This document shows positions 1 through 64,000 of a DNA stretch of 64,000 nucleotides, piece after piece (the first letter of the stretch is position 1; each line of letters begins with the position of its first letter). Under the pieces are notes generated by a model. That model did not search any database. It saw only the letters and a program-made list of their open reading frames with translations, and was not told the DNA's origin. The stretch is from NCBI GenBank assembly GCA_026182355.1, contig JAPFBL010000523.1, positions 62,001-126,000 of the forward strand, given 5' to 3'. A program made the translations under genes and the position numbers. The stretch comes from Hermatobates lingyangjiaoensis. Taxonomy: Eukaryota > Arthropoda > Insecta > Hemiptera > Hermatobatidae.

Positions 1-153
1 CTCCAGCTTGGGAAGTTCACACCTAAGGTCAGCATTGTCTCTCACCAACTGTTTGTGAACCTTTGTTAGTTGATCTAAATTATTTTCAAGGAATGAAATT
101 TTCTGTTTTTGTGCCAATGAACCACCGTCGTCATCGTCTTCTGTTGTTACGCT
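1..153 (-). CDS. Khc: KHC coding exon 17, partial (residues 831-881)
   Basis: Acceptor GTTTACAG at 155-154; the exon runs off the left edge, 51 codons visible. It begins with an acidic stretch [10 protein letters not shown] and continues with [20 protein letters not shown], the C-terminal cargo-binding coiled coil. Confidence 0.95.
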
Positions 154-3100
154 CTGTAAACAAAAAAATAAACAAACTTGTAAATTATATTTCATTTGAA
201 ACAAATGGAGAAAAGATAATTAAATTTCACATTAATACTAGATTGAAGTTAACGTTTCTGTTTCCTTTAATCTATTAGAACATTGAGTAGAATAGAAGCA
301 TATGAGGTGTGTTATTAAATATAAGAATAACCGTTAGATTTTGAAAATGCAACATTTCAATGAAACTCATAAGTTTCGATAGAGATGGATTAAGAGGCGA
401 AATATTTTTCATGTTCACTCTATCACTGCATTATGGAGAGAATCCCTACCCATGAGACATTTTTTAAATAAAACAAATTTAGAACAGTGTTTTATAAACA
501 CATTTCAAATTTTGCTTCCATTTGATGGTTAGCTTGAACATATTTTTTTCCCTATTTTATTTATTACTTTAGCATAAAAATAGAAAACATATTTTAATAA
601 TCATGCTGTTTGTTTCTTGATCACTCTATATTCACAGGTTTTGAGATTTTTCGAAGGTTTTGGCATAGATATTAATGAATACTTCTTCACCAACGTTTCG
701 ACATATATTTATGTCCTCCTCAGGGCTAAAACATTAATACATTGAGCAGAATTATTACGACTACATTAGGCCTAATGTTTGCTAATATGTTTACCTTTTT
801 AATGTGTTACCTTACTAATATGTTTACCTTTTTGTTAAATATTAGCAAACAATAGAGACCTAATATAGTAATAATTGTGTTCAATGTATTAATGTTTTAG
901 TCCTGAGGAGGACATAAATATATGTCGAAACGATGGCGAAGAAGTGCTCTTTAATATCCAGACCAAAACCCTCAAAAAATCTCAAAACCTATTTTAATAA
1001 TGTTCTATTATTTGTAAATGTATTCACACTATACAGGACTCCGTACTCATAAAATCACATAGATTAATATTAGTCAAATCAAATGTTTGAAACTTACCGG
1101 CTAAAACGTTTTCAAATATATGGGACTACTATAAAGGAAACTTAACTTGAAGAATCATATTTATAACAAAAGCATTTAACAAAAACTAAGACAAAAATGG
1201 AATAATTGCTATTAATTATCATTGACTTTGCTGTAGAGTCATATGATATATGCTGCGCTGGGATGATGTTGATGATGATATCATATGATTGGATGAAAAT
1301 ATCATTTCTTTGATCAATATTGATGAAGGAATGATGTAACTACTTGTAGGCAAGTTATGCTATTACTTGTAAATTTTGAGATTTTATACGACAACTACTG
1401 TGGGTCATATTATAATAAAATCACAGCACTGAGGACGAATTTGGGATAGTAATGTGAATGACAAACAACGGGAAAAAGAAAAGATGCGCACAGATTTCCT
1501 ATACGATAATGAATCGAGTATTTTATTAGTATTCTGATTAAACTGAAAGGAAATAGTTTTAGTAATCCTTCCTGTTTCACACAAAATGTCGACGACTTCC
1601 CACAAGGACTTTTCACTTTCTCCTTTTACCTTTTTGATTCGAGCCTGAAGGTCCTGCACAAACAGTTTCCTAAGGTTGTGTAGAGTTTGCAATTCTTTGG
1701 CAACAGTATCTTCCAAGCCCTTCAAATCCTTTCTTGCCTGCTCCCTCCTCTCTTGGTTCAACCTTGCAAATAATTACGATCTATTAGCCTCAGATTGTCA
1801 CACAAAGCAGGGGGTGCTCATACATTATCTGCATGCGAACTACTTATGAAATGAACAAGTCATAATGATCCAGACAATGATTTATTTATAAATATATAGA
1901 GCATTGTTACAATTTTTGATGAAATATGTAATATTTCATCGAAAAAAACCTTTTCTCGATATATTATAATAGTAAATATTCATAAAGAATTAATTTCATT
2001 CGCGCTCCGTCACTTCAAAGTGGAGAGATCTCTCTCACTTCGTCCTCTCTTCTAGTCTACTCCTGATGACGAACAACAGTTCGAAATATTGAGAATTCTG
2101 TGTAAGTGTGCTTTTTATTCTTTTTTCTGTGTCGTGCTTTGTGCAATTTAAAGTTTATTTATAAATATATTGAGCATTGTTACAATTTACGATGAAATAT
2201 GTAATTTTTCATCGAAAAAAACCTTTTCTCGATGAAAAATAACTTTTATCGAAAAATAACCTTTCACATGAAAGTTATACTTTTTCCTTCTTATTCTATC
2301 CAGTCACCCCTCATTTTTATACCCTTTCTTAATTTGAAAAGAAAAAATTAAAGTAAAGAGTAAAAGACAACTTAATGAATAGCATATTAGCTTTATTACG
2401 CTTAGAACTACTTATGCCGTTGCACAGGGACACAGGGACCTAAGTATCAAAAAATCATAATTCATTCGACTAGCCTTCATGTGTATCAATCGGGATGAAT
2501 TAATTATTAATTAACTGGTTATACTAATAATTTATTATACTAATTATACTAATTATTTATCTAATTATACTGATGACATTAATTTGTTTAATGCCACGCG
2601 ATCTGTCAATAATACCCTGATCATAGACTTGTAGAATATCCTTGATATAAACAATTAAAGTTGCTTAATAAAACTGAACTAACATTTCATAAATCGTTTA
2701 TAACCACATATCTACCTCCTTTCCTAAAAGGCAAATTCAACCTGAGAAATGACCAATAGATATGCTTAAAACGTAATTTTCTTAATAACACTAAACTAAC
2801 ATTTAATAAATTGTTCATAAAAAAAATGTCTTGACCACGACAATTACAGTAAATAAAGATTTTTAGAAAGTCATCTACTATATCACAATATAGAAAGAGG
2901 CAAAAATTCACTTGTCTTCAAACAACAGAAAAAAGAAAAATTGTCCCTCTCCTTATAACAAAGTACAACAACAAAAAAGTAAAAACATCTCCAAAAGAAA
3001 AAATTCCATCTCTTTCTTCAATTCCAGAATATTGTTCCCTTCTTCTGTTGTTCATTTTTAATTCAACTCTTTTGGTTTTGCATTAATCCTTAATTTGTGT

Positions 3101-6100
3101 AACAATATTCAAAGATCAAAATAATGCTTCTCTAGTTTTATATCTTTACTCATAAAAAATGAGTTTTTTTCTTCGTTTTTTATAAATTTGATGTCCATGA
3201 AGCCTAAACTATATTACAAAACTGTTTTTTTTCTTATAATGTTTGAAAAAGAGCTCTAAACCACAAAGACAAACTTTTGGTGTTGTTAATCCACTGAAGA
3301 CAAATCCAAACATTTTCCCAATAAGTATGAAGAGCAGTCCAAAATGTTAATAACAACTTGATTATATTTATCAAATCTGAAGAAGATTCTTCACAATTCA
3401 AAACTTCTCAAACACATGTTTAAAACATTCAGTATTGTTCTTCAATAGATATAAATAATACACACTAATTGATTTCAATTATTATTGCTAAAGAAATATT
3501 GTACCTTTCCAAATTAATGAGCAATACTAATTACCTAACCATTCATTGTTTCTTAAATTAATTATTTTTTAATATATTAATTTACTACTGACAATTCATT
3601 TAAGCTAATAAGATGAAAATAATTACAGCTAAATATTGATGCTTCCAAAGAAATATAAAAAACTTTGAAATAGTATATTTGATTGTATACCTTAAATAAT
3701 TTAACATTACATAAATATTATGTAAAATCATTCAATACTTACATTAGTTCTTGCAGTTTGTTGCTCTTTTCCATTTCATCCTGTTTCAACTTCTCATAGT
3801 CTTGTTGAAGTTGTTGGTAAGCCAGGTTATATTTCTGGCATTCACTAAAACATTTTTATGATATTCTTTAAACATAGTTTTAAAATTATTAGAAAAAAAG
3901 TATACAATAATAAACATTATACAATAATAAATGATATTTATTTCAAGTAATAATGGGATAAAGGATATAAGATCAGACATACGACTATATCAATTATGTC
4001 TGATACTCAAGCAAGAATAATCCTGAACTGCAAAAATAAACAATCTCTGTGTATGAGGAACAGGATCTCACTCTACTGGGTGCCAGGACATGCAGGAGTA
4101 GAGGGAAATGAACGAGCAGACGAACTTGCAAAGGAAGGTGCTCGAAAACCGCATATTAGTCCAGGACCATATTGTGGTATAGGACAGCACACTATACAAG
4201 AACTCTTTAGGAAAGAGGATATGGAAAACAGGAAGCAATACTGGGATTCTCTTTCAGGACACAGACAACCAAAGATACTTCTCAATAAGTTTGAAAATAG
4301 GCAAATTTTGTATTGTATGGAAAGAAGCAGGAATTTAACCGGATTTCTAACGGTCACTGCAAACTTAATGACCATCTGCGAAGAATGAACATTATCAATG
4401 ATAGACTGATTCTTGCAGATTCTTTGAGGAAGAGACACCGTTACACCTGCTGGCTGACTGTAAGCCACTTTGCTACACAGAGGCAGGTGTTTCGGGACAC
4501 TCAACGAAACTATAGAACTGTTACCATTGGACCCAGCAAAAGTGCTGAGCTTCTTGGAGGCGTTGAAACTAACTGAAGTAAGGGGGGGGGGGGGGGGGGT
4601 AAATAGTTCTTATAACGCAGTGCCATTATCACCCTCAATGGAAAAGAAAAGTAATAATCACATAATCAGCTTGAACAACCAAATATTTATTTAAAATAAT
4701 AATTAAGGTTAGGTTAGGTTACAGTGGCCGTCCCTAGAGAGAACACACATAGGCCCCTTGTGATACCACAAAATAATAATTAAGAAACAATAAAATTTAA
4801 AATATAATATTAATTATGCAGTTAAGTGGTTCTACGTCAGTATCAGCATATTAATGCTAAAAGATATTGAAGCTTTTGAACGGTTTTGCCTGGTATATAG
4901 AGAGATTCAAACATATGAATGTACCAGATGATATATACACCACCCTGGTGTATAGAGATAGTTCATGTATGAAAATGTTCATGGGCAAAAATTAAAATGT
5001 TTATATAACAAATATAAATACGGCATTTTTAATATTTCAACCTGTAAGTGAAGTAAGGAAGAAAGAAATATAAAAGCAATGACTCTTAGGAGGAACAATA
5101 AAATCTTGTCCAGCGACTCAAGGAGATAATACAGTAATCTCTCACTTTTCGCGGATAATGGGGTCCGAAGGCAACCGCGAAAAGCGAAAATCCGCGAATA
5201 ATGGACGCGCCTATATAAAAGCCTCTAAAGCTCAAACAACGACCTTTCCAACAGAGAGAGAGAATCCTGACCTTACTGAATACTGTACTGTATTGTAAAT
5301 TGAAATGAAAAACAAAAAGAAAAAAGTAAGAAATAATCAATAAAAAAAATTACGTCTTTACCGACTATAAGAGAGAAAGAGAGAGAGAATTATACCCTTA
5401 ATGTATTGTACAATAAATAATAACGCAAGTAAATAAAATAAAAAAAATTCGCAATTATCCTTTATTTTAATTTATAGATGAAAAGGCCTATTTTTTTAGT
5501 TCTATTTTTTGATATTTTTAATATTCTCTTGTTACAATTGATTATGTTTTAATATTTTTCATTAATTTTTAGTCTTGATTGAATATTTTTAATAGCTTTT
5601 ATTAACCTTTAATCTAATGCTGTAGAATATATTTTGACCCAGCAAATCACTGGTTTTTTGATATCTTTCTCGATCGTACAAGAAGAATCCTGTATATTTT
5701 CTTCTCTAATACTAACTACTGAACTTTTTCATTATGTATTTTTATTTTTACTGCAACTACAGTTGAATATTTTTTTATATTTTTTAATTTTCAATTGAAC
5801 ATTTCAGAACCCCGCGAAACACTGAACCGCGAGCTCGCGAGGGATTACTGTACTATCTCTAATTTCCTACAAATGCTTTGACAAAGACAAATCAAACTAC
5901 CCTAATGTTTAGGTCAAAAAAACACTGAACTGTCAAAGATTCTCATTTGGTTTATTTCTAGGCTCGTTATACCACTAAGAATTCTTCAAACCCTCTATAA
6001 CACAGTACATTCACTACAATGTTAAAATCACTTACTCCTTGACTTGAGTAATGAGCTGCTGTTTCTCAGATATTTCATCTCTTAGTTGGCCAACTTGTTT

Positions 6101-9100
6101 TTGATGGGCATCTCTCAATTGGTCCATTTGTTTTTCCAAAGCTTCTCGCATTGTATTTGCTTTTTCTGTTTCAAGAACTGAAGCCGCTCCAACCTGGCAG
6201 AAAAAAAAACCAGGATATTCATATTTTGGTTTGCATCATCATTTAACCTAATCATCTAATTAATTTAAAAGACAGAATACAAATTTTAGGTCTAAACGTT
6301 GTAACAAAAAGTTTTTCCTCCATAGTTTGTACAGTGTAGAAAAAATAAAACATAATGATATTTACTATGAAAATAAAATATAAAAATATAAAACTACACA
6401 TTCTTCTGTCCTGAAATACACAATAGATTTAACCCTAAGAAGTTTATTCACACATTGTGTAAGGAGAAGAGAGATGTAAGTTTATTTAATGAGAATAATA
6501 TAAATGAAACACATTTATCGACTGTTTGTAAATTTATTTTAATTTTAGTTTATAAATAAACATAATACAAAATATTTGCTGTTGTTTTAAAAATCTGATG
6601 ATATTTTTGTTTTATTGCTTTCCTGGCCTCAAAGATAATGCTAAATTTTAAAGACTCTAGAATTGGTAGTTTAAGAGAAAAAAATGTTGTCTAAAAACAG
6701 GTTTTTGACAAAGAAAGTGAAAGTGACTTTCCTATCATGCATAATTACTCCCAAACAATAGGGTTTATCGACACTATGAGGCCCATTTTTTTTGTATAAT
6801 ATCATTTTCATCCATCAATGATTCTGGATACATATCCCACCCACATACACACAGACATCATCGAGAAAACTTCATAAAACGACTTCTGGGGCCTTAAAAA
6901 ACATGTAATTCCGTCAAAATCTCGAGGTCGAATTTTTTCACTATCACAATACTTTTCTTATAGTAAAGTAAAAAAAAAAAGACTATTACTCCTGTTTAAC
7001 TCCACATCCCAGGCTACGTACAGTTATTATGGGAGAGTAACAATGATGGTAGCATTAAACCACGTTGACGCTTAATGAACACAGGAACTGACTGAACTGC
7101 TTCAAGATTACAATACTGGTTCATTTAAGATTATATCAAAGTTTGTATTAGTTTGAAAAAAATATTTTAAACAAATTCTAAAAAATTTTTTTATGTTCTT
7201 ATTATTATAGAAGATGTATATCTCCATTTTATAAATGGAAAATCCAAAAATTAGAAAATTATTCCCAATTCGATTGTTCATCATAAAAAAAATTTTCAGA
7301 ACAAGAAAACATTTAAAAAAAAAAATAGTATGGATCAACCCAAGAACTACACAATCCTTTATTGCGTAGTATTTACTCATGATTAGAATAAAGGGAAGAA
7401 AAACCAAGTCTCCATAACAACAATGCGTTTCGAACACTTAGTGTTCATCTTCAAGGAAGGAAGGAATGTCCTTGACCACTCCACATCTCCTTACTAAGGC
7501 AGTGTAAGTAACTCTTCTTAATTATTATTTTGGTTGAGTTTTCTGTATTCAGTTTCACATTTTTTGTTCATATTTTATATGAACTCAAAATTTTTTGAGT
7601 GCAGACTGTGTTTTTCTTTCCCTCATTCCAATCAGCAGTATGGACACCTTATATAATCTCTACAATTGTTACTAATAACTTTAGTAATTACTTCTACGAT
7701 TTTTTTCTTTAATAGATCCAAGACAGAGAAAAAAAAACAATAATTTTTTTCACAGAAGGGTTCTTGAGGATTTTGGTCATAAACATACAACTCCTGATTA
7801 TATGCCGACGTTTCGCCAAAAGTTGTTTGGCATTTTCAAGGCTAAAAAACAATTTATTAACGACATAAGTAAAGCAAGACAAATACATCCACGGAATACC
7901 AAACAACAGGAAACAAACCAAACAAACAAAAAATTCAGTAACAAGAGAACCACAAAAGGATCATAAAATACCCAGTGTTATTATTCATTATTTAAAAACA
8001 GACATTTGTTGTTTAAACCTAATTACTTATTATTAATTATTCAGAGAACAAAACCCAATTTTCAAATAGATAAGCACACTATTACAATTAGTTTTATAAT
8101 AGTGTGCTTATCTGTTTGAAAATTGGGTTTTGTTGTCTAAATAATTAATAATAAGTAATTAGGTTTAAACAATTGGTTGGTATTCCGTGGATGTATTTGT
8201 CTTGCTCTACTTACGTCGTTAACAAATTGTTTTTTAGCCTTGAAAATGTCAAAACAACTTTTGACGAAACTGTCAGGCATATAATCAGGAGTTGCATGTT
8301 TATGACCAAAATCCTCAAGAACCCCTTCTGTGAATTTGAAATATCAGTGGTCGAGAAGCTCATATCAATATTAAGTATTTTTTTTTGTCATTATTTGAGC
8401 CATAAAATGGAATGTAGTGCAAAATGTTTAAATTTGCTAAAGCATCACTGATATGATTAATGATTTATAAGATGATTGACACGTTTGTATTTTAACATGA
8501 GGTCAATGATAAGTTGTTAAAGATTCTATAATTAAAATCTCACCTGTTCTGCAGCCTTCATTTTGGCACATTCCTCCCTCAGAGAATCCAACTCCTCTTC
8601 CAGGGTTCTCTTCTTGTTCTCCAATTCCCTCATACTCTCCTGCATCGATTTCATTCTTGCCTCATGCTGAGAAACTAGCAATCTAGACTCAGCCAAATCC
8701 TTTTCATATTCGATGATCTACAAAATAAATATGGAACCATGAAGAAACAGCTTTTACGAATGCAACTACACATTCTTCTATCTTGAAATATACAGATTTA
8801 ACCTTAATAAGTTTAGTCACATCCAGTGTAAAGCGATGACAGATGTAAGCTTATTTATTGAGAAAAATAGAATGAAACATATGACAAGTATTTACGATCA
8901 AAATAAATCCTTTGATTAATTACACGTGCAATCTGTTATAGTGTGGTATTTAAACCACATCTATATTGAAATTCCCCAATAAAATTCTTCTCGCTCTTCA
9001 AAAAGTAGTGAAGATGCACCCCGAGTGAGAGAAGAGTAAACCTCTTCATACTCGTACTCTGCACAGTGCAGTCTGTGATAACGCGAAAGCCCAACCTTCA

Positions 9101-12100
9101 ATGTAGCTAGGCTCTACTGGTCATGACAACCCCTAGCTTTCGGGTTATGTGGTCAGACGACCACATTCTCGCTCTTCAGCAGTAGTGAAGATGCACCTAG
9201 AGTAAGAGAAGAGTAAACCTCTTCATAGTCTGCACAGTGCAGTCTGTGATAACGCTGAAAGCCCAACCTTCAATGTAGCTAGGCTCTACTGGTCATGACA
9301 ACCCCTAGCTTTCGGGTTATGTGGTCAGACGACCACATTCTCGCTCTTCAGCAGTAGTGAAGATGCACCTAGAGTAAGAGAAGAGTAAACCTCTTCATAG
9401 TCTGCACAGTGCAGTCTGTGATAACGCTGAAAAGCCCAACCTTCAATGTAGCTAGGCTCTACTGGTCATGACAACCCCTAGCTTTCGGGTTATGTGGTCA
9501 GACGACCACATTATCGCTCTTCAGCAGTAGTGAAGATGCACCTAGAGTAAGAGAAGAGTAAACCTCTTCATAGTCTGCACAGTGCAGTCTGTGATAACGC
9601 TGAAAGCCCAACCTTCAATGTAGCTAGGCTCTACTGGTCATGACAACCCCTAGCTTTCGGGTTATGTGGTCAGACGACCACATTATCGCTCTTCAGCAGT
9701 AGTGAAGATGCACCTAGAGTAAGAGAAGAGTAAACCTCTTCATAGTCTGCACAGTGCAGTCTGTGATAACGCCTGAAAGCCCAACCTTCAATGTAGCTAG
9801 GCTCTACTGGTCATGACAACCCCTAGCTTTCGGGTTATGTGGTCAGACGGCCACATTCTCGCTCTTCAGCAGTAGTGAAGATGCACCTAGAGTAAGAGAA
9901 GAGTAAACCTCTTCATAGTCTGCACAGTGCAGTCTGTGATAACGCTGAAAGCCCAATCTTCAATGTAGCTAGGCTTCTATGGTCATGACAACCCCTAGCT
10001 TTCGGGTTATGTGGTCAGACGACCACATTATCGCTCTTCAGCAGTAGTGAAGATGCACCTAGAGTAAGAGAAGAGTAAACCTCTTCATAGTCTGCACAGT
10101 GCAGTCTGTGATAACGCTGAAAGCCCAATCTTCAATGTAGCTAGGTTCTATGGTCATGACAACCACTAGCTTTCGGGTTATGTGGTCAGACGACCACATT
10201 CTCGCTCTTCAGCAGTAGTGAAGATGCACCTAGAGTAAGAGAAGAGTAAACCTCTTCATAGTCTGCACAGTGCAGTCTGTGATAACGCTGAAAGCCCAAT
10301 CTTCAATGTAGCTAGGTTCTATTGGTCATGACAACCACTAGCTTTCGGGTTATGTGGTCAGACGACCACATTCTCGCTCTTCAGCAGTAGTGAAGATGCA
10401 CCTAGAGTAAGAGAAGAGTAAACCTCTTCATAGTCTGCACAGTGCAGTCTGTGATAACGCTGAAAGCCCAACCTTCAATGCAGTTAGGCTCTACTGGTCA
10501 TGACAACCACTAGCTTTCGGGTTATGTGGTCAGACGACCACATTATCGCTCTTCAGCAGTAGTGAAGATGCACCTAGAGTAAGAGAAGAGTAAACCTCTT
10601 CATAGTCTGCACAGTGCAGTCTGTGATAACGCCGAAAACCCAACCTTCAATGCAGTTAGGCTCTACTGGTCATGACAACCCCTAGCTTTCGGGTTATGTG
10701 GTCAGACGACCACATTATCGCTCTTCAGCAGTAGTGAAGATGCACCTAGAGTAAGAGAAGAGTAAACCTCTTCATAGTCTGCACAGTGCAGTCTGTGATA
10801 ACGCCGAAAACCCAACCTTCAATGTAGCTAGGCTCTACTGGTCATGACAACCCCTAGCTTTCGGGTTATGTGGTCAGACGACCACATTATCGCTCTTCAG
10901 CAGTAGTGAAGATGCACCTAGAGTAAGAGAAGAGTAAACCTCTTCATAGTCTGCACAGTGCAGTCTGTGATAACGCCGAAAACCCAACCTTCAATGTAGC
11001 TAGGCTCTACTGGTCATGACAACCCCTAGCTTTCGGGTTATGTGGTCAGACGACCACATTATCGCTCTTCAGCAGTAGTGAAGATGCACCTAGAGTAAGA
11101 GAAGAGTAAACCTCTTCATAGTCTGCACAGTGCAGTCTGTGATAACGCCGAAAACCCAACCTTCAATGTAGCTAGGCTCTACTGGTCATGACAACCCCTA
11201 GCTTTCGGGTTATGTGGTCAGACGACCACATTATCGCTCTTCAGCAGTAGTGAAGATGCACCTAGAGTAAGAGAAGAGTAAACCTCTTCATAGTCTGCAC
11301 AGTGCAGTCTATGATAACGCCGAAAACCCAACCTTCAATGTAGCTAGGCTCTACTGGTCATGACAACCCCTAGCTTTCGGGTTATGTGGTCAGACGACCA
11401 CATTCTCGCTCTTCAGCAGTAGTGAAGATGCACCTAGAGTAAGAGAAGAGTAAACCTCTTCATAGTCTGCACAGTGCAGTCTATGATAACGCCGAAAACC
11501 CAACCTTCAATGTAGCTAGGCTCTACTGGTCATGACAACCCCTAGCTTTCGGGTTATGTGGTCAGACGGCCACATTCTCGCTCTTCAGCAGTAGTGAAGA
11601 TGCATCCCGAGTGAGATCGTAGTAAACCTCTTCATGTTCTCCACAGGTGCAGTCACTGATAACGCCGAAAACCTAATCTTCAATGCAGCTTCAATGCTTC
11701 AATGGTCATGGTGTCGCCAAATAGTTCAACACCAAATGCGAGTCTGGCTCCCAAGTAATATTAACCTCTTCAATAAAAATTATTTTTTTTTTTTAGTTTT
11801 GGCTACTTATTCCTCAAAAATTCAATTCAAGGTATTACTTTGATACTATGCAAATTATGTTCAGACTAAAACTTACTTTTTTGTTTGAATCAACCTGGAA
11901 AGTTTCTAATCCAGTACACCTCTGAACCAAGTTCTTGACTTCTGACTTCATTTTTGATATGTAAAGCCTCGCTACAGTGAACTCTTCTTCTAATTTACCA
12001 TTGTTTTCGGGGGATGTCTAGAAATAAAAAAAAAAGAAAGCATTTAATTGTGATGACAATAATAATAATAATTTAGACGATAAAAATAAATTTGAAGATA

Positions 12101-15100
12101 TTAGAAAATTAAAATATACTACTTTTGTGACCAAAATGAAAGAAAAATTACACTAGATAGGGATTTTATAAACTTGATCTAAAAAAAAAGACACACACTT
12201 CACGCAGGCCAAATGTTCGCTGTATTTCTCTATAGCACTATTAGGTATGCGCAAAATATTTCATTAACTTTGTAGGAACTTCTGTGTTGACTTTCTTACT
12301 AATAGCTTGAACCTTCCTTACTGTTTCGCACTGAGTGCTGGATTATAACCATCCCCTCCCTCATTTTTTGTAAGAGGCATTTAGAAATAGCACAACTCCC
12401 ACGTTATTCTACAGTCAAACAGTATTGAATTACATTATTACTAACTATATCTACCTATCACTAATGACAATCAACGTTAAAAACTTTCGACCCTCATAGG
12501 TCATCTTCAAGTCACACACAAATCCCTCTTACTTCCTACTTCAGCCACAAACTTAAAACTATTTTCAATATTCTTATATTGACTGAGTTTCTTTACTAAT
12601 AACTACTATTCTCTTAACCTGCATTTTGACTAACCTTTCATTCAGAAAATAAAATTGAAATATTCTAATCTTATCAATAACTAAAAGATTTAATCAGTTG
12701 CAAAGTTTAAGGCATGACTGATATGATTACCACAAGTTAAAAAAAAAACAATGAACTACCCATACATTCACCTGACCTATATGTAAGTACATGGTTGGCC
12801 GTAAATCACCATTTTGTTGTTATCATGTTGGAGAATAAAGTTAACAAAGTGCTTCAGAACATGAGTGGCAACACTGTACTCTCCTAGTCAGTTCTACGGC
12901 CCCACCCAAGCTGGGCACAAATCTGTTCGTGAAGCGTAATGAGGAAACACAACTTACTGAATTTTGTATTCATTAAAATTTCGAATGAAGTCGCTAATCA
13001 TTAATTTAAATTTCAATTATGCAACTCTTTTGGTACAGCATGAAATAGAGGAGGGGCAGCAATGATTTACTGATTACCTTTATTAATATAAAACTATAAA
13101 AAAATTTCACATAAACACGTGAAATAACAATCAATGATCAAACCACAATATGAAATGGGAAAGCAAGACTAAGATCTTTCAACCGTAACAAGCGGTCTTC
13201 GTCAGAGTCAAAAACCCAACTGAGTTGATAGTTAAAGTCAGTTGGGTTTTTGACTTTGACGAAGATCACTTCTTACGTTTAAAAGATCTTAGTCTTGTTT
13301 TCCCATTTCATATTATGATTTGATCATTGATTTAAAACGACATAACGCAGGTGACAAAACGATTTTTATAATTTGATAATTTCAAATACAGATCAACGAT
13401 TCTTTTTCCTCTGATACTGCCATTTTCAATGTATGCTAAATAACCTCATCTAAATTTTATTACCTTTATTTCGTTGTCAGATCCGCCCAAAGCAGCACCG
13501 ATTTCAGACAAATCCTTTAACAAGTTGGACAGCATTTCGGTTATTCTCTTTCTTTGATGGGAGGACATGTCTTTCAGTTGCTGAAGTTCGGATGAGGTCG
13601 TATTTAGCATACTCTATAAAAAAAACACACAAAATAGTCAACAACTATTCAGAATAAAAGAATTACAGTAACATATAAAGAATACGATTTGGACTATGAA
13701 ATCATTTCAAGCTGGTATGATCCAACAGGAAGCATGCTTGCCTTTACTACTGAACATTACAGATTCAAATCTTCTTAATGAACCTAGATTTTTTCCGAAC
13801 TTTGGGGTTCTGGCAAACCTTCAAATATTCGTCCTATACAAGCCATTCAATCAAAAATACTTAGAAAACTCTCACATCACCTATTTTACGTTCCAAACAC
13901 AATCATTCACCATTGATCTTAAAGTCCCCTTCGTTCGCGACTTCGCAAAAGACCGTTCGTTACAAACGATTCTACTGTAAACTTTCAACTCATCCAAACC
14001 CACTTGTTCAAAATCTTTCTCTGCTAGTAATCCCCACAAACCTCGAAAGACGGCTAAAACGGCAATGGCCACGTGACCCCTTCTATCGCAGGGGTTCTCA
14101 ATGGGGGGTGAAATTCACCACCCAGGGGTGAATTTTGGGTTTTCAGGGGGTGAATTGTGACAGTGATTTTACAGACTGAGATAAGCTATTATAGGTTTTG
14201 ACCTCTTAATTATAGATTAAAAAATATTATTTTGATTGAATTGATATTTTATCTATCCATCAATAAATTTAATTTGCATTGAATTTATAAAATTCTGTTA
14301 TAAACATAATCAATGTAAAGTAGTAAAAGTGTATATACCACCTTGAAAGAAGAGGAGGTGGGGGAGGTGGGAATAGCAAAAGGAGTGAATGGGCCAAGGG
14401 AGCATGAGAACCCCTGTTCTATCGTAATAAAGATTAAATATAGGGTAAAAAGCTAATGAAATGGTCTCCACATATAAAAATTTAATGGTATAAATAACGC
14501 GTTTCGAACACGTAGTTATTTATACTATTAAATTTTTGTATGTGGAGACCATTTCATTAGCTTTTTACCTAACAATGAGTAAATACCACATAATAACTGA
14601 TTGTACTACGTTAGATTAAATATAGTTAACAGAGTGCCACCAATGGGTGTCTACCCGATTTCCTCTACAAAATGAAAAAAGCTAAAGGAGAAACCCTGAA
14701 ACAAAATTACTTCTACATACATCAAATTGTAGTCAAAGTATCCTATCATACAAAAATAAAAAATCATTAGTTGTGCAAACCGTAATTGTGTGGTATTTAC
14801 TCATTTTGAGGTAAAATGGATAAACCAAGAAAAGTCTCCACACAAATGAAGTTTTATTCAACGCGTTTCGAACACTTTGTGTTCGACATCAGGAAGATGA
14901 TGTCTTCCTGATGATGAACACAAAGTGTTCGAAACGCGTTGAATAAAATTTCATTTGTGTGAAGACTTTTGTTGGTTTATCCATTTTACCTCAGAATGAA
15001 AAATAAAAAAGAAAAAAAATTGCGCTGGACTTGTTTAGTACAAAAGACAAACAGTCTTGTGCACATCATCCCTTGGACAAAATACAAAGCTAAGCCGAGA

Positions 15101-18100
15101 AGAGCCTGTACAATGTCAAGTATTCAATGATGCTACATAATAAATATGAGATAACACAATTAAGGACTCCATATTGCATTAAACCGGGTTATATTTCTAA
15201 TAAATTAGTAAATATTGAACAATTTCCACCCTTAGAACAGTACTAAAGGGAAAACTCCCCTTGAAAAGTAGGCGTATAGAAGCAAGCAAGTAATATTTGA
15301 TTAGAAATACCTGTTTGTGTACAAGCTCTTCAGCAAGGTTTTCATTTTCTTTACTCTTCGTATCCACCTCTTGACTTTTCTGATCATAGTTGACAGCCAA
15401 TTCCTCAAGAGCTTGAAGTACTTCTTTTACTTCTTCTTTGGCACATTCATTTTCTTGAGTAATCCTATTCATTTCCTGCTGTAGTAGTTCATAGTCTCGT
15501 CGAGTTGAAGCAATTAGCTATTGAAAAAAAAAAAATAAAAAGAAACTATGTCAACAAGTTCCTTTAAGTTATTGAAATCATTATTTCCAAAAAAAAAACT
15601 AATTAACACAATGTTCCTTCTTAGATATTATTAATATAATTGCTCAAGAAATACGTTATTCCTCAGTTACAGCGATAAATAGGTAACAGAATCTGGTGTA
15701 ATAGTTGAAAAACTGCGAAGTAGTGTCACCCTCTCATCTTTAACTGTATATATTTAACTTCCTCCCTCTGGTGAGTGATGACATAAAAATATGTAAAATT
15801 TCATAACAATAATCTTATACATATATAACATATGTATATATGTTATATATAACATATAATATGTTTTATATATATATAAAATTAATAATCAATAATAACT
15901 CTTGATATAATATATGAATTAAACAACCACAATAAACAAATATATATTAGATACAATGCTCCAAGGCCTTTCGTTACAACATCATCAGAGAGCTAAATGA
16001 ACTAAACAAAAAATATAATAACAAGTTAACCTGGTAGATTGAAGCCTTCAGGAAACTGAACCTGGTTGACTGAAAGCTTCAATCAACCAGGTTAACTTGT
16101 TATTATATTTTTTGTTTAGTTCATTTAGCTCTCTGATTATGTTGTAAAGAAAGACCTTAGACCATTGTATCTTATATATATTTGTTTACTGCAGTTGTTT
16201 AATTCATATATACATATACAATATAGGTTATCCATAAACAGTTATACATATACTATGTTATATATACATCAGGAATAAACTCAGTGTCTGAATAATTACT
16301 ATGAATTTGATTCTTAACAAAGAACCAGATAAAGGACACACACAAATATCTTGATTGAAATAGCAGATTATCAATTAATAGGTAAATTATTTTTAAAAAC
16401 TGACATCTTCTTGCTCGAGCATTTGTTGTTTTAATTTCTCAACATATTGCGACTGCTGATTGATTTCTTCATCTTTTTCATCAAGTTGTTGATAAAGCCT
16501 TTCCCTTTCCTCTTCAAGTTTCTGTCTTTCTTCATTACTTAAAGAGCCAAACATGAGACCAGCACCAGGAGTTGCAGGAACAGGTAAACCTTCCACACGA
16601 GCTAAAAAAAAAAAAACAAAAACAAAGTAAAACCTTGTTCTTAAACATTTTAATATTCAAATATTTATGCAAAGTTATATAATAATAAGAGGGCCTGGTT
16701 AGCTCAGTGGTTAACGTACTCGCCTCTGGGCTGTACGTTAATCCCCATCTGGGCCTCGATTTATTTACGCAGCAGGTGAATAAATCTGACCACGTCGTCC
16801 CTCGGAGAGGATATTAAGCTGTCGATCTCGAGCAAGAACAAATGTCAGGTACTCAATAAAGATCCCTACACGAAATACACTTGAGTTAGGCAAAAATTTA
16901 GGACTCCCCCAATGTAGAAACTGTAGTATCACCGATCAAACAAAAAGCAGGTAAACGACTGACATTATCACTCCCTAGGAGATCGGTTAAACATTAAAAA
17001 AAATATATAATAATAACATGTAAACATAAAGTATGAACCTTAGTTGACAATTAAAACTAATCAATTGACAGAAAACTAAAAGCTCCCGGAGAGAAACTGT
17101 AAAAAGATTTTCTGAGGCTCTTGTAAAGACCATTAAATATTGATAAATCATAGTACTCCTCAGATTTTCATACACACACACATATCTTTGCTCCTCCTCC
17201 TCACCGGAGTAACCAAGTAGAATTAATAGTTCTTTACATTGACCACAGGCAGTTTTCAAACCCGAAGACACCACTATACACTTTACTATATGAATTATCA
17301 AACCACAATATGAAATGGGAAAACAAGACGAAGATCTTTCAACCATAACAAGCAGTCTTCGTCAGAGTCAAAAATCCAACTGAAAAAACCCAGTTGGGTT
17401 TTTGACTCTAACCGCTTGTTATGGTTGAAAGATCTTAGTCTTGTTTTCCCATTTCATATTGTGGTATGATCATTGATTGTTATTTCACGTGTTTATGTTA
17501 AATCTTTAAACTTTATTACATATAGAGTCAACACTGTAACTGAAAGTTAAAGCAGGCTTAATATCAGAAACGTAACACTGCTTAAAATTTCCACAAGAAA
17601 AAAATACACCAGGATAACTGCAGGCATGTAAATACGCCTATTTTTATTGGGGAAAAATATTCACAGCTAAACTTGTTTGTTTTCCCTTGCCTATACTTAT
17701 AAGGCCTGAACCTTTTAACACTGTTCTAGGGGCGGAAATTGTTACTCATTTATTATTTGGCACCCCATTTTAATAATGGGCGAACCACATTACCTGTTCA
17801 TTCTACATTGGAAGTTCTAACTCAAGTGTATTTAGAGTACAGTAAGGAGAATCTTAAATAATTACCTGACATAGTACAGGCTCATGACCGATGACCGACG
17901 GTTTAACGTCCTCTCCGAGGAACGACTTGCTCAAATTTATTCACTTCCCACGTGAATAAATAGAGGGTCAGGTGGGTATCGAACCCCAGGCCTACCAGTT
18001 CAAAAGCGAGTACGTTAACCAGTGAGCTAACCTGGTACCTATTCACATCTAAACTTATTCTAGTAACATTTTTGCGAGTAAATAATTTTACTTTTTGCAC

Positions 18101-21100
18101 GAGATGTTTTTATTGTTTTCTTAAAATCCTTTGGTTTTATGTCATATTCATAATACGATAAAAACAAGTCAAAACTATAATAATTATTATAAATCTGTAA
18201 TAGCCTACAAATTCCAAAGTAGGTTTATCTACTAACATTAGAAAAAAAAATTAAAGCTACATAAACTAATGTTTAGCACAAACATCGCGTCTCTAACACG
18301 TGATATTCTTCTTCAGTTTGTATCTAAGATATGTACAAATCGGAGAACATTATAAGTGGCAATGTATATTTAGTACAATCGAAAACAGTCACGCCTCCTA
18401 TATATTTTTGGTCAATCGACTTAGTTTCGAAAAACGACTATCTTCAAGAGCCGACTTGATGACTATGAAGAAGATGGACGAATTCCGAAATCAGTCAACG
18501 AGTAAGAAGATATACGATGTACGATGATTTCCTATAGAATTAGGACATCCTATGACCTTCTGTAGAGCTAACTATGCCCAGTCAAAAATTAAATATAATG
18601 TTGTATTATAACCGTATTATATAAGTCTCTACTTATTAAGTAACAACAGCAGTAATTTTACAAGATAATTATAATTACTAATTAAAGCTAAAACAGGACA
18701 TGTAACAGAAGGAAACATTTTTACTTGGTATTTATTCATGAACACTATTCATGTATCAGAATAAGACCTAAAGAGGTATTCAGAGACTAAAGAAATGAAA
18801 CGTTGATCTTTGAAGAAAGTTGTTAGTTCATATTCGTGAGGAGTTACCACCATCATCATTTCAGAAAGATTATGTTGAAAGATGAATAAATACTCCACTG
18901 AAGCTCCTCCTGTCAGCACAGTAACCTGCATGTTACTATCCATACTAACGGTCAGCATTTTCCTTTCAATAACGACTTTGAAGTCCAGGTTCTTAAACCA
19001 GTAGTCTATATGCTATAGACTACTAAGTAAACTGTGCTATAGACTAGTTAAACGTTAACTTTTTTGAAAACCTCTGAGGAAACCTGAGTCTAAAGAACAA
19101 TGGAAGTAGGTTTAAACCACAAACACCACAACTACCTTCTATTCTTATCATTTTTTCATTACTTTACTTATTTATTATTTTGCACTTGTAAAGCCTATTC
19201 CGTCTTCTTCATTATTATTTCTGTTTGTTCTTTTAAACTTGGAAATCGGTGGTTGTGTTTCCCATTTGTCACTTCATCTTCTCTTAGGTCTCAATAAGTC
19301 ATACTGCTATACGGAATATGTTTTCTTCTGCTCTGTGTTCCGTTTTAATTTTAAACAACCCCGTTTGGATCAACGTTTCCATATCAATCGAAAATAAAAC
19401 ACAAGATATTTGACCAATAATCGAACAATAATAAATCACCATTATCTACTCTCTTAAATATAAATCACTTATATTTAATAAAAATATTTCAAAATATGAC
19501 ACTTATAAAAGAAATATAAAAGATAATAATATAGTTAACGTTTTTCGGTGGAAGTATTACTTTTGGGTACTTCTGGGACAGGGGCAACAGGGGTAGAAGC
19601 TTCAACAGGTTCTTGTAAATTAACCTGTTCTTCAGGGTTAACAGTTTCACCTCCTCTCCACCTAATCAGAAATAATAATTTCTAGCAAACTTACAAAAAT
19701 AATAAAGTCATCAATCATAATTCTATAGTTTTTTTTTAAATCAAAAGTAATATATTATAAATAACATTTTTTTTTCAACTTATCAATATAGTTATTAAAA
19801 AAATGTTTTAATCAATTTTTGATGAATGAACACAAGATATTATAGAACCTAAGAAAAATCTACTTCTGTATCGAAAAACAAAGTAAAATAAGATGTATTT
19901 TTAATCCCCAAATTGAGGAATATCAAAAAATTGTCTTCATTAACACTAGAAAGTAATAGTAAGCCACAATATGAATGTGATACAAGCTTTGCAATGAGAA
20001 CTTATATACATTACTATAAATACAAACATCATGGATATAATCTACTTCAAATTTTTAATGATAATAATATCCATACACAATGTATGTGTAATTATCCATA
20101 CACACCACATACAATGTTTTAATTACCATGCATAGGCACCACTAATTCTGAACACGCTTTGACAAAGTTTGGTTGTTTCCGAATACTCTGCGCAGGCGCA
20201 GTAGAGATAAAAGTCTCCACATGCTAATATGCCGTCATTTTATTTATTTATTTTTTTTTTTTTAATACCCAAAGCGTCATTAAACAATCAATGTTTCATT
20301 AATTAAAATGACAATAGGTAGTAATTTTTAAACCATTTAAACCAATATTTTTATTCCCTTTCTCGTTTTATACTGCTCAAACAACCTCTCTGTTGCGATT
20401 TTTTTTCAAACATAACTTCTTATTAGTTTCTTTGTAAAATGTTTATTAGTTATTCTTTATGTATATTCATTACATTGTTACTTCGCTAATGCTTAACTGT
20501 TAGTTATTCCTAGAAATGTTGGCATTTCATAATAGTTTTTCAATTGATTTTATTTTGTTTACTTATTCAGAAAATTTATCAATACAAAAAATAAACAGAT
20601 TAATAACTTTTAAAAACTGTAACAGAAAATTATAGCATGCAAGAATTTTTTTCTTCTTTTTAACAATTTATTTACAAATATACTACTAAGCATAATCTGC
20701 GAAACAAGCATAACTAGTAAGAGATTATACAACAATAACTTCGATGCACATGACTAAAGAATGAAACCCATTGGTTTTAAAATTCAACTTTTCACTTTGT
20801 TTTATAGTATATTATCGTTGTAGTAGACCTCTGGGCCATCTTCTTTGGAGTCGTCTTGGAGGATTCTGGGAAGGTGAGAAGGAAGCAAGGATTCGTACAA
20901 ATGGATTTTGGGTGAGAGGAAAGGTTATTGTGAAATGACTTATAACGATCAGAGGTTAAATTTTGAATGAATGGAATTTTTAGGTCTTTATGAAGGGTAT
21001 CATTTTTGATGTAATAAGGAGCATTTGTGATAGTGCGGAGGATTCTAAATTGCGCAAGAATTTGAATGTCAAAAAGTATTCAAAATGTAACAATCTCACA

Positions 21101-22561
21101 TAGGTCCTGACAATCTTGAGATTTCAGCACTAAGTTTTCTTCATTCTGAGAATTTAATTAGAGAGAGAAGCATGTTTTTTTCTGGGGCTTGGTATGCCAT
21201 TATAAAAGCTTCCATGAGATTCACAAACCACTATTTTCATAGCATTACATTACAAAAATATAGCAGCAACACAGCAATGAAAAAGTAAATAATGATAAAA
21301 AAAAGGAATTTGCTCAGTTTGTTTAAACCTGATTTAAAAATCACTGCAGTTATTTTATAACAGCGAGGAAATAAACAGTAATATGATTCTTTAAATAAAT
21401 GAACAATTTTATAATAAACAACAATTTTAATCTTATAACTTTTAAAGTCACTTTACCTGCTAAGCTCACTCTCCAGTTTTTCTATTTTCCCTTTAAGCCT
21501 TCCTACTTTTTCCTTTTCTTTTTCGAATCGGCGCTTCCATTCTTCAGCTGTTAATTCTTCATTGACCGTAACTACATTCTTAATTGTCTTCGCTCTTAAA
21601 AAGAACATAAAAATTTATTGATATTATTTTACTTTTATTTTCTTATATAAATAAAAGAAAGGTTTTATCTGTAAATTACTGCCTACAACTGATTCATTTC
21701 AAGTTATCTTTACGTTTTACACATTAGAGAAACCGAATCCACCCTAAGAAAAATTTCTCTATGTTTATTTGTCCAAGAATTTTTGTCACAAATAAACTCA
21801 GCCACCATAAGTCATAGCAAGCTGAAACTTTGACAGTTGATTTGTGTAAGCTTAACTTAAAAGCTATTTGAATGGACTGGAAATTCAACGTAGAAACGAA
21901 GTTATTGACTTTTAAACTTTGTTTGATTACCTACACAGGTATAGAATATAGCTAAAAATATAAAGGTATTTTTAATGTAGCAAGTATATGTTTTAGTTGA
22001 TTTTAATTTCGTTTGTGTTTATCATAATTTACTCGTTTTAAAAAAGTGAGTCCTACATACTCACGTACTAAATACCAAGTATGCCTAGAACAAAATCAAA
22101 TTTGAGCACAGCATCTAAAGCTGCGAAACATAAAAGAAAGTCCATATCTAATGACAGTTATAGATTGTGCTAATAATGATATTTTCTATTATTTTATTCC
22201 TAATCATATTTTGGAATATCAACATATCATCTCCGAATTTTGTTAAAATATCCGTCAAAGAAGGCAACGTCTGCTAGTATAAAATATTTTTTTCAAATAA
22301 TGTAAATTAAAATATAATTAAAAAAAGAGAAGTAAAGTAGAAAACATAACTTAGTTTATTATTCATATAGCTCTTATCCACCCATTGTTAAAATACTAAT
22401 TTAGTTATCGAGGATTAGGAACAAATAAATAACATCTCATTTCAAGTCGATGTTTTGCTGAAAATTGTTCAGCATTCTCAAGACTTATTGAAGGAAGAGT
22501 TTAGAGCATTATTCAAATCTCTTCTTTTTGCTCCATATACCATAAAAAATGAACTGAATTA

Positions 22562-22611
<50 letters not shown>

Positions 22612-22988
22612 ATTTCACATAAACACGTGAATAACAATCAATGATCAAATCACAATATGAAAATTGGAAAACAAGACTAAGATCTTTCAACCGTAACAAG
22701 CGACCTTTGTGAGAGTCAAAAACTGAAACATTAGATGCAGAAAACATCATGGTGAGAGGTTGAGAGGAGTGGGAGGAAGAGTGGCATTTTAAAAGGGCGT
22801 AAAATGCAGGAAAGGAAAGAAATCCCTTTCTGGACATTAGTCCTTTCCTGCGCTTTCACCCTTTTAAAGTACCACTCTTCCCTCCCACTCTTCTCAACCC
22901 CTCACCAGATATTTTCTGCATCTAGTGTTTCAGTTGGGTTGTTGACTATGACGAAGACCGCTTGTTACGGTTTTATATATATTATATA

Positions 22989-23036
<48 letters not shown>

Positions 23037-26000
23037 CAGGAAAACTGGTTTCCTGCCGTTGTGTTTCCGGCGTGCTTGGTCGCCCATTCTCTTTTCTCCT
23101 GAAGACGGATCATCCGAAAATTTGAGTTTGTAAGTGTGTCTCTTTCTCTGTGTGTTGCTTTTCTTCATTTGTGAACTGATTTGCGTCCAGTTTGGATCGT
23201 TTTTTCCATTTTTAAGTGGATATATATGAATATAATTATACGAATAGATATGAATTATGCTTTAAACTTTTTTCCTCCGTTTTTCCACAGATATCTTTGA
23301 TGGTGGAGTTATATGTTTGTTTATTATAACATTTCTTCATATTCTGAAATTCATAACACTTTATTCTGAATTATAGTTGATTTTTTTTTAATACCATGTA
23401 GATAATATGAAACATAGAACCACTCAAATACAGTTGTACAGAGAAAATCAAAGGAGAGTAAAACAACCAAAGAAACTTTTGACTAATCACTGACCTTCTG
23501 CCAAAGTCGAGAGTACTTTTTGTTTCAGATTCATTAAAGGACGCTGGAGAACAACAAATAATAATAGTAGTCCTAGCATTTCCACCCAGAGATTCTTGTA
23601 ATATCCTCGTCAATTTCGAATCTCTGTAGGGAATGTGCGTTTTATTACCATCTGCTAAGGCCGATATGACGTTTCCGAGAGCTGATAGTGATTTGTTAAT
23701 ATTTTTAGCTTCATCTAAAACAGTACCTTCAGCGCCAGTCTTACTCACCTAAAAGAATAGATAACAAAGAAAATTATATTAGTTTACTACGAAACAGGGT
23801 TTATGCAGTATATGGGAAACATAAACAAGTTTTCATTTTAAGTATCTCTGATGGTAGGACAAAGTAAAAAACATTTTATCAATCTTAAAATGTTTATAAT
23901 AAACTAAAATTAGCGTGTCATAGTAAGAGAAATTTACTACGAAACAGAGGGTTTGCGCAGTATTTATTATGGAAAACATAAACAAGTTTTAATTTTAAGA
24001 ATCAAAATAAAGGTTCTTTATAAAAAAATAAGGATAAAAATTTATATCAAAATAAAAAAAAAATCCAAGTTGAGTTTCTAATAATAGTTTATTGAAATCT
24101 TGCAAAGAAATTTGAAAGGTAAATGAAATCATTATTGCGAACAATTTTTATATTAAACTAAACTAACAGATTATGTAAAACCATGAAACAGAAATGTCAT
24201 AGTTAGACTAAAATCTAAGTTCATCATCAAACGTCAATATGTTGATGTTTAACAAAAAACTTTGCTCAAGGAACACTGCTGCTTTTAGTACACTGTAAGA
24301 ACACCCCAGTATTTCTTTCGACTAACCCACAACACCTACACAAAACCTTGTTCAAGAAACACTGCTGCTTTTAGTATACTGTAAGAACACCCCAGTATCC
24401 CTTTGAACTAACCCACAACACCTACACAAAACCTTGTTCAAGGAACACTGCTGCTTTTAGTATACTGTAAGAACACCCCAGTATTCCTTTGAACTAACCC
24501 ACAACACCTACACAAAACCTTGCTCAAGAAACACTGCTGTTTTTAGTATACTGTAAGAACACCCCAGTATTTCTTTCGACTAACCCAAACACCTACACAA
24601 AACCTTGCTCAAGGAACACTGCTGTTTTAGTATACTGCAAGAAAACCCCAGTATTCCTTTGAACTAACCCACAACACCTACACAAAAACTTGCTCAAGGA
24701 ACACTGCTGCTTTTAGTATACTGTAATAAAACCCCAGTATTCCTTTGAACTAACCCACAACACCTACACAAAACCTTGCTCAAGGAACACTGCTGCTTTT
24801 AGTATACTGTAAGAAAACTCCAGTATTCCTTTCAACTAACCCACAACACCTACACAAAACCTTGCTCAAGGAACACTGCTTACTTTAAGCATACAGCAGA
24901 GAAAGATCCCAGTATTACTTTGCATTGACCCATAAAACCTCTATATTAGCGAAATGGAGAACAAAATTATGAAACAAAAAAAAGGTAACAACTATTCCAT
25001 TTACGTTTCAAAAAAAGTTAAAAAAACTAATACGTTTGTCCTACTCTTCATGATCCGTGAAGAGTTTCTTTGAAATTAATAAGTTTTAACTCAAAGCGTG
25101 CTTCAAACGCGTTGTTATCTATACAACCTCTTTTATAAACAACTTTTTCTTTTATCAAAAAAAAAATCACCTAAAATGAAATCTTTGGACTAAACGATTT
25201 GAATTCTGAGATTAAAAAAATATAATTAATCATTAAATCCCTCTTTCCAATTCATAGTTAGACTAAAATTCACGTTTCATCTTTAGTCGTCAATATGTTG
25301 ATGTAAAATTAATTGTCAAAAAAGGTAAAATGAATTGCTTGATTAACTAATTAATAAACAGAATTACCTTTTCACTACCAGCTAAATCAACTAAATAAAG
25401 TTTTCCAGATAATTTCTTTTCGTTTTCTAAATTTTCTTGTTTTACATTAATGAGGAAAACACTATGGCTTCTTGAACTGTGTTCATTCATATCTAAAAAA
25501 AGAAAAAGAAAAATAATTGAAATACACAATGACTTTAATTAAACTAGTTTTTTTTTTTAAATAAATTCTTCTTACTGGTAACCGCTATATGTCTGTTGGC
25601 TTTTCCTTCTTCAATAACTTCGAATACTTCATCAGGACTCGAGACAAACCTCTCAGTAGCTCCTTTAACGAAGGGTACTCTGTTCTTGTCTTCGTGAACA
25701 CTTAAATTTACTTTTGAAACTGAAAAACACAAAAACAACCATGTTTAGTCAACTGTTATTAATATAATAACTATTAAAGAATCATTTCAAATTTAAAAGT
25801 ATAATTAAAAAAAAAAGAAAAGTAATTTCAAGAAAAATAAGGAAGTAAGAGAATCAAACTGTTTAATATGAGTATCATTCCCATGAAAACGTTTCAAGTT
25901 TTCAAATTTTAAAGGGTTCTAGGTCTAAATTTAATCTTTTCATGATGTAAAATTAATTTACCATTGTAATATTGAAAATATAGTTTCACTGCCTCATATA

Positions 26001-29000
26001 ATGTGATTACTCAAAGGGCAGTTTTTAGATGAGATGAACAGATATACGACCAAGGAAACTAAATTAATCAAATATGTACGAGTTATTGTTTTTTTTATTA
26101 TTTGAGGGTGCCTATAGCACTGCGTGTTAAAAACAACTATTGTACTTCCCCTCTTCTCTACTAAAGTACCCCAGCAGTTAGCTTCAACGCCTCCAAGAAG
26201 CTCAGCACTATTGCTGGTTCCAGCGGTAAAAGTTTTTCTATGGTTTTGTTGAGTGTCCCGAAGCACCTACCTCTGTGCAGCAAAGTTGCCGTACAGTCGA
26301 GATATTGTTTAAACCACAATTATAAAATAATTTATATGATAAATATTTATATATTTCAATTTTTATTACAAGTTGGAAGCAGTCATTCGTTTAAAGATTT
26401 ATTGTTAAATAACGCCCCATATTTGGCTTGTATCTGTTTTTTACACAATTTCTCCAGTTTCCGGAATTTCTTCCTCGTCTCTTCATTAAAACTATAAAGC
26501 TAATCACCAATATTGCTTGTCGACATGTTTTGAATGTACCACATTCATCATCAGGACAATAATGAGAATAATAGTAGGATTGTTAGTTTATATATATAAA
26601 GGTCGATTACTATTGGAATGTTCACAGGACATCACTCTGGATCACGGGGCATTATGGGGGATTAAGGTAGGGTGGTTGGACAGTTTTCTGCCGGCGCGCC
26701 AAAATACCATACAACAGCACTCCATAAGACAAAACTCACAAGAGAAATGATGGTCAAATCCACGAAAATTATTTGTAAAGAAATAAACCATGTTAAATTA
26801 CAAATATTAGAAGCATTAATAATTCAAGAAAAGCAGCCAACCATAAATGTCCAACTTAATAATTCTTGTCGAATTTTAAAACTATTTTCCAACAGGCCAA
26901 ACCAGATTAGCCAGGTAGTGAGTCCAACCACCCTGCCTTAATGCCCTGTGATCCAGGGCGATGTCCTGTGAACATTCCAATAGTAATCCACCTCTATATA
27001 TATAAACTAACAATCCTACTATTATTCTCATTATTGTCCTAATGATGAATGTGGTACATTCGAAACATGTCGACTAACAATATTGGTGATAAGCTTTATA
27101 GTTTTAATGAAGAGACGAGGAAGGAATTCCGGAAACTAGAGAAATTGTGTAAGAAACAGATACATGCCAAATATGGAGCGTTATTTAACAATATATGTTT
27201 ACATTTTTATATATATAATATAGTATTTATATGTATATTTCCTTTTCTAATGGGAATGCAATGGAACCTAATCAAATAAAATTCAATCATTTGACGTCTC
27301 CCACATGAAGGAGGAATCTAAGGCTACAATTAAAATTAGAACCATCAGTCTTCCATTATAACGAACTAGGCGTGGTCTAGTGACTATTACCATTTGCATC
27401 ATGAAAATACAATGTATTATTTATTTCATTCAGTATGTAAGTGGTAAAGTAACACTCAGATTGCCACAGGCACTTTAGGAAATTGTACATTATATAAGCG
27501 TGTTGGAAGGACGAAGGGCGAACTCAACAAATGATGATTTTAAGAAAATCAAGATCTTATGTTTTATTTACAGAAAGCTGAACACAACAAAAAATCATTT
27601 TTTTCTTCTTAATTAAATTCACATTATTTATAACTGTTTAAATTTATTATTTTTTTTAAAAAAAGTGCTTATTTTATTCATTTTAATACTCAACAACTAA
27701 TATTAAAGGGATAAAAAGGTAAAAATCCAACAATAAAAATTATTTATAAAATATAATAAGTTTTATCACCAGGCAATGTCATAAATAAAAAAATAGAAAC
27801 AAATATTGTATACCAATTTATTTATTTCTTAAACAAAATTAAAAACTTTTTAAGTAAAAAGTTAAAAACAATACAATTAGCATAATTATTATTGTTTAAA
27901 ATAATTATGTATGTTAAAAAGGAAGTTTTAAAAAAAATAATTAAAAATAAAAGTAGAAAGTTAAAAATATAAAAGTATTTATTTTAAACATGACTTTTAT
28001 GCGAAACTTTAGCCCTGACAAATTGAATTTAGCTTCTTTGTATAACTAAGATCCTCCTTTCTGAAGTTTTACACAAGTTTTAAACCTAAATTATTACTTT
28101 TTTTGGATGAAAAATCCTGGTTTTTTTCCTTTATTAAAATTAAAATATTTTCTCTTCTATGAATTTCACACAAGTTAATTTCGATGTTTTTACTAGTTTT
28201 TGAAGAGTGGTAATATTAATTATAAGGTCTTGTAGTAAAATAACAACTGTAAAAGCGCTTTTCTTTCTACAATTTTCTAAATTTTTTGGAAAGTTACAAA
28301 CGTTTGTATACAAATATCAACTATATGTCAATGATATAATATATATATGCTCCTATATTAAGTGATTGTCGAATATTCTAAATACTATAAATGAATGATG
28401 AAAGTTCTAACACTTTTGAATTTTATACTTGAACTTTTTCAGAAATTTGATGTTTGCACTTCCAGCATTTATATATAAATATATACTTCTTATTTACTTA
28501 TAATTTATTATTTTAAATCTGAATGATTCAACTGATTTCTATTTACGTGTATGTGTAATTATTCATACCCACAGTATTTATTAAAGATTTATCGTAGGTT
28601 TTTGGGCTGAGTAATAGATTAATCGAATTATAATGTACTGTTATAGAAAAATAAGTCTTGACATACTACCATTTCCATATAATATCTGCACAGGAAGGAA
28701 TTAAATTCATAAGTCGTATAAGTCATAAGCTAACACTGTATTTATTTATGAAGTAATATAATTTTCTAAACTAATTTAGAATAATGTTAAGCTTTCAGAA
28801 TACTTCAGAAGAGTAGTGAACTGTCAAAGTTAAAAAAAACAGCGTAAGATATCCATGAAATAAGTGGAGTGATGTCAAATGATTAATTCAAATTCCTAGT
28901 TACAATTTAGCATGCAAAATAATAAATATCCAACTTTAATATATATAATAATAAATATCCAAAATAAATTATTATCCAACTGTAAATATTCTTTTATGTT

Positions 29001-32000
29001 CATATGGATTTTCGTAAATAATAAGTGAAGTTGTCTAACTTTGAACGGTTAAGGACTAGAATCCGACCGTAATAGAACTCAATATAGCGCCTCATTATTT
29101 GTGCAATCTGTAATTGTGTGGTATTGACTCATACTGGAGTAAACGGATAATATAAAGTCCCCACACAAAACAATTTTTTTTTATTTTATTTTTAATTGAA
29201 CTTCGCATTTCGAACACTTATAGTGTTCATCGTCTTTTACAAAAATTACAATTTTTGTAACTTTTAATTTGTAATTTGTATTGTAGATGTTTACCTGATG
29301 ATGAACACGAAGTGTTCGAAACGCTTAGTTTGAATAAAAAAAAAAACTTTTTTTGTGAAGACTTCATTTTATCCATTTGTCCCAGTATGAGCAATATCGT
29401 AACTTTGATTTAAAACAAAATGTATTTATCTTAAATATCTTCTGAATTCTACATCACAAGCATATTCATGAATTATTTTAATAAACTACAATATCAAATA
29501 ACAATATAGGAGCCCTAAATTTACACTTGAACGAATTTGGGTTAACACAGTAGAAGAGTAGGTACAATAGAGTAAAATTTCTTTTAACTGTTTATTAAAT
29601 TATTGTTCTTATGTAAAAATTTTGTTGAAATAAATATAATTTTTTAGTTAAAGATATTATTTCTAAAAAAAAAATAAACTTGTATATGTTTTATTAATCT
29701 ATATTAAACGTAAATTGCAGACTTGAATTAAATTATTTTAATTTGTACAGCATTTTGAAGAAACAATCGCGTTAATGGAGGTTTTTCTGTGTTTATAAAT
29801 CGAATAGCTTCATTATATCTGGTGGGGCTTTTCCATGACCCTTTGGTTTCCCAAACACTTCCGTTTTCTTTCTCTTCAGAATTTTTATTTTTCAACTTTT
29901 TGATTTAGTTTAAAGCGATAAATCGAAATTATTCTTGCAACATATTTTACTTTTTCTATTTGCTAATTAATTATTTCATTTTTATCCATATTCTAGAAAA
30001 ACTAAATGAAATGTACAATCTATATATGCACAATCCATTGTATACAATCCTGGTAAACATTTGGAAATACTCTGACATGTAATTCATTCTTTGTTCGTTT
30101 ATATGGTGTACTATATTATGTAATCGGGATTCGGTCAATTTTCTAGGTCTAAAAAACCAACTCTCGTTGCCAACGTTTCGGTTTTGTTCAAAACCTTTTC
30201 ATAAGCCTACAAACAAAGGATAATAAGGAATCCTTTGATTTCTTATTATCCTTTGCTTGTAGGTCTATGAAAAAGGATTTAATTAATACCAAAACGTTGG
30301 CACTGAGAGTTTGATTTTTGAAACTAGAAAATTGACCGAATCCCGATTACATAATACACCTATTCTATCAAACTGTTGATATAATAATAAATTTGTTTTT
30401 ATGGTTAGCCATAAACATAAAACACAGAGGAAAGGTTACAAAAAAGTAAAGTTTGGTAGGTTCCCAATATCTTTAATACCTTTGTAGTTGGGTCGGAAGT
30501 ATTTTAAATTGAATAATACTGAAGGCCACTATATTTTATACTATAAACTATATTTTAGTATATAGGGTATTTACTTTAGTACTTAAATGCACATATTATA
30601 TATATATGATACTATGCACATAGAATATATATATATATGTGTATTCTACATATACATACACAATACATATAATATATATGTACTATCTACATAGAATATA
30701 GGAGCTTTTACACACTGAAAGGAAAGTTTATAAATAAACCAACATTACCAATTCTATGAAGATACATACAATAATACCAAATGTAATTCTCATTCATAAT
30801 ATCATAATAAATTATAGTGAATAAAAAAAATAAGAAAATATAAACTTACCATCCAAAAGATCTCTTATTTTGTCCATATAAATTTCAAAGTATGAAACTT
30901 TTATATGGAATTCTAAATTTTCTTCCATTCCATAAATATGATTGAAAATATCGTTCACTATCCTTGGAATTATACCCTGTTTCAGCTGGTCACCAATAAC
31001 TCCTTCCATCGTATGTGTTTTGCCAGAGGACGTTTGACCGTAAGCAAAAATAGTTCCATTGTAACCACACAAGACATCTAAAAATTGATAAAAGTTATAA
31101 ATACAGTCATTATTATATTTTTTTTCAGAACATAAGGTTAATTCAGAAATAAGATATTCACTAAAACAAAAAGAAAGAGAATTCTTAAAAATACTGTCAT
31201 ACCAAAAGATTTCACATAAACATGTGAAATAACAATCAATTATCAAACCACAATAAGTATATGGGAAAACAAGACTAAGATCTTTCAACAGTAACAAGCG
31301 GTCTTCGTCAGAGTCAAAGTCTTGTTTTCCCATTTTCTTATTGTGGTTTGATCATATTATATATATATATATATATATATATTCGTATATTTGGGGAGCA
31401 GGCCTTCATTGATACATGTTCTATTAAAACCTATTCCTATTTCAATTTTGACACATTTTCGAATTAATTTTTCAAATTTCCTTACCTCTGGCTTCCATAA
31501 GTTTGGGACAAGATAAATCAGTTCAGAACTGATTTATCTTGTCCCAAACTTATGGAAGCCAGAGGTAAGGAAATTTGAAAAATTAATTCGAAAATGTGTC
31601 AAAATTGAAATAGGCATAGGTTTTAATAGAACAAATATATATATATATTGATTGTTATTTCATGTGTTTACTGTGAAGTCTTGTTATATACATAATCAAC
31701 AGGAAAACGATCCATAAAGGGCTACAAACGTTTCACAGTAAATTATAGATACGGTGTAAAACATCCAACCGTCGCTTCGCAAGTGCGTTTGGTGTCCCTA
31801 TCTCTACTCTCCTGAAGACGGTTCAACAGTGTGTTCGTCCCTTTAGTTTGTATCTATAGTTTACTGTGAAACGTATATATATAAAAAATGATTAAACCAC
31901 ATAATCTGCACTTTCACCCTTTTAAAATACCACTCTTCCCTTCCACTCTTCTCAACCCCTCACCAGATGTTTTCTGCATCTAGTGTTTCAGCTGGGTTTT

Positions 32001-35000
32001 TGACTCAGACGAAGACCGCTTGTTACGGTTGAAAGATCTTAGTCTTGTTTTCCCATTTTATATTGTGGTTTGATCATTGTAATTTCACATGAAATTTTAT
32101 ATATATATTTTGGCTCAAACAAGTTGGATATTCTCAAGTAGACACTTCTTTGACCTCTAAGCCACTCAAATCAAATGATTAAGCACTAATCTCCCTCCTT
32201 ATCTTCTACTTGTTATATAAATAGCACATTGAAAACAATACTCATTCATGCCTTGGCGATCACTATGGAGTAGTTGAAACACATTTATTATCTGAAATCT
32301 ACTACATAATATACATGATAAAACGCTAGTATTGTATAGAAAATCTGAAAACCTTAGAAACACAGATCAGAAAAAATATGGACAATTTTTAACAATAGAT
32401 TCCTAAGAAGAAACCAAAATTCACTTTTATATATATAACAAAATTTCACATAAACACGTGAAATAACAATCAATGATCAAACCACAATATGAAATGGGAA
32501 AAAAAGGACTAAAATCTTTCAAGTGTAACAAGCGGTCTTCGTCAGAGTCAAAACCGTCAGATGAATTGACTGCTGTTACTCCAGCTCACACCTGAAGAAG
32601 GATGACCAAACATCGTAGTCAGCTTGTTTGGTACTTCTTAGCTACAGTTTCTCTCTCTTCTTTATATATATTTATATATAGTTCTGTAAGAGTGGGAGCC
32701 AGTTGGGGTTATTAACTCTCCTGAAGACCGCTTGTTGTGGTTGAAAGTCAACCTCTCGGAGTTCCTGAGCTATATCGACGCCATAAATACGATGAAATCA
32801 TCATAATGACATCCTAGGACATTGCCTATAGTTTAATGTAAAAAAAAACCTCATAGAATGTGATAATTTTCCTAATGTAGTGCAATCAGTTATGATGTGG
32901 TATTTACTCATTTCAGGGTAAAAATCTAATGAAATGGTCTCCACATATAAACATTTTAATGATATAAACAACGCGTTTCGAACACGTAGTGTTCTTCCTC
33001 AGGCATTAACTAAGGATGAGTGCCTCTGAATAAGATAGTCTCATTCAGAGGCACTCATCCTTAGTTAATGCCTGAGGAAGAACACTACGTGTTCCAAACG
33101 CGTTGTTTATATCATTAAATTTTTATATGTGGAGACCATTTCATTAGATTTTTACCCTACAGTGATAATTTTTGTTGTATTATTGCCATCCCTGGAATTT
33201 GTATGTAGTGAACCACACTTAACGTTGTAAATGTTACAAGTAATGTGTCATCCACATGTATAATGTATAATTAGACGTAAGGTTGTGATAATTTTTGTTG
33301 TATTAATTGCCATCCCTGGCATTTGTATGTAGTGAACCACACTTAATGCATCGTTAATGCAGAGGCTGCTGCATATTTGAATTCAACTTGTTTAAAAAAA
33401 GATTTGTTACCTACCTATACAAATATATATAAAGATTTCACATAAACACGTGAAATAAACAATCAATGACCAAACCACAATAAGAAATGGGAAAACAAGA
33501 CTAAGATCTTTCAACCGTAACAAGCGGTCCTCGTCAGAGTTGGGTTTTTGACTCTTGTTTTCCCATTTCTTATTGTGGTTTGATCATTGATATATATATA
33601 TATATATATAGTTCAATGTACAAAAACAATAGAGAGAAATTTCAATGTACATAATGAAACATAGAAAAATTAAAAACACACACTTACAGTCTCTAATTTT
33701 CGGTTTGAACCGTCATCAGGAGAGATAAGAGAGGGAAACCAAGCCCTCTGCTTCAGGGGCGGTGGGTCTCCCAAAAACTAGAGACTGTAACTTTGTGCTT
33801 CTAATTTCTTTATGTTTCTTTTTTTATATTGAACTATATTTGTCCGTTTCGGATCGCATTTCCAACGAAAAAGTATATATATGTATATATATATAATAAA
33901 ATAGTAGACTAAAGTCCGGATTAGGTGAGTTTTCCAGGATTAAATTAAACTCTGCAATGCTGTTTAGATTTTATTAATTTTTTTCATAAAGTTTCACCGA
34001 TATTTTAGGATGAGATGAACGGTATCATGCCTATAAATCACACAAATATTTCGAGTTAACAGCTCAATAATTTACACCTAAATAATAAATAAATGTATAT
34101 TTTAAATTATAAACTAATTATTGAACACAAAATTTTGTTGAGACCTGTACCAATGAAATAAGTAAGCAAATTAAAAAGAAAGAAGTGAATACGAATTACA
34201 CAAATTGTAGTTAAATTTTCTTAAAAGAAGAAAACTTTACCAAAACATTAAGTTAATTCTGGCGATGTTATTTGTATCAATAACAACATAAAACATATTT
34301 GTATTTGCCGATTTTCTCTGTCACCCTGAAGAGAAAGTAAAGTCACTATTGCCAGTCTGTATGACGCCAGGTACACATTAGAGGAGTAAACCTGGAATAA
34401 GCTGAAACCTACCACTCTCAACAAAATATTTATAACATGACACCATACAGGTTTATACCAGCAACTTTACTAAGTTTTCTCAAAGTAAAAATATTTTCCA
34501 TTTCCAAAAAAGGAAAATCTAAGTCAAAACATTCTAATTAGTATCAATTTTCGTTTCTTAATTATGTAACACTTACACACCTGACTGAAATAAGTTATAT
34601 AGAGAACATCAAAGTAAATATGAATACATTTAAACAAAAACTTGTTGTCCAAAGTGAAGTTAATGGCATCAAAATCAACCTGTTGTTTGGATATCCATTA
34701 CTGTCAAAAGTAATCCTCAACAATCCTACTACCATACTAGTTATTATACATACAAAAACTTCAAAATAAGTCACCAAACACAACTAAATATATGTATAAT
34801 TTTTATATATTAAATATATATAATATACATTTTATGAATATATATTTATTTTTTTAAAATTCCCATTCTCAAAAAATACACACATATACACTACTTTATC
34901 ACCATTTTTGGGTACATTACAAACCAATATAAAACTCTGAATTTATTACTCAGTTACTAATATCAACTGTAACTGTCACTTAATATTCTTCAATTTCGCA

Positions 35001-38000
35001 AAATAATCAAATAATTATTAAATCACATAGATTATTGAACTAAAATAACAAAAATTTACTTTATCCACTCTATGTATTTTTGCAGATATTGTATTTCGTA
35101 GTCCTCAAATAAAATCATTTTCCTTAATTAATTTTTAAATTTTTTTTTCAACAAAAATATATCAATAATTAACAAAATAATTAAACTCACCTGAAACAAT
35201 GGACTTGGCTGCTTCATTGTAAACCTTTTCCTGAGAAGCATTTGGTTTGAAAACTTTATCAAACAAATAGACTTTTCCCTGAAAACAAATAAAAAAAATA
35301 TATCAGTATTATATATTAATTGAAATTAATAGTTAGATAGGTTACTTAGTCAATTCTTTTATCCTCCTGAATGAATGATAAAAACATAAATAATTGTTTT
35401 ATATAATTTTTATTTTTTATAACTTTTTAGATCATGATCATTATATATATATATGAGTCACCGCCCTGCGGATGCACTTCTCCTGATGACGGCGATTACT
35501 AAAATATAGAAGATAAGATCTTTCAACCGCAACAAGCGGACCTCATCAGAGCCCCAAATCTTAGTCTTTTTTCTCCATTTCATATTGTGCTTTGATCATT
35601 CGTATATATATATTATTGAAAATGACACCAAACTTAACTTATAGCTCTTTCTTGGTAAGTTTCTGAACATAAAGATATACTTTATTGTATAGACGAAATA
35701 TGGAGAATGTTATTTAGAAAAATTGAGAAACTTATTAAGAAACAGGTACCAGCTAAGTTTGGTGTAATTTTCAATAATGTATGTCTTAGAAAGGACTACT
35801 ACCATAATTTACAAATATGTATATTATATATAGTATTTGATAAGTTTTTTTGAGGGCTAGATCTTTGAATTGAACTACTCATTATACCATAAATTCGATG
35901 TATTTATACATACTGTTTTTTAAAATATTATAGCCTTATCTTGTTTTTGTAGTACTGATTATAATGTATAAATATATATAAACGTTGGTATAAGAAAGAG
36001 TAATTCAATTCAAAGACCTAGACCTCAAAAAATTTTTACCAAATGCTGTGGTGAAGAGGTTAAGAACAATTCGAGAATATATGTACAAAAGAAATCACCA
36101 CTGAAAATCCTAAATAAAGTAGAATAAGCTCTTAAGCACTATTGAGTGTTACCTCTTTATTAAAATAACTGAAAAAAAGCAAGGGAGTAGGAGTTGTTAG
36201 TGTAAATGAAAGAACGTTTTCAAAACTAAAATCATGTCAATCAACCTAACATCTGGTGAGCAAAAAAAAGGGGGGGGGGAAGGCGACAACATGTCTAGCA
36301 GGCTTCTTTACCAATCTAACATATTGAGTTACATCCCCCCCAATTGGGGAGTCAACTGGTTTCGATGTTTTGAAGATACTCTTTGTATTTACCCCCAAAA
36401 AAGAGAATGTAAACACATTTCTTAAAAGTAGCTTAAAAGGTTGGTCCCCAGGATGATAAAATTCACTACTGGGAGTGAAAATGAAAGACCTTTCGCCCTT
36501 GCTGGATGTTCTGTAGACGAGGAAAAGGGATGGTTTGGAGTTCACAGTGTTTAAAAGAACTCGACTCATATGGCTTTTTATATTGATTATTATTCTTCCA
36601 AATCACTTCTATTAAAAATGAACTTTGTTCAAGAGGATATTTATGAGAGCTTTTATCTATAGTGAGGAGGAGCCTTTTTAAGCAAGGAAATTGAGACCAT
36701 CTACTCCTTTGGAGCAAAATTGAAATACTCTGAACACTCCTTCAATAATATATATATATATATATAATAAAACAGGTAAAAAGGAACTTAAATAATGAAA
36801 CACAAAAGAAAGAACCTTTACCCGGATAAATATTTGTATTCACATTTAGTCGTGCTCTAGCTAGGGTCCCTGCCTTGCTAAAGCAGTGTGATATTACTAC
36901 TATGTTCAAGAATGGCAAAGCCTGGTCAAGCATTTGATGAATATAAATGAAGACACATATTTATATATACTCTATTCCTTGTCATAATTGTAAGATTAAG
37001 TATTATAGGGGACTAGAAACACGAATTAAATAACACAAATATACAATTAAAAGAAGGGAAACATGGAATGTTTTATTTCTGCATACTAGTAAATTTAAAC
37101 ATTTAATAAACTTGGGAACAAGCCGAAACATCAGCTCATGAAAAGTACATCATTAAAAGTAATATTATTGAATGATGCCTCCTAAAAACAGGAGGCAACA
37201 ACAACATAGGTTAATCAACACTTGATTAACAACAAATGTTGGGTTGATTGGTACTTTTATGGTTCTGAAAGTTTTCTTTCATTTATTATACCATTGCCTG
37301 TTCTCTTGCTTTCTTCAGTTCTTTTGATAAGTGAGTAACATTTCAAAGTGCTTCAATAATATAAAAAAAAAAAAAATAAAACAGGTAAAAAGAAACTACA
37401 ATTCGAGAAACTTATTAAAAAACAGGTATCAACTAAGTATTGGTGATAAACAAAACTTAGGTTTGGTGATAAGTTCTCAAAAAAATAAATATGAGAAACT
37501 AGTCCATTTCTCTTACTAATTACGATTTTAACTTTAGTAATGATTTCCTTAATTACAGAATAACGTATGTTTTTTGTGACACTTAAACATACACAGATAC
37601 ATATTTGGAACAAAAGATGATCAGATCAAATATACACTATAAAAAAATGCATATTACAATATTTCTATCTCATTATGTACAGGCACAAATAACAAATCTT
37701 TCAGTAAAATAAACATTTTTTTTTATTGAAATCCATATCAGTAATTCCACAACTTTTATTTTAATTACTTTTTCCACAAAAATTTTTTTTTACACAAAAC
37801 AAAGAAAGACAATTAGCAAGAGATTTGTGCAAGTACGAAAGAAGTAAGTATAATTACTGAAATAGATTATACATAGATGTATAAATATGAGAAACGGTTT
37901 AAAAAAACTAGAGAAATTTTGTAAGATACAAATTCAAACAGAGATGTTAACAATGTATGTTTAAAGAAACTGTTAACTCTTACAAATTAGATATACAAAT

Positions 38001-39561
38001 ATTTATTATATACTTCATATTCTCGTTACCTCTTAACTTACCTTAACACTAAGTTTATTAAATAACAAAAACTATGTTTTACATTAATTAAGGACTATTA
38101 GTATTGACCAAACTGCGTTATTAAGTATATATCCATACATGAAAGTGTTAGTAATTTTTGCATTTTTAGTCTTCGGCAATATTTATACCGGAAAAAAACA
38201 TGTTAAACAAATATGCATCCTCGATTGTTTAGATATGTTATTCCTGTGACTTCACAATAATGTTTTTACATATAAGGCTGAGGAAGTTTTCACCCTAAGG
38301 TGAAATGTGTGGATAGATGTCCGATTTTCTAATTATATTCAACCTAATGAAAAAACAAAAATATTTCTGATGTTAACTGTATTTTCACAATGTTTGTACA
38401 TTTTAAAATTCTACATATCAAGTTTAATTTCATGTCTTAGGTCTATGTCATTATACAGATTTTAATAACAGTTATCGTAATAAAATAGATGTCATCAATT
38501 TTATCGTTTTGATAAAAACTACACAAAGGCAGCAAATAATGATAGTGTTTTATGCTAGTGTACATGGATGTACGTTCTTACGGTTCTTTTATTTATAAAC
38601 CAATATTTCATTCAAATAACGTGATGTTACTTCTATATTTTTGGACAGAACAGCAAAAGTAGAGATATGAAAGCAAGGAACTTCAGTAATGTTATAATGA
38701 TTGATCGTTAACACGATAGACTTGTTTGACCCGGTGTTACAATTTAGAAATGAAATTAATGTTCGGTATTGCATTAAGCATTCAGAAATAATGATACTTC
38801 CATCATTACAGTGCAAAAATTTATATACAAAAGTTCAAACTTAGAACATATAGATGTTAACCAGTAATGAATTCGTACTCTGTAAAAACCAATCCGCTCA
38901 ATGTCAATCCTAAGACAAGAACTTAATAACTTTCTAATGACATGTATACTATTCAACAATCAAATTTTAATAATATTCCTTAAATAAATAAGCCAAAAAT
39001 TATTAGATCATTCAAAAAAATGTTCCTATCACTATTACTAAAGAATATTAAAGAAACGAACAATACGATAAAACTACTCTCTGTTCCATGTTTCTTACTT
39101 TAACAACCACGGTATTTTCTTCATTGCAAATACAAAATCAACTTACACATTCTTACAGAATTTAAAAACACTTGGAATCGATCTTCTTAACCTTAATGAC
39201 ATGCAGTAGAACATGATTAAAAATAAGTGTGGCCTAGTAAATTTTGTAGGCGAAATCTACGGAAAAACAAATACATTTGTTAGGTTTATAAACCATTTAT
39301 TTAAATTAAATCAACTCGGCAGGAGGTAAACAAATATAGTGCCTTGAACAGACACGATACACATGAATGAACATCCTGTTTCTGTAAAGATTTTACGATA
39401 CATCAACTTACCCCTATAGATACACAGTTTTCATCACCACCTGAAGGAAACTTAACAATGAACTTGCTTCCTGCCCTTTCTTCTGAATTGTTTAAAGGTC
39501 TAAATCGACACACAACTTTGATGCTGTCTTCGGCAGCGATTTCACGTTCACGATCGGTCAT
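1..39561 (-). CDS. Khc: kinesin-1 heavy chain (17 coding exons, C-terminus off window)
   Basis: Kinesin heavy chain, the ATP-driven plus-end microtubule motor that dimerises and carries cargo with kinesin light chains. Seventeen exons on the minus strand join with matching phases and GT-AG borders into one 881-codon frame: 39412-39561, 35191-35278, 30850-31077, 25576-25719, 25368-25492, 23495-23748, 21457-21594, 19561-19661, 16405-16601, 15311-15517, 13464-13613, 11877-12017, 8544-8717, 6036-6193, 3743-3844, 1630-1762, 1-153. Seen in the product: P-loop GQTSSGKT (93-100), switch I SSRSH (209-213), switch II DLAGSE (239-244), neck linker and neck coil (about 331-375), a Pro/Val-rich hinge (about 385-425), then a long coiled-coil stalk. 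Family members are about 960-975 residues, so the last 80-100 residues, including the autoinhibitory IAK tail, lie beyond the left edge. The start ATG has A at -3 and the N-terminus fits arthropod KHC. UTR limits are not visible. Confidence 0.96.
636..990. repeat. inverted-repeat element with two facing ribozyme-like motifs
   Basis: Arms of about 150 bp are inverted copies (AGGTTTTGAGATTTTTC at the left end, its complement at the right). Each arm carries a CTGAGGA...GAAACG motif pointing outward. Confidence 0.75.
690..726 (-). ncRNA. hammerhead-type ribozyme-like motif
   Basis: Read on the minus strand: stem I CC/GG, core CTGAGGA, one extra base (G), stem II GACATA/TATGTC, GAAA, palindrome ACGT, then T as the expected cleavage base. 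It is the left partner of an inverted pair; the right partner at 900-937 has a broken palindrome (CGAT). Confidence 0.55.
1630..1762 (-). CDS. Khc: KHC coding exon 16 (residues 786-830)
   Basis: Acceptor TTGCAAG, donor GTAAAA, 133 bases, ending phase 0. It encodes [20 protein letters not shown] and [15 protein letters not shown], an almost invariant block of metazoan KHC. The reading frame runs on into the intron but protein similarity stops at ARIKK. Confidence 0.95.
2060..2093 (+). ncRNA. hammerhead-type ribozyme-like motif
   Basis: Stem I CTC/GAG, core CTGATGA, extra C, stem II GAAC/GTTC, GAAA, palindrome ATAT, cleavage base T. Same family as 40911-40946 and 54551-54586. Confidence 0.55.
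2100..3742. other. KHC intron 15, no element recognised
   Basis: AT-rich sequence. 1880-1960 and 2155-2250 share TTTATAAATATAT...GAGCATTGTTACAATTT...GATGAAATATGTAAT...TTTCATCGAAAAAAACC, a local direct repeat of about 95 bp flanking the ribozyme-like motif at 2060. Nothing else seen. Confidence 0.6.
3743..3844 (-). CDS. Khc: KHC coding exon 15, light-chain-binding region (residues 752-786)
   Basis: Acceptor GTTTTAG, donor GTAAGT, 102 bases. It encodes [20 protein letters not shown]. By family alignment it lies at the start of the heptads that bind kinesin light chain. Confidence 0.94.
3985..4655 (+). pseudogene. 5'-truncated LINE: RNase H domain and C-terminus
   Basis: Two overlapping frames (3996-4388 and 4313-4576, one frameshift) give a non-LTR retrotransposon C-terminus: RNase H motif [19 protein letters not shown], then [11 protein letters not shown] and ending [11 protein letters not shown] before a stop. 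RNase H at the C-terminus suggests the I/R1 group. An 18-G run (4582-4599) directly follows the stop. It lies in KHC intron 14, antisense to the gene. Confidence 0.8.
4698..4775 (-). mobile_element. SINE 3'-end fragment
   Basis: GGTTAGGTTAGGTTACAGTGG and ACACATAGGCCC...TTGTGATACCACA match the long 3' end of the SINE copies at 48.8 and 56.7 kb. Confidence 0.6.
5132..5850. mobile_element. pogo/Tigger-type non-autonomous DNA element (MITE)
   Basis: Termini CAGTAATCTCTCACTTTTCGC and (inverted) CAGTAATCCCTCGCGAGCTC (first 20 bases each) with TA target duplications at 5130-5131 and 5851-5852. Length about 719 bp, no transposase frame. The CAGTA-TCCCTCG...CGCGG end is characteristic of the pogo/Tigger group. 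Confidence 0.75.
6036..6193 (-). CDS. Khc: KHC coding exon 14, stalk (residues 700-752)
   Basis: Acceptor CTGCCAG, donor GTAAGT, 158 bases, leaving two bases of Asp-752. It encodes [20 protein letters not shown], a conserved kinesin-1 stalk block. Confidence 0.95.
6760..7000 (+). repeat. interspersed repeat shared with 60168-60300
   Basis: CATCATCGAGAAAACTTCAT, AACATGTAATTCCGTCAAAAT (first 20) and CACTATCACAATACTTT recur at 60168-60300 in the same orientation. Class not recognised; it explains the 146-codon minus-strand frame at 60150-60590. Confidence 0.65.
7751..8334. repeat. long inverted-repeat (foldback) element
   Basis: Near-palindrome centred at about 8095; outer ends CACAGAAGGGTTCTTGAGG and its complement. 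Each arm has a decayed ribozyme-like motif (7804-7842 minus, 8237-8278 plus) with core TTGAAAA, stem I GCC/GGC and palindrome ACGT in the left copy. The left arm carries extra sequence (7900-8000) absent on the right. Confidence 0.75.
8544..8717 (-). CDS. Khc: KHC coding exon 13, stalk (residues 642-699)
   Basis: Acceptor TTTGTAG, donor GTGAGA, 174 bases in phase 0. It encodes [20 protein letters not shown] and the following [18 protein letters not shown] heptads. Confidence 0.95.
8975..11745. repeat. minisatellite, about 172-bp unit, about 15 copies
   Basis: Head-to-tail array in KHC intron 12; CTCGCTCTTCAGCAGTAGTG recurs near 9168, 9340, 9513, 9685, 9858, 10030, 10202, 10373, 10545, 10719, 10891, 11062, 11234, 11406 and 11578. 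Edge units (8988, 11600-11740) are diverged and inner units nearly identical. Each unit contains two self-complementary sites: ATGTGGTCAGACGACCACAT (8-bp arms) and CTGCACAGTGCAG. Variants such as ATTATCGC/ATTCTCGC and GCTGAAA/GCCGAAA are clustered, showing local duplication of blocks. Confidence 0.95.
11877..12017 (-). CDS. Khc: KHC coding exon 12, stalk (residues 595-641)
   Basis: Acceptor TTTCTAG, donor GTAAGT, 141 bases in phase 0. It encodes [20 protein letters not shown], matching KHC stalk. The next intron holds the 172-bp minisatellite. Confidence 0.94.
13101..13333. repeat. short ribozyme-family element, inverted pair
   Basis: Member of the most abundant short family: terminal hairpin TTTCAC...GTGAAA, then TGATCAAACCACAATATG, the ribozyme-like motif, and an inverted second half. 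Confidence 0.75.
13167..13209 (-). ncRNA. hammerhead-type ribozyme-like motif (short-element family)
   Basis: Stem I GACT/AGTC, core CTGACGA, extra A, stem II GACCG/CGGTT (closing G-U), GAAA, palindrome AGATCT, cleavage base T. The facing copy at 13252-13294 has lost the first core base and the GAAA. Confidence 0.6.
13464..13613 (-). CDS. Khc: KHC coding exon 11, stalk (residues 545-594)
   Basis: Acceptor TTATAG, donor GTAATA, 150 bases in phase 0. It encodes [20 protein letters not shown] and ML-NLLKDL, a conserved stalk segment near the mid-stalk hinge. Confidence 0.94.
13900..14090 (+). pseudogene. jockey-type LINE C-terminal remnant
   Basis: Overlapping frames give [10 protein letters not shown] then [13 protein letters not shown] and [13 protein letters not shown], the typical jockey-group C-terminus. 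It is interrupted after ...DPFYR by the hAT-type element at 14099-14416 and resumes at 14425. Confidence 0.65.
14099..14416. mobile_element. hAT-type non-autonomous element with 8-bp target duplication
   Basis: Ends CAGGGGTTCTCAATG and CATGAGAACCCCTG form imperfect terminal inverted repeats. Perfect 8-bp direct duplications TTCTATCG sit at 14091-14098 and 14417-14424. 318 bp, no frame. TIR sequence and 8-bp duplication fit the hAT superfamily. Nested in a LINE remnant. Confidence 0.88.
14442..14570. repeat. short inverted repeat with partial ribozyme-like end
   Basis: Arms GCTAATGAAATGGTCTCCAC and complement flank AACGCGTTTCGAACACG, the 3' half of a motif like that at 32970. The CTGANGA strand is missing, so this is a deletion derivative of the 32925-33162 family. 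Confidence 0.7.
14801..15000. repeat. inverted-repeat element with facing ribozyme-like motifs
   Basis: Arms begin TCATTTTGAGGTAAAATGGA and end with the complement; motifs at 14857-14896 (minus) and 14904-14943 (plus) are almost back to back. Confidence 0.8.
14904..14943 (+). ncRNA. hammerhead-type ribozyme-like motif
   Basis: Stem I TTC/GAA, core CTGATGA, extra T, stem II GAACAC/GTGTTC, GAAA, palindrome ACGCGT, cleavage base T. The left partner 14857-14896 (minus) has CTGATGT in the core. Confidence 0.6.
15311..15517 (-). CDS. Khc: KHC coding exon 10, coiled-coil stalk (residues 476-544)
   Basis: Acceptor TTCAATAG, donor GTATTT, 207 bases in phase 0. It encodes [13 protein letters not shown] and the strongly conserved block [20 protein letters not shown]. 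Confidence 0.95.
15911..16212. repeat. inverted-repeat element with ribozyme-like motifs
   Basis: Arms TATATGAATTAAACAAC and complement; the central part (16010-16110) also folds on AACCTGGTTGA... repeats. Intact motif on the left arm, decayed on the right. Confidence 0.75.
15958..15993 (-). ncRNA. hammerhead-type ribozyme-like motif
   Basis: Stem I GCTCT/GGAGC (five pairs, one G-U), core CTGATGA, extra T, short stem II GTT/AAC, GAAA, palindrome AGGCCT, cleavage base T. The partner at 16128-16162 is decayed. Confidence 0.55.
16405..16601 (-). CDS. Khc: KHC coding exon 9, start of stalk (residues 410-475)
   Basis: Acceptor is a long T tract then AG; donor GTCAGT; 197 bases. It encodes a hinge ([14 protein letters not shown]) followed by the first stalk heptads, with the kinesin-1 signature [20 protein letters not shown]. 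Confidence 0.93.
16691..16990 (+). mobile_element. tRNA-derived SINE
   Basis: Head GGGCCTGGTTAGCTCAGTGG (A box TTAGCTCAGTGG) and tRNA-like half, then body ATTTATTTACGCAGCAGGTG, GTCCCTCGGAGAGGA, ATGTCAGGTACTC, and tail GAGTTAGGCAAAAATTTAGG. About 300 bp, in KHC intron 8. Confidence 0.88.
17297..17508. repeat. short ribozyme-family element
   Basis: Left half carries the motif at 17327-17369 (minus, one stem II mismatch). The right half lacks the CTGACGAAG strand (GACTCTAACCGCTTG), a clean core deletion. Confidence 0.7.
17806..18039 (-). mobile_element. tRNA-derived SINE
   Basis: Minus-strand copy: CCAGGTTAGCTCACTGGTTA, B box GGTTCGATACCC, body GAGGACGTTAAACC..., tail AACTCAAGTG on the plus strand. 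3' part shortened. Confidence 0.85.
18040..19560. other. KHC intron 8, mostly unremarkable
   Basis: AT-rich. A decayed ribozyme-like strand (18415-18455, minus, TTGAAGA) and a small perfect palindrome TAGTCTATATGCTATAGACTA at 19002-19022 are the only structure seen. Confidence 0.5.
19561..19661 (-). CDS. Khc: KHC coding exon 8, hinge (residues 376-410)
   Basis: Acceptor GATTAG. The donor that keeps phase is A|GTAATA at 19561/19560, which joins to exon 9 as a Thr codon. It encodes the conserved RWRGGETV followed by a Pro/Val-rich linker. If the donor is not used, the frame stops eight codons later. The 3' border is therefore inferred from phase and is a little less certain than the other exons. 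Confidence 0.85.
19662..21456. other. KHC intron 7, nothing recognised
   Basis: AT-rich without repeats or frames that I can support. Confidence 0.5.
21457..21594 (-). CDS. Khc: KHC coding exon 7, neck linker and neck coil (residues 330-376)
   Basis: Acceptor TTTAAG, donor GTAAAG, 138 bases. It begins with the neck linker [19 protein letters not shown] and continues into charged heptads ([15 protein letters not shown]) that form the neck coiled coil. Confidence 0.94.
22563..22608. repeat. (TA)n microsatellite
   Basis: Uninterrupted TA tract at the edge of a ribozyme-family element. Similar tracts at 22975-23035, 31358-31381, 33588-33610, 41146-41184, 41666-41697, 42062-42093, 45323-45364, 50048-50092, 51917-51953, 54380-54424, 56235-56268, 62894-62927 and 63888-63929 also border such elements. 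Confidence 0.95.
22608..22985. repeat. short ribozyme-family element between (TA)n tracts
   Basis: Longer member of the short family with a TTTTAAA-rich palindromic centre (22725-22925). Ribozyme-like strands on the left are decayed; the right copy (22929-22974) is cut by (TA)n immediately after CGGTT, before GAAA. Confidence 0.65.
23096..23126 (+). ncRNA. hammerhead-type ribozyme-like motif
   Basis: Stem I CTC/GAG, core CTGAAGA, extra C, stem II GGA/TCC with loop TCA, GAAA, palindrome AATT, cleavage base T. Same family as 63447-63477 and 62808-62836. Confidence 0.55.
23495..23748 (-). CDS. Khc: KHC coding exon 6, microtubule-binding core (residues 246-330)
   Basis: Acceptor CTTTTAG, donor GTCAGT, 254 bases. 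It encodes the loop 11/helix 4 region ([19 protein letters not shown]), loop 12 PYRDSKLTR and the last motor strand through TLDFGRR. These are the main tubulin contacts. Confidence 0.95.
24250..24945. repeat. minisatellite, about 86-bp unit, 8 copies
   Basis: Tandem unit with CCTTGCTCAAGGAACACTGC, TTTTAGTATACTGTAAGAA and CCAACACCTACACAAAA-like ends, in KHC intron 5. Copies start near 24262, 24345, 24431, 24518, 24603, 24688, 24773 and 24859; the last is the most diverged. CCTTGCTCAAGG is nearly palindromic. Confidence 0.93.
25368..25492 (-). CDS. Khc: KHC coding exon 5, switch I and II (residues 204-245)
   Basis: Acceptor TTTTTTAG, donor GTAATT, 125 bases, ending in phase 0. It holds switch I NEHSSRSH and switch II DLAGSE, both needed for ATP hydrolysis and gamma-phosphate sensing. 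Confidence 0.95.
25576..25719 (-). CDS. Khc: KHC coding exon 4 (residues 156-204)
   Basis: Acceptor TTTTTCAG, donor GTAAGA, 144 bases. It encodes [20 protein letters not shown] and the helix leading to switch I. Only an 83-bp intron separates it from exon 5, which is very short for this gene. Confidence 0.95.
25990..26290 (-). pseudogene. 3' fragment of the same LINE family
   Basis: Minus-strand frame has [19 protein letters not shown] end and [16 protein letters not shown], matching the C-terminus at 4.5 kb, plus shared 3' UTR (CGCAGTGC...CACCCTCAA). 5'-truncated copy in KHC intron 3. Confidence 0.7.
26366..27240. mobile_element. Penelope-like element remnant with inverted pseudo-LTRs
   Basis: Left (26366-26675, minus) and right (26930-27240, plus) arms are inverted copies. 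Each holds a ribozyme-like motif (26519-26557, 27036-27074) followed by PLE N-terminal coding. Between them lies a plus-strand GIY-YIG endonuclease C-terminal remnant. The layout matches a PLE with an inverted upstream pseudo-LTR, internally deleted for the reverse transcriptase. The motifs carry core changes (CTAATGA on the right, AAAA for GAAA on the left). Confidence 0.7.
26700..26941 (+). pseudogene. PLE GIY-YIG endonuclease C-terminal remnant
   Basis: Frame contains [19 protein letters not shown], the family signature near the end of Penelope-type RT-endonuclease proteins (ILEA..I....P..N.Q). No GIY or YIG motif or reverse transcriptase is left upstream. Confidence 0.65.
27241..29104. 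other. KHC intron 3, very AT-rich stretch without recognised elements
   Basis: Long A/T runs around 27600-28500; no coding or repeat signature seen. Confidence 0.5.
29105..29393. repeat. inverted-repeat element with ribozyme-like motifs
   Basis: Arms TGTGTGGTATTGACTCATAC and diverged complement. The right motif (29291-29329, plus) keeps CTGATGA, stem II GAACAC/GTGTTC and GAAA but has a broken palindrome; the left is more decayed. Confidence 0.65.
30106..30360. repeat. inverted-repeat element, variant core class
   Basis: Arms TAATCGGGATTCGGTCAATT and complement. Motifs at 30161-30206 and 30260-30307 keep the palindrome ACGT and GTTGGC but carry TATGAAAAA where CTGANGAN is expected. Confidence 0.75.
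30850..31077 (-). CDS. Khc: KHC coding exon 3, P-loop (residues 80-156)
   Basis: Acceptor TTTTTAG and donor GTAAGT, 228 bases. It carries the nucleotide-binding P-loop GQTSSGKT (93-100) and the motor block [14 protein letters not shown]. Open reading continues past both splice sites into intron, so unspliced frame there is not protein. Confidence 0.95.
31386..31640. repeat. near-perfect palindromic PLE fragment
   Basis: About 115-bp arms mirror around GTTC/AGAAC at 31498-31533. The left end encodes (minus) [16 protein letters not shown] and abuts (TA)n; the right arm lacks the LLPKYT part and meets another TA tract. Confidence 0.75.
31730..32100. repeat. two ribozyme-family fragments in tandem
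   Basis: 31803-31870 is a decayed CTGAAGACGGTTC copy. 31900-32098 is a short-family copy whose core reads CAGACGA (32002-32044, plus) with intact palindrome AGATCT. A TA tract separates them. Confidence 0.55.
32925..33162. repeat. inverted-repeat element with facing ribozyme-like motifs
   Basis: Nearly perfect arms starting AGGGTAAAAATCTAATGAAA; same family as the deleted copy at 14442-14570. Confidence 0.8.
32970..33004 (-). ncRNA. hammerhead-type ribozyme-like motif
   Basis: Core CTGAGGA, extra A, stem II GAACAC/GTGTTC, GAAA, palindrome ACGCGT, cleavage base T, with a weak stem I. The right partner at 33070-33104 has CAAA in place of GAAA. Confidence 0.5.
33345..33432 (+). pseudogene. PLE N-terminal remnant joined to a short ribozyme element
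   Basis: Frame [20 protein letters not shown] then YTNIY at 33430, where the next element (terminal hairpin TTTCACATAAACACGTGAAA) begins. Confidence 0.5.
33499..33540 (-). ncRNA. hammerhead-type ribozyme-like motif (short-element family)
   Basis: Stem I ACT/AGT, core CTGACGA, extra G, stem II GACCG/CGGTT, GAAA, palindrome AGATCT, cleavage base T. Confidence 0.55.
33611..33840. repeat. inverted-repeat element with ribozyme-like motif
   Basis: Arms with ATAGTTCAATGTACAAAAA and an approximate complement; intact motif at 33690-33725. The right half keeps only the TAGAGACTGTAA end. Confidence 0.6.
33690..33725 (-). ncRNA. hammerhead-type ribozyme-like motif
   Basis: Stem I TCTC/GAGA, core CTGATGA, extra C, stem II GGTT/AACC, GAAA, palindrome AATT, then A as cleavage base, which is allowed by the H17 rule. 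Relatives lie at 42145-42179 (minus) and 42410-42437 (plus). Confidence 0.6.
33850..35190. other. KHC intron 2, mostly unremarkable
   Basis: AT-rich, no element recognised. Confidence 0.5.
35191..35278 (-). CDS. Khc: KHC coding exon 2 (residues 51-80)
   Basis: Acceptor TTTTCAG, donor GTGAGT, 88 bases, leaving one base of the Asp-80 codon. It encodes [20 protein letters not shown], the conserved motor segment ahead of the P-loop. Confidence 0.95.
35511..35553 (-). ncRNA. hammerhead-type ribozyme-like motif (short-element family)
   Basis: Core CTGATGA, extra G, stem II with one mismatch, GAAA, palindrome AGATCT, T. Stem I is weak, so activity is doubtful. Confidence 0.4.
35690..35835 (+). pseudogene. 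PLE N-terminal remnant
   Basis: Frame [20 protein letters not shown] then NNVCL, followed after a frameshift by LLP-FTNMY and a TA-rich end. Related weaker pieces lie at 37385-37460 ([12 protein letters not shown]) and 37885-37970. Confidence 0.5.
36180..39411. other. KHC intron 1, mixed decayed repeats
   Basis: A G-run (36271-36279), TA tract (36748-36765), weak PLE N-terminal pieces at 37385 and 37885, otherwise unassigned AT-rich sequence. Confidence 0.5.
39412..39561 (-). CDS. Khc: KHC coding exon 1 (residues 1-50)
   Basis: Begins at the ATG (39561 downward) in context AACAATGA and ends at a GTAAGT donor, phase 0. It encodes the cover strand and first motor beta strand, including [13 protein letters not shown], which is diagnostic of kinesin-1. 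Confidence 0.95.
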
Positions 39562-39760
39562 TGTTAACCACTTAGCCTATATACACGAAAAGAAACTCTG
39601 GAAAACTATTTAACTAAATACAATTCATAAGTTTCTTTACGCCGTCACCCAATCACACAGCTGTCAAACTATTCGCCGTCCTAAATTGCCCCATCAAACT
39701 AACCAAAATGTCTGCCACCATAATGATTCATAGGGAGCGATACTAGCGCTGATGCATTTC
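39562..39760 (-). promoter_or_regulatory. probable KHC 5' UTR and promoter region
   Basis: Upstream of the KHC ATG lies a small stretch less AT-rich than its surroundings. It contains an inverted CCAAT element (CCCAATCAC on the plus strand near 39648) and CCACCAT near 39716-39722, which reads ATGGTGG on the gene strand and resembles a YY1 site. No TATA box is convincing and no transcription start can be fixed. Tentative. Confidence 0.3.
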
Positions 39761-39761
39761 T

Positions 39762-40860
39762 AACAGCTGATTCGATAGGGTGCAATGAAAGAGATAGATA
39801 AAAAGAAAGTAAACAATCTTTCTCTTAATACGCCTGCATCAATTGAAAAAAAAAAAATCTTCAGAACAACTTTATCCCGCATTCCAGAAACATTCCCCAT
39901 TTCAAAGGAAATGAATAATTTTTACAATTGTCATGCGCGCGTCTTTCATTATATTGATCTGCAAGCCTTAATTTCTTCAGTGTTTTCGTCTCTTTTCCAA
40001 TCTATTGGGATTATATTACGATTTAGTGAAAAATAAACTTTTATATCAAATTGTTATACTGTTAATTTACCGATTTATATAAACGGATCAAAAAAAAATT
40101 AAATTTTTTTATTGTTTTGCTAGAATCAATATTATGATAAAATATTTTATTCGTAATAGCAGTTCATATTCTTTGTGGAATATAGTCGATCACGATTTTT
40201 TTTAACAACTCCGTCAGAACTGTTATTTTGTTATGTTATACAATATAATTCTGTTTGGCTCAGCTGTTGAAAGGTATCTGTAGAAATACAAAGCAAATAT
40301 ATCATCAAAATATAACAGCACCTAAGGTCTATGAATCAAGCAGAAGAAAATAAATAAATGGCGAAAAGAAGTTTTAAATGTTTAGATATCCATCGTCATC
40401 AGGAGATACTGACGGTTTGAAAGAGTCTGGCTTCGCCTTTCACTTCTGATGAAGAAGGATATCGAAATTATAGAAATGAATTTTCCGTGATTTCCTTATT
40501 TTTCTTGTGGCTGATTAAATATATACATAGGCGTCTGACTGACCTACACGGTCTGCGGTTTTAGGGCTACCATACAACCCAAGAATTGGGTCGTCCCCCA
40601 AAATGAGTGTATTTCGCATTATCTCGACAAACATGGTTTCTTTGAATATAAGTATCAGTATGTTAACTCAAACTCCCACCAGGCTTGATGTTTCCTTAGT
40701 GCTCTACCTAAGTAACTGAGTCAGTTACTTAGTCCAACCAAGTTCATGGACATTCCCAAAGGCAAGGGTCGAAGGTCTAGCTCCCTCTTGATCTTCTACA
40801 AGCACTCTCCCGAGAAGGATTCTGCTTCAACCACATTTTGAACTCGTATAATTTTTAGAT
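39762..40860. other. upstream of KHC, decayed ribozyme-family traces
   Basis: 40385-40470 has GTCATCAGGAGATACTGACG and CTTCTGATGAAGAAGGATATCGAAA, decayed facing copies of a CTGATGA...GAAA motif. The rest is unassigned. Confidence 0.4.
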
Positions 40861-40875
40861 ATATATATAACTGAA

Positions 40876-41100
40876 AAAAAAAAACACATAAAGAACGAGA
40901 ACACTTACTGGATCAATATTTCGAACCGAAGTTCGTCATCAGGAAGAGAGTACGTGCGTTCAAGATTGTGAGTCTACCACCCGCAATCTTGAACGCTCGT
41001 ACCTCTTCTTCCCTTCTACTCTCTTCCTGATGGCGAACTTCGATTCGAAATATTGATCCAGTAATTGTTCTAGTCCTTTATGTGTTGTTCTTATTTTCAT
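40876..41100. repeat. inverted-repeat element with facing ribozyme-like motifs
   Basis: Arms share AACACATAAAG...GAACACTTACTGGATC; centre GTGAGTCTACCACCCGC. Motifs at 40911-40946 and 41033-41058. Confidence 0.7.
40911..40946 (-). ncRNA. hammerhead-type ribozyme-like motif
   Basis: Stem I TC/GA, core CTGATGA, extra C, stem II GAAC/GTTC with UUCG loop, GAAA, palindrome ATAT, T. The partner at 41033-41058 has CTGATGG. Confidence 0.5.
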
Positions 41101-41142
41101 ATTTATCTGCCCCATTTAGACTGTTTAGTATTTTCATTTATG

Positions 41143-41188
<46 letters not shown>

Positions 41189-41435
41189 AAATTTTTGTAG
41201 CAGTCCTTCCTCTATACATACAATGTTAAAACTTTGACCATATTTAGCTGAAACTAAGACCATATTCAAAATGCATTCATATCTTGGCTGAGGACAGCAG
41301 AAACATGTGTTCATTTAGCATGTCGATTGGTAACTTACTATATTCTGTGGATACAGTAACAATATCGTTATTCTAGAAACTCGAGAAACTTATGAAAAAG
41401 CAAGTTTCGGCTTTTTATAGACCATATGAAAATAT

Positions 41436-41661
41436 ATATATATATCAGTTCAAAAATGGAGAAAAGCAACACACAGAGAAAGAGACACACTTACACACTC
41501 AAATGCTATTATCGGATGATCCGTCTTCAGGAGAAAAGAGAATGGGTGACCAAGCACGCCGGAAACACAACGGCAGGAAACCATCCCGGCAACCTGGGTT
41601 GCTTTTCTTCATTTTTGAACTGATTTGTGTCCAGTTTGGATCGTTTTTTCGAATTTTGAGT

Positions 41662-41697
<36 letters not shown>
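41436..41697. repeat. ribozyme-family element (GGATCATCC family) with (TA)n end
   Basis: Left half carries the motif in minus orientation with an insertion in the GAAA-palindrome part (41499-41535). The right half repeats TTGAACTGATTTGTGTCCAG in plus orientation, ending in TA repeats at 41666-41697. Confidence 0.6.
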
Positions 41698-41701
<4 letters not shown>

Positions 41702-41730
41702 ACTAATAACTTCTCGACCGTGTGACAGAT

Positions 41731-42060
41731 ATACAACTAAAAAATGATTGATCGGGATGCGGTCAGTTTCTTCCACTTTTTAATTCAAACTCTCATTGCC
41801 GACGTTTCGATTTTATTCAAAATCTTTTTCATAGGCATAAGTAGGAGTATTGGCAATTGAAGGAACTATTACATTTTCATTTCTGAACTAGTAATACTAC
41901 TCTACTAGTTCAGAAATGAAAATGTAATAGTTCCTTCAATTGCCAATACTCCTACTTATGCCTATGAAAAAGATTTTGAATAAAATCGAAACGTCGGCAA
42001 TGAGAGTTTGAATTAAAAAGTGGAAGAAACTGACCGCATCCCGATCAATCATTTTTTAGT

Positions 42061-42066
<6 letters not shown>
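41731..42066. repeat. perfect palindrome of about 160-bp arms
   Basis: ATACAACTAAAAAATGATTG at the left is mirrored to the right end without visible mismatch over most of its length, with a loop of a few bases at about 41890-41900. Each arm has the variant-core motif (TATGAAAAA, GATTTT/AAAATC, GAAA, ACGT, C, stem I GCC/GGC). Flanked on the right by (TA)n. Confidence 0.85.
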
Positions 42067-42096
<30 letters not shown>

Positions 42097-42097
<1 letters not shown>

Positions 42098-42470
42098 TCA
42101 TGTACAAAAAGAAACAGAGAAATCTCAAAATCACACACTTCCAGTCTTTAATTTTCGGTTTGAACCGTCTTCAGGAGAGAAGAGAGGGAAACCAAGTGCA
42201 CTGGTTTAGAGACGTTTGGAGTTTGGATCTTTAGTATTTTCATGTATATATACATATATTTGTAAATTTTGGTAGCAGTCCTTCCTGTATTAATACATTG
42301 TTAAAAATGAGATCATATTTAGCTGAAACTAAGACTATATTCAAATGTTTATAGGGTCTCCAACCATCTCTGAACCAGTGCGCTTGGTTTCCCTCTCTTC
42401 TCTCCTGAAGACGGTTCAAACCAAAAATTAAAGACTGTAAGTGTGTGATTTTGATTTCTCTAGGTTTGCT
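42097..42470. repeat. inverted ribozyme-family element with internal PLE end
   Basis: Left motif 42145-42179 (minus), right motif 42410-42437 (plus, GAAA changed to AAAA). Between them at 42250-42310 is a PLE N-terminal end (minus strand, EGLLPKFTNIY) abutting TA repeats. Confidence 0.6.
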
Positions 42471-42479
42471 GTTAGGTTA

Positions 42480-43388
42480 ACTTATGAAATTATTAAGAAA
42501 AATGAATACGGAGAAACAATAATTCGGACTTCAATATTTCAATGTCATCATCTTCATTGTCATCAGGAGAAGAAAAGCTCTGTTCACCCGGTAAACAGCA
42601 ACTAAATCACATTTTTTTTGTAGCAATACCAACTTACAAAAAGTTAAATAATTAACACTACAAAAAAATAAAATACCCAAAAGTATAGCATTGCATGCAA
42701 TAAAATATGTATACTCATATATTAAAACAAATAACAGTTAAAAAAACTGACAAAAACTTGATGTTTTGATGAAGAGCTATTCTTTTCCTGATAACGACGA
42801 ATGACGAACTAATTCAATAGTATGGCAATCTATGACTAATGCAATTTGGTTTTGTAAAAAAATAATTTCTTTAAAATAAAGAAATCAGATGCTGCTTTGC
42901 TGTTAATGATTTTTATGTTTCTAAAAACGCATTTGACTGTTCCTTGATGATTATTGTCATCAGGTGATGGTGTGATCCAATTATAAGTTTAGTAGAACAA
43001 AGGAATTGTTCGCTGAAATTAATAAAGTTATTATTTATTTTCTGTTATCGATTTAAGTAGATAACATTTTCTGGGCATGTCGGCAGATTGTTTGGAGATG
43101 AAACGAGTTTTTCAAGTTTGTTTCTCGAGATAGTAGATAATCATGGCTTAAAGGAATAGGTTAGTGTACTTGATTTATGGCTACTCTCTCCCTCCAGTGC
43201 TGACCTCAGTCCTTATTAAAACAGTTGAGTGTGTCTGTAATCCACTCAACATTGCATCATTGCCATGGATTTCACTATGAACCCTCAACAACAAGAGGCC
43301 ACATACCCAGATCGTTTACAGCTTCCAGTCGAAATCTTCTCTTCCTGTTTAGAATTTTCTTTTAATCCTCACAATAACTATTCGATAA
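42480..43388. other. intergenic, nothing recognised
   Basis: AT-rich; CATCATCTTCATTGTCATCAGG at 42543-42565 (first 20 bases meant) is a weak trace of a ribozyme-family strand. Confidence 0.4.
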
Positions 43389-43737
43389 GGGACTAGGTTA
43401 ACACAGTGGTGCTCACTTTTGGGTTGGCAGATCCGTGGTTCGATACCCACTCAAAGATAGATTATTCACGCAGGAGGTAAATAAACCTGAACACGTCGCC
43501 CCTCCGAGAGAGCGTTAAGCTTGTACGATGTCAGATACTCGTTAAGTTATTATTTTAAATATATTTGAATTAGGCAAATTTGGTGACTCCTAATATAGTT
43601 AATACTACGATTGTGTTAAAAATCGTTAAATTGGGTTACAAATTATTAAATCCCAGTATTTTCTAATGGTCATTGTGTGGTATTAAATGAGCTAATGTTT
43701 TTTTTCTCTTGTGAAACTACCATTGCAACCTAACCTA
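43389..43737 (+). mobile_element. tRNA-derived SINE, diverged
   Basis: Head GGGACTAGGTTAACACAGTGG, B box GGTTCGATACCC, body and tail with TTGAATTAGGCAAA, and a 3' extension GTGTGGTA...ACCATTGCAACCTAACC shared with copies at 48.8, 56.7 and 58.7 kb. Confidence 0.8.
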
Positions 43738-44479
43738 TAAATATTTTGTACAAGAATGTTACAGGACATGAAATATTGTTGGAACATTATAAAAAACTGA
43801 CTAGAATATTGGAGTCATTATAAAACATTATAATGTTTTATAATGTTTAAATATTCTAACGGTTAGTTCGCTATGGTTTGATGCATTTTTAGTTATATTA
43901 TGCAGATATACTACTATAGACTTGGAGCACGAGCCACGTGTCATAGACCCTAAAATACTAGTTACCCGTAATCCTTTATTGACCCCTGGGGATCTATGTA
44001 GGTCACTTTGAGAACCACTGAGTTTTAAGTAAAGCCTCCCAGTTCATGTAGTAAACATGAAAGGGTTGCATATAGTAAAGAACCCTTTCATAAAATAGAA
44101 AATAGTAAGGGTTCTTTATTACAGTGCTTTGTGTTAGACCGCATATAAAATCTATATGAGCCTCTTCTTCAGGAACCCTGCTGTCCGTATTATTATCTTC
44201 ATATATCTCTAACCAAAAAGTACTTCGATTTTCAAACATTTTAAGATAGATTAGCAACAAAACAAAGAAACTACACAAATATTACACAAACTACAATTTT
44301 GTCTACAAAAAAACAAATTTTTTTTTATTATATTACAATTACTCTTGGAGGAGTAACAAGTAATAGTGATACATACTACATAGAAAAAATTAAATAAAAG
44401 AGTTGAGAAACCACCCCTTTGTAGTACTCCATATACATACATTATTTTGAGGACTTGCAAATTGTGTTGACAGTTAGCA

Positions 44480-44960
44480 TTTTAGATTAGATCTCGGGGC
44501 CGACATCTTTTTAGCCTTCTAATTGTGTTGGTTGGAATCCGGTGGGATTATAATTTCTAAATAAAATTATTTAGATTAGTGCGTAAAAATTTAGGAAATT
44601 TGTGGTACGGGATTGGATTCTTGTTGGATAAAAATTATTTTCACATCACTATGAATGGTATCGTTTAAAACGTAAAAGAGAACTTGTAAAATTTTGCGAA
44701 CGATTTTTGATTGGGCTGTTTGAATTATTTGGATATTTGTACGCTTGGTTGATCTCTAGATTTCGAGTCCGTTAAGCCCAGATCGGTTTAAGTATTGTAG
44801 TGTATATCAGTCTTTTGTTCTGTAAAATCAAATTTGATCTTTTGTCGAGAAGTCTGGATAGCGTCTTATATCGTCTATTTAGGGTTTTAGTCTTGTATGT
44901 GGATCCAATATTAATCCTTTCTCAATGTACATCCCCAGATATTTATATGGGGATCAGATA
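44480..44960 (-). pseudogene. decayed jockey-type LINE reverse transcriptase C-terminal part
   Basis: With several stops and frameshifts the minus strand gives YKYLGMYIEKG, LLDKRSNLILQNKRLIY, ILKPIWAYGLEIWGST, QTAQSKIVRKIL and FYVLNDTIHSDVKI, then RRLKR. These are the ordered end-of-RT blocks of jockey-group LINEs. Clearly dead. Confidence 0.75.
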
Positions 44961-45171
44961 AACTATGTAAGAGATTTATTGGCTATTGAAACCATGTTCT
45001 CCTGTAAGAGATTATTTCGTAACACGAAATCTACACTTTCGCTTTTAAAAAATGTTATTACTACTGTAGTTATACTATATACGGTACTGTTTTCTTGACC
45101 ACAAAATATTAACAAACACTTTTTCTTCTTCTCGGAGTTTGGTCAGGGTAAATATATGGAATCACCTTTTT

Positions 45172-45207
45172 GCCAACGTTTCGTCTTTATTTTAAGACAT
45201 CCTCAGG
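45172..45207 (-). ncRNA. hammerhead-type ribozyme-like motif
   Basis: Core CTGAGGA, extra T, stem II GTCTT/AAGAC, GAAA, palindrome ACGT, T. It faces the copy at 45221-45259. Confidence 0.5.
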
Positions 45208-45220
45208 ATGTCTTAAATAA

Positions 45221-45259
45221 ATCCCTGAGGATGTCTTAAAATAAAGACGAAACGTTGGC
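45221..45259 (+). ncRNA. hammerhead-type ribozyme-like motif
   Basis: Stem I CC/GG, core CTGAGGA, extra T, stem II GTCTT/AAGAC, GAAA, palindrome ACGT, T. Only 13 bases separate it from its inverted partner. Confidence 0.55.
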
Positions 45260-45321
45260 AAAAAGGTGATTCCATATATTTACCCTGACCAAACTCCGAG
45301 AAGAAGAAAAAGTGTTTGTTA

Positions 45322-45357
<36 letters not shown>

Positions 45358-45479
45358 TATATATATTTTTTAATATTATATGCGTCAGTGGTGTGATATA
45401 CAAAAATAAGCATATATATTGATTAGTGGCAATTACTATCTGTACTACCTCCAGGAATGAAAGACTAATAAACATCTCC

Positions 45480-46580
45480 CATTTAAACATTTATATCATG
45501 CCTAAATTCGACATTATATATACCGAAGAAGTTCGATATTATGTTTACTTACAGTAACGTTGAGTGTAGGCCACTCCAATTTTTTTTTATATTGTTTTCA
45601 TTTACTTAGAAATGTTTTGAGTGAATCAACTGAAATAAAATTGTTGTTTATAATGGAAAAATTTAAATAATTTATTGACTTATATCAGATATTAGAGGAA
45701 TAATGTTTTTACATACAAAAATCACAGCAAATAAAGATAAATTTCTGTTGCTTTCCTTGGTATGATGGATTTGTCTAACAAAATGCTTTAATCAATATAT
45801 ATATTGCACTCTTGAACAAAACTTAATATCAGTTCCAAATGATTTTTTGTTTGTGAATCATAGTATTTTTGGGTAAAATTGAATTGTGATGAATGGTTAA
45901 TATAGACAGCATGACAACTATGTTTTTGTAGTAATGTGAATATGTAAGGTAATATCAATGGATTTCTCTTATGATTTTATTGGAATAATTGTTTGATTCA
46001 AGAATGCAATGACAGATGGGTTGGCAATCTGATTCCTTAATGCTTTTATGTATGTGAAAAGTTTACACGCTGTGCAGGCTGTTAGAGAGCTGAAATAGAG
46101 AGAAAATCTTTCTTCTGCAAGAGTGAAAGGATGACGATGGGCTTTGTGCAAGGTTATAATCGCTAGATTGATAGACTCGTGACGGCGTTATCGGGTTGCG
46201 TCCACTTACCAAGTGAAATACAACCCAATTAGATGACCATGTCAATAACATAGATGGTACTCTGTTCTATCAAATAGCGTCTTGCTTCTGAGTATGCCAA
46301 CAGGACGTCCAGTTTTGTTTGGAGAATATTTTTAATTTACAATTCTTGTGGGGAAATTTCAAGTGAGAGCCTCCACTTGAGGATAATACAATGTGCGAAA
46401 CCGGTCAGGCGTCTTACTACTGCTCTCTTGCACGATGCATGACGAGGTATGACGTGTTTTATAAGAATGATATTCTTCGTAGTTTCAATAATTATTAGCA
46501 GGTTTGGTTGCAGTGACCGTACTGTGGAAATCATGCATAGGTCAAACATTCCTGATACCACTTAATGAATTATTCTCATT
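45480..46580. other. intergenic with one decayed motif
   Basis: 46371-46410 reads CTTGAGGA...GCGAAACCGGTC, related to the ACCGGT-palindrome motif at 53775. No gene found. Confidence 0.4.
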
Positions 46581-46584
46581 TTGA

Positions 46585-46776
46585 GTCCTAAATTTTGCCC
46601 TAACTCAAGTGTATTTAGAGTAAAGATCATTAAACAGTACTTGACATCGGGAACGATGGAGACAACGTTTTCAGATTTCTTTACCTTTTGCGTGAATAAA
46701 TCAAGGAGGAGAGAGGGTATCGAACCTTGGATCTACAAGTGCAGAGGAGAGCGTAATCCACTGGGCTACCCTGGTA
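46585..46776 (-). mobile_element. tRNA-derived SINE, decayed
   Basis: Plus strand shows CCTAACTCAAGTGTATTTAG, ATCGAACCTTGGATC and GGCTACCCTGGTATC, the inverted tail, B box and A box of this SINE family. Confidence 0.75.
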
Positions 46777-47554
46777 TCAAATATAATATAAATCTAATAT
46801 AATACTACTGACATTGCATACAAAATATTTTTCATATTACAATTTTCGAAATTTTCTGTACCTTTCATATATGGTCTATGAAAATTAGTAAAAATTGTTA
46901 TTTTTTAAATTACCTTATACTAATACTAATAATAATTATATAAAGTTCAGTTAAAAATTTAATTAATACAAACAATTTTTATCAAAATATTTTGAAAATT
47001 AATAAAATGAATCAAGAAAAATAATTTTAAATGTCATTTACAAAGTAGCACCTCTAATTTCAGCAATTAAATAACATGTAAATAGTTGAATCAAATGTTC
47101 ATTTAAATATGATCTAATATATTAAAATATTTATAATATCTTAAATAATATAAATACGAAAATCATCTTACTCGAGGATCTTACAATTTTAAGTTATTTG
47201 GAACTCTTTGAACCAATGAAAAAGTAATGAATAACGTATACATTTTGAAGTGTTCTTCACTGCACATATGCAAGTAATTTAAGTTTTGCAGTGTGGAAAG
47301 ATGGGGTAAAATTAATTTATAACATTTGAGTGACTAATTATGAAATGCACGCCTTTTATTCTTTTACTCAGGGACAAAATTAATGTCTTATTTTATAATT
47401 AGGCACCCGGTATAAATAGTTGAACCCATTACTGAGGTTGTTGACGGAACGTGATATCACCTAACGTTGATATCTCAAACAAGGTGATTGTTTGAGTATG
47501 ATGTTTGTACACAAAAATATGCTAACTAACTCAAATTACATTGACATTAATAGG

Positions 47555-47762
47555 TCGAGTAGTAACTATCTGAGTAGGTACTCGTTAAAGATTCCTACTC
47601 GAAAGATTCCTACTCGAAAGATTCCTACTCGAAAGATCCGTACTCGAAAGATTCCTACTCGAAAGATTCCTACTCGAAATGTACTTGAGTTAAGCAAAAT
47701 GTAAGACTCCCAATATAGAATCTGTAGAATCACCGATCAAAACAAAAACAACCTAACCTTGA
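47555..47762 (+). mobile_element. SINE 3' part with internal tandem expansion
   Basis: Starts GAGTAGGTACTCGTTAAAGA, runs through the 15-bp array and ends with TTGAGTTAAGCAAAATGTAA and ...CACCGATCAAAACAAAAACA. Head missing. Confidence 0.75.
47587..47682. repeat. 15-bp tandem repeat grown from a SINE tail
   Basis: Six copies of GATTCCTACTCGAAA (one with GATCCG) at the point where other SINE copies have a single GATTCCTATTCGAAATTCAC (48.9 kb copy). Frame across it encodes repeated KIPTR, which is not a gene. Confidence 0.9.
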
Positions 47763-48536
47763 ACATTGCTTAAATTTGGTCATCTGGAAACCGGTTTAGT
47801 GAACCCGGCTTCGACAGTTGGCTGTGATGAATTACAATGTAAAGGTGTAATATAAGATCAATTTATCTTATATTTAATGAAGTATAAATTAAGGAGAAAA
47901 TCTTTTTTTTTTTAAAAAAAGGAATTAAACTTTCCAATAATCTACTGTAGGATTATAGAAAGCTAATAACATTTCATGCAGACTGGTTGTGTAAACAATC
48001 TCTGTAAAGCAGATACATACAGTTGAGTATTATTAATATATGTTAATGGAGTATTACCATGACAAAAAATATTCAAATGAATGCTATCTGTATCACAAAG
48101 GGTAGTGTATCTTACATTATAACTTCTCATAATCCTTTTACTTCTTTGCAGTATTGAGATTATACAATTTATGGCTGTGTCCATTTTCAAGAGTAGAAAG
48201 GCAGAATCAGTCTTAAATGGATACTGTTTGAAATTGGTTGAACAATATTAATATTCAATATGGAAGATACGATGTTTTTATGACATTATTATTATTATAG
48301 TACCAATCTATGTTTAAGAGCTCCCGTGCGCTTCAAATACGTAGTTGGTATTTATTGGAAGGAGGCTGTAACCAGTCGAACAACAAACTCAATAAACGGC
48401 ATAAGAGACTTTAAGGCGATACTGATTATTACAACATATGTTTATTTTTTTAATAGTCATATCAAAAACTACTGATTTTCTATAAAATTTTAATAAAAAT
48501 TTCTGAGAACAGATACAACTATGGGTTGAGGGAGAG

Positions 48537-48862
48537 GACCTGGTTAGTCTGGCAAGGGCAGTATGCATGCTTATATCTGGACTGGTAGGTCGGGGGTTCA
48601 ATACCCAATCAGGCACTCAGTTTATTATGAGAGGTGAATAAATTTGAGTAGGTTGTCCTCGGAGAGGACGTTAGGCCGTTGGTCCCTGAGTTTGTACAAT
48701 GTCAGGTACTCGTTAAAGATCCAGACTCTAAATACAATTGAGTTAGGAAAAAATTAAAACTCCCAGTGTAGAATCAATTCTTTATTTTGTGTTATCACAA
48801 AGGGCCTATGTTTAGCCTATGTGTGTTCCTTGTGGGACTACCACTGCAACCTAACCTCTACT
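48537..48862 (+). mobile_element. tRNA-derived SINE
   Basis: GACCTGGTTAGTCTGGCAAG, GGGGGTTCAATACCC (B box), body with GTTGTCCTCGGAGAGGACG and ATGTCAGGTACTCGTTAAAG, and the long 3' form ending CCACTGCAACCTAACC. Confidence 0.83.
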
Positions 48863-48881
48863 GACGGTAGTTGGGTAGTTG

Positions 48882-49192
48882 GGGGGGGGGTTAGCTTAGT
48901 GGTTAAAGTACTCGTCTCTGGGCTGGTCGTCCGGGGTTCGATCCCCACCTAGTCCTCGATTTATTCACCCGGGAGGTGAAAAAATCTGAATCTGAGTACG
49001 TCCTCCCTCGGAGAAAACGTTCAACCATCCCGTCCCGAGCCTGTACGATGTCAGGTACTCGTTAAAGATTCCTATTCGAAATTCACTTGAGTTAGGCAAA
49101 ATTTAGGACTACCAATGTAGAATCTGTAGAATCACCAATCAAACAAAAAGCCGGTAAACGGCTGACGTTATCACCCGCCAGGGGATTGCTTT
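48882..49192 (+). mobile_element. tRNA-derived SINE
   Basis: Directly follows the previous copy. GGGGGTTAGCTTAGTGGTTA, GGGGTTCGATCCCCACC, body and tail AATTCACTTGAGTTAGGC, then CCGGTAAACGGCTGACGTTA and the CACCCGCCAGGGGATTG 3' end. Confidence 0.87.
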
Positions 49193-49212
49193 AAATAATA
49201 ATTAAAAAAAAA

Positions 49213-49292
49213 AAAATAAGGCTGAGGGAATCGAACCCACGTCTCAGTGGTCCAGACAGGCAATGACCTCACTGACTTATCCACCAAGGCTA
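49213..49292 (-). mobile_element. tRNA-like SINE head or tRNA pseudogene
   Basis: Minus strand AGCCTTGGTGGATAAGTCAG, then GTGGGTTCGATTCCCTCAG and a T run. It has recognisable A and B boxes and about tRNA length but no clean cloverleaf with a paired acceptor; different from the main SINE family. Confidence 0.5.
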
Positions 49293-49340
49293 GTGGAGTA
49301 TGCATTATAATGTTAAACACCCTTACTGCCTCATCACTAG

Positions 49341-49589
49341 TTGATCAAGTGTATTGTTTGCCTAGTGTATAGTATACATATCATCAAACTGAGCAGAGAA
49401 GAATTAACCAATAACATAGAAATTCTATACCAGGAAAAAGACCATAATAGACTACAAATTCTAGAAGCCCTGTGTATTAGAGAGCATAAACCCAACCTCA
49501 ACAACCAGACAGCGAGTTTCAGCAGGATTTTAAAGCTCCACGCAGGGCACCAACAAAATAGCAACCTCGAGTCAGTGACAGCCTCATAG
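49341..49589 (+). pseudogene. PLE GIY-YIG endonuclease C-terminal remnant
   Basis: Frame contains NRLQILEALCIREHKPNLNN, the same C-terminal signature as at 26.8 kb but from a different PLE family. It is followed at 49791 by a ribozyme-like motif and at 49880 by PLE N-terminal coding. Confidence 0.7.
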
Positions 49590-49790
49590 TGTTATAGTGT
49601 ATTTAATTAACCAGATGAATCGAACTGGAAAACATGAAATTTTGGAACCTCCAAGATGTGTAACCTCCTCGTTGTCTTGATGTTGTCAATTCATTAGGTT
49701 AGCAATGTAATAATTCGTAACTAGAATGTCTGTAATAATTATTGTTAGTGTTTTTCCTTAAATTAAGTTGTTTAATCGTCATTATTGTAA

Positions 49791-49828
49791 ATCCCTGAAG
49801 ATGGTCAAAGTGACCGAAACGTTGGAAT
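49791..49828 (+). ncRNA. hammerhead-type ribozyme-like motif next to PLE remnants
   Basis: Stem I TCC/GGA, core CTGAAGA, extra T, stem II GGTC/GACC, GAAA, palindrome ACGT, T. It lies downstream of a GIY-YIG remnant (49341-49589) and upstream of a PLE N-terminal remnant (49880-50047), the order expected of a Penelope pseudo-LTR. Confidence 0.65.
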
Positions 49829-49879
49829 AATTTAATGTATAGTTTTTTGTTGTAGTTAGGTTTATAGTGTATTATTGGA

Positions 49880-50047
49880 TTACTGCTATGCAGCTCAAAA
49901 ATAAATCATTCAATAAAACATTCAATTTACCTGAAGAGTTAAAAACCAAGCTTAGAAAACTTGAGAAATTAAATAGAAAACGAACAAAAATGAAGATCGG
50001 CATACTCTTTAATAAAACATGTCTAAATGAAGGTCTGCTCCCATAAT
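49880..50047 (+). pseudogene. PLE N-terminal coding remnant ending in (TA)n
   Basis: Frame reads LPEELKTKLRKLEKLNRKR then ILFNKTCLNEGLLP, passes one stop and merges into (TA)n at 50048. It matches the family pattern FN-TCL-E-LLP-YTNIY. Confidence 0.6.
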
Positions 50048-50050
50048 ATA

Positions 50051-50092
<42 letters not shown>

Positions 50093-50098
<6 letters not shown>

Positions 50099-50230
50099 AA
50101 AAGTAGAGCAGATTCTGCATTCACGACTTTTTTAAGTAACTGTTCTTTTTTTCTAATTACACTTCTATGTTGCAGAGTATGCTTGGATGAAGATCTGCTG
50201 CCAACTTATACAAACATACATACATATATA
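50093..50230. pseudogene. PLE N-terminal remnants in both orientations
   Basis: Minus strand 50095-50160 encodes KKVVNAESALLFN; plus strand 50176-50222 encodes [13 protein letters not shown]. Two oppositely oriented pieces of the same N-terminal block are joined head to head between (TA)n tracts. Confidence 0.55.
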
Positions 50231-50231
50231 T

Positions 50232-50335
50232 ATATATATTGGTATAAATAGGCAGCAGATCCTCTTTTAAACAGGTATCATTAAAATTAACCGCAGTCTC
50301 GGCATTCACGATTTTAAGACTGAGAGATTCTATTC
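50232..50335 (-). pseudogene. PLE N-terminal remnant, well preserved
   Basis: Minus-strand frame without stops: LKIVNAETAVNFNDTCLKED followed by LLPIYTNIY, then (TA)n. This copy best defines the conserved block shared by the other fragments. Confidence 0.6.
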
Positions 50336-50740
50336 CTACGAACTAACCTCCTGCTAACAGGGTTCAACTGGAAAAGGAGTTGGCCAGGTGACATGTTAAA
50401 TTACAATCGATGACTCATGCTTAGTCATTGCTATTAATAGATTAAAAGGATTAGTACAGGTTAATATAAAGAGAAGGTCAAAGGTCAATAATGAACAAGA
50501 AACAAGCGTTTAGAATAAAAGAGTTGAAAGGTCAACGGTATAACTGGACTAATAGAGAATAAATAATATATATATGTATTAACGAATTTCTCGCCTATTT
50601 CCAATCTGGTTAATTTTTTTTGAAAGATTTTCCAATTTTCTAATGGATTTCCTTGTGGTAGGGAGCTAGCGTATGTAACAGCTGTCCAAAATACATTTTA
50701 TTCACTTATTTTACACTGATGCTGTATATATATATATATA

Positions 50741-51035
50741 ACAAACACTTTTTCTTTTTCTCGGAGTTTGGTCAGGGTAAATACTCGTATATGGAATCAC
50801 CTTTTTGCCAACGTTTCTCTTTATTTCAAGACATCCTCAGGGCTATAAATGAATGCTGGGTTCTGTTACATTACAACAACCGGTTACATTACATTACACG
50901 GTTGTTGTAATGTAACAGAACCCAGCCTTCATTTATAGCCCTGAGGATGTCTTGAAATAAAGACGAAACGTTGGCAAAAAGGTGATTCCATATATTTACC
51001 CTGACCAAACTCCGAGAAAAAGAAAAAGTGTTTGT
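50741..51035. repeat. inverted-repeat element, longer copy of the 45111 family
   Basis: Same termini as 45111-45320 plus an additional mirrored centre (TGGGTTCTGTTACATTACAA and complement). TA tracts lie on both outer sides. Confidence 0.85.
50938..50975 (+). ncRNA. hammerhead-type ribozyme-like motif
   Basis: Stem I GCC/GGC, core CTGAGGA, extra T, stem II GTCTT/AAGAC, GAAA, palindrome ACGT, T. The partner (50807-50843, minus) lacks the stem II end. Confidence 0.6.
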
Positions 51036-51054
51036 TATATATATATTAGTATAT

Positions 51055-51235
51055 CAATGATCAAACCACAATAAGAAATGGGTGTTTCTTTCATCTAGTG
51101 TTTCAGTTGGGTTTTTGACTCTGACGAAGACCGCTTGTTAGGGTTGAAAGAACTTAGTCTTGTTTTCCCATTTCTTATTGTGGTTTGATCATTGATTGTT
51201 ATTTCACGTGTTTATGTGAAATCTTTTTATATATT
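51055..51235 (+). repeat. short ribozyme-family element
   Basis: Motif 51117-51159 with intact core but palindrome mutated to AGAACT; ends with the family hairpin TTTCAC...GTGAAA before TTTTATATA. Confidence 0.65.
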
Positions 51236-51290
51236 AGTATAGGATGAAGATCTGCTGCCAACTTATACAAATACATATATATATATATAT

Positions 51291-51916
51291 TTGTATAGGA
51301 TGACAACAAATCTTCTTAGAGGGATATTTTGTTGAAATGTACCGCAGATTCGGTATTTACGACTGTCAAACTAAGCTGTTCCAGTCTCCTGACAGTCTTA
51401 CAAATAGAAGGTGGTAATTCCCAGATAAGTTGTCCAAAGGACCTTGAGACACTTTCTTTGAAACACTTTAATAAATATCAACAGTTTTAATAGAACTGAA
51501 AGACTAACATCACAGGTAAATAATTTAACATAACTTACTATCCATAAACACAAGCTTTCGACTATGCAATAATTATCGTGAGGTTAGAAATTGAAGTCTT
51601 ACATTTCAAAAAATTGAAATTAAGTCTTACATTTCTTTTTGATACGTAAGACTTAAATTTTTAACCTGACGATGACTATTGCATAGTCGAAAGCTTGCGT
51701 TTATGGATAGTAAGTTATGTTAAATTATTTACCTGTGATGTTAGTCTTTCAGTTGTATTAAAACTGTTGATATTTATTAAAGTGTTTCAAAGAAAGTGTC
51801 TCAATGTCCTTTGGACAACTTATCTGGGAATTACCACCTTCTATTTGTAAGACTGTCAGGAGACTGGAACAGCTTAGTTTGAAAGTTGTAAATGCCGAAT
51901 CTGCGATACATTTCAA

Positions 51917-51935
<19 letters not shown>
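51291..51935. mobile_element. inverted pair of PLE pseudo-LTRs
   Basis: Two roughly 300-bp arms mirrored about 51628. The plus arm reads ribozyme-like motif (51663-51699), then coding SFGQLIWELPPSICKTVRRL and KVVNAESAIHFN, then (TA)n at 51917. The minus arm is the same in reverse, ending in LL-SYTNIY and TA repeats at about 51290. Confidence 0.75.
51663..51699 (+). ncRNA. hammerhead-type ribozyme-like motif
   Basis: Core CTGACGA, extra T, stem II GACTAT/ATAGTC, GAAA, palindrome AGCT, T. Followed downstream by PLE N-terminal coding remnant to 51915. Confidence 0.55.
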
Positions 51936-51956
<21 letters not shown>

Positions 51957-51957
51957 A

Positions 51958-52254
51958 TGTAATTTTTTTGAGGGTTGAGGTCCAATGATTTTAAACTAGT
52001 TTTTGCCGACGTTTCGACATATATTTATGTCATCTTGAGGGCTTGGAAATCTGTTTATGTTGCAGCATACTTATTTACTACTGTTTCATGATGGCTACTG
52101 TAGTAACATCACATGAAACAGTAGTAAATAAGTATGCTGCAACATAAACAGATTTCCAAGCCATGAAGATGACATAAATATATGTCGAAACGTCGGCAAA
52201 AGGACTAGTTTAAAATCATTGGACCTCAACCCTCTAAAAAATTACATCATATAA
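51958..52254. repeat. inverted-repeat element with decayed ribozyme-like cores
   Basis: Arms AGGGTTGAGGTCCAATGATT and complement. Motifs 52005-52042 (CTCAAGA) and 52160-52197 (ATGAAGA) keep stem I GCC/GGC, stem II GACATA/TATGTC, GAAA and ACGT-C, but each has a changed core base. Confidence 0.8.
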
Positions 52255-52269
52255 ATATTGGGTCAAGAA

Positions 52270-53170
52270 AACAAATCATGATGAATATATATAAAAGCCA
52301 CTGACCTCACCTGTGGCTGGGCAGGTTCAGTAGGACCTTTGGTCCGGAGTTTGATCCGAAACTCTTAAAATAAGGCGGTACTACGGGTGGCGGGGGCTAA
52401 TGGAGCTCATCTCTCCATCCCGCCAACTGAGTTTGGACTCGTAGTGGCTGTTGGCTCTCACCCAAGTTGGGTAGACCCTTGTGGTCGCAGTAACTTCTCG
52501 CGATAATGCCTGCTTAGCATCCAGGGGAGCTAGAGACCCCAAACCCTTACCAGTGGGAACGGGCCTTGAACTCAGCTGATTGGATTGAACAACTGGTGCT
52601 TACCTAGTTTAGGCTCGGGCTCTTGACAAGATCTCGGAGTGGGGACGATTAGATACCACCTGTTTTGATCTATTGTCGTGTATCTAAGCCTTTCGTCATA
52701 CCACGGAATAAAACAGACCAGGTCGATGTTTTTTACGTGGTGTCCTTTAGCCACGCTGGGGAATCCCACCAGTTCGCGCAAGGAGGCACTGATGGCAGTT
52801 CACATCATGCCCAAGGTGGACCTCGCGGAGGCGGGTATCCACGACAGACATCACGCATTTATACAAGAACCAAGAAATGTACTCGTGTTACCACCACTTC
52901 TAGTCCTTTTACGTTCAGTACAGGTGACAGTTAGCCAACAGGAGACCTTAGTGGCTCTCATAACTAGATTTGTAATCTCTCTACGAGTCGTTTACTAAGG
53001 TACTAAAGACTCCTCTCAACGACGCCCTGATGGAGTTCGATGAACTACTAGTAGCAAGCCCTGGTCCCGGGGTAACGGACATTGCCCTCTTCGCAGGAGG
53101 ACGATTGAATTCTTCAGAATCCTATGAAAGACGTAAAACTGTAAAACAGTGTAGGAAGCCTGCCCACTAA
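52270..53170. repeat. GC-rich interspersed repeat, unclassified
   Basis: About 900 bp clearly less AT-rich than its surroundings, with no long frame. The middle (52735-52860) is related to the 259-bp element at 59055-59313. Possibly the 5' region of a non-LTR element; no reverse transcriptase blocks are visible. Confidence 0.5.
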
Positions 53171-53774
53171 TTCTTAACATATAAATATCAGTGATAAAGA
53201 TTAATTTAAAGTTAAAGCAAATAAACAGATTTTTCACTCTGAATTTTTTTTGTAATTTTTTGCTATTTTTTTTTGTTCTCCAACTTGGCTTCCAATACGA
53301 TGAAGACTCGTGGTCTTGATTAGCGTTGGTTGGTTTTCTTTCGGTTTAGTTGGGATTCATAAATCACTTAGTTTTGATGAATGAAGTAGAAGGAGATGAA
53401 GAAAGATCAACAGCATCCCCTACTTGCTGCTTGACTGGATCTTGAAGCCAATTGTTGGCAGAGACTTGCTTCACTGTTGCTCTCCTCGTCACATCAGGCT
53501 CGAGCATGTGACTGCAAAACAGTTGTAGAACGACCTTTAACAGGCTGTCAAGTACAAGACAAAAAAACCGTATTTCAATTATAAACGAGCGTAATCTATA
53601 TACTTATAAAACTCTGATGTTCTTGTTTGAATGTTTGCACAGGTGAACATTGGAATAACTGTTAATTCCAGTTTATGACGAATTAAATATAGTTAATGGG
53701 TTAGTTCCACTGAGGTTAGTAATATTAGAATTAGTAATAATACAATCCGTCATACCTCGTAAAGTCTCAGAAAA

Positions 53775-53817
53775 GCTCGACCGGTTTCGGGTCCGTCTGG
53801 ATCCCATCTTCAAGAGC
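53775..53817 (-). ncRNA. hammerhead-type ribozyme-like motif, first core base changed
   Basis: Stem I GCTC/GAGC, core TTGAAGA (C to T at the first position), extra T, stem II GGG-TCC/GGACCC with a bulge, GAAA, palindrome ACCGGT, cleavage base C. Likely inactive as written. Confidence 0.4.
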
Positions 53818-54379
53818 ACCTAACTGACTGTGAATGTTATTTTCCTATAACCTACCTATATATGTCATCTATATTGTGGAATCAGTGTTGTCTGTGTAGT
53901 TAAATTTTTTTTTCTTTTTGCATATTTATTTAATTGCTATCTTTTTTCCTTTTATTTCTTATTTCATTATCAATTCCAAGTTCCTTGTTGTAACATTTAA
54001 AAGACAAAATTGAGGGACTAACAGAGAAATTGATACATAAATAAAAGTACGGACTAAGCTATGATAGAATAAAATAAAACTGAGAATACAAATAAATAAT
54101 AATAATAAATGAAATAATTTAAACAATAAAAAAAAACCAAAAAAAAGTAAAAAAGGAAAATTGATGATAAAATATGAAAAGGTAAGGAACTTTTAAACAT
54201 TATCGCTTTTGATTAAGGCCAGGTACACTGCGCGCACTTAATAGCCAAGTATGGGCTTCTTCGGAGGCTCGTAGTGTGAGACTGTAAGTGTGTTCTTTTG
54301 ATTTCTCTATGTTTCTTTGACTATATTGAACTATATTTGTCCGTTTTGGATCGTATTTTCAACGAAAAAGAGTGTATAC

Positions 54380-54428
<49 letters not shown>

Positions 54429-54460
54429 ATCAAAATATTAAAATGGTCCAAACCGGACAG

Positions 54461-54637
54461 ATATATAAATGAAAAAAGACAACAAATAGAAGAAGCGAGA
54501 AAACTTACTGGATCGATATTTCGTACCTCTTCTTCTTCCCTTCTATTCTCTCCCTGACGACGAACTTCAGTTCGAAATATCGATCCAGTAAGTTTTTTCG
54601 CTTCTTCTATTTGTTGTCTTTTTTCATTTATATATAT
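54461..54637. repeat. inverted-repeat element with ribozyme-like motif
   Basis: Arms ATATATAAATGAAAAAAGAC and complement; right motif 54551-54586 intact, left lacks the CTGA strand. (TA)n lies just to the left. Confidence 0.75.
54551..54586 (+). ncRNA. hammerhead-type ribozyme-like motif
   Basis: Core CTGACGA, extra C, stem II GAAC/GTTC, GAAA, palindrome ATAT, cleavage base C; stem I short. Confidence 0.45.
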
Positions 54638-54967
54638 AGTGAAAATAGGAACATTGTTAAAATTATACGTGTGTATGTGTGCGGTGATGATGTGGTGAAG
54701 ACGCCTGGGAATAAGAGAGTTGGGAGATAGTAAGGTAAGGGAAAGAGTTTGATTTTCTTGTCTATCAGATAAATATGTCGTTTACAGTCAGCCAGAAAAG
54801 CAGATAGAAGCCTGTATAAAGAGTTATTTCAATAATACGGGCAAGTTCTATTGTTAGAGATCCTGCCTTAGACCTTGAATACGGAAATAACCATTCTTGG
54901 AGTATGACGTCATCCCAGGTATCATACTCACTCTGCTAAAGCGTGACCCCATCACTGACTTAACACC

Positions 54968-54996
54968 TTAACACACACACACACACGCATACACAC

Positions 54997-55062
<66 letters not shown>

Positions 55063-55093
55063 TCGCACACAAACACACACACACACACACCAC

Positions 55094-55130
<37 letters not shown>

Positions 55131-55225
55131 TACTCGCACACAAACACACACATACGCGCGCTCACACAGATACATACAGACACACAAACACACACAACAC
55201 ACACAACACACACACACACACACAC

Positions 55226-55315
<90 letters not shown>

Positions 55316-55477
55316 TCGCACACAAACACACACACATATACGCGCGCTAACACAGACACACAAACACACACACACACACATACTCGCACACAAACACACA
55401 CATACGCGCGCGCACACAGATACATACAGACACACAGACACACAAACACACACACAACACACGCACACACACACCGG
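54968..55477. repeat. compound (CA)n/(TC)n microsatellite with higher-order units
   Basis: Blocks of (TC)n and (CA)n alternate, and CATACTCGCACACAAACACA recurs near 55059, 55129, 55311 and 55380, followed by CGCGCG-containing segments, so longer units were duplicated. Long frames of Cys/Val and Arg/Glu here are artefacts of the repeat. Confidence 0.95.
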
Positions 55478-55479
55478 CA

Positions 55480-56060
55480 ATAATCTTTTAAAAATCATCA
55501 ATTTTTTTTCAATAGCTTATCATAAGCTTTAAACAAAAATACTAATGCAGTTAATTTAATAACAGTCAAAGTTTGAATATCAAGTGATTCAAACAAAAGA
55601 TAAATTGTAAAGAATCTGATGTGAGAGGCAACACGACTTCCAACTACATCAAAAAATATTCAATTTTTTTAGCACTTAAACAAAATTTCTAAAAAAAAAA
55701 TGAATAAATGCTTACATAAAATCTTGACCAGAAATTAGTACTTTGATTAATAACTACCGATACTGATAATCACTTATAAAATTATAAATTCACGGAGATT
55801 AATTATATAATCAGATATTCATCATAGCAGAAGAAAACTTTTCTCATTTCTCACCAGGAGCGCTGGTTGAAAAAAAAACATGTCGGGTTACTATGCTAGT
55901 TAATTATTTATCAAAGAAAAACTTTAGTAAACAATATTCGATTTTATATTAAATCTTTGATTTGATTCTATTAGTTTAAATAATTTAATTATTTTAATTT
56001 AATTTCACCAAATTTAAGTAAATCTATTGGAAAAATAAGAAAAGTTAAGTAAGAAGAAAT
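55480..56060. other. intergenic, nothing recognised
   Basis: AT-rich sequence; no TSSK C-terminal exon could be found here on the minus strand. Confidence 0.4.
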
Positions 56061-56080
56061 ATATATATATATATATAGAT

Positions 56081-56228
56081 TTCACATAAACACGTGAAAT
56101 AATAATCAATGATCAAACCACAATATGAAATGGGAAAACAACCCGGTTGAGTTTTTGACTCTGACGAAAACCGCTTGTTACGGTTGAAACATCTTAGTCT
56201 TGTTTTCCCATTTCATATTGTCGTTTGA

Positions 56229-56268
<40 letters not shown>
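56081..56268. repeat. short ribozyme-family element between (TA)n tracts
   Basis: Motif 56157-56199 (plus) has core CTGACGA and GAAA but palindrome changed to ACATCT. Terminal hairpin on the left, (TA)n on the right. Confidence 0.65.
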
Positions 56269-56273
<5 letters not shown>

Positions 56274-56632
56274 TGCTACTGAAAATCTGAAGCACTGGGA
56301 ATTTCATTACAATTGTTTAGTGCACTTTCTACTAAATCACGAAAAAAAAATTTTTTTTAACAAAATAGCTTTTAATAAATCCTCATATTGGTGGCTAGCT
56401 TGTTTTCTTGGCTTAGTGGTAACTGTAATTTAAATATGGGATTTAGAGTTAATAACATTTTTCGTTTTGAGATACTTTCAGTGGTAAACAAGTGTTTGGA
56501 CTATTTGCTAAATGTAAATAAAAAGACTTCCATAAGTTGTTTAGATCAATAAAAGGGGGTAGTTATAAGTGTTATTGTACGGTTGTTGTAGGAACAGTGA
56601 GCTTTTCATAAACTTTTGGGACCCCAGGAACA

Positions 56633-56962
56633 GTGTAGGTTAGGTTGCAGTGGCAGTTCCACAAGAGAACACACGTAGGCCGAGCATTGGCCCTTTGTGA
56701 TAACACAAAATGAAGATTGATTCTACAGTGGGAGTACTAAATTTTACCTAACTCAAATGTATTTAGAGTAGGGATCTTTAACGAGTACTTGACATCGTAC
56801 AGGCTCGGGACCGACGGTTTAACGTCCTTCTCCGAGGGACAACGCGCTCAGATTTATTCACCCACCTCCCGCGTGAATAAATCGAGGTCCAGGTGAGGAT
56901 CGAACCCCGGTCCTATCAGTTCAGAGGCGAGCACGTAACCACTGAGCTACCCTGGCCCCCCA
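56633..56962 (-). mobile_element. tRNA-derived SINE, full length
   Basis: Minus strand: head CCAGGGTAGCTCAGTGGTTA, B box GGTTCGATCCTC, body and long 3' end CTAACCTAACC region on the plus strand at 56637-56660. Target AACAGTGTA flanks both ends (56629 and 56965 regions), a likely target duplication (CCCCAGGAACAGTGTA). Confidence 0.87.
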
Positions 56963-57175
56963 GGAACAGTGTAATAGTTTTAACAAAACAAGCCTTTTTG
57001 AGGCTCAAAATTATTTGTCAAGAAATCAGTTTTCTTTCCTTCTTAAACTTGAAAAATTGTCTACTTTGTTATATATTTTGATAAGAATTGGAAAAAAAAG
57101 TTTTGGTTTGGTTTTCGTTATGATGAACACTTACAGAATTAGTCTTTTGATCCTGTGACATATGTTACTTCTTAC

Positions 57176-57319
57176 AGGGAATGAAATCTTCTTTTGAAGC
57201 TGTATCTTCAGCATGTGCTTAATATTGGAATCATCAAAAGGCATCGTAGCGCAGAGCATTATATAAAGAATGCAGCCGAGGGACCAAACATCATACATCT
57301 TTGGATTGTATTTAACTCC
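57176..57319 (-). CDS. TSSK-like kinase exon B (subdomains IX-X)
   Basis: Acceptor TTTTTTCAG at 57321-57320, donor GTAAGA, 144 bases in phase 0. It encodes [16 protein letters not shown] and the MPFDDSN block, ending SFP, where family members continue with the rest of the C-lobe. Confidence 0.87.
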
Positions 57320-60300
57320 CTGAAAAAAAAAAAATAAAGATATTCCATTAAAAATAGTGAGCTAGTCTACGACTTTATATATTAAAAACAATAAAAGAAA
57401 AGCAAGCTACACTATCAACTTTAATTATATTTTGTAATAAGAGCAAACAGTATAATACAAAAAAGTCCATTTCTATGACCACCATGACTAATATTAAGGG
57501 GTTATTTTATTAAATCGCAAGCCACATCTCTTAGTGTTGAAATATTTATATTAAAATGCACAATGGAGGCTAGAATTCATTTTGAAACCTCTAGAAATAA
57601 TAAAAATTATAATGAAACATTTCCTATTACTTTAAAAAAAACTTTACGCATAATCTTTCCTTCATGTGAAAGTATGTTTTAATATGTTTACAGTTTTTGT
57701 TTTTAAAGTAGCTATTAATCGTCCATATTGAGTCTTTACAACAAAGAATTTATTTTACGACGTGTTTCGTACACTTAGTGTTAATCATGAGGCACATCGA
57801 CAAATAAAGACAAAATCTACAAAACATGTTGAAGTTATATATAAAAAAACCAAAGTTTTACTTAAAATAAAACAAAAGGAGTTATATACCTGCATTAGAA
57901 TGGGTTTTCAGTGATTGAGGAATCAAGATCAACCACTCCTACTTTCTTAATTGATATTGCTTTCAAATACTGTTTGTTAACTGTTCGATCACTGAACACC
58001 CCTTCTGAGGGAGGCATGTAATTCCTTTTCTTTTATTTTAAGTAAAATTTTGGTTCCTTTATATAACGTCACACAATGTTTATGCATTTTGTCTTTATAT
58101 TGTAGATGTGCCTGATGATGAACACTAAGTGTTTGAAACGCGTCATAAAGTAAATTCCTTGTGGTGAAAACGTAATGTATTTTCCTCACTATCATAAGTA
58201 AATACTATACAATAACTACTTGCACAGCTCGTCTATTAATCATCTTTATTTTGGCAACTGTGGCTTCCAACCCTACTGTTATTTTGAAAGTTGTTTCATA
58301 TACAAAGTACGCACATTTGAATGACAATGAAACATGTCGGAGCCCTCTCGTATGATTAATATTACAATTTCATCATACAAACATTTCTAGATGAAATATG
58401 AATGAAGGATTTGTAGATAATTGTACAAGTGGCTAAATGTAGTTCTATTACCACAGATTCCCTATATATAAGTGCTTTTATTTTTTAAAGACGTTTATTT
58501 CATTTATATACCGTTTATATACGTATAATTTGGATTTTTTTTATTGTTTAAACCAGTCCCCTAGCAGGTGATAACGTCAGCCGTCTTTACGTTTGATCGG
58601 TGATTCTACAGATTCTATATTGGGAGTCTAACATTGTGTCTAGGTTAGGTTGTAGTGGCAGTTCCACAATTGAACACACGTAGGCCGAGCATTGGCCCTT
58701 TGTGATACCACACAATGAAGATTGATTCTACAGTGGGAGTCCTAAATTTTGCCTAACTCAAATGTATTTAGAGTAGGGATCTTTAACGAGTACCTGACAT
58801 CGTACAGGCTCGGGACCGACGGCTTAACGTCTTTCTCCGAGGGACGACGCGCTCAGATTTATTCACCTCTCGCGTGAATAAATCGAGGGCTAGGTGAGGA
58901 TCGAACTCCGGTCCTATCAGTTCAGAGGCGAGCACGTAACCACTGAGCTAGCCTGGCCCACAATATTTTGCCTAACTCAAGTGCATTTCGAGTAGGGATC
59001 TTTAATGAGTATTTCATATCGTACAGGCTCGGCACTGAAGGCTTAACGTCCTCTTGAGTACTTTATCGGTATTCAAGACGATAAGTTTACCTGGGCTTTA
59101 GCTCGTCTTTTAGTAGTGGCCTAGGTACCGTTTTGCGGAGTAACTGTCAGAATTCGTGCTTAGCATTGCGAGGGCCCGCCCTCGCGATGTCCACCTCGGG
59201 CACCTCCATGCTTTCAATGGAGGCGGCTAAAGGGCAACTTGTCAACAAGGCGGCCTGGCTTGACTAAGCGGTTATGGCACAAAATGATGAGGAACGCGAA
59301 GATTAAAACAGATTTAACGTCCTCTCCGAGAGACGACCTGCTCAAATTTATTCACTTCCTGCGTGAATAAATCGAGGGCCAGGTGGAGATCGAACCCCGG
59401 ACCATCAGCCCAGAGGCGATTACGTTAACCACTGAGCTAACCTGGCCCCCTATAATTTGGATTAAAGAATCCAGTAGTGTCATAAGTTAAATAAACCTCT
59501 TGGTTATTAAGCTTTGTGAGACGTTTGTTTTACAGGCTTTCCATTCAGCTCTCTTATCAGTGACTAAATGTAGAGGCATCTCACTACGACTATCTTACCA
59601 GCAACGACTACATTCAAAGAAGAAACTATGCTATTCTAACTAATTCTAACTCTGCTATTGAAACTAAGTCTATTCAATAGACTCATGCCTGTAGTAAAAA
59701 GCAAATGTTTTTAATGAACCATCTAGTATCAAGAAAACATTTTCTGAAAACGAAAAAATGTATTACGAGTACAACGCCCATTTAGTTCACTAAATTTAAA
59801 AAAAAAACATATAAAGTGTAAGAACCTCAGGATGAATACCTTTGTGAGAGCCAGAGGATTACAAGCACATCTTTCAACATTACAAAACAGCAAAAAGTGA
59901 AAAGTTGATTTTCAGACCAAATTACAAATACAAAACAAAAGTTTAACTACTCAACAAAAAAATCTGGAATGGCCAACACTCAACTTTACTAAAAGTAAAC
60001 ATAATATCAAACTCGTTAACCATTATTTGATGTATTGTGTTATTTACGTTTAAATCAATAGGTATCATTTGTTTAAATTTTATAGTAATCGCTTTATCAG
60101 TTATAGTGATGAATCTGACATCTTATTAAAATTCTTAAACTGAGATATTTTATTTCAGACACCATTCACAGATATCGTCGAAAAAAACATCATAAAACGA
60201 CTTTGGGGACCGCAAAACATGTAAATCCGTCAAAGTCTCAACATCGATTTTTTCCACTATCACAATACTTTGCTTATAGTAAAGTAAAAAAACAATTAAT

Positions 60301-60904
60301 TCCGTTAAAACACCTTCGTCACTAACAGGTGAGTGACAAATACAAAGAATAGCAAAACACCAAATTTTAATTTCCCAATTTTTAATCATTTCGAGTTCTT
60401 GATTATTAACCTTAATATCATCTGATATTAAGTTTTGTTCAAGGGTGCAACGATTAATTAGACCACAGGTTCCCAAAGTGGATTCCGCAGAACCCAGGGG
60501 TTCCTTTATACTTATAGTAAAGTAATAGTTAAATTTGTAAAAAAATTTTTTTTTGAAATCAGTCGAGATAAACCAGGTGTTTTTCCACAAATTTTTCCTA
60601 TTAACAACAATCTTATAATATATTTCTTTTACTGATTCTAACTATTTTACAACTAATAAATAAATAAATTTATATAAAACATTGTTGGACAACCTGTAAT
60701 ATTTCTGGAGCAGCGTAAGCAGCACTTCCACAAAATGTATCGCTTAAAATTCTCTTTGATGTTTTGGTATCTCTGCACCATCGCGCAAAACCAAAGTCAG
60801 TGATCTTAATACAGTCTCGAGTGGCCAACAAAATGTTTTCACATTTCAAATCTCGATGCGCAATGTCCTTCGAGTGTAGATAGTCGACAGCGTTTACCAG
60901 CTGT
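57176..60904 (-). CDS. testis-specific serine kinase-like protein kinase, partial (two exons)
   Basis: Two minus-strand exons (60694-60904 and 57176-57319) join in phase into 119 codons of a Ser/Thr kinase catalytic domain. Exon A carries the catalytic loop HRDLKCEN, the DFGFAR magnesium-binding motif, a T-loop with [13 protein letters not shown] and the start of subdomain IX. Exon B carries [20 protein letters not shown] and DDSNIKHM. The [10 protein letters not shown] and MPFDD-I signatures are typical of the TSSK family, which phosphorylates proteins in developing and mature sperm. The glycine loop and ATP-lysine exons should lie above 60904 and the C-lobe end below 57176; neither was found, so the gene is split by large repeat-filled introns or partly lost. 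The donor of exon A (GTTGTC) is weak. A decayed copy cannot be excluded, but all visible catalytic residues are intact. Confidence 0.8.
57735..58166. repeat. inverted-repeat element inside the TSSK intron
   Basis: Arms GAATTTATTTTACGACG and diverged complement; motifs 57757-57795 (minus) and 58109-58145 (plus, core CTGATGA, GAAA, ACGCGT, C but stem II end mutated to GTGTTT). Confidence 0.65.
58546..58962 (-). mobile_element. two tRNA-SINE pieces in tandem
   Basis: 58546-58640 is the 3' end of one copy (inverted CCTAGCAGGTGATAACGTCA). 58641-58962 is a full-length copy almost identical to 56633-56962. Confidence 0.83.
58963..59452 (-). mobile_element. tRNA-derived SINE split by an insertion
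   Basis: 3' part at 58963-59054 and 5' part at 59314-59452 of one SINE. TTAACGTCCTCT occurs at both break points (59043-59054, 59314-59325), so the 259 bp between is an inserted element with a 12-bp target duplication. Confidence 0.85.
59055..59313 (+). mobile_element. GC-rich 259-bp retroposon inserted in a SINE
   Basis: Ends GAAGATTAAAACAGA (A-rich) on the right and is flanked by a 12-bp duplication. It resembles part of the 52.3-53.2 kb region (CCTTTAGCC..., GAGGTGGACATCGCGAGGGC against AAGGTGGACCTCGCGGAGGC on opposite strands). Class unknown; target duplication and A-rich end suggest retroposition. Confidence 0.65.
60694..60904 (-). CDS. TSSK-like kinase exon A (catalytic and activation loops)
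   Basis: Acceptor TTGTTCAG at 60906-60905; 211 bases, ending phase 0 before GTTGTC. The first base completes an Arg codon ([13 protein letters not shown]). It holds HRD and DFG motifs and the APE end of the activation segment. Confidence 0.87.
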
Positions 60905-61049
60905 CTGAACAAAACGGATCATACTCAAAAAAAAACTCATATTCAACAAATTAGTATTAATTAATTGACACACAATAACACCAAAAAGTAAAATTAATTG
61001 CATAAACGAAATAATATCTAATTTTTTATTTAAATTAATTTTTTTTATC

Positions 61050-61423
61050 ACTATTTTTCTTTTTTATCGAGATTTGATCTAACTTCAATAATACAATACC
61101 TTTAGGCCGACATTTCGTCTATATTTGTACACATCTTTAGGGCTACATCAATACAGAATTTAATTACAATAACATGTAAAGTAATTATATTACATTATTT
61201 AATTGATATACATAATTACCTTGGTATTTTTCTATTGTGAGGAAGCAATTATATAACCGTTTGTGTACAAATCAGCTAGTGTGCTGCCCTCGAGTGACTG
61301 TTTTGTAATTAAATTCTGTATTGATGTAGCCCTGCAGATATCTACAAATATAGACGAAACGTCGGCCTAAAGGTATTGTATAATTGAAGCTAGACTAAAC
61401 CTCGATAAAAAAGAAAAATAGTG
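61050..61423. repeat. inverted-repeat element just upstream of TSSK exon A
   Basis: Arms CACTATTTTTCTTTTTTATCG and complement (first 20 bases). Motifs 61106-61143 (CTAAAGA) and 61329-61366 (CTGCAGA) with stem I GCC/GGC. Confidence 0.75.
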
Positions 61424-61459
61424 TTAAATATTCTTATAGTGTTAAAAATTCTCTAATCA

Positions 61460-61740
61460 GTTTTATGGCAACAAGTAGCGAGATTGGCTTTAGTACTGAA
61501 GGTCACAGGTTCAAATCTTGGCCGTGGTTTTAGATTTTCCATGTGGGAGATAAGAGTTCATGTGCAAGCCGTCCTCAAAGTAGAAGGAGGACGTAAAGCT
61601 GTCGGTCTTGAGTCTGTACGATGTCAGGTACTTGTAAAAATCACTGCGGATTAACTAGTTTGGGGTTTTAATTTAAAGCTCCCTATGTAGAAACAACCCG
61701 TAATTTTGGCTCACCCATTAGTAAAAAAGGGTACTAACTA
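61460..61740 (+). mobile_element. diverged tRNA-SINE
   Basis: CACAGGTTCAAATCTTGG (B-box-like), GGAGGACGTAAAGCTGTCGG, TGTACGATGTCAGGTACTTG; head and tail diverged from the main family. Confidence 0.65.
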
Positions 61741-61784
61741 ATAATTAGGCCTCAGTTTTCCTATACAAATCTATTATATTTAAT

Positions 61785-61875
61785 ACTTTTGTATAGGTAG
61801 GCAGCAAATCTTCTTTTAAACAAGTTGAATTGAAATATTCAGCAGCCTCTGCATTTACGACTTTTTTACTGACTG
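61785..61875 (-). pseudogene. PLE N-terminal remnant
   Basis: Minus-strand frame KKVVNAEAAEYFNSTCLKED then LLPTYTK. It is the outer end of the inverted element at 61876-62168. Confidence 0.5.
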
Positions 61876-62168
61876 TCTCTAATTTTCCATTATTCTTCTT
61901 TCATATTGGGGTTACTCCCAAATTAACTTTGCCAGAGACATTTGAATTTTACCAGTTGGAATAACATATAATGACCAGTTAAACGAATAACCAACTAATT
62001 TATTTACTCACAAGCTTTCGACTATACAGTGGTCATCATCAGGTGACGATATATTAGTTGCTTATTCGCTTAACTAGTCATGATATGTTATTCCAACTGC
62101 TAAAGTTCAAATGTCTCTGGAAAAGTTAATTTGGGAATAACCCCAATATGAAAGAAGAATAATCAGAG
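61876..62168. repeat. inverted-repeat PLE pseudo-LTR pair
   Basis: Arms share TTCTTTCATATTGGGGTTA and complement. The left arm holds the intact motif 62008-62045; the right arm is truncated before its own motif. Confidence 0.7.
62008..62045 (-). ncRNA. hammerhead-type ribozyme-like motif
   Basis: Stem I TCAC/GTGA, core CTGATGA, extra T, stem II GAC/GTC with imperfect extension, GAAA, palindrome AGCT, T. Confidence 0.5.
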
Positions 62169-62891
62169 AATATATTTCATACTTGTACATATTGAATGTA
62201 ACTGTCATCGTAGGAGTTAAACTTATTTTTCCGACTCCAACTCATTCAATATAAAATTTTGAATGAGTCAAATGCAGCTCTGACTCAAATTCAGCAACCG
62301 TGATTGTAAATAAAGGATGATATGTGGAACTGCACTTAGACGAAAATCAGCAATCCCAAATCCATGTGAACTGCTTTACCCTGACTGTAACACTAATTTA
62401 ATTTTACTAAAAAAAAATAATATATATATAGATGTGTTATATAATCGGGATTCAGTCAAATTTTCTAGGTTCAAAAATCAAACTCTCGTTGCTGACGTTT
62501 CGTTTTTAATTGACATAAACCTACAAACAAAGGATAATAAGAAATCACATATCAACATCCAACATACATATAAACAATATGAAAATGAATTGTTACAACT
62601 TATGAATATTATAAGCAGAAATATTTAGAGATAAATAAAACAATATAACTTACAGAAGTAAGAATTTTTTTAACTAAGAAAATGATTACGATTAGATAAC
62701 ACACCTATTCTATCAAACGGTCGATATATTATTGAATTTGTTATATATATATATATCGGGTTACTTGCCGTTGCGCCTACAACGTGCTTGGTCTCCCATT
62801 CTCTTTTCTCCTGAAGACGGATTACCCGAAAATTTGAGTCTGTAAGTGTGTTTCCCTACTTTGTGTGTTGCTCTTTGTTAATCTAGAACTC

Positions 62892-62932
<41 letters not shown>

Positions 62933-62935
62933 AAT

Positions 62936-63305
62936 GATCAAACCACAATAAGAAAATGGGAAAACAGACTAAGATCTTTCAACCGTAACAAGCGGTTGAT
63001 TGTTATTTCACGTGTTTATGTGAAATCTTTTTATACATATGTATGTATAAACTGGCAGCAGTTGTTCATCTAAGCCTGTATTGTCAAACAGCAGAGCAGA
63101 TTCTGCATTAACGATTTTTTTCCGCTATTGTTCTTTTTTTCTAAACATTTTCTATGCTGTAAAGGCAATGATAATAATCCAGTATGTTTCTGGGAAATTT
63201 ATTATCTTCATTACCTTTGCAGCATAGAAAAGTGATTAGAAAAAAAAAGAACAATTGCTAAAAAAAATCATGAATGCAGAATCTGGTCTGCTATTAAGCA
63301 ATATA
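62936..63305. repeat. short-family fragment followed by inverted PLE N-terminal piece
   Basis: 62936-63031 is a core-deleted short-family element. 63057-63165 encodes (minus) KIVNAESALLFDNTGLDEQL and LPVYTYI; 63225-63300 is its inverted, shorter copy ending in (TA)n. Confidence 0.6.
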
Positions 63306-63389
63306 TATATATATATATAATATTCCATGTGAACTGCTTTACCCTGGCTGTAACACTAATTTAATTTTAATAAAAAAATTTAATATATA

Positions 63390-63560
63390 TATATCAGTTC
63401 ACAAACGAAGAAAAGCAACACACAGAGAAAGAGACACACTTACAAACTCAAATTTTCGGATGATCCGTCTTCAGGAGAAAAGAGAGAATGGGCGACCAAG
63501 CACGCCGGAAACACAACGGCAGGAAACCGTCCCGGCAACCGACCGTGCTGCCACGCGCGC
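63390..63560 (-). repeat. ribozyme-family element (GGATCATCC family)
   Basis: Shares AGTTCACAAACGAAGAAAAG, CACAGAGAAAGAGACACAC and CACGCCGGAAACACAACGGC with copies at 23035-23225, 41440-41665 and 62755-62900. The sharp boundary is (TA)n on the outer side. Confidence 0.6.
63447..63477 (-). ncRNA. hammerhead-type ribozyme-like motif
   Basis: Stem I CTC/GAG, core CTGAAGA, extra C, stem II GGA/TCC, GAAA, palindrome AATT, T; identical in layout to 23096-23126. Confidence 0.55.
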
Positions 63561-63807
63561 CCGGTTCAGGAAGTAATGAAGTAGAGACGATCAGAAGAAA
63601 ATTAATATTAAAATTAAAATTAAGAATTAAGAAAAGCAGTTCTGGTTGATTGAAGGTAAAATTAACAGCAGGAAGATAAATGAAGTATAAAATGGAATAC
63701 CGTGAAAAATACCTAAAAGCATGAAAAAGGAAGATAACAGAGTTGGTAAGGCGATGAGAAACAAATGAATATATATATATATATATATAATATTCAGTTG
63801 GGTTTTT

Positions 63808-63850
63808 GACTCTGAAGAAGACCGCTTGTTATGGTTGAAAGATCTTAGTC
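63808..63850 (+). ncRNA. hammerhead-type ribozyme-like motif (short-element family)
   Basis: Stem I GACT/AGTC, core CTGAAGA, extra A, stem II GACC/GGTT, GAAA, palindrome AGATCT, T. Followed by the family's CCCA...ATTGTGGTTTGATCA stretch and a (TA)n tract. Confidence 0.6.
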
Positions 63851-63884
63851 TTGTTTTCCCACACATATTTCATATTGTGGTTTG

Positions 63885-63930
<46 letters not shown>

Positions 63931-64000
63931 AATTCAATAATGTATCAACCGATTGATAGAAGAGATGTATCATTTAATCAGGATTTGGTCAATTTTCTAG

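Follow-up and report, generated by a model that had tools for sequence, protein, structure and literature searches.

Lunse et al. in 2017 and Cervera and de la Pena in 2014 reportedly described small hammerhead variants that act as dimers in Penelope-like elements (PLEs). Retrozymes consist of tandem units. In passages of a review (PMC7761336), the activity and role of minimal PLE hammerheads are called 'still a mystery'. Extracts of two papers (PMC3846280, PMC11167929) describe PLEs with inverted pseudo-LTRs (pLTRs), an optional tail of 30-40 bp on one of them and short duplications, as well as hammerheads, palindromes joined head to head and a pair of neighbouring start sites for reverse transcription. 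For the plus-strand hammerhead of Chrysanthemum chlorotic mottle viroid (CChMVd), sections of PMC3705267 report an additional residue that separates A9 from G10.1, at which U in place of A speeds trans cleavage whereas C and G are much worse. The window, i.e. the whole stretch of 64,000 nucleotides that was analysed, very probably combines type I minimal hammerheads in the pLTRs of many PLE families with a proposed dual-primed palindromic insertion and predicted cleavage as dimers.

Hammerhead motifs, core and helices

A strict scan for the core, a hairpin, a palindrome and complementary arms detected 15 hammerhead motifs in the window, against 1 site in total over 100 dinucleotide shuffles of it, and a relaxed scan in which one core mismatch was permitted gave 28 sites, against 1 in 10 pooled Markov controls. 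When 13 representatives were employed as BLAST queries, 61 places in the window were obtained at E<=0.05, of which the one at 12008 was judged a chance match and several others fragments. Motif, strand order and positions had been correctly given in the earlier note, all 11 of whose best copies coincide with strict-scan sites to within one base; its figure of about 40 motifs is fair and perhaps low, given the BLAST places less the chance match and the fragments, and its minimum of nine families is an underestimate, the 13 representatives having differing sets of stems II and III and nine distinct palindromes. Forms beyond these representatives are a hammerhead at 7803..7843 (minus strand) in which U3-A8 replaces C3-G8 (C3 position 7839) and altered cores at 30203, 41833 and 41963. 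A search with the Rfam hammerhead models, which the earlier note had proposed, returned nothing at gathering score and nothing at E<=10; such ribozymes can thus be missed by Rfam models, and counts that rely on these models may be underestimates. A 172-bp satellite (8991-11690) was considered as a retrozyme and rejected, as its 15 CTGAAGA copies, inspected by eye, have neither stem I nor a clean stem II.

Strict-scan sites belonging to the covariation set are found on the plus strand at 2059..2094 (palindrome ATAT), 14904..14944 (ACGCGT), 23095..23127 (AATT, family AATTa), 49791..49827 (ACGT, family ACGTb) and 50937..50976 (ACGT, family ACGTc), and on the minus strand at 688..727 (ACGT, family ACGTa), 13167..13209 (AGATCT), 15959..15992 (AGGCCT), 33690..33723 (AATT, family AATTb) and 62008..62046 (AGCT, family AGCTa). 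The other strict-scan sites are copies of the AGATCT family at 31273..31315 (minus), 33499..33541 (minus) and 63808..63850 (plus), of the AATTa family at 63446..63478 (minus) and of the ACGTc family at 50806..50844 (minus), where the foot of stem II lacks one base. GTAAGT follows in the copies starting at 2059, 23095, 33690 and 63446. The covariation set also includes the relaxed-scan sites at 27035..27075 (plus; ACATGT, one core mismatch) and 53775..53817 (minus; ACCGGT, with U3), and the AGCTb copy at 51662..51700 (plus; AGCT), which has a single-pair stem I and was also part of the RNAcofold analysis.

The type I core, C3UGANGA9 ... G12A13A14 with A15.1-U16.1 and an H17 other than G, is present in the 15 strict sites, and all catalytic core bases are intact in 11 of the 13 representatives. 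That the base after the palindrome is never G, as had been claimed, was borne out by the 28 relaxed sites (T 22, C 5, A 1, G 0). Between A9 and stem II there is one unpaired base in 14 of the 15 strict sites and two in the remaining one, and a separate offset comparison placed the best stem II at offset 1 in 13 of 14 cases; one free base was favoured by one score point in the relaxed scan, but no such bias exists in the strict scan or the offset comparison. Stem II therefore does not follow directly after A9, in contrast to the usual hammerhead core, a deviation not pointed out in the earlier note, and a first scan that permitted zero bases at this place recovered 2 sites, including a decayed AGATCT copy. 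Among the representatives, the extra base is T in 8, C in 3, A in 1 and G in 1. Elsewhere, where the extra base was considered as a possible trait of the whole class, among at least 143 distinct pattern matches listed from viral and prokaryote contigs, no excess of offset-1 hairpins was found, hairpins with at least 5 pairs occurring 2 times at offset 1 and 1, 5, 1 and 1 times at offsets 0, 2, 3 and 4. An extra T serving as part of a start codon (A9-T-G10) finds no support here: in 7 of the 8 T-class representatives a stop is reached in this frame before 10 codons have passed, and in the eighth, ACCGGT, the stop comes after 44 codons.

The covariation of the helices asserted in the earlier note is real: across the 13 representatives 102 of 104 stem cells pair, and upon permutation of the partners the mean was 69 and the maximum 90, so that none of 5000 permutations reached 102. 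Both the sequence and this covariation lend good support to the type I architecture. Stem III is loopless and palindromic in 13 of 13 representatives (the scans required a palindrome), and four pair types occupy its inner pair. As stem III has no loop, a single copy is unable to close it and two copies are needed; self-cleavage would thus occur in dimers, 3' of H17. Modelling with RNAcofold lends weak thermodynamic support to the dimer, the best predicted dimer being a complete double hammerhead in 1 of 13 representatives (ACCGGT) and, for AGGCCT, a structure with stems I and III formed and stem II absent.

Inverted pLTR pairs, tails and flanks

Inverted repeats, which the earlier note had overlooked, hold 42 of 60 hammerhead places, and for many of these a further copy occupies the opposite strand. 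Neighbouring hammerheads form 16 divergent, 0 convergent and 1 tandem pair. Where both hammerheads remain, the distance from C3 to C3, measured in 17 pairs, is 15-484 nt, and the paired elements leave no room for a reverse transcriptase (RT) ORF. Head-to-head pLTR pairs are found at 602..990 (left-arm tail of 34 nt, target duplication of 11-12 bp), 14444..14612 (right-arm tail of 43 nt, 13-bp duplication AGATTAAATATAG), 32871..33158 (arms 95.9% alike, left tail of 44 nt, 11-bp duplication GTGATAATTTT) and 45082..45321 (arms 96.7% alike, hammerheads at 45206 on the minus and 45225 on the plus strand, left tail of 28 nt, target duplication of 9-13 bp). Pairs of the AGATCT family lie at 13105..13330 (tail on the left arm only), 33430..33594 (right arm lacking the hammerhead between both stem I strands) and 51056..51234 (right-arm tail, 14-bp duplication TATATATTAGTATA). 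A 587-bp palindrome at 51331..51917 carries AGCTb hammerheads at 51582 (minus, altered) and 51666 (plus), and a palindrome at 41729..42067, with arms 98.5% alike, has retained stems I-III while its core is altered to TATGAAA at 41833 (minus) and 41963 (plus). From such similar arms with an altered core in both of them it follows that this family moved without a standard core. Recent activity, as had been proposed, is likely for some families, whose standard-core arms are up to 96.7% alike; for others, with arms 77-85% alike, it is not likely.

Of the 13 pairs that could be read, 12 have a tail of about 28-44 nt on one arm and none on the other, the exception being the tailless pair 50734-51042. 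The AGATCT family has two outer ends about 30 nt apart, at positions that recur within about 4 nt, and in all seven AGATCT pairs that could be read the tailless arm stops at a near-constant, family-specific site with a spread of about 4 nt, although AT-rich flanks blur the exact base. A genomic footprint of cleavage was sought by eye in the shortened AGATCT arms and rejected, as the predicted cut coincides with the start in 1 of 6 (31318); the other arms start at about -25, -5, +5 and +11 from the predicted cut, and one has no hammerhead.

Duplications of 11-14 bp flank 5 of 27 elements, compared with 2.8% of 702 swapped flanks, and these five clear duplications differ from one another. In 22 of the 27 elements a duplication of at least 11 bp is absent; further ones may be hidden by (TA)n at the element edges. 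Of 21 such (TA)n tracts, 14 touch an element edge, with edges placed partly by hand, and the mean after rotation was 1.3, the highest of 1000 rotations, perhaps one near zero, also giving 14 contacts.

Neither a reverse transcriptase nor a GIY-YIG domain was found by Pfam in the 20 ORFs of the window that were scanned, which cover part of its reading frames. A coding remnant on the plus strand at 49927..50055, reading LPEELKTKLRKLEKL...FNKTCLNEGLLP(stop)YTN, lies downstream of the hammerhead at 49795 and runs into (TA)n, and a shared peptide lies downstream of hammerheads in three families. Protein searches gave no match for the remnant, and its best PDB match (E 0.94) is no homologue; the shared peptide likewise matches nothing in the databases.

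Proposed origin and competing explanations

The link with PLEs drawn in the earlier note has good support from the pairing of pLTRs in inverted orientation, from the tails and from the duplicated target sites of some elements. A PLE protein would act in trans, and each paired insertion most likely arose when reverse transcription, encoded by the element, was primed where AT-rich DNA had received a staggered cut. One cDNA would be made per cut strand, from the tail-side start site for one and from the inner start site for the other, and where both hammerheads remain, both cDNAs would have passed the hammerhead and halted a little upstream. Joining of the cDNA ends head to head would give a two-pLTR palindrome with no room for an RT ORF. 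At the RNA stage, two copies would form a double hammerhead, held together by stem I and by the palindromic stem III, which has no loop, and this would be cut after H17. Points that tell against this origin are the absence of RT and GIY-YIG domains from the 20 scanned ORFs, the coding remnant with no homologue, the elements that have no duplication of at least 11 bp, the single complete double hammerhead predicted by RNAcofold, the pair with no tail and the AGATCT arms that do not start at the predicted cut.

Short, AT-rich, palindromic elements with TA-rich edges and no space for a large ORF might instead be foldback or MITE-like DNA transposons whose inverted repeats conserve a hairpin by accident, with no ribozyme. 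This is very improbable, because the single-stranded hammerhead core and the H17 rule stay constant although the helices of the families are unrelated, the five clear duplications differ and measure 11-14 bp, and a tail on one arm is unlike terminal inverted repeats. Metazoan retrozymes, small non-autonomous elements with one hammerhead per unit that spread via circular RNA, would share the short length and the type I order, but their presence here is hardly credible, neighbours being inverted rather than tandem by 16 to 1 and the long 172-bp tandem array having, by eye, no hammerhead fold. A possible, though doubtful, variant of the PLE origin is that the head-to-head arm came from snap-back self-priming rather than from two priming events; passages of PMC3846280 favour it for such palindromes of Adineta vaga Penelope, and the strong likeness of the arms in some pairs is in keeping with it, whereas a copied-back arm should have a tail or a random end and the tailless ends observed are near-constant.

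With respect to function, the stems might be retained for structure (protein binding, RNA pairing or the start of reverse transcription) with cleavage disused. The recently moved TATGAAA-core family, with its retained stems, points this way, as do PAc hammerhead mutants, which according to part of PMC11167929 left insertion in vitro unchanged. This is nevertheless unlikely, as most representatives have every catalytic core base intact and the U3-A8 swap seen at 7839 is reported as active elsewhere in extracts of PMC3088659. A still more speculative proposal, which we consider quite unlikely as a whole, is that the double hammerhead serves assembly: the self-complementary stem III would hold two identical template RNAs to each other, enabling a single RNP to prime the two strands of a staggered cut with one cDNA from each of two start sites, and one-tail palindromic double-pLTR insertions would be the direct product. 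Selection would then keep pairing rather than cutting, which would explain why the altered-core family still moved, and in families where GTAAGT stands just past the cut and the extra base is C, cleavage would be slow and in competition with splicing, which would partly account for intron retention.

Comparison with known systems

Minimal dimeric hammerheads in PLEs are already known. New here are the hammerhead families, the density at which they occur, complete palindromes that are too short for an ORF and bear two predicted ribozymes, a recently moved family whose core is altered and, perhaps, the uniform extra base of the core. As the window of one genome offers at least 13 families with unrelated helices, an altered-core mover, a rule of one tail per pair that is nearly clean, and palindromic insertions flanked by target duplications, cleavage, pairing and choice of start site become separately testable.

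The extra residue after A9 has a natural precedent in CChMVd, as far as the cited sections go; that ribozyme belongs to a viroid, whereas in the window the extra base is mostly T. As described in extracts of PMC3846280, Adineta vaga Penelope resembles the pairs in its pLTRs, inverted pLTR, palindromic junction, one-arm tail, short duplication and AT-rich targets, and PAc of Anolis, in portions of PMC11167929, likewise has a hammerhead, there near the start of the ORF; both elements carry ORFs, whereas the pairs in the window are too short for one and the 20 scanned ORFs contain no RT. Metazoan retrozymes are also non-autonomous with a type I hammerhead (passages of PMC7761336; see also PMC7229834), whereas in the window the elements stand as inverted pairs whose stem III has no loop. 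The dimeric PLE hammerheads share the type I order, a minimal or absent helix III, the link to PLE pLTRs and cleavage as dimers, which here would be expected; compared with them, as described in citing papers, the window has many unrelated families within 64 kb, most of its hammerhead places within inverted repeats, and one extra core base.

Hammerhead motifs in the window

Both strands were scanned for CTGANGA, 0–2 free bases, a hairpin of at least 3 pairs, GAAA, a palindrome of length 4, 6 or 8 starting at A15.1, one base, and a stem I of at least 3 pairs. This strict scan returned 15 hammerhead sites against 1 in all from 100 dinucleotide shuffles, and a relaxed scan, which tolerated a single mismatch in the core and a stem I as short as 2 pairs, returned 28 sites against 1 in total from 10 Markov controls. 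All 11 coordinates that an earlier note had singled out as best copies were among the 15 strict sites. BLAST with 13 representatives, differing in stem II or stem III sequence, detected 61 places at E≤0.05, decayed copies included, of which that at 12008 (places are named by the position of C3) is probably a chance match. The Rfam hammerhead models, proposed earlier as a check, gave no match in the window, either at gathering scores or at E≤10, and the top microRNA-family matches at E≤10 coincided with long palindromes. The hammerhead observation is real, strong and mostly of known kind.

The claim of a fixed core with covarying helices held: the core is kept across the 13 representatives and 102 of 104 stem cells pair (stem I positions 1–3, stem II 1–3, stem III 1–2), while permutation of the 3' halves between families gave a mean of 69.3 paired cells and a maximum of 90, so that none of 5000 permutations reached 102. 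The whole core is intact in 11 of the 13, with one base off each in 27039 and 53813. Stem III is in all 13 a loopless even palindrome (ACGT in 3, AATT and AGCT in 2 each, ATAT, AGATCT, ACGCGT, AGGCCT, ACATGT and ACCGGT in 1 each); the scan requires a palindrome and leaves its choice free, and the inner pair takes all four possible types. Because such a stem III cannot be closed by a single molecule, two copies must pair, and stem I is likewise intermolecular in the double hammerhead. This matches small Penelope-like element (PLE) hammerheads, for which cleavage as dimers is reported (Lunse et al. 2017, as cited in PMC6466107 and PMC7761336). When the 13 representatives were folded with ViennaRNA, the best dimer of the ACCGGT copy was the double hammerhead and the AGGCCT dimer contained stems I and III of that structure but lacked stem II; the remaining 11 of 13 prefer other pairings, the double-hammerhead dimer not being favoured by ViennaRNA alone.

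Extra base and altered cores

The textbook hammerhead core has no base between A9 and stem II. Exactly one unpaired base was found there in 14 of the 15 strict sites and two in the remaining site, stem II opening with a G-C (or G-T) pair just past it, and a scan of offsets 0–3 with no preference set gave offset 1 in 13 of 14 sites. Among the representatives this base is T in 8, C in 3, A in 1 and G in 1. A precedent comes from chrysanthemum chlorotic mottle viroid, whose plus hammerhead is described with an extra A at the same position; with U substituted for that A it was faster in trans, and with C or G much worse (PMC3705267). On viral contigs, a single hammerhead-like case at L001:11739-11776, which may be a chance occurrence, combines the ACGT palindrome with a stem II of 7 bp and likewise has an extra T, and a motif at L028:2349-2385 has a 7-bp stem II without the extra base. 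GTAAGT, a 5' splice-site sequence, lies 3' of the hammerhead at 9 of 15 places where the extra base is C and at 2 of 19 where it is T; none of the 13 places with A or of the 4 with G has it, and the chance expectation is 0.011 per place. This count covers 51 hand-picked places out of 61, and same-family copies in it are not independent. Introns and intron retention are already known in Penelope elements (PMC3846280, citing Arkhipova et al. 2003).

At 7839 (-) the core reads TTGAAAA, with C3-G8 changed to U3-A8, a swap reported from natural hammerheads and active in vitro (PMC3088659). Each arm of one 339-bp palindrome (arms 98.5% alike) holds the core TATGAAA, at 41833 (-) and 41963 (+), with stems I–III retained. 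The same core recurs at 30203 (-) in a related palindrome with arms 83.7% alike, where stem II is GGTTTT/AAAACC versus GATTTT/AAAATC at 41833/41963. One reading of TATGAAA is U3-A8 plus an inserted A; if this core is dead, the family moved without cleavage.

Paired insertions and their tails

Self-comparison of the window revealed many inverted repeats of about 125–590 bp overall, that at 26392-27201 being 810 bp with its spacer, and 42 of 60 hammerhead places lie within or between such arms. Neighbours of the same letter group (families are named by stem III palindrome, with a suffix where it is shared) within 500 bp formed 16 divergent, no convergent and 1 tandem pair; the C3-to-C3 distance, taken in 17 pairs, is 15–484 nt, too little for a reverse-transcriptase ORF.

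A direct repeat of 11–14 bp flanks the insertion in 5 of 27 elements; with flanks swapped between elements, a repeat of at least 11 bp occurred in 2.8% of 702 trials. In four of the five duplications one copy abuts the palindrome and the other lies 28–44 nt away, an offset that equals a tail, or extra stretch, which the opposite arm lacks. For the fifth, the element edge as set by the analyst already encloses the tail. The AGATCT-family tail, TGTTATTTCACGTGTTTATGTGAAATCTTT (30 nt), is able to form a hairpin and occurs on exactly one side in 7 of 7 readable pairs, whose tailless arm stops at GATCATTGAT, give or take about 4 bases; in the pair 62928-63035 the tail side scarcely exceeds the tail itself. 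Altogether 12 of 13 readable pairs carry one tail (AGATCT 7, ACGTa 2, one of these by eye, ACGTc 1, ACGCGT 2), 50734-51042 carries none, and no pair carries two. Outside this count, coding likeness in the ACATGT pair 26392-27201 extends by eye past the left arm and not past the right, and this may be a further one-tail case. Of 21 (TA)n tracts of at least 16 bp, 14 contact an element edge; 1000 edge rotations gave 1.3 contacts on average and 14 at most, a value that perhaps came from a rotation near zero. At 33430-33594 one arm has kept both stem I strands but lost the hammerhead that lay between them, which looks as though the enzyme had skipped over the foot of the fold. A near-perfect palindrome (98.6%) at 31417-31633 adjoins AGATCT-family fragments, and no hammerhead was recognised in it.

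Self-priming is a possible origin of the second arm and is favoured by the A. vaga authors (PMC3846280). Because the tailless arm stops at a roughly constant position instead of ending randomly, the two arms are read as two separate cDNA starts, which would be one per cut strand, and not as one arm that templated its partner. Where both arms contain a hammerhead, both cDNAs ran through it and those templates were therefore uncleaved there, and only one of six shortened AGATCT arms starts exactly at the predicted cut. Thus, most insertions examined do not owe their shape to the predicted hammerhead cleavage, which may process longer tandem transcripts.

Neighbouring genes and probable Penelope-like affinity

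Kinesin-1 heavy chain exons lie at 23374-23748 and 30815-31351 on the minus strand (Pfam Kinesin 1.3e-33 and 2.1e-29; PDB 2y5w kinesin heavy chain 5.3e-50), and several hammerhead places between them are therefore intronic; by eye, ORFs 1408-1773, 15200-15517 and 16396-16656 may be additional kinesin exons. Ser/Thr protein kinase exons at 57134-57361 and 60673-60918 (minus strand; Pfam Pkinase 9.9e-8 and 6.7e-23) resemble by eye a testis-specific kinase. An RNase H fragment at 3954-4385 (plus strand; Pfam 6e-9) probably derives from a retroelement. A 172-bp satellite at 8991-11690 (15.7 copies, 97% alike) includes CTGAAGA and GAAAGCT, with no hammerhead fold seen by eye, and an 86-bp tandem repeat occupies 24252-24940 (8 copies, 91% alike). 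A dispersed repeat of about 330 bp, found by self-comparison at 16681-17013, 48576-49219, 56633-56958 and 58638-59459 (roughly 76–94% alike), contains no hammerhead place; a piece of it overlaps the 15-bp tandem AAAGATTCCTACTCG at 47587.

Remnants of one peptide occur downstream of three hammerhead families, with identities of 21/37 for ACGTb versus ACATGT and 15/32 for ACGTb versus AGCTa, the ACGTb remnant extending into (TA)n. This peptide had no match in database searches, and Pfam found no reverse transcriptase in 20 submitted ORFs. The non-coding features fit a Penelope-like origin; the coding evidence for it is thin, and for this reason the paired insertions are labelled as PLE-derived double-pLTR (pseudo-LTR) insertions and not full PLEs. 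New or newly countable are the families and how densely they occur, the uniform extra base, the short one-tail palindromes and the mobile altered-core family.

The non-coding features agree with those described for published PLEs, namely AT-rich targets with short duplications, pLTRs, an inverted pLTR overlapping or abutting the first with palindromes at the junction, and a tail of about 30–40 bp that one inverted pLTR may carry (PMC3846280). PAc of Anolis is reported to cut both target strands and to reverse transcribe from two adjacent sites whose spacing equals the tail, and its hammerhead, at the ORF start, is dispensable for insertion in vitro (PMC11167929).
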